A stretch of DNA of 31,198 bases from a virus: positions 1 to 31,198 of the IMG/VR virus record IMGVR_UViG_3300024518_002925; one strand, written 5' to 3'. Under the pieces are notes generated by a model. It ran no database searches. It was given only the letters and a program-made list of their open reading frames with translations, and was not told the origin of the DNA. Below are positions 1-31,198 of the stretch, piece after piece. The translations under genes were made by a program, and so were the position numbers. The first letter of the stretch is position 1. Every line of letters starts with the position of its first letter.

Positions 1-135
1 GAAATAGTTAAGGTCGGCGGTCGGGTCAGGGCCGTCGCCGACTGTCCAGCCGGTGGCGTTGGCGAGACCGAGGGCTAGGCGGGATAATATGCGGGTATTT
101 TTGGTTGCGGCTCTGGTGATTATATGTACTCTCAT
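1..135 (-). CDS. Putative glycosyltransferase, N-terminal fragment cut by the window edge
   Basis: An open frame starts at an ATG at 133-135 and runs without a stop off the left edge (45 residues visible, beginning MRVHIITRAATKN). The start overlaps the stop of the upstream glycosyltransferase gene by ATGA and is preceded by an AAGGAAAA ribosome binding site. The visible piece contains ALGLANATGWTVGD, which resembles the N-terminal nucleotide-binding half of phage-encoded GT-B glycosyltransferases, but too little is present to be sure. As the third gene of the cluster after two GT-A-type genes it probably belongs to the same glycosylation function, decorating a virion protein or host surface sugar. 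The product assignment is inference; the presence of a coupled gene start is well supported. Confidence 0.6.
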   Translation of the reverse strand, partial: MRVHIITRAATKNTRILSRLALGLANATGWTVGDGPDPTADLNYF

Positions 136-758
136 TTTTCCTTCGCGTTGCCGAATCTATGCTCTACCAATTCCCCGGCCTGAGAATTCCAGGCCGCACC
201 CAACATCCAAACCCTGACCGGCGCGTGGGTCAAAGCCCTGAGCAGCGCCCCCTGATCCTGGTCGGCGAACCGCTGCCAAGACCTGCGCCAAATCTCAAAC
301 AGTCGCCGAACTCGCTCACTCTGGCCGAAGAAGATCAGCCCTGCTTGCAAGTTCAGTGGCTCCCGATTGCCCAGCGCCTCCAGGGTGTAACCCCGGTCAT
401 CTTGGGGCAGGTGTCCTAAAACGTCGCGCCCCTGCCGCCCGCTGGGAGCCATTGCCACGTCCCAACCGTCGCCTAACATCTCAAAACCTGCGCTCAGATC
501 GCCGTGTATTCTGGTATCGGCGTCGATATAGAGAGTTTTCTGGTAAGGCGTCACCAGATCGGCGCTCAGTTTCGCCCAACGTGCCCCCGGCCCCGGTTTC
601 TCGAAGGAGATAACACGATCCGCACCTTTGACCGGTTGACCGATGACGCAGACCGGGAAACTGTTATGCCGCTTTAGGCTTTTGATACTGGCGGCCGCTT
701 CACTCCGGGCCGCCTTGCCATAAGCCACATAAACCGCGCCCCGCCTTAACTTATCCAA
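132..758 (-). CDS. Putative GT-A type glycosyltransferase
   Basis: A 208-residue protein with features of nucleotide-diphospho-sugar (GT8-like) transferases. After an N-terminal strand (AVYVAYGKAA) it has LYIDADTRI with a DxD metal and sugar-nucleotide binding motif at D79/D81, then a NLQAGLIFF segment (residues 136-144) and DQDQGAL (167-171), the usual order for the acceptor-side elements of this fold. The start lies inside the end of the upstream gene (13-base overlap), and the stop overlaps the next gene by ATGA, so the three genes are one translationally coupled unit downstream of the capsid genes. It probably transfers a sugar to a phage or host surface structure; substrate unknown. The C-terminal half is clearly related to the neighbouring 746-1360 protein. 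Confidence 0.72.
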   Translation of the reverse strand: MDKLRRGAVYVAYGKAARSEAAASIKSLKRHNSFPVCVIGQPVKGADRVISFEKPGPGARWAKLSADLVTPYQKTLYIDADTRIHGDLSAGFEMLGDGWDVAMAPSGRQGRDVLGHLPQDDRGYTLEALGNREPLNLQAGLIFFGQSERVRRLFEIWRRSWQRFADQDQGALLRALTHAPVRVWMLGAAWNSQAGELVEHRFGNAKEK

Positions 759-1360
759 ACCGTTGGTAAAGCCAGGATAAGCGGTTTTACGCGGTAGATT
801 GCCCGGAGCAGGGCCAGGCCGTCATTATCGCCCCGACCTCGTTCCTCCTGCCACGCCGCAAGCAAATCACGCGAGGCGGCGCAGCGTCTCAAAAACAGGA
901 TGCCCGGCTCGTAATACGGCACCCGCAAATCACGAATGACCGCCTCAGTCCTGGCCCGGTCGTCAGCGGTGCCGATGTCGCGGGCCAGGACTTCATAGCT
1001 TGCCAGGGGTGCCGCCACCTCCCAGGTATCAAGGAGATTGAACCCGGTCAGGATCAGGTCAGTTCTAAACGATACAGCCGGGCTCCACAGCAGCGTCTTA
1101 GCAAACGGGAGCGAGGGTTCGCCTGTCGTGACTTCGAGGCCGGGCAGGGCGGCGGTGGCGGCGTCGTAACTTTCCGCCGGAACCACTACCCCGCAGCCAA
1201 CCGTGGCCTTGAGGCCAGGCTGGTCGGGGCGGTCGGCAGAGCCGTCGGCGATCCAGCTTAAGGCCAGATGTTTACCGACATTCACCCATTCTTCGGGCGC
1301 GAACTTGGTCACTTTCCCGGCAATCTCGATGTGTTTAACTGTCAACAGGCGAACCCACAT
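746..1360 (-). CDS. Glycosyltransferase-fold protein lacking the DxD motif
   Basis: A 204-residue protein. The first 60 residues (IEIAGKVTKFAPEEW, VGKHLALSWIADGSA) look like a small N-terminal domain frequent in phage proteins. From about residue 88 it aligns with the following glycosyltransferase: LLWSPAVSFRTDL occupies the place of its LYIDADTRI segment, and EPGILFLRR (151-159), AAW (168-170) and DNDGLALLRAI (178-188) match its NLQAGLIFF, IWRRSW and DQGALLRAL. The catalytic DxD is replaced by S93-P94-A95-V96, so it may be a non-catalytic partner or have a changed substrate. A GGAG site sits 9 bases before the ATG. Relationship is judged by eye; function is inference. Confidence 0.6.
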   Translation of the reverse strand: MWVRLLTVKHIEIAGKVTKFAPEEWVNVGKHLALSWIADGSADRPDQPGLKATVGCGVVVPAESYDAATAALPGLEVTTGEPSLPFAKTLLWSPAVSFRTDLILTGFNLLDTWEVAAPLASYEVLARDIGTADDRARTEAVIRDLRVPYYEPGILFLRRCAASRDLLAAWQEERGRGDNDGLALLRAIYRVKPLILALPTVWIS

Positions 1361-1374
1361 GCTTGTCGCTCCGC

Positions 1375-1806
1375 TTAATCAACAATTTCGTCGATGAGGG
1401 TAGTCCCGACCGGCGGGTAGTTGGCTACAATGCCCCAAATCTGAACGCTGAAAATGCCAGCGCTGGCGGGTGTCAATTCGGCGTTAATGGTGTCAAAGGC
1501 GTTGGCGACGTCCAGTTCTGAAGTTTTGATCTCGATGACGGTGACGGTGTTGTTGTCGGTGGTTCCGGTCTTGGTCACATCCTTGCCGCCGGCGTTAAGC
1601 GTCTTGACCCCGGTGCCGGAGGTGTCCGTACCTTGTTCGATGTCAATGTCCAGGTCGCCGCCCAGAACTCCGGCGTGGATGATAATGACGGCCCGCTGGT
1701 AGTTAGCCAAAGAAACGAAGCCGGTGTCCTGTACGGAGTTGTAGGATGCCGGATTAATAGCGGCTAACAAGGCGGCACCCTCGGTGAATCGTTGTGTGTA
1801 ACTCAT
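1375..1806 (-). CDS. Putative head decoration or minor capsid protein
   Basis: A 143-residue protein starting MSYTQRFTEGAA. The start was placed at 1806 rather than an upstream codon because AGGAG lies 7 bases before it. The sequence is rich in beta-prone, Thr/Gly/Asp-containing stretches (VIIIHAGVLGGDLDIDIEQG, TTDNNTVTVIEIKT) and has no Cys or catalytic-looking motif, consistent with a small jelly-roll or beta-sandwich virion protein. It directly follows the major capsid gene, the usual place for a head-decoration or stabilisation protein. I do not recognise the family; the role is inferred from position and composition only. Confidence 0.5.
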   Translation of the reverse strand: MSYTQRFTEGAALLAAINPASYNSVQDTGFVSLANYQRAVIIIHAGVLGGDLDIDIEQGTDTSGTGVKTLNAGGKDVTKTGTTDNNTVTVIEIKTSELDVANAFDTINAELTPASAGIFSVQIWGIVANYPPVGTTLIDEIVD

Positions 1807-1869
1807 GATCATTCTCCTAATGTTCGATGGCGGCGGGCCAAACTTCACCCGCCACTCAGATGTTTATGG

Positions 1870-3327
1870 TTAGCTGCCGTCGGCGGTTGAATCCAGGATA
1901 ACAAACGGGCTGACCTGAGTCGTACCGTCCTGATAAGTCAGCGGCAGAGACAGCCAGGGCCGTCCGTCGCCGCGTGAAATCATGCGCCACTCGGTTTGAT
2001 CGTTGCGCCAGGTGGTGCCGGTGCTGTTACTTTCGATGGTCGTGGCCTTGCGGTCGCCGATCAAATACTTGGACCAGTCAGCAAGCACAACATCTCCAGG
2101 GGCTCCCAAGATCGGGTTCTTTTCCGACCATGTGACGGGGTAGCCTAACAGCATGTCCGGCACGCCGTCGCGGGCGTTGGGCTGCCAGATGAAAGACGGG
2201 TTGCCGGTGGGGCCACTCAACTGAACGATGCTGGCGTAGGCCGATTGAGAAATATGCCACATCCCCCGGCTGTTCGGCAGGAATTGCGAGGCCATGCTAA
2301 CCAGGTCGCCAAAGGAGATGGCATTAGCCGTGTTACGTACCTCGGAGATGGTCGCCGGGGCATTGATGACGCCCAGCGGCTGGCCGGCTCCGGTGCCGTT
2401 AAGGTAGGCCCATTCCCACGTCCAAGCCGAACCTCCGGCAAAGCCGAGGGGGCTGGACAGGAAGGCGGCCAAAGACACAGCCGAATCCTCAAGTAACTCA
2501 TCGGAGGCGACGGTGTAGCCGGTCAATTTATGAGCGATGAGTTTCATCTGGCGGAAGGTTGGATCTGACTGTGATTTCTCACCGGCCTCTTCAGTCCAGG
2601 TGAATGACATACCGCCAAACCAATGAGGGACGCCGGCGGTGGTGCCGGTCTGATCGACCACCGGGATTCGTAATTCCCGGCGACCCATCGGAATGACAAC
2701 GGCCCGGTCGCGGATGGTGGTATCCTCCGCGCCTACACTGAGCATACGGCTGTCCTGCTCGATTGGGACGAGGAAACCGCCCCTGGCCCCAATGCCCTCT
2801 TCCATATCGGCCTTGCGTTCCGCCTGTTTGATGTCGTCAAATTCGACCCACGCCAGATTTTTATGGGGCTTCTGACGCATGACCATTGCTTTATGTACCT
2901 CGATAAGATACCGGCCCCAATCGCCAAAGCCGCCCATAGGAATATTGCTCTGCTTACTGCGGCGCTGCCGCTGGGCCTTGGTCACCGCCTTGTCTTCGGG
3001 GCCATTCATCGGCGACCAGTTGCCGGTGTAGTCGGTCGGGTCGGGATCGGTTCCGTTTTCGCCAGGAGCGGCGGTCATGTGGGCTTCAATGTCTGCCCCA
3101 ACTTGCTCGATTTCCTTGAGGTTGATGGCTTTGGCCGTGTACTCTCTGGCCGCTGTCATCCTCTCTTCTACACTCTCAAGCTCCTCCGAGGTCGCGGCGC
3201 GTGTTTCGTCGCCCTTGCCGGTGGAAACCTTGTTTGTCAAAATTGCTTCACATTGCCCGTTCAGCTTTTTGGCTTCGGCGAATAACGCCTCCTGGCTGTC
3301 AGGCACAGCTTGGGTAATAGTACTCAT
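1870..3327 (-). CDS. HK97-family major capsid protein
   Basis: A 485-residue protein that forms the icosahedral head shell. The start MSTITQAV is chosen at 3327 because AGAGGTG lies 8 bases upstream. Residues 1-110 are charged and helical (SEELESVEERMTAAREY), matching the delta/scaffold domain removed by the prohead protease. The remainder has HK97-fold landmarks: LSVGAEDTTIRDRAVV, a central strand region with FTWTEEAGEKSQSDPTFRQM and LTGYTVASDELLEDSA, and a C-terminal LLGYPVTWSEKNP followed by DVVLADWSKYLIGDR, the conserved end of the A domain. It follows the protease/scaffold gene directly, the expected order. Confident on family; the cleavage site is not determined. Confidence 0.93.
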   Translation of the reverse strand: MSTITQAVPDSQEALFAEAKKLNGQCEAILTNKVSTGKGDETRAATSEELESVEERMTAAREYTAKAINLKEIEQVGADIEAHMTAAPGENGTDPDPTDYTGNWSPMNGPEDKAVTKAQRQRRSKQSNIPMGGFGDWGRYLIEVHKAMVMRQKPHKNLAWVEFDDIKQAERKADMEEGIGARGGFLVPIEQDSRMLSVGAEDTTIRDRAVVIPMGRRELRIPVVDQTGTTAGVPHWFGGMSFTWTEEAGEKSQSDPTFRQMKLIAHKLTGYTVASDELLEDSAVSLAAFLSSPLGFAGGSAWTWEWAYLNGTGAGQPLGVINAPATISEVRNTANAISFGDLVSMASQFLPNSRGMWHISQSAYASIVQLSGPTGNPSFIWQPNARDGVPDMLLGYPVTWSEKNPILGAPGDVVLADWSKYLIGDRKATTIESNSTGTTWRNDQTEWRMISRGDGRPWLSLPLTYQDGTTQVSPFVILDSTADGS

Positions 3328-3340
3328 GATCAATTCACCT

Positions 3341-4858
3341 CTAATTTACTCTGGCTATGTCCAGCGCTTGCTGCTGGACTCTCAATTTAAGCAGCATCTC
3401 GTCAGAGGTGGGTGAACCGTTGTTCGGCCCGGCCTCGCCATGTTGGGTGGGTGGGGTTTTAGCCCCCGGCCCGGCCTCTATCCGCTGTCGTTTCTCGTTT
3501 TCCTTAGCCAAGGCGTCGAAGTCAACTTTCACTCCTGCCCTAGCCAAAACTGTAACTAACTTGAGTAAGGCTTGCTGAATGTCCGAATCGTTGGCGGCCG
3601 ACAATACCCGGCCCGCCTTCTCTTCGGCATCGGCAATCTTGGTCGTCGCCGATGCAAAGGCGGCGGTCAACACTTGCTCTAATTTCTCCAGGTCAAGGTT
3701 GGACGGAACGGCCAGGCGCAGGGTGACGGTTTGGGTGTCTTCATCTTCGCCCTCGTCGTCGGCCTCTTCTCCTTCGGTGTCCTCATCTTCGCCCTCTTCC
3801 TGTTTATGGGCTTCCTCGTCTTCATCGTCGTCGTCGTGCGCCTTTTCTTTTTCCCAAGGCGGCACGATTTCTTCGTCTTCAAACTCGCCGCGCATGGCGG
3901 CGTAATATTGGCTCAGGTGATCTTGCAGGTCGGGCAGGTCGCCGGCAGGTACGTCAAGCTCCTGGCTCCTTGCGCCGCCCAGTGCCCCGGCTGCGGCGAA
4001 GATGCCGGCAGGGACGGCGGCCAGTTCGTCGGCCAAGATGTCACCAATCGGTAACTTAAACGCGCCAAAGGTCTCCGGGTTCTCTTCATCACGCCACAGA
4101 AACGCCGTAGCGTATTTGTCCCAATCCATGTTATCTTCGCCGCCCGCCCACTCGCGGACGCGGCCCTCGGCTTCGTCGCTGTCCCAGTCCCGACCACGCG
4201 GGGCTAGGGGTAGGTCTTGGAAGGAGAGGACTGATTTTGCGGCGGGGGGTTCGGTGGCGTCGGCTTCGGTGGCGGGATCGTCGGCTTTGGCGGACTTTGC
4301 GCTAACAACCGCTGTAGCGTCGTTCATCCCAAAGATCACGTTGGAATATTCCCACAGCCGGATCTCTTTTAGGATACGTACCTCACGGCTCTTGCCGTTT
4401 ATCTGGCGCTCTTCAAACTCGTACTGAACGGCATCGTACCCGATACTGGCTTCGTCAATGAAGCGACCCTCTATCAGATTGAATACATCTCGACCGTTTG
4501 CGGTGTTGAGCGCGTATTGCGTCTTAGCCAGGAGGCCGCCGGTAGCCGACGGTGCATACTCCAGCACCTCTGGCGTCAGCGCCTTTCTTCCGACTTCCCG
4601 CAACGAGAGCGGCTTTCCAACCACGCGCAAAACGCTGTCGGTGTTGTGCATGTCAAGCACTCGAATACGCTTGTTTTCAAGGATAGTTTTGCGGAAGGCG
4701 CTTTTTGTAATTTCGTCATCCCCCGCGTCCACATTTCCGAAAATTGCAACGAAGTGTTCAACAATACCCCTGGTCTCGTCGATGCCCTTGATAAATACAG
4801 GGATCCGCTTTGTCTCGAAACCAGGAAGGTCTCTATAGTCCTCGTCTTTTTTACCCAT
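3341..4858 (-). CDS. HK97-type prohead protease fused to an acidic scaffold-like C-terminus
   Basis: A 505-residue multidomain protein. Residues 15-185 are the HK97 prohead serine protease domain with a recognisable triad: H71 in LDMHNTDSV, S138 in DEASIGYD and E170 in LWEYSNVIFG. Residues 211-325 form a second domain (TAFLWRDEEN, FKLPIGDILADELAAVPAGI, HLSQYYAAM) of a type I know from other phage head-maturation proteins. Residues 327-377 are extremely acidic, and 385-465 are coiled-coil-like, so the C-terminal half probably acts as internal scaffold and is degraded on maturation. It lies just upstream of the capsid gene; an AAGGCGG site precedes the ATG. The separate delta domain of the capsid means two scaffold-like regions are present. 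Domain borders are approximate. Confidence 0.88.
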   Translation of the reverse strand: MGKKDEDYRDLPGFETKRIPVFIKGIDETRGIVEHFVAIFGNVDAGDDEITKSAFRKTILENKRIRVLDMHNTDSVLRVVGKPLSLREVGRKALTPEVLEYAPSATGGLLAKTQYALNTANGRDVFNLIEGRFIDEASIGYDAVQYEFEERQINGKSREVRILKEIRLWEYSNVIFGMNDATAVVSAKSAKADDPATEADATEPPAAKSVLSFQDLPLAPRGRDWDSDEAEGRVREWAGGEDNMDWDKYATAFLWRDEENPETFGAFKLPIGDILADELAAVPAGIFAAAGALGGARSQELDVPAGDLPDLQDHLSQYYAAMRGEFEDEEIVPPWEKEKAHDDDDEDEEAHKQEEGEDEDTEGEEADDEGEDEDTQTVTLRLAVPSNLDLEKLEQVLTAAFASATTKIADAEEKAGRVLSAANDSDIQQALLKLVTVLARAGVKVDFDALAKENEKRQRIEAGPGAKTPPTQHGEAGPNNGSPTSDEMLLKLRVQQQALDIARVN

Positions 4859-4885
4859 AATATTAACCGCCTTTATACCCCTTGA

Positions 4886-5185
4886 TTATTTCGTTTCGTT
4901 CTCGCGTTCTGCGCCCTTGAGCCACAATACCCGCTGCATCAATGGCTCCTGTTCTTCCGTCTCGGGCTGGCGCTTGTTAGTCCACAATGCCCCGTTAAAG
5001 TCGGAGGCGTCAAGGTCGATAATTGACAATCCACAGCCGCCGCAAAGATAACCTTGAATATCCAGCCTTGACGGTTGAAAGGCGTTTCGTATGCCTTCTG
5101 TCTCCACTTCAAACGGAAGCATTGTTCGCGCTACTGTTTCCGTGCTACACCCCGGACAATCCATCCCGCTTTTGTGGCCTGTCAT
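4886..5185 (-). CDS. Small zinc-ribbon protein of unknown function
   Basis: A 99-residue protein with two Cys pairs, CPGC at residues 10-13 and CGGC at 48-51, spaced as in a small zinc ribbon, followed by a charged tail. I do not recognise the family. Its start overlaps the preceding gene stop by ATGA, and it is the last of a chain of small coupled genes between the minor head genes and the prohead protease. Function unknown; a role in nucleic acid or protein binding would be a guess from the ribbon alone. Confidence 0.6.
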   Translation of the reverse strand: MTGHKSGMDCPGCSTETVARTMLPFEVETEGIRNAFQPSRLDIQGYLCGGCGLSIIDLDASDFNGALWTNKRQPETEEQEPLMQRVLWLKGAERENETK

Positions 5186-5415
5186 TTCGTCTCACTCGGC
5201 CCCGCCTTCGTCTGGCGTGGCTTCGGTTTACTGGGCGCGAACTGCTTCAAAGTCTGCTCGATGTGTCCCAAATCAGCCGCCATGCGCTCCAGTCGGCTCG
5301 CGGCGTTCCTGGTTGCCGTCGCTGCGTGCTGCTTGGTTTCGTCGGCGTTGTCGAGTTGGGCCTTGATGCGGGTTAGTGACTTTTTAATGTTGTTCATGGT
5401 TTGCGTGTAGGTCAT
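5182..5415 (-). CDS. Small helical protein
   Basis: A 77-residue basic, strongly helical protein (KKSLTRIKAQLDNADETKQH, ASRLERMAADLGHIEQTLKQ) likely to form a coiled coil, with a Lys/Pro-rich tail. Start and stop both overlap neighbouring genes by ATGA, which supports it as a real gene. No recognisable family or catalytic motif. Confidence 0.55.
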   Translation of the reverse strand: MTYTQTMNNIKKSLTRIKAQLDNADETKQHAATATRNAASRLERMAADLGHIEQTLKQFAPSKPKPRQTKAGPSETK

Positions 5416-5810
5416 AAGTTTGCCTCTTCTCTTTCGATTGGACTACGGCCCCGAATAACCTCCGTCATCTTGGCGCAAAACTCTAGTTGATGTTGCAATT
5501 CCAGGGCCGCCAGGCAGATGGACAGGGGAGCCGATACGGTAGCATTCGCCGCGCCATCTTCTGCCCAGCGCCCCTCTGCAAACGCAGTCCAGCCCTTTCG
5601 CGTTGCGTCCTCAACCGGCACGACGCATAGCCTCAGTTTCTCTGCCACTTCCCAGGCCGCCTCGATGTTGGTTGAGTACGGCGGCAAGTAAGGCCACCGT
5701 CCAATCTGTGGCTCGAATTTGCCGGGCAAACCCTCTGAACGGGTTTGCCCCATTACTTTCTCGGCAATCAGGGCGTCAAGCTCCGGACCTGCCTTTACTT
5801 GTGTTGTCAT
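5412..5810 (-). CDS. Phage ABA-sandwich domain protein
   Basis: A 132-residue protein. The start is set at MTTQVKAGPELDALI (5810) because this ATG overlaps the upstream stop by ATGA; the open frame upstream of it is an Arg-rich shadow. Residues 8-125 follow the pattern of the phage ABA-sandwich domain: LDALIAEKVMGQ, WPYLPPYSTNIEAAWEVAEK and a C-terminal LSICLAALE corresponding to the usual AICRAAL. The biochemical role of this small alpha/beta domain is not known. A second member may be encoded at 23661-24056. Confidence 0.65.
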   Translation of the reverse strand: MTTQVKAGPELDALIAEKVMGQTRSEGLPGKFEPQIGRWPYLPPYSTNIEAAWEVAEKLRLCVVPVEDATRKGWTAFAEGRWAEDGAANATVSAPLSICLAALELQHQLEFCAKMTEVIRGRSPIEREEANL

Positions 5811-6067
5811 CACTCGCCGCCCTTCAGGTCGATCTCGACCTTGCCGTAGATTTTGACTTTCATTATCTTGGCATCTTCTTCGTCGGAGTCCTTGAGTATC
5901 ACGAGGGGGAATACGTCCGTCTTTCCCTCGCGCCGATCCGGGGGAACCGTAATAAATACCTCGGCCCAACCTTCCTCGGCATCTGCGCTCATGCACATGG
6001 CAGAAATGTTAATGCCGTTAAAAGTTACCTCGGCGTCCGGGTGTGTCTCGCAAGTAATCAGTGTCAT
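5810..6067 (-). CDS. Hypothetical protein, beta-rich
   Basis: An 85-residue protein (MTLITCETHPDAEVTFNG...) with alternating hydrophobic strands (AEVFITVPPD, IMKVKIYGKVEIDLK) and an acidic loop. Overlaps both neighbours by ATGA, so it is part of the coupled chain from 6.7 to 4.9 kb. No family recognised. Confidence 0.55.
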   Translation of the reverse strand: MTLITCETHPDAEVTFNGINISAMCMSADAEEGWAEVFITVPPDRREGKTDVFPLVILKDSDEEDAKIMKVKIYGKVEIDLKGGE

Positions 6068-6267
6068 TGTCTGTCCTCGTAAAAGGCAGTGCGTCGGGCA
6101 TCATCGCCGGGCAACGATCTCGACCTTGCCATGTTGCCCGGTTCTTCAATTACAAGAACCTCCGGCACCAGAAATCCGCCGTAATGGTGATGCGGGTCTG
6201 TGTTTGTGCCGTCTTTTATGCCTCGGAGCCAGGCGGCCCAGGCCTTGGTGTTGCTATCCGTCGTCAT
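6064..6267 (-). CDS. Hypothetical small protein
   Basis: A 67-residue protein starting MTTDSNTKAWAAWLRGIKDG with a His-rich stretch (DPHHHYGG). Overlaps the next gene by ATGA and the previous one by a single base (TAATG), which supports it as coding. No family recognised. Confidence 0.5.
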   Translation of the reverse strand: MTTDSNTKAWAAWLRGIKDGTNTDPHHHYGGFLVPEVLVIEEPGNMARSRSLPGDDARRTAFYEDRQ

Positions 6268-6509
6268 TAGTTCGCCGCCTTCTGGGTAGCTTCGGTCGCC
6301 GGGGGGTCTATCACCAATAGCTCAACGTTTTCACCCAGGATCAAATGTTTGGTATCCGGCAAAGCCGCCGTAATAATTTCCTTGGCACGTTCTATATCTT
6401 CCAGTGTTAAACGGTGGGGAAACCGCACAGCCAACACGTCACCCGGCTTCAGTTCCAGCTTGGCTATCTTGGCGCTGATAACATCTACTGCTATGTCAGC
6501 CTTCGCCAT
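6267..6509 (-). CDS. Hypothetical small protein
   Basis: An 80-residue protein, MAKADIAVDVISAKIAKLEL, containing LKPGDVLAVRFPHRLTLEDI. The pattern of a helix, then PGD and a short strand, then a regular amphipathic helix resembles a small alpha/beta domain. Coupled to both neighbours by one-base TAATG overlaps. Function unknown. Confidence 0.55.
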   Translation of the reverse strand: MAKADIAVDVISAKIAKLELKPGDVLAVRFPHRLTLEDIERAKEIITAALPDTKHLILGENVELLVIDPPATEATQKAAN

Positions 6510-6715
6510 TACAACCTGACCTTTACTTCGACGTGAACCTTTCTGCCGTGGCGGGGCGAGATCGCAATCTCGTCAGCAAACGGAGAAATTGTTTTGAGCG
6601 GCTCGATTGTCACGGCTTCAACATCTGCGCCAGTGGAGGTAATGAATTCGGAAATCAGTTGGGCTATCTCGTCGCCTAGCTTTTCTTTGGCGTGTTTAAC
6701 ATCCTCTACTTCCAT
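6509..6715 (-). CDS. Hypothetical small protein
   Basis: A 68-residue protein. The start MEVEDVKHAKEKLGD at 6715 is chosen over an upstream TTG because AAGGA lies about 8 bases before it. It is an acidic N-terminal helix followed by two strands (EAVTIEP, KVHVEVKVRL). It lies 5 bases after the minor head gene. No family recognised. Confidence 0.5.
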   Translation of the reverse strand: MEVEDVKHAKEKLGDEIAQLISEFITSTGADVEAVTIEPLKTISPFADEIAISPRHGRKVHVEVKVRL

Positions 6716-6719
6716 CTCG

Positions 6720-7418
6720 CTATCCTTCCCCAACCCATAATTCAGCGCACTCCCCCGGTGACACCTTGTTCGGAATAACGTTAAAAAAATGTGGGCAGTT
6801 TTGATGATATGGCGGCGGGTTCGCCACCGCCTCCTCTATCGGCACCTCGCCCCGGTTGATCCAGCCCTGGCATATCGGCTCCGCCGCCGTCTGCGGCATC
6901 AGCACCGCCACGCCTTGCACGTCGTTGAAGGCGACGAAATCCCGTTGTGCCCTGGCCCGCGCCGTGCCTTCGGTGAATTCGGCAATCTGCGCCGACTTCC
7001 ATTTATTGCGCTTGCCTTCCCAGGCCATAAGCCGCTTAACGTAGGTGTTACGGCTGGCCGTCGGAACCTCGGCTTGAATGTTGGCGACTGCGGCGGCCAA
7101 GTCGAAATTGTAGGTGTTGACAATCGACACGCCGTCGGCCTTGCTCTCTTCGTTCATCTCGCTCAGGCTTGGCCCGGCTCGCAGATTGCCGCGCCCGTTA
7201 GGACAGCCGATGCGCCGGGCCTGGATGGTGATTTCGTCTTCGTAGGCTCGGCGGCGGGCTTTGACCAGTTCGCCCCGGATGCGGTCAGCGTCCATCTCTT
7301 CAAGCCGCATGGCGAGGTGGACCAGGCGCATGGGGTCACTGAAGCTGTCGGAGCGGACAACGCTTTCCCAGTCGCGGGCCTTGAGTTGGGCGGGGTCAGG
7401 CTGGGTCAGTGTTGGCAT
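6720..7418 (-). CDS. Putative minor head / head morphogenesis protein
   Basis: A 232-residue protein downstream of the portal gene. The C-terminal half resembles the Mu gpF / SPP1 gp7 minor head family: IVNTYNFDLAAAV, YVKRLMAWEGKRNKWKSAQI, then ICQGWINRG (about residues 182-190) and YHQNCPHFFNV (about 203-213), the Cys/His cluster characteristic of that family's C-terminus. It is shorter than typical gp7 proteins, so it may be a reduced version. In related phages this protein joins the portal early in head assembly. The start overlaps the end of the preceding gene by 23 bases. The family call is moderate: motif plus gene order. Confidence 0.6.
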   Translation of the reverse strand: MPTLTQPDPAQLKARDWESVVRSDSFSDPMRLVHLAMRLEEMDADRIRGELVKARRRAYEDEITIQARRIGCPNGRGNLRAGPSLSEMNEESKADGVSIVNTYNFDLAAAVANIQAEVPTASRNTYVKRLMAWEGKRNKWKSAQIAEFTEGTARARAQRDFVAFNDVQGVAVLMPQTAAEPICQGWINRGEVPIEEAVANPPPYHQNCPHFFNVIPNKVSPGECAELWVGEG

Positions 7419-7656
7419 TGGTATTGTCCGACAGGTGTACCGTTACGCAGCCTTGGCCTATTTCTTCCAGTGCTGCCATTATGTCGTCTACACTATTTTG
7501 CACATAGAACACCCCGCCGCCCCTAACCCATACATTAGTGGGGATACTGCCATCAGAACTGGTCACTTCATTGGGCACTAGCCCTGTAATGTAGTCAGAA
7601 TTGACGACGACAGTCTTTTCGTCAGGATCAAACGCTCCAATCAACTTCAAAAGCAT
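7396..7656 (-). CDS. Small beta-rich protein, FlbD-like fold possible
   Basis: An 86-residue protein: MLLKLIG, VVVNSDYITGLVPNE, NVWVRGGGVFYVQNSVDDI. The order of strand, loop, strand then VxxSVDDIMAAL resembles the small FlbD-like domain that turns up as stand-alone proteins in phages. Located between the portal and minor head genes; the stop falls within the next gene. The resemblance is weak and no function is assigned. Confidence 0.5.
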   Translation of the reverse strand: MLLKLIGAFDPDEKTVVVNSDYITGLVPNEVTSSDGSIPTNVWVRGGGVFYVQNSVDDIMAALEEIGQGCVTVHLSDNTNANTDPA

Positions 7657-7881
7657 CTACGCCGCCTCCCGTTCGCCCTGCTCATTATCCCGCGCCACAG
7701 CCTCCGCCCACTCCTCATCACTAATCGCCCGCAACCTATCCAGTCCGTCCGGGTTACTGATTGCGGCCAGCACGTCGGCCGACGTCTGCCGGAGTAGCTT
7801 GGCCCGGCGGCGGGTATCGCTGCGGTCGAGGCGGGCGAGTTCTTGTTTGCGAGTTTCCTTTACTTCCCGTTTATCGCCCAC
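7657..7881 (-). CDS. Hypothetical basic protein after the portal gene
   Basis: A 74-residue protein if translation begins at the GTG at 7881 (GDKREVKETRKQELARL), which has an AAGGGGG stretch just upstream and overlaps the portal stop by 22 bases. An ATG at 7920 would add 13 residues and a 61-base overlap. The sequence is charged and helical throughout, with no recognised family. Possibly a small head assembly factor from position only. Confidence 0.45.
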   Translation of the reverse strand: MGDKREVKETRKQELARLDRSDTRRRAKLLRQTSADVLAAISNPDGLDRLRAISDEEWAEAVARDNEQGEREAA

Positions 7882-9449
7882 GCCGCCCCCTTCAAATGAA
7901 TTTGCGGATCGAAGGTGCAATCACAGCCCCGGCAAACGCACAGCCCGGCGTGATCCTTGTACAGGTCCACCCCAACGTGATCGCAGAGCGGGCATTTGAT
8001 CTCGGCGAATTCCGGGTGATGCTTGCGGGCCATCTCCTGCCCCCGGCCAATCTCAAGCCAGGGATTGCGCAGCGTCTTGGCCCGCGTGTCTGCCTCGGCA
8101 TCGACTGCGCCCTCCATCGACTGCTCGGGGTCAGACAGGTTGATGCCGGAGGGAACCAGGTTAGAGGCGATGTAGCCGATGTCGCCACCGGGTATGTCGC
8201 CCACGTCCAGGCCCGCCGCTTCGTTTGCCATATTCGCCGGGGTGCCCATCTGCCACATCTTAAACGCGGCATCGGTCAGCTTCGGGACGTCCTTCTGCAA
8301 AGCCGGAACCCTGGACAGGTCAAAGGCCACGAAAGCGCCGTCATCTGATTGGAGATAGTATTGGTACTCCGCCTCAAAAAGCCTCAGTTCCGGCAGCGCG
8401 GTATCTTGCCAGTAGGCTTGTAAGGCTTGTCCGTAATTGGAGTAGGTCGAGCGGTTGAGGCCGGTTAAGCTGCCGATCAAAATAGGTGGCACTCCGAAGG
8501 CCATCAGCAACCGCGTCTCGTTTCGTGCGTCGATCTCCCCGAAGCCCATCTCCTTAAACGTGGCCCCGACCCGCTGATATTTGAAGCCCTTGCCCAAGAC
8601 GGCCGGCTCGACCCATTTGTCAGATCCGCCGTAGATATCCATCCAGCGTTTGCGGACGAAGGCTATATCCTCCGACGTCAGGGGGTCGTCAGATACCAGC
8701 AACCCCAGCGGGGCCGCGCCTCTTTGGAAGAAGAGTTTCAAAAAGCGGGTAATGGCGTTGTCCACATCGCCGCTTTGCCCGATTGCCAGCGGCGGCATCC
8801 CCCAGCCCAGCCCTTCAAACGGGTCGGACGGGTCAGGCAACTTGACATGCATCATATCGGCCGGCAGGATTGCCAGGCCGTTCTGGGCGGCTTTGCCTTC
8901 GGGGATATAGAGATAGCCCATGATGCCGCCCTTGTCACTGGGGACAATTGTCACCCGGTCAGGCCGTAGGCTATAGAGGGCGGTGGGCAGGCCGCCGCCG
9001 CGTGGTCGAATGTTCAAAATAAACGAGTTGCCGAAGTTGAAATAAATTTCGTTTAGCATCTCGAATTCGGCCCACGATTGATGCGGATTCGGTCGGGCCA
9101 CTAACTTTGACAGGGGGTGTTCCGGCGGCAGTCGCTCAGGCTTGCGTGGGTCGCCGATGTAGGCGGTTAGGGGGGCGGTGGTTTTGCTTCGGGCCTTGTA
9201 CATGATGGCCGCGTAAATGAGGGCGTTGCGGTTGAAGCCATGCTCGACGAAGTTCTTGAACAGGCCATGCATCTGCCATTGTGGATTGTTCTCTTGCGAG
9301 GAAGTCCACACGAAAGGCGTGTCGGCCTTGGCCTTGAACTGGATGCCGTTGGGGATGCGCCGCACGTCCCAGGGCAAACCGTGTTTGAAGAATTGCCACG
9401 TGGCCTTAAGTTTCTCTATTCGACTTGGCTCGTCTGTTTGTCGTCGCAT
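7860..9449 (-). CDS. HK97-type portal protein with a C-terminal zinc ribbon
   Basis: About 529 residues from the ATG at 9449 (MRRQTDEPSRIEKL). Portal hallmarks are present: NRNALIYAAIMYKARSKTTA near the start, HPLSKLVARPNPHQSW, MLNEIYFNFGNSFI, the LPADMMHVKLPDP segment, and FGVPPILIGSLTGLNRSTYS, the conserved loop of this family. The portal forms the dodecameric ring at the head vertex. The last 50 residues carry CPLC and CRGC pairs, a zinc ribbon not part of the standard portal. No Shine-Dalgarno lies next to the ATG; the nearest, AGGAGA, is separated from it by a 10-bp-arm hairpin (9459-9504). A TTG at 9470 is an alternative start. Confidence 0.88.
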   Translation of the reverse strand: MRRQTDEPSRIEKLKATWQFFKHGLPWDVRRIPNGIQFKAKADTPFVWTSSQENNPQWQMHGLFKNFVEHGFNRNALIYAAIMYKARSKTTAPLTAYIGDPRKPERLPPEHPLSKLVARPNPHQSWAEFEMLNEIYFNFGNSFILNIRPRGGGLPTALYSLRPDRVTIVPSDKGGIMGYLYIPEGKAAQNGLAILPADMMHVKLPDPSDPFEGLGWGMPPLAIGQSGDVDNAITRFLKLFFQRGAAPLGLLVSDDPLTSEDIAFVRKRWMDIYGGSDKWVEPAVLGKGFKYQRVGATFKEMGFGEIDARNETRLLMAFGVPPILIGSLTGLNRSTYSNYGQALQAYWQDTALPELRLFEAEYQYYLQSDDGAFVAFDLSRVPALQKDVPKLTDAAFKMWQMGTPANMANEAAGLDVGDIPGGDIGYIASNLVPSGINLSDPEQSMEGAVDAEADTRAKTLRNPWLEIGRGQEMARKHHPEFAEIKCPLCDHVGVDLYKDHAGLCVCRGCDCTFDPQIHLKGAAWAINGK

Positions 9450-9455
9450 AAACGC

Positions 9456-9504
9456 AAAAACGCCCAGCAAGCGGGGCGCTCGATGCGTCCACTCGCTGGG
9501 CGTT
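9456..9504 (-). terminator. Hairpin with U-tract in the portal leader
   Basis: On the minus strand AACGCCCAGC (9504-9495) pairs perfectly with GCTGGGCGTT (9468-9459) and runs into TTTTT. It lies between the promoter at 9548-9576 and the portal start, and partly overlaps the first codons of the open frame. It may act as an intrinsic terminator needing antitermination, or as a fold that brings the upstream AGGAGA near the ATG. The loop is long (26 bases), so termination efficiency is uncertain. Confidence 0.5.
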
Positions 9505-9507
9505 GGA

Positions 9508-9521
9508 TCTCCTATAGGAGA
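9508..9521. repeat. Perfect 14-bp palindrome containing AGGAGA
   Basis: TCTCCTATAGGAGA is self-complementary and contains the only good Shine-Dalgarno in the portal leader. In RNA it could hide that site or form the base of a larger fold with the hairpin at 9459-9504. Confidence 0.5.
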
Positions 9522-9547
9522 AGGTTGACCCTTGCTTATTTGGTTAA

Positions 9548-9576
9548 ATTATACACCAGACGGTGTATTACGTCAA
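9548..9576 (-). promoter_or_regulatory. Sigma70 promoter with palindromic operator upstream of the portal gene
   Basis: Minus-strand TTGACG (9576-9571), a 17-base spacer and a perfect TATAAT (9553-9548). The spacer and -10 are covered by the palindrome ATACACC-GTCT-GGTGTAT (9551-9568, 7-bp arms), a likely repressor site. The stretch AATGCCGCAA(A)TTGACGTAA at 9568-9587 recurs with one change at 20694-20713 at the promoter upstream of the holin gene, so the two promoters probably share a regulator. Expected transcription start is near 9541. Confidence 0.8.
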
Positions 9577-9592
9577 TTTGCGGCATTAAATG

Positions 9593-9727
9593 GCACCCCC
9601 ACGGCGACGAGACTCGAACTCGCGTTAAGAAGGAGGCGAACCCCTCTTTTTGCAGGTAGGTCATCTTGGTTGCCAAACCTTAGGCCACCCTGCCCCACAT
9701 CGGCAATGCCTACAGCCGAGGGGGTGC
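9593..9727 (-). ncRNA. Candidate structured RNA with closed ends and a tRNA T-arm-like hairpin
   Basis: Minus-strand GCACCCCC-U-CGGC (9727-9715) pairs with GCCG-U-GGGGGUGC (9605-9593): 12 bp around a U-U mismatch, closing a 135-nt RNA. A TATAAT at 9741-9736 lies 8 bases upstream of the helix, so transcription should start at its 5' end. Inside are a T-arm-like hairpin (9607-9623; GCGAG, loop UUCGAGU, CUCGU), a GAGGGGTTCGCCTCC hairpin and a GCAGG/CCTGC helix. The acceptor-side spacing does not fit a normal tRNA. Function unknown; nothing coding is seen here. Confidence 0.5.
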
Positions 9728-9951
9728 TATCTAATATTATACCCGATCTGCTTTAAGACGTGGCGCACAAACTGACTGTAGGGCAGCTTGCGCCACGGCG
9801 AATAATTATAATAAGGGTCCCACTGACCCGACGGCCAGCGGGTGGCCCCTTTCGCCTCTCCGAATGGAGGAGCATGCAAAGGGCGATACGTAACCATAAA
9901 TACCCTCGGGTCTCTCTCAATCGCCCGTCTTAAGGTGTGGAGCTTGCCCAT
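9727..9951 (-). CDS. Hypothetical protein
   Basis: A 74-residue protein beginning MGKLHTLRRAIERDPRVFM with aromatic-rich WDPYYNYSPWRKLPYSQF. No recognised family. The gene ends within the promoter of the structured RNA at 9593-9727, so its last codons (IGYNIR) double as a -10 element. Confidence 0.5.
   Translation of the reverse strand: MGKLHTLRRAIERDPRVFMVTYRPLHAPPFGEAKGATRWPSGQWDPYYNYSPWRKLPYSQFVRHVLKQIGYNIR
9736..9741 (-). promoter_or_regulatory. -10 box (TCGGGTATAATAT core) for the 9593-9727 RNA
   Basis: TCGGGTATAATAT is identical to the -10 region of the two minus-strand structured loci at 28086 and 29798, but here it lies in the coding frame as I-G-Y-N-I, a different frame from the others. 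That points to conservation of DNA, not protein. No good -35 hexamer is visible at 16-18 bases. Confidence 0.5.
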
Positions 9952-9953
9952 AT

Positions 9954-10343
9954 TTATATCGCCTTTCTGCGCTTGGCCGCCTTTGCATTTAACCGCCTGA
10001 CTGCATCTATCCGCCTCGCCTCTTCGGCTTCAAAATTAGTCCCCAGGCCATAGAGACTAAACCTACTCAAGACCGCATGCGGCAGGTCATCGCAAACTAT
10101 AGCCATGTTGAAGTCGAGATGGTAGCCGATGGTAGCCAGCTCTTTGTCTGCCTGCTTTAGTATATCCTCCAGCATGAGAGGAGGGCCGCCGACGGTCTTG
10201 AGCAGGCCCGCGAAATAGCCAGCATGATCTTGTTTGCCAATGAACTGCATGTCATCGACTACATCTTGTAAAATTACGTTGATGATTTTAATAGCTTCCG
10301 GCCAGTAGATGTAGCTGGTCACAAATGTATTTCTTGCACTCAT
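9954..10343 (-). CDS. Hypothetical protein
   Basis: A 129-residue protein starting MSARNTFVTSYIYWPEAIKI with a basic C-terminal tail (RRLNAKAAKRRKAI). Mostly helical; overlaps the upstream gene by ATGA. No family recognised. Confidence 0.5.
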   Translation of the reverse strand: MSARNTFVTSYIYWPEAIKIINVILQDVVDDMQFIGKQDHAGYFAGLLKTVGGPPLMLEDILKQADKELATIGYHLDFNMAIVCDDLPHAVLSRFSLYGLGTNFEAEEARRIDAVRRLNAKAAKRRKAI

Positions 10344-10771
10344 TCACTGGCCTCCACTGACAATTGACAAATGGCATCGGCCGCCTCGCTTGCCGTTATC
10401 CCGAAGCCGAACATCGTATCTGCGACCCCTGCCATTGCGTCGAGTATCTCTTCATCGATCAAATGTGACGTATCGCACCCGAAGAACAAAAGCCCGGCTC
10501 TTACCTCTCTCATTGTAATCTGCGCTGCCAGCGCACTCCTCCAGTCAGCATCCAAGTCCTTTGCTAAATTCCAGATAGCAGAGCGAACCTCACTCGTCAA
10601 CATTCCATAGCAGAAAGCTGGCGTAATGCCAAGCTCTCCGACAAGAGAAAGCATGCCCTCGCCAGATAGGCCGGATAAGTCATGCCCCCAAAACAGGAAG
10701 ATTTCTCTGATCTGTTTCTTGCCCGTTTTGTTTCGGAGCTTGCGGAAATAGGTCTTAGCTTTTTTGATCAT
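10340..10771 (-). CDS. Hypothetical protein
   Basis: A 143-residue protein starting MIKKAKTYFRKLRNKTG; this ATG (10771) overlaps the end of the upstream gene by 17 bases, while the longer frame is Arg-rich and probably not translated. Two similar halves can be seen: IFLFWGHDLSGLSGEGML and LLFFGCDTSHLIDEEIL, each followed by a helix with G(L/F)GIT, suggesting an internal duplication. No family recognised. Confidence 0.5.
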   Translation of the reverse strand: MIKKAKTYFRKLRNKTGKKQIREIFLFWGHDLSGLSGEGMLSLVGELGITPAFCYGMLTSEVRSAIWNLAKDLDADWRSALAAQITMREVRAGLLFFGCDTSHLIDEEILDAMAGVADTMFGFGITASEAADAICQLSVEASE

Positions 10772-11108
10772 GCGATTCCTCGAAAAAGTAATGCTCAACC
10801 TCTGGGTAGCGGCGGCCCCTTGCCACGAACCCTCTCTCCGCCTGCGCCACTTCTTCGCCATCAACAGTTAGCGTGTAGACGGGGGGGCCATAACGCACAA
10901 TGGCGGCAAGCGGATGATCCCACGGCGGCGATCTGAATTTAAAGTGCGGTCTCGACATCTCGAACGTAGCTAATGACGCCGCAATGCGCCCGCTGTTCAT
11001 ATGGTAGAACCGAACAAACCCACCAGCCCAGTGAACAACACATCTCGGTTGAGGAACCCGCCGGGTTGGTCGCCGGATCGGGCATCGAGGGTGCTGGTTA
11101 TTTGTCAT
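10755..11108 (-). CDS. Hypothetical protein
   Basis: A 117-residue protein if it begins at MTNNQHPRCPIRRP, which overlaps the stop of the small upstream gene by ATGA. An internal ATG at 10958 (MSRPHFKFRSPP) is an alternative. The C-terminal part reads as a small beta domain (VYTLTVDGEEVAQAERGF) ending in an acidic, aromatic tail. No family recognised. Confidence 0.5.
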   Translation of the reverse strand: MTNNQHPRCPIRRPTRRVPQPRCVVHWAGGFVRFYHMNSGRIAASLATFEMSRPHFKFRSPPWDHPLAAIVRYGPPVYTLTVDGEEVAQAERGFVARGRRYPEVEHYFFEESHDQKS

Positions 11109-11224
11109 GGGCGGCCCTCAAGCGGCTGTTCCTTGGTTGTTATTTGAACAATCTCTGCGTCATCGACGTTTAACAACTGTATATTCTGCTCGCATGCCCA
11201 TTTGTAGCATACTGGGGGGATCAT
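11105..11224 (-). CDS. Small 39-residue protein
   Basis: Reads MIPPVCYKWACEQNI to a TGA. Its ATG overlaps the stop of the gene at 11221-11724 by ATGA, and its own stop overlaps the next start by ATGA, so it exactly fills a gap between two genes. The CYKWAC pair could bind metal. No family recognised. Confidence 0.55.
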   Translation of the reverse strand: MIPPVCYKWACEQNIQLLNVDDAEIVQITTKEQPLEGRP

Positions 11225-11724
11225 GGTGATTTTTCCCCCAGCACCGCCAGAACATTGGTCTCCGGGTCGTAGCCCATCGTGATCGTCCAGCCGCCAGGCG
11301 TCTTATGGTCTTCGACCTCGATCCGCGCCTGGATAAACGGCGGCGCAATGCGCTCATATCTCATTTTCCACCCGTCATCACGAAGCTTAAATCTGTTTGT
11401 CCTGCCAAGAAACCGCCGGTACCAATTCAATGCGCCCGGCTTGGCAACGAAGCCAACCGGCGACATCATTGTCTCGCCGGTTGTGTTGGGCCTTGGAAAG
11501 ATTAACACGCGGCGCTTAGTTAGAATTATCCCCAGATCGGGCTTAAGGTCGAAGATGCTGTCGGCGATTTGCAACAATTCCTCTATGCCTACCGTGCGAG
11601 TTCCAATACAGGCGCTCCAATCGCCAAACTCAACCGTGCCGCCCTTGAACTCGGCGGTATCGGCGGTATCAACGTATTTAACTGGCAAGCCAAGTATTTT
11701 GTCGGGTAGATTGTCATCAGTCAT
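11221..11724 (-). CDS. Hypothetical protein
   Basis: A 167-residue protein. The start MTDDNLPDKILG at 11724 has GGAGGTG 7 bases upstream. The N-terminal part (KILGLPVKYVDTAD, GGTVEFGDWSACIGTR) looks like the strand pair seen at the end of HK97-type capsid proteins, but the remainder does not follow, so I do not call it a capsid protein. Located between the lipoprotein/spanin-like gene and small unknown genes. Confidence 0.5.
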   Translation of the reverse strand: MTDDNLPDKILGLPVKYVDTADTAEFKGGTVEFGDWSACIGTRTVGIEELLQIADSIFDLKPDLGIILTKRRVLIFPRPNTTGETMMSPVGFVAKPGALNWYRRFLGRTNRFKLRDDGWKMRYERIAPPFIQARIEVEDHKTPGGWTITMGYDPETNVLAVLGEKSP

Positions 11725-11729
11725 TGCGT

Positions 11730-12110
11730 TCACCTCCGCTCCATCGCTTCCAGTTGTTTCTTTAGGAGCCTGATTTGATTAGCCAAAAATATTATCATGC
11801 CGCTGACAAGGGCGCTGCCAATCATAAACGCCCGTACGGCCGCCGCATGTGCCGCCTCATTCTCTTCCTGCACCTCCGGCCCCACGCTGCCCCATTCGGC
11901 GGGCGGAAGCTGCTGGACTTCGGCGGCTTCTGAGGCGGCAAACTCGGCGGCCGCCTCTATCTGGGCCTCTTGCTCTAATCGCAATAACTCAGCCTCAGAT
12001 CTTTGACTATGGTCAAACAGTTGTTGGGCTTGGTGTTCCGGCATTCCGCCGCTACATCCAACAGCCGAGAACAAGATAATTACAAGTGTAATAATGGCCT
12101 TAAGTTTCAT
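11730..12110 (-). CDS. Lipoprotein with C-terminal membrane segment (u-spanin-like)
   Basis: A 126-residue protein with an N-terminal signal and lipobox ending at C19 (IILFSAVGC), a Glu/Ala-rich helical middle (about residues 30-90) and a C-terminal membrane segment (AFMIGSALVSGMIIFLANQI, residues 94-113) followed by a basic tail. This order, an acylated Cys at one end and a membrane helix at the other, is that of unimolecular spanins such as T1 gp11, which link outer and inner membranes in lysis. Length also fits. It sits among packaging and head genes rather than next to the holin, so the role is an inference. A plain membrane lipoprotein is the alternative. Confidence 0.55.
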   Translation of the reverse strand: MKLKAIITLVIILFSAVGCSGGMPEHQAQQLFDHSQRSEAELLRLEQEAQIEAAAEFAASEAAEVQQLPPAEWGSVGPEVQEENEAAHAAAVRAFMIGSALVSGMIIFLANQIRLLKKQLEAMERR

Positions 12111-12526
12111 TCCTCCTCCAGATCAGCAAACACCGATTGAATCTTCTTCGTCACTTTCTCCTCCGTCCGTACCTCCCAGCGCCCCGCCTCATTGCGAACA
12201 AAGAACACCATGTCGCCCGGCTTCAGCCCCAGGTCTTCAACCAGCCCGGCGTATAGATGAACCTGGTTGTGGCGGTCGAGGCGGGTGCTTTGATGACTTG
12301 CTCCGCCCAGCCGCTGCTCAAGCTCGGCCGCTATCTCATGTTCTTCTACTACTCGGCCCTCAAGATGCTTGATCTGCCGTTGCAACTTCCCCACATCCGG
12401 CGTCACCATCGTGCCGACAATGCGGTCGAAAGCCTCCACGTCTACCACGACGGCGGCGGGTTTAGCTTCTGGCCCCGCGCGCATGATGTGGAGATTGTCG
12501 TCAATCCTTTGGAGTGTTGGTTCCAT
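12107..12526 (-). CDS. AbrB-like C-terminal domain protein
   Basis: A 139-residue protein starting MEPTLQRIDDNLHIM, with GGAGAGG upstream of the ATG. The first half is helical (LQRQIKHLEGRVVEEHEI), probably a coiled coil. The C-terminal half, VHLYAGLVEDLGLKPGDMVF, matches the SpoVT/AbrB swapped-hairpin pattern (x-strand, LGLKPGD, strand), a DNA-binding fold found in transition-state regulators and MazE-type antitoxins. It overlaps the next gene by ATGA. It could be a phage regulator; target unknown. Confidence 0.55.
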   Translation of the reverse strand: MEPTLQRIDDNLHIMRAGPEAKPAAVVVDVEAFDRIVGTMVTPDVGKLQRQIKHLEGRVVEEHEIAAELEQRLGGASHQSTRLDRHNQVHLYAGLVEDLGLKPGDMVFFVRNEAGRWEVRTEEKVTKKIQSVFADLEEE

Positions 12527-12632
12527 TTGCTGACCTCTCCTCTGTCTCGGTGATGCGCGGCTCAAGTCTGATTCGGAAGCCGGGAACACTTGCCAAGCTC
12601 AAAATGGTTTTGATATATACCGCTTTTGACAT
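12501..12632 (-). CDS. Small 43-residue protein
   Basis: Open frame MSKAVYIKTILSLASVPGFR to a TGA at 12501, with a strong GGAGGA ribosome binding site 6 bases before the ATG. It ends inside the next gene (26-base overlap). No family recognised. Confidence 0.5.
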   Translation of the reverse strand: MSKAVYIKTILSLASVPGFRIRLEPRITETEERSANGTNTPKD

Positions 12633-12644
12633 GCGTTCCTCCAA

Positions 12645-12905
12645 TCAAGATTTGCTGTCATTGCCCTCTCCCTCATCCCCATTATACCCCGCCTCATCCC
12701 CGCTTGCTAGTTTGTACCGCTTTATCGCCTTCGCAATTAGTAATAGTCCGGCCGTCACGCCTTTCAAAAAATCTTCCTGCGATATCTGGTTTCGGTATCT
12801 ATCACTGTAGCGCAGGATAATCGCCGCCACGCTACCAATGTATCTGTAAGTTGTGTACCAGAATTGCTGCTCCTCTTGTGTCGAAGTTCGCCTGCTCTTA
12901 TCCAA
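12645..12905 (-). CDS. Hypothetical protein
   Basis: An 86-residue protein, MDKSRRTSTQEEQQFWY, with a helical middle containing a moderately hydrophobic stretch (VTAGLLLIAKAI) and an acidic, low-complexity C-terminus. Starts inside the end of the terminase gene (8-base overlap). No family recognised. Confidence 0.5.
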   Translation of the reverse strand: MDKSRRTSTQEEQQFWYTTYRYIGSVAAIILRYSDRYRNQISQEDFLKGVTAGLLLIAKAIKRYKLASGDEAGYNGDEGEGNDSKS

Positions 12906-14370
12906 ATTGCACCACGCCCAATCCTCGAATGTCGCTGATTATGTAGCGTTCAGCGTCGAGGAAATGAAAGCGGGCCTTGTCCTTGATCTCGTCGGTTGTC
13001 TCTCCGAAAGCATCTTGCTTGCGCTGGTATTTGCCCTTCTGATCCAATACGCCCTCCAAGTCGTCAAAGTAAATGATCTCGTCCCGCTTGTGACATCCAT
13101 ACACCCGATTAATGCCGATGTTGACTTCGTGAACACTTGGAGCGCGGAGCGGCAAGCCGCCCTCGGCGAACTCCTGCCGCCACTGGCCCTCAGACTTTGC
13201 ACCGCCTACCGCGTAGGGCCGCCCCGGTTCGCCTTCTAGCATGGCTTCGGTGTGATCGGCGGCCGTTCTGCCCCCAGCTTTATACTCTCGATAGCAATAC
13301 AGTTTCCTGGTCTCCGGCTCCTCGGCATAATATAGAGCGGCAGTGTTGACGCCGCCGAAGTCTACGCCCATGAACCGCTTCCATTCGTCGGGAATGGTGA
13401 AGCGGGGGCAGGTATGGGCCACGCGGTCGAAGTTGTCATAAATGAGATGTCTCAGCCGGGCGGCCCGACCTCGCCAGAACATGAGAAAGTCCTCGGTCGG
13501 CAGATCGTCCTCGGCTTCCTTGTACTCCTCTACGCTCATTGCCGGGTTGGCGATGCTGTCAAACTGGATCAGACAGATGTCAGCCCCGGCATTGTCGGTC
13601 ACTTCGATCTCTGCGCTGTTGTCGAGTTCGGTGGCGGTCACGGTGCCACCTTCGACGGCCCTGTCCATAATCTGCTGCTTGACCCAGGCCAGATTGTAGA
13701 GCGTAGTCGTGATTAAGATGCGCCCCCGATGCAGGGCCAGGCGGCGGCGGATAGAGCGCCAGGCGTCAATGGTGAAATCGTCCTGCCCGGCTTCATCGAG
13801 CCAGGCGGCTTTGGCGGTTGAGCTTTCAAGCCCGGCCACCGAGCCGCCCTGTGCCTTGCGACTGCCGGACTGAGCCGAGCGGAGGATTATCCGCGCCCAC
13901 ATGGGATCAGTGGATTTCTTGGCCCAGAATTCGCCGGTCTCAGGGTCTTTTAATTCGATGACCTTGGCCTGCGCCCAGTAGCGGCCGATACCCAGGATAT
14001 GCTCATATACGGCGATCATCTCAGGCAGGAGCTTCATTGAAAACAGGTCATAAGACGAGGTGACGACCAGGTAATCTCCGGAGCCGCAGCGGTCGATCTC
14101 TTGCTTGAGCCACCAGGGACCATACGAAGTTTTGCCAGATTGCGTTCCGGCCACCATCGCTACGATGCGCCGGTCGCTATCTTGAGCGGTCTGCTGGGCC
14201 TGGTGGAAGGGGGTGGGGTCGCCGGAGGGGTTGCGGAGGTGGCGAGGGGGCCACTGCGCCGCCTCTTCGTCTTCGGTCTTACTGAATATCTCCCTCACCT
14301 GCGTGAAGGTATCGGTCAGTGGTTCGGGCGGCGTCGGCCAATATTCTTGTCTTTGTCTCACCTTCAACAT
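12898..14370 (-). CDS. Terminase large subunit
   Basis: About 490 residues: the DNA packaging motor and headful or cohesive-end nuclease. The ATPase domain has Walker A GTQSGKT (about residues 75-81 from this start), Walker B WLDEAGQ (about 190-196) and a coupling-type ILITTTLYN (about 218-226). The RNase H-like nuclease domain begins at FMGVDFGGVNTA, giving the first catalytic Asp, and ends with FLDAERYIISD as a candidate for the last. The ATG at 14370 is inside the TerS gene (92-base overlap), with no clear ribosome binding site; a TTG three codons earlier is possible. Gene order TerS, TerL, portal, protease, capsid is classical. Confidence 0.92.
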   Translation of the reverse strand: MLKVRQRQEYWPTPPEPLTDTFTQVREIFSKTEDEEAAQWPPRHLRNPSGDPTPFHQAQQTAQDSDRRIVAMVAGTQSGKTSYGPWWLKQEIDRCGSGDYLVVTSSYDLFSMKLLPEMIAVYEHILGIGRYWAQAKVIELKDPETGEFWAKKSTDPMWARIILRSAQSGSRKAQGGSVAGLESSTAKAAWLDEAGQDDFTIDAWRSIRRRLALHRGRILITTTLYNLAWVKQQIMDRAVEGGTVTATELDNSAEIEVTDNAGADICLIQFDSIANPAMSVEEYKEAEDDLPTEDFLMFWRGRAARLRHLIYDNFDRVAHTCPRFTIPDEWKRFMGVDFGGVNTAALYYAEEPETRKLYCYREYKAGGRTAADHTEAMLEGEPGRPYAVGGAKSEGQWRQEFAEGGLPLRAPSVHEVNIGINRVYGCHKRDEIIYFDDLEGVLDQKGKYQRKQDAFGETTDEIKDKARFHFLDAERYIISDIRGLGVVQFG

Positions 14371-15010
14371 GTCTGGCAATGTCGTTCCTTATGTCATTCG
14401 CAAAGGCAACAAACAGCAGTGTCACCTGTGTTATCGCCATCATTTCGGCATTGACTTGCTGCCGTTTCATTTCGGTCGTAATCAGCCGGGCGTGGCGGTC
14501 TTCCTGCTTGCCGATCTCTTCCCAGGCGGCGAAGTCTGCCACACCTTGGATGATCAGAGCTTCGAGCTCCAGCAGCCGCTCGTTGAAACTGTCAACGTCG
14601 CCGGCAATCGCTTTCCGCAGCGCGCGCATTGCCTGCCGGGTTTCCTTCCAGAGCCGCCCGCTTTCGCCGATGTCTACCCGCTTGATGAGGTCTTTGATCC
14701 GGGACCTGGTTAGGGCGATGGTGGGATCGAGACTGAGGCGGTCGGGGTCGGCGAGGGCGGCTTCGTAATCATCGACCATGCGGGCGGGCAGGTCCTTTGA
14801 GTAGATGGCATGTTTCAAGCTAGGGCTATCCAAACCTCGCAGGGCTTTGCCGCCGTGCAATCGACAAAACTTGCGGGCCGTCATCGGACTTTGAAGGCAT
14901 TGCCGGCCGGCCTGCACTGACCAGCCCCGGCACCGAGGTTTCCCGGCGCGTTTGTGGTCTTTGGGGAATGTAGGTTCCGGTTGAAAATCAGCCGGCTTCG
15001 GGTAATTCAT
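14279..15010 (-). CDS. Putative terminase small subunit with N-terminal Cys/His motif
   Basis: A 243-residue protein directly upstream of, and overlapping, the large terminase. Residues 27-60 form a metal-binding-like motif, CRGWSVQAGRQC followed by ARKFCRLHGGKALRG, a signature I associate with phage small-terminase-like proteins, followed by LKHAIYSKDLPARM. The rest is helical, as expected for a ring-forming oligomer that recognises the packaging site. No helix-turn-helix is obvious. Assigned from motif plus position; moderate confidence. Confidence 0.68.
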   Translation of the reverse strand: MNYPKPADFQPEPTFPKDHKRAGKPRCRGWSVQAGRQCLQSPMTARKFCRLHGGKALRGLDSPSLKHAIYSKDLPARMVDDYEAALADPDRLSLDPTIALTRSRIKDLIKRVDIGESGRLWKETRQAMRALRKAIAGDVDSFNERLLELEALIIQGVADFAAWEEIGKQEDRHARLITTEMKRQQVNAEMMAITQVTLLFVAFANDIRNDIARHVEGETKTRILADAARTTDRYLHAGEGDIQ

Positions 15011-15039
15011 GGGGTCATCCTGTGTTCATGGGGTCATCC
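15006..15039. repeat. Tandem 15-bp repeat at the TerS start
   Basis: TTCATGGGGTCATCC occurs twice (15006-15020 and 15025-15039, 4 bases apart). The right-hand copy of the minus-strand ATG leads nowhere; the left-hand copy is the TerS start. It looks like a recent local duplication of an initiation region. Confidence 0.7.
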
Positions 15040-15043
15040 AGTC

Positions 15044-15247
15044 TCAGCCGCCGGGATCAAGTTCGTCCTGAAGTTGGTCGCTAATTGCTCGTAGGCACTC
15101 TTGGCAAGGATAGCTGCCGACGCGGGCCTGGATTGCCTTGAGTGCGTTATCCACTGTCAGATAAGCGCGTGTCATCCCGCCAACCTTCACGCCGCACCAG
15201 GCCGTGAAAGCTATGTCGTTTTCGATGCTCTTTTGTTTGATGTGCAT
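15044..15247 (-). CDS. Hypothetical small protein
   Basis: A 67-residue protein starting MHIKQKSIENDIAFTAWCG with PCQECLRAI near the C-terminus, a possible metal-binding pair. A GGAGC site lies 4-5 bases upstream of the ATG. Located between TerS and the methylase/HNH insertion. No family recognised. Confidence 0.5.
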   Translation of the reverse strand: MHIKQKSIENDIAFTAWCGVKVGGMTRAYLTVDNALKAIQARVGSYPCQECLRAISDQLQDELDPGG

Positions 15248-15291
15248 GATGCTCCTGTCTGGCAGTTAGCCGCCGGGGTCAGGGGCGGGGG

Positions 15292-15357
15292 TTAGCCGCC
15301 GTTGCCGTTGCTGAGTAGCTGGGGCTGGTGGCCGGTGTGGTCTGCGTAGCGTTGGAA
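15292..15357 (-). pseudogene. Detached 3' end of the DNA methylase gene
   Basis: The minus-strand frame ending at 15292 finishes FQRYADHTGHQPQLLSNGNG plus a final G. This closely parallels the end of the methylase at 16232-17584 (VIQRWADASGGDP) and reads like the natural C-terminus of that family (QRYADxTGxxPxLL). The two are separated by the plus-strand HNH cassette. It is probably the original methylase 3' end cut off by insertion, or a downstream exon if the insertion can be spliced. Confidence 0.6.
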
Positions 15358-15358
15358 T

Positions 15359-15387
15359 TTGCTTATCCCGAACACTTGTGCTATAAT
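15359..15387 (+). promoter_or_regulatory. Plus-strand promoter of the HNH cassette
   Basis: TTGCTT (15359-15364), 17 bases, TATAAT (15382-15387), followed by ATCAG. The -10 neighbourhood TATAATATC is shared with the promoters of the minus-strand structured loci. It begins right next to the detached methylase end, as expected if the promoter is the left part of the inserted cassette. Confidence 0.65.
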
Positions 15388-15392
15388 ATCAG

Positions 15393-15531
15393 TGTCGAGG
15401 TAGCAAGTTCCCGTCAAGGCGGATTTTTTATTTAATCCAATATTTGCTATAATTAACTTGAACCCTCTAAAGGCTTTACGGGTAGCTGCCTCGACAACAG
15501 CGCCGCCGGGCCTGCGGAGGGTTTTTCTTTT
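15393..15531 (+). ncRNA. Structured leader RNA with interleaved helices and terminator, upstream of HNH gene
   Basis: H1: TGTCGAGGTAGC (15393-15404) pairs with GCTGCCTCGACA (15485-15496), 12 bp including one G-U. H2: AACCCTC...AGGC (15461-15474) pairs with GCCT...GAGGGTT (15510-15523), then TTTCTTTT to 15531. The strands interleave, so the helices form a pseudoknot or are alternatives, H2 being an intrinsic terminator. H1 starts 5 bases after the -10 box. Smaller elements: CCCGT/ACGGG just inside H1 and a GGATT/AATCC hairpin. Probably a conditional attenuator for the HNH gene. Confidence 0.6.
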
Positions 15532-15543
15532 GAGGGGTGCGAT

Positions 15544-16293
15544 ATGGGAAAACTTGAGTATTTTTGTGTCATCTGCCGTAACCGGGCCGATCTTAATGTT
15601 TGTAAAAGCTGTCAGGCCAAAAGCCGTCAACCATGCCCAGACTGCGGAACGCCAACCCCAACGATCACTAGAATGGGCAAAAAGCCTAAAAACCCCACTT
15701 GTGTGGCTTGCACAACTCGCAGGAAAGCACCCACAAGACGGATAGGTATAACTTGCCGGGTATGTAAATTGCGGTTCAAAAAGGTTGACAGAGTACAGCT
15801 TGTTTGCCCGACCTGCTATGGCGCAAAAGTTCAATGCCCTGTGTGCGAGTGTCACATGCCAAAATACAATAAAAAGGCAGGTGTGAGAAAATATTGTTCG
15901 TCCCGTTGTTTGAAGCTTGCCAACCCCACTTCTCCAGAACGATTCAAGCAAGGCCAAATGAAAAGATGGGCGGGCTATGTCCGCAAAACCCATCAAAATA
16001 CTCTCGCCAGAAGAACGGTCGAATATAAGCAGTGGCGGGCCGCAGTTTTTAAGCGTGATAACTACACTTGCCAGGATTGCGGCGACAAATTCTATAAGGG
16101 TTGTGGTAGACAAATAGAACTTCATCCGCATCATATCAAACCCTTTGCTGCCTATCCAGACCTGAGATACGATATTGACAATGGTATAACTCTTTGTAAA
16201 GACTGTCATCTCAAATGCCATAAACATATATTTATTGGGAGGACAAAACGCAAACCGGATCCCCGCCAGATGCGTCTGCCCATCTTTGAATAA
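15544..16293 (+). CDS. HNH endonuclease with multiple zinc-ribbon motifs
   Basis: A 249-residue protein, the only confident plus-strand gene in the window. The N-terminal two thirds hold several Cys pairs (CVIC, CKSC, CPDC, CVAC, CRVC, CPTC, CPVC, and a CSSRC), suggesting three or four zinc ribbons for DNA recognition. The C-terminal HNH domain starts at YTCQDCG and has the catalytic pair in LHPHHIKPF, then DNGITLCKDCHLKCH. A GAGGGG site precedes the ATG by 6 bases. Orientation, own promoter and leader, and its position across the 3' end of the methylase all mark it as a free-standing homing endonuclease inserted here. The last 62 bases overlap the methylase gene on the other strand. Confidence 0.9.
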   Translation: MGKLEYFCVICRNRADLNVCKSCQAKSRQPCPDCGTPTPTITRMGKKPKNPTCVACTTRRKAPTRRIGITCRVCKLRFKKVDRVQLVCPTCYGAKVQCPVCECHMPKYNKKAGVRKYCSSRCLKLANPTSPERFKQGQMKRWAGYVRKTHQNTLARRTVEYKQWRAAVFKRDNYTCQDCGDKFYKGCGRQIELHPHHIKPFAAYPDLRYDIDNGITLCKDCHLKCHKHIFIGRTKRKPDPRQMRLPIFE

Positions 16294-17584
16294 CAACTGC
16301 GATATACTCCGGCGACAATTCGCACCCTATCACCCGCCGCCCGTCGTCTAAATTCTCGGCGGCGATAACACTAATACCCGACCCCAGAAACGGATCAAAG
16401 ATAACGTCGTCGGGCTTGCCGTACTTCTCGAAACACCATTGCGGCAAGGCAACCGGCTTCTGGGTCGGATGGACGCGGCGTTGACCTTGTTCGGAGGCTT
16501 TTAACATTCCATTCCATCTATGCTCAAACTTGCGAACCGCCGTTCCCTGATTTGTCCAGGCCATCTCGCAATCGGCAAAGTTCCCGGTGTTATCTTTGTC
16601 CCAAATAATCCAGCAAGGCGACGGCTCCAAAACATCAGTATAGTAATTGCCGCCCCACCAAAAATGACAAGCGTCATAAAATACTCTCAAGGCTAAAGTT
16701 GCCGCCCGCCTTGCTGTTTCGGTTGTATCGTCTCCGATAACTTCGGCGTACTTTCCAACGTCTACTATGTTCGCGGTTCCGTCGGAACCGCGAACATCCG
16801 CGCTCCCAAAGGGTTTGGCTCCGCCTACGGAGCCAAACCCTTTGTTTTTTACGCCGCCGAAAGGAATGTCATAGGCTTCTCCGCCGCCAACGGATACGTT
16901 GGCGGCAACTATGTTTATTCCATAAGGGGGGTCAGCCCAAACCATGTTAACTGTTTCGCCATTCAATAATGCCTTTACCGCTTCCTCGTCTGTGCTGTCA
17001 ATGCAAGCTATAGTATGCCGGCCAAGTTGCCATGTGTCCCCGATTTTCACTTTCCAAATTTCTTGATACTGATCGGCTTCCGCTTTACTTGCCCCAACCT
17101 CCGTATCCTTCCCCTCGTCCCCGTTCCCCCCAGCGACCCCCGCCGCCTCCCGCGCCCGCTCCAGCATCGCCTCCAATCGTGGCCTATCCGCCACCAGCCC
17201 CCGCGTCCGCTCGGCAAGCTCGGCCAGTTTCGCGGTATCGACGACTGCGCCGACCGGGCTTGCATTATCAGTTTCCATGAGCAGCAAAGCCTCATCATAC
17301 GGTATCCCGGTATAATCCTTGACCTCGATGAACTCCCGCCCCGCTGCTGATGTCGCCATCCAGAAGCCGTGGCCGGCCAGGATGTAGCTAACGTCCGGGT
17401 GTAGGCTCTGCCCGTTGCCCAGGTCGATGATCTCGGCGGGCGACCAGACAACGATATTTTTGTACTGGTCGAATATGTCAAGTGAGCCTTGTAACCCCTT
17501 AACCTGACTTTCCGGGTGTTCATTGTAATTTTGCGGGTGCGGCGTTACGTCATTGATCCCGCGCAGTTCGCTTCTTACGCTCAT
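16232..17584 (-). CDS. ParB-like domain fused to N4-cytosine/N6-adenine DNA methyltransferase, altered C-terminus
   Basis: A 450-residue protein. Residues 1-110 resemble the ParB/sulfiredoxin-type domain found on phage methylases (HPQNYNEHPESQVKGL, VSYILAGHGFW). The methylase domain has WADPPYGI (DPPY at 218-221) and later FDPFLGSG (SAM-binding, 397-403), the order of beta-class enzymes that methylate adenine N6 or cytosine N4. Between them is a Gly-rich stretch (about 228-275) whose DNA holds three perfect inverted repeats. The last about 18 residues (RWADASGGDPVCVLSSQ) are encoded by sequence belonging to the inverted HNH cassette, while a better family C-terminus survives at 15292-15357. 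Starts in an ATGA overlap. Probably protects phage DNA or regulates. Confidence 0.88.
   Translation of the reverse strand: MSVRSELRGINDVTPHPQNYNEHPESQVKGLQGSLDIFDQYKNIVVWSPAEIIDLGNGQSLHPDVSYILAGHGFWMATSAAGREFIEVKDYTGIPYDEALLLMETDNASPVGAVVDTAKLAELAERTRGLVADRPRLEAMLERAREAAGVAGGNGDEGKDTEVGASKAEADQYQEIWKVKIGDTWQLGRHTIACIDSTDEEAVKALLNGETVNMVWADPPYGINIVAANVSVGGGEAYDIPFGGVKNKGFGSVGGAKPFGSADVRGSDGTANIVDVGKYAEVIGDDTTETARRAATLALRVFYDACHFWWGGNYYTDVLEPSPCWIIWDKDNTGNFADCEMAWTNQGTAVRKFEHRWNGMLKASEQGQRRVHPTQKPVALPQWCFEKYGKPDDVIFDPFLGSGISVIAAENLDDGRRVIGCELSPEYIAVVIQRWADASGGDPVCVLSSQ
16767..16797. repeat. Inverted repeat, 14-bp perfect arms, inside the methylase gene
   Basis: ATGTTCGCGGTTCC (16767-16780), 3-base loop, GGAACCGCGAACAT (16784-16797). 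It encodes the DVRGSDGTANI part of the Gly-rich insert of the methylase. First of three perfect inverted repeats within 140 bases. Confidence 0.9.
16807..16850 (+). terminator. 17-bp perfect hairpin plus T6, intrinsic terminator on the plus strand
   Basis: CAAAGGGTTTGGCTCCG (16807-16823), 4-base loop, and its perfect complement (16828-16844) followed by TTTTTT (16845-16850). On the plus strand this is a textbook rho-independent terminator, 510 bases after the HNH stop and inside the antisense strand of the methylase gene. It could end the HNH transcript before it runs far against the methylase operon. On the minus strand it encodes NKGFGSVGGAKPFG. Confidence 0.75.
16883..16906. repeat. Inverted repeat, 10-bp perfect arms, inside the methylase gene
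   Basis: GCCGCCAACG (16883-16892), 4-base loop GATA, CGTTGGCGGC (16897-16906). Encodes the AANVSVGG part of the methylase just after DPPY. Confidence 0.85.
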
Positions 17585-17805
17585 TTAGCCTCTATCGCTC
17601 TCTCAGATCGTTTCTGGTGGCGCTTCGTCAGGTATTGCCCTCGAATTCCGCCTGTATCGCTCTCCGGCCATCTCTGAGGCGGCACCGTTGACGATCCAGG
17701 CTCACACCATCTATGAAATCTCCGGGTACTCGACAACGGCGTCACCGTCGATGTTCCCGGCTCAACCGGCCGGGCCATGTCTCCGGTGCGCTGCGGCTCA
17801 GTCAT
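17581..17805 (-). CDS. Hypothetical protein with internal repeat
   Basis: A 74-residue protein starting MTEPQRTGDMARPVEPG; the ATG at 17805 overlaps the upstream stop by 8 bases and the stop overlaps the methylase start by ATGA. It contains two similar units, EPGTSTVTPLSS and EPGSSTVPPQRW, each followed by an Arg/Trp-containing stretch, and is Pro/Ser/Thr/Arg-rich. Probably a small coupled protein of unknown function; low complexity makes it less certain. Confidence 0.45.
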   Translation of the reverse strand: MTEPQRTGDMARPVEPGTSTVTPLSSTRRFHRWCEPGSSTVPPQRWPESDTGGIRGQYLTKRHQKRSERAIEAK

Positions 17806-18166
17806 CGGCGGCCACCGGATTGAACAACATCGCAAGAAGCAGTTGGGCCTCCTCGCTCATCTCGAAATCAACGCCTGCTTCGTCCAGGCTTTCCACGCGG
17901 GCCCAAATCGCATCTCTCAGTGAGTCGGTGCCTTGCAACTCAGCCGCCAGCCGCTCAAGCTGGCCCACCTCGACCCCGTTGACGAAGATCGGCGGACCGA
18001 TGCGCTCCAGGCAGTCGGCGCAATGCTGCCACTCGACGCGCCCGCAGTTGCAGAGTTGGCGGGAGTGGTGCGGGCCGGCGCTGATCCAGACGTGGAAGCG
18101 ACCCCGGCAGAAGTAGACGCGAGTGCGCAGGGCGGTGTGGGCGTCGGTGGTCATTGTATCGGTCAT
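17798..18166 (-). CDS. Hypothetical protein with SWIM-like Cys/His pattern
   Basis: A 122-residue protein. Residues 17-52 read VYFCRGRFHVWISAGP, CNCGRVEWQHCADC, with a CNCG...C..C arrangement that could bind zinc. The remainder is an acidic helical region (VGQLERLAAELQG, MSEEAQLLLAMLF). Start and stop are coupled to neighbours by short overlaps. No firm family; the metal-binding idea is from Cys spacing only. Confidence 0.55.
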   Translation of the reverse strand: MTDTMTTDAHTALRTRVYFCRGRFHVWISAGPHHSRQLCNCGRVEWQHCADCLERIGPPIFVNGVEVGQLERLAAELQGTDSLRDAIWARVESLDEAGVDFEMSEEAQLLLAMLFNPVAADD

Positions 18167-18351
18167 GGCTTCTCCAGTAGTGACAACTGCCTCGGCCCCG
18201 GCGGTTTGCCGTTGCGCTGCGCCTTGGTGGGCGGCGCGTAAGGCTGGGCGGTGTGGGTTGCAATGCGGTGCAATCGCCTTGCAAAACCTGGCTTTCTGTC
18301 ATTTGCTCTTATCCCGCTGTAATATTGTTGTCCAGTAGTAATCTGTCCCAA
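18163..18351 (-). CDS. Hypothetical small protein, start uncertain
   Basis: Open frame of up to 62 residues ending ...PPGPRQLSLLEKP with the stop in an ATGA overlap with the next start. The C-terminal QLSLLE ending is one I associate with small phage proteins. The 5' part overlaps the end of the AT-rich gene upstream by 53 bases, so the true start is unclear, and a competing frame begins at 18302. Low confidence. Confidence 0.35.
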   Translation of the reverse strand: MGQITTGQQYYSGIRANDRKPGFARRLHRIATHTAQPYAPPTKAQRNGKPPGPRQLSLLEKP

Positions 18352-18898
18352 TCGTAATAATCCACCAGCAGATATGTAGGTCTATATAGCGCCGTTGAAA
18401 ATCAATGTGAAAACCCAATGAAAACCAAGGTCCTTTTATAGTGCTATATGAGATGGGCACAATCTTCGTATTGATTATCTTTCTTTCCTCCACTCCATTT
18501 GCCATGCGTAAGTCTCCATCTGGATTGCCTTCCTCCCAAGTAAAGGCCCCGCATTGACAACGCATTAACGGATGTGGTTCTTCATTATTTGCATCTGTAT
18601 AATCAGCACTGCCTCCAGTGTCATCCCACAACCAGGCGTGTAGTCCGTTTTTGCAAAGTGTGTCATACTCATTAGAAATGATAAGTTGGTTATCCTTAAC
18701 ATGTCTAACTATATCGGTCAAGAAACACCAAACACATAAATATTCTTTGTCAATTTCCGGGCCGCCACGACGAATAACAGTATTCCAAACTTCATTTGAG
18801 ATGCTGAATTCGACAACTTCTCCCCCGCACCGATTACAAGGAAGTTCGCTAACCTCATCTGCTACAAAATATAATGCTTCATTTGTCTTAACCATCAT
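18299..18898 (-). CDS. Hypothetical protein in an AT-rich island
   Basis: A 199-residue protein starting at 18898 (MMVKTNEALYFVADEV), where ATG overlaps the upstream stop. Residues 17-60 include LPCNRCGGEVVEF and LCVWCFLTDIV, a zinc-ribbon-like four-Cys set; RCQCGAFTWEEGNP follows. The C-terminus is hydrophobic and Trp-rich (IDLHICWWIITIGTDYYW). The region 18350-18890 is visibly richer in A/T than its neighbours, suggesting later acquisition. No family recognised. Confidence 0.55.
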   Translation of the reverse strand: MMVKTNEALYFVADEVSELPCNRCGGEVVEFSISNEVWNTVIRRGGPEIDKEYLCVWCFLTDIVRHVKDNQLIISNEYDTLCKNGLHAWLWDDTGGSADYTDANNEEPHPLMRCQCGAFTWEEGNPDGDLRMANGVEERKIINTKIVPISYSTIKGPWFSLGFHIDFQRRYIDLHICWWIITIGTDYYWTTILQRDKSK

Positions 18899-19548
18899 TC
18901 GCACATCTCCGCTGTATTCCTCGGCTCCCCCCGCCCGAACTCGACAACTTGCCTCTGCCCGGCTCGGCACCTGCCCTCGTCAAACGTGCCTATCCAGACC
19001 CAGCCCGGCCCAACCAGCGGATGATTGACCTCTATCCACATTTCAGCCGGTTCCGGCTTCATATCGTAAAAAATGCCGGTAATGCGGGCATGTTCGCCGC
19101 TCAGGTAGCGTCCAATTCGCGGGCACTCTTCGTTATCCACCTTCGCACACTTCCGCACCCTGACCGCCTCGGTGAACCAGGCTCCGAAATAAGCCACGGT
19201 CGGCCGGGGCGTTGGCGAAAAGGTGGGCGACGGCGACACCGTTGACGGCGTTGCCGTCGGGGAGGAAATTAAGGGAGGTGGTGTCGCCGTCGCTAAGGAG
19301 GATGGACTTGCAGCCGGCGTCGGTGTTGGCGTCTGCGTTGCCGTTGCCGTATCCGCTACCACAACGGGCGGCGTGGGCGTGGTCGTCGGCTGCAAGGGGA
19401 GGGGCGTTTGGGTTGGCGTGACGATCTCGACGGTGGGCAGGGGCGGCGGGGCGGGTCGGTCGCGTTGCAAGATGCAGCCGGCGGCAATCAATAGGATTAG
19501 AACGGTTAAGGCGAGGCGAGCGAAGTAGTCACTTGGTTTCGTTTTCAT
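18895..19548 (-). CDS. Lipoprotein with Thr/Pro-rich linker and SH3-like domain
   Basis: A 217-residue secreted protein starting MKTKPSDYFARLAL, with a membrane signal and lipobox ending LIAAGC, a long Thr/Pro/Ala linker (about residues 35-118, repeated TPTPTP), and a C-terminal domain of about 95 residues (VRVRKCAKVDNEECPRIGRY, EMWIEVNHPLVGPGWVWIG) typical of bacterial SH3 domains, with Cys residues that may form disulfides. It is translated after the membrane coiled-coil protein and holin, so it could be a moron that alters the lysogen surface, or part of lysis. Such linkers are common in Chloroflexota proteins, a weak hint at the host. Confidence 0.7.
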   Translation of the reverse strand: MKTKPSDYFARLALTVLILLIAAGCILQRDRPAPPPLPTVEIVTPTQTPLPLQPTTTPTPPVVVADTATATQTPTPTPAASPSSLATATPPPLISSPTATPSTVSPSPTFSPTPRPTVAYFGAWFTEAVRVRKCAKVDNEECPRIGRYLSGEHARITGIFYDMKPEPAEMWIEVNHPLVGPGWVWIGTFDEGRCRAGQRQVVEFGRGEPRNTAEMCE

Positions 19549-19729
19549 TAGCCTCACCGTTTAGCGGAAGCCATTTCACGTAAAGCGTGATAAGCCACAG
19601 TCCCCCACGTTTCCACCAGACAACATTGCCCGCTTCGAGTCGCTTGATTCGGCAATGTGCCCAGGCGTGAAAGCGACCATGAAGGTGGATGATAACGGCT
19701 AGGCGGTCGGCAATCCATCGGTTTTTCAT
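19529..19729 (-). CDS. Hypothetical small basic protein
   Basis: A 66-residue Trp/His/Arg-rich protein (MKNRWIADRLAVIIHLHGRF, NVVWWKRGGLWLITLYVKWL). The start overlaps the previous stop by ATGA; the stop is 20 bases inside the next gene. The second half is hydrophobic enough to touch a membrane. No family recognised. Confidence 0.5.
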   Translation of the reverse strand: MKNRWIADRLAVIIHLHGRFHAWAHCRIKRLEAGNVVWWKRGGLWLITLYVKWLPLNGEANENETK

Positions 19730-20178
19730 CGCTCACCGCCCGCCGCTTTCTTAACTTTGGCCTCCGACAGCTTTCTCATAAGCCGCTCTGACATCTTCCG
19801 AAGTTCTCGGATGGTCATTTCGGCAAAGCCTTCTATCGTGACCGGTGGGTCAATGTCTGCAAGTTGCATAAACGTGGTATTAATTAAGAAGGCAAGCTGG
19901 TATTTCATGCCCTCGGCGGTCAGGTCTTCAACTGAGTTCTTGGTATCCTCTAGCTCCTGGCGAAGTTCTGCGATCTCTTGCCGGTCTTTTTCCCGGTCGG
20001 CGCGTAGCTTTACCACGTCTTTTTCTAGTCTCTCAACGAGGGTCAGCGCTGTCTGTGTTAGCTGACCGGTAGCAGAGGCATCAGTTTTTCGTCTATTAAA
20101 CCATGCTGTCCCCCAGGCCCCTAAGACACCGGAACCAAGGACGGCGACTATAACCGTGACTATCTGCTCGGTTTCCAT
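19726..20178 (-). CDS. Membrane-anchored coiled-coil protein, possible lysis accessory
   Basis: A 150-residue protein with an N-terminal membrane segment (IVTVIVAVLGSGVLGAWGTAWF, written here in part: residues 5-26) followed by a long charged coiled coil (about 45-90, RLEKDVVKLRADREKDRQEI) and a helical basic C-terminus. N-terminal anchor plus coiled coil, directly after a holin, is the layout of inner-membrane spanin (Rz-like) subunits, but no overlapping Rz1-type lipoprotein is evident; the lipoprotein two genes on might serve. Many phages carry similar proteins of unknown role. Confidence 0.55.
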   Translation of the reverse strand: METEQIVTVIVAVLGSGVLGAWGTAWFNRRKTDASATGQLTQTALTLVERLEKDVVKLRADREKDRQEIAELRQELEDTKNSVEDLTAEGMKYQLAFLINTTFMQLADIDPPVTIEGFAEMTIRELRKMSERLMRKLSEAKVKKAAGGER

Positions 20179-20231
20179 TTGTCCCCCCTGGCCCCGTCAA
20201 TTACAATGTTAATAATGGTTGTCATCGGCAT
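20160..20231 (-). CDS. Possible 23-residue leader peptide
   Basis: MPMTTIINIVIDGARGDKWK and three more residues, with AGGAG 8 bases before the ATG, overlapping the start of the following membrane protein gene. A strong ribosome binding site and overlap suggest translational coupling, but the frame is too short to be sure. Confidence 0.3.
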   Translation of the reverse strand: MPMTTIINIVIDGARGDKWKPSR

Positions 20232-20265
20232 TTGACACGCTCCTTTGCCGGTGGCAGCAAGTCCT

Positions 20266-20293
20266 CGGCGGCGGTCTTGGTAGTCAGCCGCCG
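20266..20293. other. Hairpin between holin and next gene
   Basis: CGGCGGC (20266-20272) and GCCGCCG (20287-20293) are complementary with a 14-base loop. No T-tract follows, so it is not an obvious terminator; it may stabilise or process the mRNA in this 75-base gap. Confidence 0.5.
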
Positions 20294-20306
20294 GGGGCGC
20301 TTGGTT

Positions 20307-20582
20307 TTACTCAGCCTTTGCGGTCGGGTGCTGCTCCGCAATCCAGGCGGCAAAATCGCCCGCCTTCGTGCCCTTGAGAGGCACGGCGGTTTTGACTCGC
20401 AGTAGCATCACAATAAGCCCGACCACCGAGCCAATCGGTCCGACCCAGGCGGCGACCTCCGGCGGCAGTTGCGTTATGTCGATAGCAGCGATGATCTGCT
20501 CCAAGATTACGAACACGCCGCCGATGGTCAGGGCTGCGCCGAATTGGATGGTGTTTGATTTGAGCAATGGTTTAGGTCTCAT
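20307..20582 (-). CDS. Putative holin
   Basis: A 91-residue protein, MRPKPLLKSNTIQFGAALTI, with two predicted membrane helices (about 15-33 and 48-66) separated by a short loop (TQLPPEVAAWVG) and a charged C-terminus. KPLLKSNTIQ followed by two helices is the pattern of a common class II phage holin, which forms the membrane lesion that times lysis. It is the first gene after a sigma70 promoter and terminator, with GGAGGAAAA before the ATG. No endolysin is seen beside it. Confidence 0.68.
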   Translation of the reverse strand: MRPKPLLKSNTIQFGAALTIGGVFVILEQIIAAIDITQLPPEVAAWVGPIGSVVGLIVMLLRVKTAVPLKGTKAGDFAAWIAEQHPTAKAE

Positions 20583-20594
20583 TTTTCCTCCAAC

Positions 20595-20632
20595 AAAAAA
20601 GACGCGCCGTAACCGTAGTTACCCTGCGCGTC
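20595..20632 (-). terminator. Intrinsic terminator between the promoter and the holin gene
   Basis: On the minus strand GACGCGC (20632-20626) pairs with GCGCGTC (20607-20601), with an inner GTAAC/GTTAC stem (20622-20618 with 20613-20609) and TTTTTT (20600-20595). It lies about 30 bases after the expected transcription start at about 20667 and just before the holin ribosome binding site. A terminator here would block the operon unless antitermination occurs. Confidence 0.85.
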
Positions 20633-20673
20633 GTGTGGTTTTCACCCTACGGAATATTTTATTATTTGAGATT

Positions 20674-20702
20674 ATTTTACCACGCCGTAAAGTTTACGTC
20701 AA
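20674..20702 (-). promoter_or_regulatory. Sigma70 promoter upstream of the holin gene (late-promoter candidate)
   Basis: TTGACG (20702-20697), 17-base spacer, TAAAAT (20679-20674). An inverted repeat TTTAC-GGCGTG-GTAAA in the spacer/-10 may be an operator. The 20-base segment at 20694-20713 is shared, with one change, with the portal promoter at 9568-9587. The promoter overlaps the last codons of the gene at 20694-20915 (KLT then TAA). Confidence 0.8.
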
Positions 20703-20915
20703 CTTGCGGCATTGTCCGAGCCGGTCTTTTTCCCGCTCGATGACCTCGGAAACTGAGACATTATGTTGTCTGAGCCAGCCCAAAGCGCGGGCCTCGTCTC
20801 GGTTCGGCGTCTTGGCCTCCATCCCCAGGATGATCTCAACATGACGCAGGGCGCCACGCAAGACATAGTACAACGCCAGAAATTGAGTTTTTAACATCCC
20901 GTCTATCTCACTCAT
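20694..20915 (-). CDS. Hypothetical protein
   Basis: A 73-residue helical protein, MSEIDGMLKTQFLALYYVLR, containing NRDEARALGWLRQHNVSVSE. Its start overlaps the upstream stop by 8 bases. Its final codons form the conserved -35 side of the late promoter. No family recognised. Confidence 0.5.
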   Translation of the reverse strand: MSEIDGMLKTQFLALYYVLRGALRHVEIILGMEAKTPNRDEARALGWLRQHNVSVSEVIEREKDRLGQCRKLT

Positions 20916-21195
20916 TTCGTTTCTCTCGCGTATTGCTATAAAACCCGCAGATAAAATCCCATAACTCCAGGGCGGTCTCCGGCCCGATTACAACCTCGTC
21001 AAAGTGCCCATATTTGCATTTGTAGCCGAAGATGTAGCGCAGCCCAGTGACCAGCCGCCGCCAGAAGCCCTGGGCGGCTAGGTGGGTGTAGATGTAGATA
21101 AATTGCTCTCCCGGTTCATCGGCATCGGGATCATAGCCGAATACCAATTGATGCTCAGGTGAGCCGCAGTCGCATAGTATCAATTCGTGTTTCAT
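20908..21195 (-). CDS. Conserved phage hypothetical protein (CDCxSPEHQ type)
   Basis: A 95-residue protein starting MKHELILCDCGSPEHQLVFG; an AGAGGAC site is just upstream of this ATG. The pattern LCDCGSPEHQ, then an aromatic strand region (EQFIYIYTHLAAQGFWRRL), then YIFGYKCKYGHFDEVVI, is one I know from many unannotated phage proteins; CDC and the later C/H residues may bind metal. Function unknown. Confidence 0.6.
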   Translation of the reverse strand: MKHELILCDCGSPEHQLVFGYDPDADEPGEQFIYIYTHLAAQGFWRRLVTGLRYIFGYKCKYGHFDEVVIGPETALELWDFICGFYSNTREKRNE

Positions 21196-21207
21196 AAGTC
21201 CTCTTTC

Positions 21208-21242
21208 GCCCCGGCTCCGGCGGGCTTTCTTGGAGCCGGGGC
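21208..21242. other. GC-rich leader hairpin, 11-bp perfect arms
   Basis: GCCCCGGCTCC (21208-21218) and GGAGCCGGGGC (21232-21242) pair perfectly around a 13-base loop, directly upstream of the ribosome binding site of the CDCxSPEHQ gene. No U-tract follows, so it is more likely an mRNA stabiliser or processing site than a terminator. Confidence 0.7.
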
Positions 21243-21434
21243 TATACATCATTTCCACAACTAATCAGGTTATCGAGGCGGGCCAACCTCCGCGCCAACC
21301 CGCAGCCCAGCGCCTCCCGTCGCTCAGATTTCGCCGCCCGTCGGCTGGCGGGCGATTATCGAAAATCGACTGTGTATTTTGGCGATCAGCGCCACTCCTC
21401 CCAGCCGCCGACGACCCGACGCCGGGGTGTCTGC
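21243..21434. other. Non-coding gap with hairpins and a repeated intergenic motif
   Basis: No convincing gene in either strand. The minus strand holds a CGCCCG/CGGGCG hairpin near 21330-21355 and, directly after the upstream gene's stop, GCAGACACCCCGG...GGCTGGGAGG (about 21399-21436). A similar element follows the stop of the gene at 21856 (about 21814-21856), and a shorter GCAGACAACCCCGCC lies near 22840. Confidence 0.5.
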
Positions 21435-21779
21435 TTATTGGGCATGATACAAAAGCAATCTAATTGCATAATACTCAGGATTGGCCAATAATCCAACGAT
21501 GCTAACGGCAAACCCGAAGGCAATTCCCGCCGAAATAGCACTACCCACAACCCCAAAGATCGCTCCCATGTCATGTAATCCGCGGTAATTTTCTTCGTGT
21601 AATTCATTTTGGTGTTTTGCAACTTTCGCCAAAACATATGCTAATGCACTGCACACCGCAATCACTATTGCATACTGCCATGCTTGAATCATCACCTGTT
21701 TCATTGCAATGCGCCAAACTTCAGGCGCAGCTTCCTCGACGAATTGTACCAATTGAGTTAAAACGTCTTGCAATTCCAT
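21435..21779 (-). CDS. Multi-pass membrane protein of unknown function
   Basis: A 114-residue protein starting MELQDVLTQLVQFVEEA with an acidic amphipathic N-terminus and three candidate membrane helices (WQYAIVIAVCSALAYVLAKV; MGAIFGVVGSAISAGIAFG; VSIVGLLANPEYYAI). GGGAGG precedes the start. It could be a second holin-like or superinfection-exclusion protein, but nothing in the sequence decides this. Confidence 0.55.
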   Translation of the reverse strand: MELQDVLTQLVQFVEEAAPEVWRIAMKQVMIQAWQYAIVIAVCSALAYVLAKVAKHQNELHEENYRGLHDMGAIFGVVGSAISAGIAFGFAVSIVGLLANPEYYAIRLLLYHAQ

Positions 21780-21855
21780 CGTGCCTCCCATCTAAGATAA
21801 TTAGACCGCGATCCCCTCCCAGCCCCCGGCGGCGGCTCGCCAGGCGGGGTGTCTG

Positions 21856-22140
21856 CTAGGCTTCACCTTCGATTAGCTCGCAACCCGGCCATACCTCCCG
21901 CCGGTATTTGATTAGTTCCTCGATGATAAACCCGAGAGTGTCTGGCGATTTGAACCGCATGATCATCGGGAGTTCTTCAAGACTGGGTATGATATTGACC
22001 AAGTGCACCTGCTCCGGCGGCTCCTTAGCCTCGGTATCAGGACACCAGGCGGCTATGTGTATTTCCGGTTCGCCCAGTGATGACAGGACTGCGCCTGCGG
22101 GCGTTGTACTTCGAGTAACTTTCCCTCTTGCTTTTACCAT
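21856..22140 (-). CDS. Hypothetical protein
   Basis: A 94-residue protein starting MVKARGKVTRSTTPAG; the start has AAGGAGA 8 bases upstream. A strand-rich first half (EIHIAAWCPD, QVHLVNIIP) is followed by a helix (LGFIIEELIKYRREV). No family recognised. Confidence 0.55.
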   Translation of the reverse strand: MVKARGKVTRSTTPAGAVLSSLGEPEIHIAAWCPDTEAKEPPEQVHLVNIIPSLEELPMIMRFKSPDTLGFIIEELIKYRREVWPGCELIEGEA

Positions 22141-22226
22141 TTGCAGTCTCCTTTTGGCTGCCATATTTTGAGGTATGGAATTGGATTAAGCAGAAAACAC
22201 AAAGCATATAAAGCTGCTATTGACTC

Positions 22227-22820
22227 CTACTTGAAGTAATCCGCCACTTCGCTCAAGCTGATGGGTCTATAATCACCAAATAATCTATAGATGTTATCAA
22301 CCCCAACGTCTACAGCTTTCCCATCGCTTTGATGATTCGAATGGCAGTGGCCAAAACAATGCCATGCGCCGTAATGCTTCCGATCCCATACGGCCATCGG
22401 ATAATGGCAAAGAGTAACCGCCAAAGGATATCTCTCGTTGCCAAGTTGCGGTATCTCTAAAACCACCATCGGCGGCAATAGCTCAACCTCGAACCCGCTG
22501 GCTGATCTTAGCGGCTCGGCATGTTTGTCCAGGCTTTTTAGCCAAAAGCGATCATGATGCCAAGGATTAGTCAGGATTTTGATATTGCCGTTTAGCCTGG
22601 CGAAGTATCGGCGGACGGGAGCATAGCCGGATAAGGAAAAATCGCCCAGATGGATGACTATATCCGTCGGCATTATGCGCTCATTCCAGTTGTCGATCAG
22701 AGCGTTGTCCATCTTCTCCGAATCAGGAAAGGGTCGATTTGTAAAGCCTATGATATTCGAGTGTCCGAAATGATGGTCGGCTGTTAGAAATACGTTATTT
22801 AGATCTCCGGTGATTTGCAT
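22227..22820 (-). CDS. Calcineurin-like metallophosphoesterase
   Basis: A 197-residue protein with the metal-binding blocks in order: FLTADHHFGH (D15, H17), IHLGDFS (D60), NPWHHD (88-90, replacing the usual GNHD), LCHYP (H139) and FGHCH (H158, H160). The fold hydrolyses phosphomono- or diesters with two metals; phage members of this compact type are common and their substrates mostly unknown. The change of GNHD to NPWHHD keeps the key His. It lies in a stretch of small accessory genes between replication and lysis. Confidence 0.85.
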   Translation of the reverse strand: MQITGDLNNVFLTADHHFGHSNIIGFTNRPFPDSEKMDNALIDNWNERIMPTDIVIHLGDFSLSGYAPVRRYFARLNGNIKILTNPWHHDRFWLKSLDKHAEPLRSASGFEVELLPPMVVLEIPQLGNERYPLAVTLCHYPMAVWDRKHYGAWHCFGHCHSNHQSDGKAVDVGVDNIYRLFGDYRPISLSEVADYFK

Positions 22821-22869
22821 AATGCTCCTTTCCCGCGCCGGGCGGGGTTGTCTGCCTCAGGCCGGTTAC

Positions 22870-22989
22870 TCAAAACGGCGGTGGGTAATTCTTCGCCCTC
22901 GCCTGGCGCTGAGATGCCGATTGCGGCCTCTGCCACCAACGAACCAGCGGAGCGAAGATGCGCCACCAAATCAATGATACCTTGTCCAT
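22870..22989 (-). CDS. Small 39-residue Trp-rich protein
   Basis: MDKVSLIWWRIFAPLVRWWQ and 19 more residues to a TGA, with GGGAGGA 7 bases before the ATG. It starts 14 bases after the stop of the preceding gene. The first half is an amphipathic Trp-rich helix that could sit on a membrane. No family recognised. Confidence 0.5.
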   Translation of the reverse strand: MDKVSLIWWRIFAPLVRWWQRPQSASQRQARAKNYPPPF

Positions 22990-23002
22990 AATTTAATCCT
23001 CC

Positions 23003-23215
23003 CTACTTCAACGTGTGAAATAATCCCGCCGTCCCAAACCCCCACGGCGGCCCGATCTGTCTCCATTGCGGCTTGCCCATCGTCTCAAACCCCTCCCCCA
23101 TTTCGCCTTGCTTCTGGGAGCCAGCGGGTTGGCCGAAGGGGGCCGTCAGTATCTCGGTCTGCGGCGGCGCTTGCATTGGTTTCTTGGTTTTTGTATTGTA
23201 CTTCGCTACTCGCAT
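23003..23215 (-). CDS. Hypothetical small protein
   Basis: A 70-residue protein, MRVAKYNTKTKKPMQAPPQT, Pro/Gly/Gln-rich and probably largely disordered, ending WGFGTAGLFHTLK. CAGGAG lies 6-7 bases upstream within the palindrome CCTGTACAGG. No family recognised. Confidence 0.5.
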   Translation of the reverse strand: MRVAKYNTKTKKPMQAPPQTEILTAPFGQPAGSQKQGEMGEGFETMGKPQWRQIGPPWGFGTAGLFHTLK

Positions 23216-23241
23216 ACTAAACTCCTGTACAGGTGTCGATG

Positions 23242-23664
23242 TCAGTAATATCGCTCTCCCGTCGGCGGCGCCACTCCCTCCGGCAGCGGGTAGACATTAC
23301 CATCCGGGTCGGGCGCGTCGTCGTCAAACTCGCTGAGAACCGGGGCCTGGAAATGCTTAAGTGACTCCGTTGAAATCCCGTAGCCTACGCCAACAAATAG
23401 CAAGGCCACGCCGCCAGTTGTCGTAAAGCCGATACCGGAGGCGCTGGGCTTTACGCTGTCGGGTCGGGCGGCGAATGCAGAAGTGCCGCCGCCGGGGTGA
23501 AAAATGATGATATACGCCGTCTCGATGCCCTGCAAGCTCGGCGGGTTCAGTTCCCAGGTGGCAAGCGGGGCGGCGCGGGCGTTGGCCTTGACCGAGATCG
23601 CTAGAACCGAGATCACAAGCAGAGCTATGCACAATCCTAGATTAATCCATGCGCCTTTGTTCAT
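23242..23664 (-). CDS. Membrane protein of unknown function
   Basis: A 140-residue protein starting MNKGAWINLGLCIALLVISV: an N-terminal membrane helix, an outside domain of about 50 residues (AYIIIFHPGGGTSAF), a second hydrophobic helix (GGVALLFVGVGYGIS, about 82-96) and an acidic Pro-rich tail. The start overlaps the upstream stop by ATGA. No family recognised. Confidence 0.55.
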   Translation of the reverse strand: MNKGAWINLGLCIALLVISVLAISVKANARAAPLATWELNPPSLQGIETAYIIIFHPGGGTSAFAARPDSVKPSASGIGFTTTGGVALLFVGVGYGISTESLKHFQAPVLSEFDDDAPDPDGNVYPLPEGVAPPTGERYY

Positions 23665-24056
23665 CGGCGGGCCTCCTGGCTGGCAAAGAGGCCAATCCAT
23701 TGGACATCAGGATTTTCCTCGATACATTTCTTCGCCGCCATACATATTGCCTCAGCTGGGTTTTTTGCCCTCGCAAACCACAGCGGGCGGCTATCAGTGG
23801 TGCCGTGAAAGTCAAAACTTGCGCCCCAATAATAACGGGTTTTCTCCCACGATTCGGGATCTGTCACCGATCGAAAGGTGTCCGTTGGTGCGAAGGGGCT
23901 GGTAAGCTTCAGCCAAAAGCCGCGCTCCCCCATTGCGTCGACAATAATTTCGGCGGCGATGAGGTTGCCAGAGTACTCCGGCCACAAATCGGTGTCGTTT
24001 AGCTGACTGTCCAAACCGAGGGCTTTACCTATTTCTGCGTCTAACTTGGCGCTCAT
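23661..24056 (-). CDS. Phage ABA-sandwich-like protein
   Basis: A 131-residue protein starting MSAKLDAEIGKALGLD (24056), with AGGAGA 7 bases upstream; an upstream ATG at 24098 overlaps the previous stop. The pattern YSGNLIAAEIIVDAMGERGF, then strands around a central WGASFDFHG, then AEAICMAAKKCIEE follows the ABA-sandwich domain like the protein at 5412-5810. Function of the family is unknown. Confidence 0.55.
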   Translation of the reverse strand: MSAKLDAEIGKALGLDSQLNDTDLWPEYSGNLIAAEIIVDAMGERGFWLKLTSPFAPTDTFRSVTDPESWEKTRYYWGASFDFHGTTDSRPLWFARAKNPAEAICMAAKKCIEENPDVQWIGLFASQEARR

Positions 24057-24090
24057 ATGATTTTCTCCTGGCTGGCGAATAAAGCTCATG

Positions 24091-24717
24091 TTAGCCATCA
24101 GTTACCTCCGGCAACAGCACCCGCCCGAACCGCCCGAACTCCCGCTTGAATAGTTCCAAGTCCGGCCCGAAGTACCACAGCGCCGAGGCGGTCTTTGCTG
24201 AATTATCCTTATCCGACTGATATGCGGCGGGGCGGATATGTTCAATGCACTTATCTGTAATACAGACCGGCCAATCTCGCCACATTCCGCTAAACCACTC
24301 GTAACCAACGGCTGCGCGGGTTTCGGCCATAGCCCGCCTGATATTGCCTTTCAGGTGTTGACCCTCCAGATAACGCAGCCAAATTTCTTGACGGGAGCGA
24401 TTGCCAACCTTTCCATACGGCGGATTGAGCCAGACGTTGCCGTACCATTGCCACCGGAGACCGTTATCCTCGATGGTGTAAATTTTCCTGGCTCTCACCG
24501 TCTCGTTTGCCTCCTCCGTCGATGCCGGGTCGAGGTCGATGCCGCCAAGTACGCGGCGGGCGGTTTCGATGATCTCGGCCGGCGTGTACCACTCGTTGCT
24601 CTCCGAAGATAGCATGGCGTGGGTGGCCTGGTTGACCATGTTCAGGCGTGGTTCTCCGGCGTGCTTGGTGCGAACCGGGGGGCCGCCGAATAGCTGGCCT
24701 TGCAATGCGTCGGTCAT
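24091..24717 (-). CDS. Phage Dam-like N6-adenine DNA methyltransferase
   Basis: A 208-residue protein matching the phage N-6-adenine methyltransferase family: SNEWYTPAEIIETARRVLGG, IDLDPASTEEAN, the catalytic NVWLNPPYG (NPPY at about residues 98-101) and a C-terminal LWYFGPDLELFKREF. It methylates adenine in short sites, often to escape host restriction. It starts in an ATGA overlap with the membrane DnaD-like gene. With the beta-class enzyme at 16.2-17.6 kb the phage encodes two DNA methylases. Confidence 0.9.
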   Translation of the reverse strand: MTDALQGQLFGGPPVRTKHAGEPRLNMVNQATHAMLSSESNEWYTPAEIIETARRVLGGIDLDPASTEEANETVRARKIYTIEDNGLRWQWYGNVWLNPPYGKVGNRSRQEIWLRYLEGQHLKGNIRRAMAETRAAVGYEWFSGMWRDWPVCITDKCIEHIRPAAYQSDKDNSAKTASALWYFGPDLELFKREFGRFGRVLLPEVTDG

Positions 24718-25103
24718 CGAGACACCTCCCCCGCCGCCGGGCGGGCCGAATACACTAGCTCCAGCGCCCCCGGCTGCTCGATCTTCAGCGTCTCGGCGGC
24801 CTGGGTGATGGCATAGGTGAATACGTCCAGGGCGTTATGGCCGGCCTTGGAGAGATCAACCACGTCGGCGGAGATGGAATCGTATTCGATGCGACCAGGG
24901 AGCGGGGTGATGTTCTGGCGATACATCTCACAGATGACTAACTCCTGGTCAATGGAGTCTGTCGGGGCAGGTTCCGGCGCAGAAGCAGGGGGGGGAGGCT
25001 GGGCCAATCGTATCGTGATATATGATGCGGTAACGAATCCGGCAAGAGTCAAAACAGCCGCTACGAGAATGGTTACATAGATGCTCTCAAGATGTCGCCT
25101 CAT
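24714..25103 (-). CDS. Membrane-anchored paralogue of the initiator's DnaD-like domain
   Basis: A 129-residue protein. Residues 9-31 form a membrane helix (IYVTILVAAVLTLAGFVTAS), followed by a Pro-rich linker (PPPPASAPEPAPTDS). From residue 50 it aligns with the C-terminal part of the initiator at 26398-27333: DQELVICEMYRQNITPLPG versus AQELVILDMYRNNICPAPG, and AGHNALDVFTYAITQA versus AGHDALEVFTYAITQA. The linker DNA is also similar, so the gene arose by duplication of the initiator's 3' half next to a membrane segment. It may tether the replisome to the membrane or act as a competitor; this is inference. Confidence 0.65.
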   Translation of the reverse strand: MRRHLESIYVTILVAAVLTLAGFVTASYITIRLAQPPPPASAPEPAPTDSIDQELVICEMYRQNITPLPGRIEYDSISADVVDLSKAGHNALDVFTYAITQAAETLKIEQPGALELVYSARPAAGEVSR

Positions 25104-25459
25104 GAATTGCCTCTATCAGACTCGACATACTCGAACTCGATCCGCGTAACTATTGTCTGCGGCGCGACCTTCATTTCATTGCAGAAGAAATCAATAAATG
25201 TCCACTTCTCCATACCCGGAAACCCCTCGCGCTCTACATCGGCACGTGTGATCTTACAAAGCTGCTCCCTCCCCACGTCGGTGACTCTGATTTGTCCCAG
25301 CTTGACAATCTTTTCACCCTTTTTCAGCCCCTGGCACTTTTCGCAGCCGTTGAGGATGTCGCCTACCTTCAAAAACTCCCACCCAAGGCGACGGGTCACG
25401 GTTTTCGTCTGACGGAGGAATTGTTCGGTGGTCAGCATAAAGCTCATGTTTCTAGCCAT
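25100..25459 (-). CDS. ASCH-domain-like protein
   Basis: About 119 residues from MARNMSFMLTTEQFLRQTKT (25459) or four residues shorter from MSFML (25447). The sequence TVTRRLGWEFLKVGDIL, CEKCQGLKKGEKIVKLGQI, LCKITRADVEREGFPGM and a final TRIEFEYVE follows the small ASCH domains seen in phages, a fold related to PUA and thought to bind RNA or nucleotides. The start overlaps the upstream stop by 8 bases. The true function in phages is unknown. Confidence 0.65.
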   Translation of the reverse strand: MARNMSFMLTTEQFLRQTKTVTRRLGWEFLKVGDILNGCEKCQGLKKGEKIVKLGQIRVTDVGREQLCKITRADVEREGFPGMEKWTFIDFFCNEMKVAPQTIVTRIEFEYVESDRGNS

Positions 25460-26483
25460 CAGACCCCACCTCCCGCCGCTGCTCCGGGCGCTCGTCGGGC
25501 GCGGTATTGATAACCGTCGTGAACCAGCCCTCGCCCAGCCGTGAATTGATCGCCGGCAAACCAAGTCCCTGAATCGGCTCATTCCCGATTAACACGGTCA
25601 ACCCCGTCCGGTTCTTAGCAATCCGGTAGCGATCATTGAACCACTTATGCAGTAGGTGTAAGGTGTGTTCTGTAGCCCGGTTCTTGGCGTCGCTAAAATC
25701 AAACTCGTCAACGATCACAACCGGCGCGGTCGCAATCATCTTGTATCGCTGGTCGGTCGTTGGGCCTTCATTTGCCGGATCGTAGCTGGCCACGATAAAG
25801 CCGATAAGCTCAACCAGGTTGATATACATCGCCGGGCCTTTCCCGGCTTGGTTGATGCCGTTACATATCGCCTGCCCCGCTGTAGTTTTGCCGTTACCGT
25901 TTGGTCCCAAGAAATATACAATCCCGAAATCGTAAGGGTTAGCCATGACCTCGCGGGCCACTCTGAGCATTTCCCGGTTGCTGCGCTGGACTTTGATGGG
26001 GTTGCCGTCTTCGTCGCAGTTATAGTGAAGCTCTGCAAAGTTGAGAATATCGTGGCGTTCCTTGAGGTCGTCCAGGGTGACGGACAACTCGCTCTCATTC
26101 AAGTTCGAGAGGATGGATAGCTGCCGGAGTCGGTCAGGGTTGTGACACGGATCGGGGCAAGCGGTAGGCTTGCCGAAGCCGGGATCATCCGTCGAGGCGT
26201 CAGGGTTGGCCCGCAGCATCCCAGCGCCGCCGCACTGGGGGCAGCCGTCGCCGGGGCTGATGGGTCGGCGGGCCAAGGCGGTAGTGGTCGGCGCGGCGTA
26301 CTGAGCGTCGAGTTTGGCGCGGGCGGCCTCCATCTCTTCGGGCGTAAATCTGAGACGGGCCGGGGTGACACGGCGGGCCAGGTCGAAGGGGCCGGGGCTA
26401 ATAGGTGACTTGGCCGGCGAGGTTGACGGGTTGCGGTTGCCGTTTGGGGGTGCGCTGGGTTTTGCCGTTGGGTGAGTGTCCAT
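25452..26483 (-). CDS. DnaC-like helicase loader (AAA+ ATPase)
   Basis: A 343-residue protein starting MDTHPTAKPSAPP, with GGAGG 8 bases upstream; it begins 86 bases inside the initiator gene. Residues 1-80 are Pro-rich and flexible; a Cys pair CPQCGG (81-86), with further Cys at about 109 and 113, suggests a zinc-binding N-terminal domain as in many DnaC/DnaI-type loaders. The AAA+ core has Walker A GPNGNGKT (193-200), Walker B VVIVDEFD (255-262) and LIGNEP as sensor. It delivers the host replicative helicase to the origin together with the O-like initiator. Function by family and by position is well supported. Confidence 0.85.
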   Translation of the reverse strand: MDTHPTAKPSAPPNGNRNPSTSPAKSPISPGPFDLARRVTPARLRFTPEEMEAARAKLDAQYAAPTTTALARRPISPGDGCPQCGGAGMLRANPDASTDDPGFGKPTACPDPCHNPDRLRQLSILSNLNESELSVTLDDLKERHDILNFAELHYNCDEDGNPIKVQRSNREMLRVAREVMANPYDFGIVYFLGPNGNGKTTAGQAICNGINQAGKGPAMYINLVELIGFIVASYDPANEGPTTDQRYKMIATAPVVIVDEFDFSDAKNRATEHTLHLLHKWFNDRYRIAKNRTGLTVLIGNEPIQGLGLPAINSRLGEGWFTTVINTAPDERPEQRREVGSDG

Positions 26484-27333
26484 TTGTCGGGCCTCCGTTT
26501 CGTTTTGATTTCGCCTGGTACTTCTGGATATAAGCCGCCAGGGGCATGTTGCTATCTCTAACGTTCTTGACAATCGCTTGAATATACTTTAATCGGCGGG
26601 CGTTACTCATTACGGCCTGAGTTATCGCGTAGGTGAATACCTCCAAGGCGTCGTGTCCTGCCTGGGATAGATCGGTGATGTCTGAAACGATGTGATCTAT
26701 CTCGATGCTGCCGGGGGCTGGGCAGATGTTGTTACGGTACATGTCGAGGATGACTAACTCCTGGGCGATGGGGTCTATTGGGGCGGGTTTCGGCGCAGAA
26801 GCAGGGGCGGGAGGCTGGGGGCTTTGGCTATGCGCAGGGCGCGGGGTTGGGGCGGGGGAAGTTTCTTCTTTTTCTTTCTTTAAAGTTGTTTTAGTAGTTG
26901 TTTCTTTTGTGTTTACACTTTCTGTACTACGACGTTGTACACGTTTTGTACCAGGTCGCCGTACAGTTTTTGTACTGCTATGTAGTACACTTTCTGTACT
27001 ACGTGTAGTCAACACATCTATCTCATAATCCCGATTTAACCCATACGAGAACGCTATTGTCGGATCGCTGGCAACGTAGGTTAAAATCAGCCCCATGTTG
27101 TCGAGTGTTTCTAGTGCCTTTCTCACGGTGGTATTGCTACCTATCCCAGTCCCCTTTCTTATCTGGCTGAACGCTAACTCGTCCCGGTTTTTGTGCCAGC
27201 CCTTTGTCTTTCTAATTATGAACGATAGCACCTTCCAGGCGCTGCCGTTGAGCTTCGGCATAATTTCATCGAGAGCGATGTTGTTAAACTCTGTATATCC
27301 TCCCTGGTTTTCAAAGGGTTTATGCTTCGTCAT
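26398..27333 (-). CDS. O-like replication initiator with DnaD-like C-terminal domain
   Basis: A 311-residue protein. Residues 10-95 form a winged helix of the phage replication protein O type (TEFNNIALDEIMPKLNGSAW, IIRKTKGWHKNRDELAFSQI, TVRKALETLDNMGLI). Residues 111-142 are four 8-residue repeats (RSTESVLH, SSTKTVRR, PGTKRVQR, RSTESVNT) encoded by 24-bp DNA iterons. After a Pro-rich linker, residues 185-262 (VFTYAITQAVMSNARRLKYI, QAIVKN) resemble a DnaD C-terminal domain. As in lambda O, the initiator probably binds iterons inside its own gene and recruits the loader encoded next. The start shares one base with the HNH stop (TAATG). Confidence 0.85.
   Translation of the reverse strand: MTKHKPFENQGGYTEFNNIALDEIMPKLNGSAWKVLSFIIRKTKGWHKNRDELAFSQIRKGTGIGSNTTVRKALETLDNMGLILTYVASDPTIAFSYGLNRDYEIDVLTTRSTESVLHSSTKTVRRPGTKRVQRRSTESVNTKETTTKTTLKKEKEETSPAPTPRPAHSQSPQPPAPASAPKPAPIDPIAQELVILDMYRNNICPAPGSIEIDHIVSDITDLSQAGHDALEVFTYAITQAVMSNARRLKYIQAIVKNVRDSNMPLAAYIQKYQAKSKRNGGPTNGHSPNGKTQRTPKRQPQPVNLAGQVTY
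26915..27010. repeat. Four tandem 24-bp iterons; candidate replication origin
   Basis: Units at 26915, 26939, 26963 and 26987, each beginning ACA(C/G)TTT and containing TGTAC (ACACTTTCTGTACTACG in units 1 and 4). Around unit 4 is the palindrome GTAGTAC-ACTTTCT-GTACTAC. An A/T-rich stretch (26868-26914, runs of T on the plus strand) adjoins, as in lambdoid origins. They lie inside the initiator gene, so this is the likely ori. Confidence 0.8.
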
Positions 27334-27851
27334 TATTGGACCTCATCTATGTTGGCGGCGTACTCATCTTCGAGTACCCGGTTAATGAAACAATTGACCC
27401 GCTGCCGATCCGCCGGGCTTATAAGCATATAGGCATTAACTAGCCTATTCATCCCGGCGACTTCGGACAAGCGGGCGTAATACCCCGGATCGCTCTCTGA
27501 GCGGGGGTCAATGACCCGATGGACAATCGTCGCCGGGATCGCTTCATTTTGCCTATATTCGGGGTCAATAGGGGGAATGGCATAGCCTCGCTTGTATCCA
27601 GCCGGGTATGGCTCAGAAACCGCGCTTTCAGGATACATTGTGAGGATCATCCCGGCTTCTTCTGGCGTCCTGGCTCCCTTACGAGAATTGCAAGGACGGC
27701 AAGCCCAGGCCAGATTGTCAGGGTTGTGACTTCCGTCTTGAAACTGGGGTATAATGTGGTCGATGGTATCGGCATTGCCGCCGCAGTAGGCGCAGCGATG
27801 ATCCTCTCGTTTGACAACCTTAACGTCATCTGATACAATCTTATCAGTCAT
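27333..27851 (-). CDS. HNH endonuclease
   Basis: A 172-residue protein. The HNH domain sits near the N-terminus: REDHRCAYCGG, then TIDHIIPQFQDGSHNPDNLA with the His pair and Asn, then WACRPCNSRKGARTPEE completing the zinc-binding Cys set, an McrA-type order. The C-terminal 100 residues are helical and not recognised. It begins after an SD hairpin (27854-27868), with AGGAGG 6 bases before the ATG, and overlaps the upstream frame by ATGA. Its first codons carry DDVKVVK, a short stretch shared at DNA level with two other genes. Probably a homing endonuclease or packaging-associated nuclease; its distance from TerL favours homing. Confidence 0.85.
   Translation of the reverse strand: MTDKIVSDDVKVVKREDHRCAYCGGNADTIDHIIPQFQDGSHNPDNLAWACRPCNSRKGARTPEEAGMILTMYPESAVSEPYPAGYKRGYAIPPIDPEYRQNEAIPATIVHRVIDPRSESDPGYYARLSEVAGMNRLVNAYMLISPADRQRVNCFINRVLEDEYAANIDEVQ
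27811..27839 (+). promoter_or_regulatory. Plus-strand promoter facing the structured locus
   Basis: TTGACA (27811-27816), 17 bases, TACAAT (27834-27839). The sequence TTGACAACCTTAACGTCATC recurs at 28706 and, with one change, at 29506. It lies within the first codons of the HNH gene on the opposite strand. Expected start near 27846, giving RNA antisense to the HNH leader. Confidence 0.6.
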
Positions 27852-27913
27852 AGCGTACCTCCTGTACGTTGTGCTGTTGGCCCAAAGCGCCCGGTTCCCG
27901 CCGGACGTTTTTT
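27846..27913 (+). ncRNA. Candidate 68-nt antisense RNA over the HNH ribosome binding site
   Basis: From the promoter above, the plus strand contains hairpin I CGTAC-CTCCT-GTACG (27854-27868), whose loop is complementary to the Shine-Dalgarno of the HNH mRNA, then a terminator hairpin (27884-27911: AAAGCG.CCGG pairing with CCGG.CGTTTT, one mismatch) and T6 at 27908-27913. The layout matches the 29541-29612 copy. Confidence 0.5.
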
Positions 27914-28123
27914 GTTTGTGGCCTGGTTTATGAAATTGAAAAGCCCCGCCGAGCTAACTCCCATCTCTGACACGAAAAGGGCGTCGGTCGCTCCGCGAGG
28001 CTTAGTCCACAGTTTATAGGTTTGTTCCAATAACGCAAAAATGCGAGTTGCGCCGACTCGGTCAATCCTTTTCGTGTCACTAGATATTATACCCGAAATC
28101 GTGGGAAAGTCAAAATCACTCAT
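27848..28123 (-). CDS. Possible 91-residue protein overlapping the structured leader
   Basis: Frame MSDFDFPTISGIISSDTKRI to ...RTGGTL, exactly bridging the stop of the upstream gene (8-base overlap) and the HNH start (ATGA). It shares TISGIIS near the start and a VSxAxLFNxI pattern near the end with the frame at 29536-29838, so both may be real small proteins. However, the same DNA holds a promoter, long helices and an SD hairpin. Coding and RNA functions may coexist; which is primary is not decided by sequence alone. Confidence 0.4.
   Translation of the reverse strand: MSDFDFPTISGIISSDTKRIDRVGATRIFALLEQTYKLWTKPRGATDALFVSEMGVSSAGLFNFINQATNKKRPAGTGRFGPTAQRTGGTL
27939..28079 (-). ncRNA. Structured RNA with interleaved helices and terminator, upstream of HNH gene
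   Basis: H1: TGACACGAAAAGG (28079-28067) pairs perfectly with CCTTTTCGTGTCA (27980-27968), 13 bp. H2: AAGCCTCGCGGAGC (28003-27990) pairs with GCTCGGCGGGGCTT (27954-27941), 13 of 14 positions with one G-U, ending in TTTT. Strands interleave H1-H2-H1-H2. Joining segments are 63, 9 and 13 nt, close to the plus-strand copy (56, 10, 13). H1 starts 6 bases after TATAAT. Inside are a CGCA/TGCG hairpin and GTCGG/CCGAC. Probably a pseudoknotted attenuator. Confidence 0.55.
28086..28113 (-). promoter_or_regulatory. Sigma70-like promoter of the structured locus
   Basis: TTGACT (28113-28108), 16 bases, TATAAT (28091-28086). The segment CCACGATTTCGGGTATAATA is identical at 29798-29817. It lies in the first codons of the 27848-28123 frame. 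Confidence 0.65.
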
Positions 28124-28325
28124 CGGTTTCCGCCTCCGGCAGTTGATAGGCCGGATCGTTCAACTCGTCTAGCAACCTTGCTATCTCGTTTCGCATGGCA
28201 TCCTTGAACGCATGAAGCCTGATATACATCACGTCGAGGTCATTCACCTTATCGACGCAGAACGTCTCCGGTACCCCGTCGTCGTCGAGTTGTAGGTAAA
28301 TTCGGTCAGGGGGTTTAACTGTCAT
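28116..28325 (-). CDS. Hypothetical small protein
   Basis: A 69-residue acidic protein starting MTVKPPDRIYLQLDDDGVPE, with ARLLDELNDPAYQLPEAETD at the end. It starts 11 bases inside the end of the upstream gene. The C-terminal EAETDE and following junction resemble the end of the gene at 30901-31198. No family recognised. Confidence 0.5.
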   Translation of the reverse strand: MTVKPPDRIYLQLDDDGVPETFCVDKVNDLDVMYIRLHAFKDAMRNEIARLLDELNDPAYQLPEAETDE

Positions 28326-28776
28326 CAGTTTCAGCCTCCAGGTCGAGAGATGGGACTGTCTCGGATTCTTTGGGGTAGCCGTTTTCGTAGACCAGATTGA
28401 GAGCGGTAAGATATTCACGGGCCGCCTGCCATGCCTTTGACATGTATATAGTAAACGGCCAGCGAAGTCTCGCATCTTCAAAGAGGTCGCGCAATAGAGA
28501 TGTGGCCTCGCTGGCCTCCTCTTTAGGTACAAACACCAGCCGCCCCGGCGTCTCGGCCGACATCGTAGCGATGACAAAATGGCACCGCTTGCAAACGATG
28601 CTACCCCAGGCGTAAGGGTTCAGGTCGTCGGCCTTGAGCGGCTCGATCTCAACGGGTTGGTGAGTTCGGCACTGTTCGCAGTGGAAATGTACCCGGTCAA
28701 CTGTCTTGACAACCTTAACGTCATCCGCCGCGCAATGCGAACACGGCCCCGGATCATCCCAGTCACTACCGCCCAT
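28315..28776 (-). CDS. Zinc-ribbon protein, paralogue of the gene at the right edge
   Basis: A 153-residue protein starting MGGSDWDDPGPCSHC at 28776 (11 bases inside the upstream gene, GAGGGGG upstream). Cys pairs: CSHC (12-15), CEQC (about 33-36) and CKRC (about 62-65). DDVKVVK lies between the first two. A segment of 127 bases (28528-28654, ending in MSAETPGRLVFV) is identical to the right end of the window. The C-terminal half is helical. Function unknown. Confidence 0.55.
   Translation of the reverse strand: MGGSDWDDPGPCSHCAADDVKVVKTVDRVHFHCEQCRTHQPVEIEPLKADDLNPYAWGSIVCKRCHFVIATMSAETPGRLVFVPKEEASEATSLLRDLFEDARLRWPFTIYMSKAWQAAREYLTALNLVYENGYPKESETVPSLDLEAETDDS
28528..28654. repeat. 127-bp exact direct repeat, internal copy
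   Basis: Identical base for base to 31072-31198, with the base before it differing. It covers the CKRC and MSAETPGRLVFV part of the zinc-ribbon gene. Confidence 0.95.
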
Positions 28777-29050
28777 CGCCCACCCCCTCGGCCCCTGCAA
28801 CCAGCCTATAAAGCGCCTCAAGTTGCTCGACGGTCTGGACATTCTGGCACTGTATGCCGCAAACTTCCGTGAGTAAGAAGACGCGAAATGCCTGATGCTT
28901 CCATTCGCCAAATCTTACGGCCAGCCGCCGCTCAAATTGTTCCGTTGCCGTTACCGAATAACCTCTAAGCGGCTTCCAATATTCCATGATCGCGCCATTG
29001 TTCCAGTTAAATTCCTGGTATCCGGCTTCGAGTAGTTGTTCAGGAGTCAT
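28766..29050 (-). CDS. Hypothetical protein
   Basis: A 94-residue protein starting MTPEQLLEAGYQEFNWNNGA at 29050, 11 bases inside the previous gene. Aromatic-rich first half (IMEYWKPLRGYSVTATEQFE) then RLAVRFGEWKHQAFRVFLLT. Ends GAEGVGDGR, echoing the upstream gene's GAEGVDDDS: the junction DNA is repeated. No family recognised. Confidence 0.5.
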   Translation of the reverse strand: MTPEQLLEAGYQEFNWNNGAIMEYWKPLRGYSVTATEQFERRLAVRFGEWKHQAFRVFLLTEVCGIQCQNVQTVEQLEALYRLVAGAEGVGDGR

Positions 29051-29543
29051 CGTCCACCCCCTCGGCCCCTTCGAGTGCGTCGCGTAGGGCGCAGAGGTCG
29101 GCAAGGGGAACCTCTATAGTTCGCGGAGAATATATCGAACCGTCAAAGACAGCGACGGGAACCAGTAGCGGCACGGCGGGGGCTCGGATGGCCTTGAGCC
29201 ACTTAGCCAATCGCAACACCCGGCGTTGCAGCCGCTGGGCCCGCGTCTCTAGCGCCCGTTGCCCTGCCGTTGGGGTCGGGAGAGCAGAAGCCTCCTCCGC
29301 CAGCAAGTCCACCGCCCCCAGCCGCTGGGCGATGCGCTCGAAGCGGTCTTCGGCCGAGCCAATATCCCCGACATAAAGATCAGAGCTACCATGTCCAAAA
29401 ATCCTGATAACGACGCGGGCCAGACTTTCGCTATCATCAACAGTAATCGAGATACCCCATTGGAGATTTACAATTTTATTTCGTTTGATCCCAACGAAAA
29501 TCCACTTGACAACCTTAACATCCTCTGCTAAAATATCAGACAT
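29040..29543 (-). CDS. Hypothetical protein downstream of a structured leader
   Basis: A 167-residue protein, MSDILAEDVKVVKWIFVGIK. The first third is beta-rich (VNLQWGISITVDDSESLARV), the middle has a long Arg/Leu helix (ALETRAQRLQRRVLRLAKWL) and the end returns to strands (TIEVPLADLCALRDAL). AGGAGG lies 8 bases before the ATG inside the hairpin at 29548-29564. Shares the EDVKVVK N-terminal codons with the HNH and zinc-ribbon genes. No family recognised. Confidence 0.5.
   Translation of the reverse strand: MSDILAEDVKVVKWIFVGIKRNKIVNLQWGISITVDDSESLARVVIRIFGHGSSDLYVGDIGSAEDRFERIAQRLGAVDLLAEEASALPTPTAGQRALETRAQRLQRRVLRLAKWLKAIRAPAVPLLVPVAVFDGSIYSPRTIEVPLADLCALRDALEGAEGVDDDS
29506..29534 (+). 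promoter_or_regulatory. Plus-strand promoter facing the second structured locus
   Basis: TTGACA (29506-29511), 17 bases, TAAAAT (29529-29534), within the opening codons of the opposite-strand gene. Same -35 neighbourhood (TTGACAACCTTAAC) as at 27811. Expected start near 29541. Confidence 0.6.
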
Positions 29544-29838
29544 AGATCACACCTCCTGAGTGTGGTTTAGTTGGCTCGGAAATAACCTGTTGACCGCAGG
29601 TTATTTTTATTTGAGCCGAGCTTATGTGGTTAAATAAAAATGCCCCAGATACGTCGTTATCGGCTGAGATAAACGGTAGGCACTTAGGCCGCGCATCTGG
29701 GGCTATCTTTGCAGTATAATGGTCGCGTTGCACTTTTGCAACTGCGGGACTGGGCATTAAAAAAAGCGCCTGTGTTCCGTCTATCTCAGCTACAGATATT
29801 ATACCCGAAATCGTGGTAAAGTCAAAAGTTGCGGTCAT
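29536..29838 (-). CDS. Possible 100-residue protein overlapping the structured leader
   Basis: Frame MTATFDFTTISGIISVAEID to ...SGGVIYV. The ATG overlaps the RNA ligase stop by ATGA and the frame ends just inside the next gene, which favours coding. It shares FDFxTISGIIS and VSxAxLFNxI patterns with the 27848-28123 frame. The same sequence forms the long RNA helices, so protein, RNA or both may be the product. Confidence 0.4.
   Translation of the reverse strand: MTATFDFTTISGIISVAEIDGTQALFLMPSPAVAKVQRDHYTAKIAPDARPKCLPFISADNDVSGAFLFNHISSAQIKITCGQQVISEPTKPHSGGVIYV
29541..29612 (+). ncRNA. Candidate 72-nt antisense RNA over a ribosome binding site
   Basis: Hairpin I CACAC-CTCCTGA-GTGTG (29548-29564) presents CTCC against the sense Shine-Dalgarno; hairpin II AAATAACCTG (29580-29589) / CAGGTTATTT (29597-29606) is perfect and runs into TTATTT, an intrinsic terminator. 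Arm sequences of hairpin I differ from the 27854-27868 copy while pairing and loop are kept. Confidence 0.55.
29632..29790 (-). ncRNA. Structured RNA with interleaved helices and terminator
   Basis: H1: GCTGAGATAGACGG (29790-29777) pairs with CCGTTTATCTCAGC (29676-29663), 14 bp with one G-U. H2: GCCCCAGATGCG (29703-29692) pairs with CGTATCTGGGGC (29653-29642), 12 bp with one G-U, followed by ATTTTTATTT. Order H1-H2-H1-H2 as in the other copies; joining segments 73, 15 and 9 nt. H1 starts 7 bases after the -10 box. A perfect hairpin GTTGCA-AAAG-TGCAAC lies inside. The helix sequences are unrelated to the other copies, so the fold is what is kept. Confidence 0.6.
29798..29825 (-). promoter_or_regulatory. 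Sigma70-like promoter of the second structured locus
   Basis: TTGACT (29825-29820), 16 bases, TATAAT (29803-29798), nearly identical over about 35 bases to the promoter at 28086-28113. Expected start falls at the first base of helix H1. Confidence 0.65.
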
Positions 29839-30908
29839 TCTTCACCCCTGTCCCTGAAGGCCATTTTATAAATCAGCGGCCTTACTGGTTTTCCGTCCAG
29901 CATTGCGAACAGGTACGAAGCCAGCGGCTTGTGGTTTTCCATAACCCACAGAGCAAACGTTTTTCGATCATCCTTCGGGGCGTCGGCAAACGCTTGCTCT
30001 GTCTGGTTAATGATACCCACTAACGTTTTGTTGATTTCAGCAACCCACCCGTTGACCTCTCCAAAGAATTCATGGGGAACAACCGCCCGAAGTTCATCGA
30101 GAGAATCGCTTGCCATGCATTCGAGAGTGTTTTTGAAGCTCAAGGTGTGTATAAGTCGGTGGAGCTTGCGGTATTCCTCGCCCTTAAATTTGAACCGCTG
30201 CCCATCCTCGAACTCGACCACCCACCCCTCCGCGTCAGGGTCAAGGGTTTCGGCGGCTACCACTATCTGGCCGGGCGTCTCAAATAAATGCGTGTCTGGC
30301 AAGCTAAACCCAAACGTGTTGGCAATGTTCTCGACGGCAGACCGGGGATAATATTCACCTGTAAAGCGATTTCGGACGCCCAGCAATGCCAGATCCTCAC
30401 GGCCCTGATAGTCAATCACTATCCGGTTTTGAGGATAGATGATTTCAAATAGTAAGGTGATGTCATCCAAGAAACCGGTCAGGTCATAGTTGTTCTGTAA
30501 GAATTCAGTCGCCCAGGCAGCTTGCTCCCCATCAAAACTACCCCTTGTGGCGATGCGGAATTCCTCGCCATAGCGATATAGAATTCCCAGGCTACCATCC
30601 ATCTTTTCGGTAACTGTTTTGATGCGCGAAGAAGTGTATCGGTCGCGCTCTCCCCAGTCAAAAAACTTATCAAAGGGTCGCGCTACAATCTCGCCTGTTT
30701 TCCTGTTCACGATCAAACCACGACTTACCCGCTCGAAATAGTTCCAGACACCCTTATAATGAGCTTGGGCGGTGTAATTAAATATCATCAAATCGCCCTG
30801 CTCCCTGACGACTACTTCCCCAAACTCTCGCCAATCAGGGGACTTGCCTGCAAGCCGTTGTATATGTTCAATTGAGGTTATTTCGGTAGGTTTGTCAAAA
30901 TCACTCAT
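29835..30908 (-). CDS. T4 Rnl1-like RNA ligase
   Basis: A 357-residue protein of the T4 RNA ligase 1 type. The nucleotidyltransferase core is complete: motif I EKMDGSL with K102 as the adenylated lysine, RGLIV and FDKFFDWGE before it as in T4 RnlA, motif III LLFEIIYP (152-159), motif IV AEGWVVEF (226-233) and motif V KFKGEEY (240-246). The C-terminal 100 residues are helical. Such ligases seal broken tRNA or other RNA ends, typically against host anticodon nucleases. It starts at GATGAGTG with GGAGGC upstream and ends by ATGA next to the second structured RNA locus. Confidence 0.88.
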   Translation of the reverse strand: MSDFDKPTEITSIEHIQRLAGKSPDWREFGEVVVREQGDLMIFNYTAQAHYKGVWNYFERVSRGLIVNRKTGEIVARPFDKFFDWGERDRYTSSRIKTVTEKMDGSLGILYRYGEEFRIATRGSFDGEQAAWATEFLQNNYDLTGFLDDITLLFEIIYPQNRIVIDYQGREDLALLGVRNRFTGEYYPRSAVENIANTFGFSLPDTHLFETPGQIVVAAETLDPDAEGWVVEFEDGQRFKFKGEEYRKLHRLIHTLSFKNTLECMASDSLDELRAVVPHEFFGEVNGWVAEINKTLVGIINQTEQAFADAPKDDRKTFALWVMENHKPLASYLFAMLDGKPVRPLIYKMAFRDRGEE

Positions 30909-31198
30909 CAGCTTCAGCCTCCTGATTGCCGCCCATCAGCGCCAACAACTCCCTGGCGGCCGACTGCACCATGCCCACCGAGACCGCCAGCCTGGTAGAA
31001 CTCAGCGAGATCGACACCAGATTTTTAAGCGTCTGGCGGATTCTTCCCAGGTCCCGGTCGGCGGCCTGGGATACAAACACCAGCCGCCCCGGCGTCTCGG
31101 CCGACATCGTAGCGATGACAAAATGGCACCGCTTGCAAACGATGCTACCCCAGGCGTAAGGGTTCAGGTCGTCGGCCTTGAGCGGCTCGATCTCAACG
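30901..31198 (-). CDS. Partial gene, paralogue of the zinc-ribbon protein
   Basis: The frame is open to the right edge (98 residues visible, from VEIEPLKADDLNPYAWGSIV). It includes CKRC and MSAETPGRLVFV, identical to the 28315-28776 protein for 42 residues, then diverges into a different helical C-terminus (LVSISLSSTRLAVSVGMVQS) ending EAEADE. The start lies outside the window. Function unknown. Confidence 0.6.
   Translation of the reverse strand, partial: VEIEPLKADDLNPYAWGSIVCKRCHFVIATMSAETPGRLVFVSQAADRDLGRIRQTLKNLVSISLSSTRLAVSVGMVQSAARELLALMGGNQEAEADE
31072..31198. repeat. 127-bp exact direct repeat, terminal copy
   Basis: Identical to 28528-28654 and ends exactly at the last base of the window. 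The length equals a k-mer size widely used by short-read assemblers, so the end may be a graph break inside a longer repeat. Confidence 0.95.

Follow-up and report, generated by a model that had tools for sequence, protein, structure and literature searches.

The window analysed here, 31,198 nt long, covers positions 1-31,198 of virus record IMGVR_UViG_3300024518_002925; the host of this virus is probably a member of the Chloroflexota. At three loci (A, B, and C), a promoter is followed by two long helices in crossed order (H1 and H2) and then by a gene (Table 1). The evidence supports B and C as members of one family of RNAs that have their own promoters and share a conserved crossed-helix fold, and copy A is a probable member. 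The sense promoters of B and C are of the sigma-70 type and near-identical, with the crossed helices directly downstream. The RNA bodies of B and C have diverged, but the sense promoter (34 nt, 97%) and the antisense promoter (29 nt, 86%) are conserved between them. Module shuffling is evident in the region from repeats D3, D7, and D8. Recomputation reproduced the coordinates and helix order of the initial annotation, its distances of 5, 6, and 7 nt from TATAAT to H1, and its joining lengths of 56/10/13, 63/9/13, and 73/15/9.

Table 1. Features of loci A, B, and C, with window coordinates and strand
Feature	Position	Strand	Details
Sense promoter of A	15359-15387	+	TTGCTT-17-TATAAT (TATAATATC as in B, C)
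Sense RNA A (probable member)	15393-15523	+	H1 15393-15404/15485-15496; P2 15410-15414/15478-15482; H2 15461-15474/15510-15523; tail U-rich
Gene downstream of A	15544-16293	+	HNH endonuclease, zinc-ribbon N-terminus, 249 aa; strand opposite to surrounding genes
Gene downstream of B	27333-27851	-	HNH endonuclease, 172 aa; PF14279 4.6e-12, PF01844 2.3e-11
Antisense promoter opposite HNH gene start (B)	27811-27839	+	TTGACA-17-TACAAT, TG before -10, 11/12; repeat D3
Predicted antisense RNA asB	27846-27915	+	CUCCU-loop hairpin, terminator ending 27911, T-run; fold z -3.7
91-codon open frame through promoter and RNA B	27848-28123	-	Coupled to the genes on both sides; chance of open frame 0.13
Shine-Dalgarno hairpin before HNH gene (B)	27854-27868, to within a few bases	-	CGUAC-AGGAG-GUACG
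Sense RNA B	27941-28079	-	H1 28079-28067/27980-27968; H2 28003-27990/27954-27941, then UUCAAUUU (UUUUCAAUUU if last H2 pairs counted)
P2 5′ arm of B (GUCGG)	28053-28057	-	Pairs with CCGAC 27987-27983, immediately 5′ of H1 3′; single-copy p 0.08
Sense promoter of B	28086-28113	-	TTGACT-16-TATAAT, 11/12; within 34-nt repeat (D7), 97% shared with copy C
Gene downstream of C	29040-29543	-	167 aa; no family match
Antisense promoter opposite gene after C	29506-29534	+	TTGACA-17-TAAAAT, TG before -10, 11/12
100-codon open frame through promoter and RNA C	29536-29838	-	Chance of open frame 0.02
Predicted antisense RNA asC	29541-29613	+	CUCCUGA-loop hairpin, terminator ending 29606, T-run; fold z -4.35
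Shine-Dalgarno hairpin (C)	29548-29564, to within a few bases	-	CACAC-UCAGGAG-GUGUG
Sense RNA C	29642-29790	-	H1 29790-29777/29676-29663; H2 29703-29692/29653-29642, then AUUUUUAUUU
P2 5′ arm of C (AGGCGCUU)	29764-29771	-	Pairs with AAGUGCCU at 29685-29678; p 0.005
Sense promoter of C	29798-29825	-	TTGACT-16-TATAAT, 11/12

Crossed helices and searches for relatives

H1 comprises 12 bp with one G-U in copy A, 13 perfect bp in B, and 14 bp with one G-U in C; H2 consists of 8 bp, a 2x2 internal loop, and 4 bp in A, 14 positions including one G-U and one G.G in B, and 12 bp with one G-U in C. In copy A, H1 is strong and H2 weaker and interrupted. In each of the three copies, a third helix (P2) stacks on H1 at a corresponding position (joint p 0.00025, for positions defined after inspection). 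H2 is a candidate intrinsic terminator in that a U-rich tail follows it in every copy, but its loops measure 35-38 nt and the tract of B is weak. The 3′ arm of H1 and the arms of H2 are disjoint in all copies and, because they do not overlap, the two helices are compatible rather than mutually exclusive. Their crossed order and loops long enough to span them would allow an H-type pseudoknot in A, B, and C, loop 3 of copy C (9 nt) being tight if P2 forms too. The initial annotation had proposed a pseudoknot or a terminator/antiterminator switch; crossed, compatible helices agree with the former, whereas the switch was rejected for A, B, and C, as H1 and H2 share no strand. Its description of the helix sequences as unrelated is largely accurate, except that the outer end of H2 is alike between copies (RRCCYY...GGGGY/GAGGG). 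The 3′ helices of A could not be aligned with the other copies by MAFFT, the copies have in common a short single-stranded stretch 5′ of H2 in the alignment (UAUAA..ACU), and the unpaired core shows hardly any conservation.

When the whole window was scanned for crossed helices that end at a T-run, only C and B passed thresholds of at least 24 for H1 and at least 20 for H2; with H2 relaxed to 16, A appeared together with two weaker, promoter-less matches. The helices of B and C exceeded those of shuffled sequence, a comparison suggested in the initial annotation, as none of 400 Markov-shuffled windows had both helices at 29 or above. Among 1321 promoter-like sites in 894 kb of DNA, C (64) ranked first and B (61.5) second; the next site scored 50.5, and the highest score among 1225 promoters from shuffled windows was 54. 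Copy A (49) is weaker when taken alone, because about 0.7% of promoters in shuffled sequence reach its score. It is very improbable that the H1 arms are DNA-level repeats, i.e. terminal inverted repeats of small mobile elements and not RNA helices. In each copy the arms of H1 do form an inverted repeat of 12-14 bp that flanks 80-100 bp, in a region with module shuffling (D3, D7, D8), but these arms differ wholly between copies, unlike those of one element family, H1 begins at the predicted transcription start in every copy, and a second, crossed helix would be unexpected. The wobbles in H1 and H2 also fit the sense RNA strand (5 G-U versus 1 A.C), a weak indication given that the scan itself favours G-U.

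Rfam 15 gave no match in the whole window at gathering thresholds and, in loose searches, only matches far below gathering, in line with the earlier statement that no described class fits. The sole weak ctRNA-like match, RF00236 (E 0.21), lies at 9522-9450, away from A, B, and C. A tRNA or tmRNA reading was rejected for all three copies. The promoter 19-mer had no match in IMG/VR, the 16-mer had 24 chance matches, none with the fold, and the promoter allowing three mismatches had none in 400 Chloroflexota genomes; for the antisense promoter, the conserved 20-mer had no match and the 29-nt form none in 16 records. Nothing was found in IMG/VR with the ORF B protein and HNH-B as queries, an RNA ligase query yielded two distant matches there, and the ORF B and ORF C proteins had no significant match in phage records. 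The leader was absent from relatives of HNH-A (41 loci), from relatives of HNH-B in Chloroflexota, and, in the DNA examined, from terminase relatives. The homologues with compensatory changes that the initial annotation had called for were not found in the collections searched, so there is no true covariation; what it termed covariation-like holds in that three unalignable copies have a common architecture, which is an analogy and not position-by-position covariation.

Another reading is a riboswitch-like device or an attenuator under protein control, in which binding of a ligand or of a phage protein to the H1/P2/H2 pseudoknot would decide whether polymerase stops at H2. The order of promoter, structured leader, U-tract, and gene in all three copies fits such a device, and the H1-P2 stack with its asymmetric joint and the pseudoknot resembles aptamer architecture. 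We consider it unlikely in view of the missing Rfam match even at loose thresholds, the near-absence of a conserved unpaired core, and helices that do not compete for one strand.

Antisense units and overlapping frames

At B and C, a convergent antisense promoter sits in the first codons of the next gene, and the distance from its -10 element to the end of the terminator stem is 77 nt in both units. Two such pairs of antisense promoter and terminator were seen, versus 0.005 expected per shuffled window; none was found opposite copy A, where one was looked for. The ribosome-site hairpins of B and C have unrelated stems around AGGAG. Judged from sequence (opposing promoter, terminator, Shine-Dalgarno complementarity), both loci appear to carry a cis-encoded antisense RNA over the ribosome site. 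The -35 and -10 elements of the antisense promoters also encode conserved residues (DDVKVVK), so that their conservation has a second possible cause.

These units bear on whether the sense RNAs act in trans, as free-standing small RNAs binding a protein or RNA of the host or the phage, with a position before genes that is incidental to a compact genome. An own promoter, a terminator-like end, a 5′ end locked in H1, a length of ~140-165 nt in all copies, and the shared single-stranded UAUAA..ACU before H2 would suit this role. It is nevertheless unlikely, since the RNAs of B and C are tied to the ribosome-site hairpin and antisense unit of the next gene, and since the sense RNAs showed no long complementarity to other parts of the phage above that of shuffles, which argues for a local role.

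The open frames through B and C have no comparable frame at copy A. Their codon usage is not gene-like (log-odds 0.027 and 0.051 versus 0.12-0.38 in other genes). Beyond the promoter part, their products are similar in amino-acid sequence (score 40 versus a maximum of 39 in 2000 shuffles), which leaves room for a coding role. With the amino acids of the overlapping frame held fixed, none of 3000 synonymous recodings matched the observed helix score, for B and for C each. That B and C are ordinary genes for small proteins (paralogues of 91 and 100 aa) with helices and promoter as by-products is quite unlikely: the open frames, their coupling to neighbours through overlapping start and stop codons, good Shine-Dalgarno sites, and the amino-acid similarity speak for it, but the codon usage, the recodings, the lack of such a frame in copy A, and the lack of a detected homologue for either protein speak against it. 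Convergent antisense RNAs, ribosome-site hairpins, and overlapping frames were all absent from the initial annotation, and they point to a composite cis-acting control cassette.

A possible control cassette and comparable systems

With a predicted antisense RNA over the ribosome-binding site of the next gene, the RNAs of B and C look like compact on/off control modules. We see about an even chance that B and C represent one cis-acting control cassette in two diverged copies, placed ahead of a gene whose expression it holds at a low or conditional level. In such a cassette, a strong sense promoter would give an RNA with its 5′ end locked into H1 and with a crossing H2 that ends in a U-tract; most sense transcripts would stop at H2, yielding a stable pseudoknotted RNA of ~140-165 nt. 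In transcripts reading past H2, the ribosome site may be masked in its hairpin, and the convergent promoter in the next gene would supply a separately terminated antisense RNA of ~70 nt with a loop complementary to the Shine-Dalgarno sequence, which could bind the read-through transcript by a loop-loop AGGAG/CUCCU contact. Synthesis of the downstream protein would then be rare or confined to a set time. On transcripts that enter B and C from upstream promoters, ribosomes on the overlapping frame could melt H1 and H2 and carry polymerase through. Copy A would be a simpler form that lacks the antisense part. A need to avoid cross-reaction between copies in the same genome may explain why the helix sequences change and the fold stays. 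Against the cassette stand the weak H2 of A, its lack of an antisense unit, and the poor U-tract of B (UUUUCAAUUU). More doubtfully, it may be an undescribed Chloroflexota-phage cassette that combines a self-terminating pseudoknotted sense RNA with a convergent ribosome-site antisense RNA, is copied before several genes, and is diversified in helix sequence and not in fold, which would restrict every copy to regulating its own gene.

The leader of IS200 tnpA masks the ribosome site. This structured 5′ leader is itself a small stable RNA, the antisense RNA art200 pairs with the transcript, and the mobile DNA enzyme is rarely expressed (PMC12594629). The loci described here likewise combine a structured leader with a predicted antisense RNA, a resemblance in arrangement that implies no sequence relationship. 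They differ in lacking a transposase, in a crossed-helix leader with its own U-tract, and in convergent sense and antisense RNAs that would each be separately terminated. No TnpA (Y1) transposase, which is expected downstream of an IS200/IS605 leader, is encoded after A, B, or C; the genes there encode HNH, HNH, and a protein without family match.

An antisense RNA to Aeh1 mobE was reportedly found by Gibb and Edgell in 2007. In the parts of PMC2988022 drawn on here, T-even phage homing endonuclease genes (I-TevI, segB, mobE) have their expression throttled by weak internal terminators and by hairpins over the ribosome site, they show start-stop overlap, and the nuclease genes, of HNH or GIY-YIG type, lie in phage operons. 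Similarly, an HNH gene follows A and B, and B has a ribosome-site hairpin. By contrast, the T-even leaders in those parts of the source each consist of one hairpin, in several cases linked to a late promoter, with no two-helix pseudoknot duplicated before several genes (PMC2988022). In this comparison with homing-endonuclease leaders, HNH domains were matched in the A and B genes and none in the C gene; as the latter has no family match, 'nuclease control' covers A and B only. The best reading, by analogy, is that the cassette may work like IS200 tnpA/art200 or T-even mobE control, a likeness in function that implies no homology.

In plasmid antisense attenuators (pT181, pIP501) and ctRNAs, a short antisense RNA with hairpin and terminator lies opposite a leader whose arms compete for one strand, whereas H1 and H2 here do not. 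Type I toxin-antitoxin systems (RalR/RalA, SymE/SymR) keep a DNA-cutting protein off by an antisense RNA; here, unlike in those systems, the gene after C has no nuclease domain match.

To our knowledge, little RNA-level regulation has been described in the Chloroflexota. If transcription confirms the cassette, viruses of this phylum would possess a compact leader module that can be duplicated and that layers three kinds of control: termination, masking of the ribosome site, and antisense pairing. Its diverged pair of copies within a single genome would serve as a natural experiment on how antisense pairs acquire orthogonality. The cassette would also be a warning that strong RNA signals can hide in frames which gene-calling programs would report as small proteins.

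Crossed helices and overall fold

The three promoter-driven RNA loci proposed in the initial annotation (copies A, B and C) were recovered at their claimed places, with two crossed helices, H1 and H2, in the claimed order (H1 5', H2 5', H1 3', H2 3') and at the claimed spacings. The helices of B and C are far above chance: both at this strength occurred in none of 400 shuffled windows, none of 3000 recodings per copy that fixed the amino acids of the overlapping frame matched the observed helices, and B and C ranked as the top two among 1321 promoter-like sites (894 kb). In copy A, H1 is strong and H2 is interrupted, and among promoters in shuffled sequence about 0.7% score at least as high; its support comes mainly from the TATAATATC box at the correct distance, plus a third helix, P2. 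The claim is based on two strong copies and one probable copy (A), and on internal statistics; the three sequences are unalignable, and the scans run found no relative.

P2 lies inside H1 in each copy, 5–9 nt past the H1 5' arm and 1–2 nt ahead of the H1 3' arm (joint p = 0.00025 over three copies, with positions picked after inspection). H1 and P2 would stack, with H2 5' unpaired in a large loop, and H2 would close a pseudoknot. By estimate, loop 3 is barely sufficient for this (13 nt in A and B) and tight in C (9 nt). MFE folding, which cannot draw pseudoknots, chose H1 together with P2 for copy A and, for both B and C, H2.

Open frames of 91 (B) and 100 codons (C) enclose the RNAs and overlap both neighbours by start/stop codons (chance of staying open, p = 0.13 and 0.02, respectively). 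Their codon usage differs from that of the other genes (scores of 0.027 and 0.051 versus 0.12–0.38). Past the promoter-encoded start their amino-acid similarity scores 40 (shuffle maximum 39, n = 2000), and nucleotide similarity near H2 and near the ribosome site accounts for part of this. The preferred reading is that ribosomes may traverse these frames; a coding role is less likely.

Features of the phage record
Feature	Coordinates	Strand	P2	AGGAG-hairpin stem
Copy A	15393–15523	+	CCCGU/ACGGG, extendable	
Copy B	28079–27941	-	GUCGG/CCGAC	CGUAC/GUACG
Copy C	29790–29642	-	AGGCGCUU/AAGUGCCU	CACAC/GUGUG
Third 29-nt repeat copy	28706–28734			
HNH gene after A	15544–16293	+		
RNA ligase gene	29835–30908	-		
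Folded RNA	9733–9592	-		
Weak tRNA match	9694–9602			
Short RNA unit	9553–9455	-		
127-nt direct repeat	28528–28654, 31072–31198			
207-nt repeat	24797–25003, 26613–26819			

Predicted antisense units facing B and C

The opening codons of the genes that follow B and C contain, on the plus strand, another repeat (29 nt, 86% alike). It reads TTGACA-17-TAnAAT with TG ahead of the -10 box. In both units a hairpin with CUCCU in its loop comes next, then an intrinsic terminator; the distance from the start of the -10 box to the end of the terminator stem is exactly 77 nt in each. For promoter-terminator pairs of at least 11/12, the expectation per shuffled window is 0.005; the window itself has two that are antisense to the leaders following B and C, and one more at 9553. 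No such antisense unit was found at copy A. The predicted ~70-nt antisense RNAs (fold z -3.7 on the B side, -4.35 on the C side) span the leader of the downstream gene, and their 3' ends lie about 20–25 nt from those of the sense RNAs, without overlap. Read as sense strand, this DNA yields in both copies a hairpin with AGGAG in its loop, the stems differing in sequence. Conservation of the 29-nt repeat is partly coding (DDVKVVK), because its third copy, within a zinc-ribbon gene, has no -10 box.

Genomic setting

The antisense promoter repeat is the start of the next gene, and the sense promoter repeat of B opens with a gene-start sequence like the one at which the gene for RNA ligase starts (repeat D8; 90% over 29 nt). 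Gene-start sequences therefore flank the cassette (sense promoter, crossed-helix RNA and convergent antisense unit) on both sides, which suggests that it may have spread via recombination at these short shared stretches. The HNH gene after A, with a zinc-ribbon N-terminus, runs counter to the genes around it and has terminase-side genes on one flank and a methyltransferase on the other; it is likely a module acquired by insertion, with copy A acting as leader.

The ligase gene, directly upstream of C, is T4 Rnl1-like (phrog_562, 2e-68; PF09511) and co-occurs with a tRNA-like RNA in the same phage. This strongly folded RNA lies past TATAATATT, has the ends GCACCCCC...GGGGGUGC and a T-arm-like GCGAGTTCGAGTCTCGT, and overlaps a tRNA match below cut-off (15.7 bits); ARAGORN called no tRNA there. 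Lying in an intergenic gap, the RNA has the look of a tRNA-like RNA that has diverged. The short RNA unit nearby comprises TTGACG-17-TATAAT, a AACGCCCAGCGAG/CTTGCTGGGCGTT stem and TTTTTG, with weak similarity to ctRNA_pGA1 (E 0.21).

The window comprises the complete IMG/VR record (31198 bases), a tailed-phage fragment with genes for terminase, prohead protease and methyltransferase. Its host probably falls within Chloroflexota, since cellular-genome relatives of the terminase are mostly from this phylum (Caldilineaceae, Herpetosiphon, Anaerolineae). The direct repeat is exact, with its second copy at the contig edge, and is probably an assembly branch point because its length equals a common k-mer; segment 28655–31071 is therefore suggested to differ among strains. 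The 207-nt repeat (75% identical) gives two genes that lie close together a domain in common.

Proposed control of the downstream genes

Established from the sequence are the anatomy of the cassette and the conservation of both promoters and of the fold. Expression of the downstream gene would be kept low by termination at H2, ribosome-site masking and antisense pairing, and repression would be lifted when upstream transcripts are translated through the region or once the antisense RNA runs low. For IS200 tnpA, the combination of a structured 5' leader with an antisense RNA has been described (PMC12594629). The genes downstream of A and B encode HNH nucleases, a kind of enzyme whose throttled expression is well documented in T-even phages (PMC2988022).
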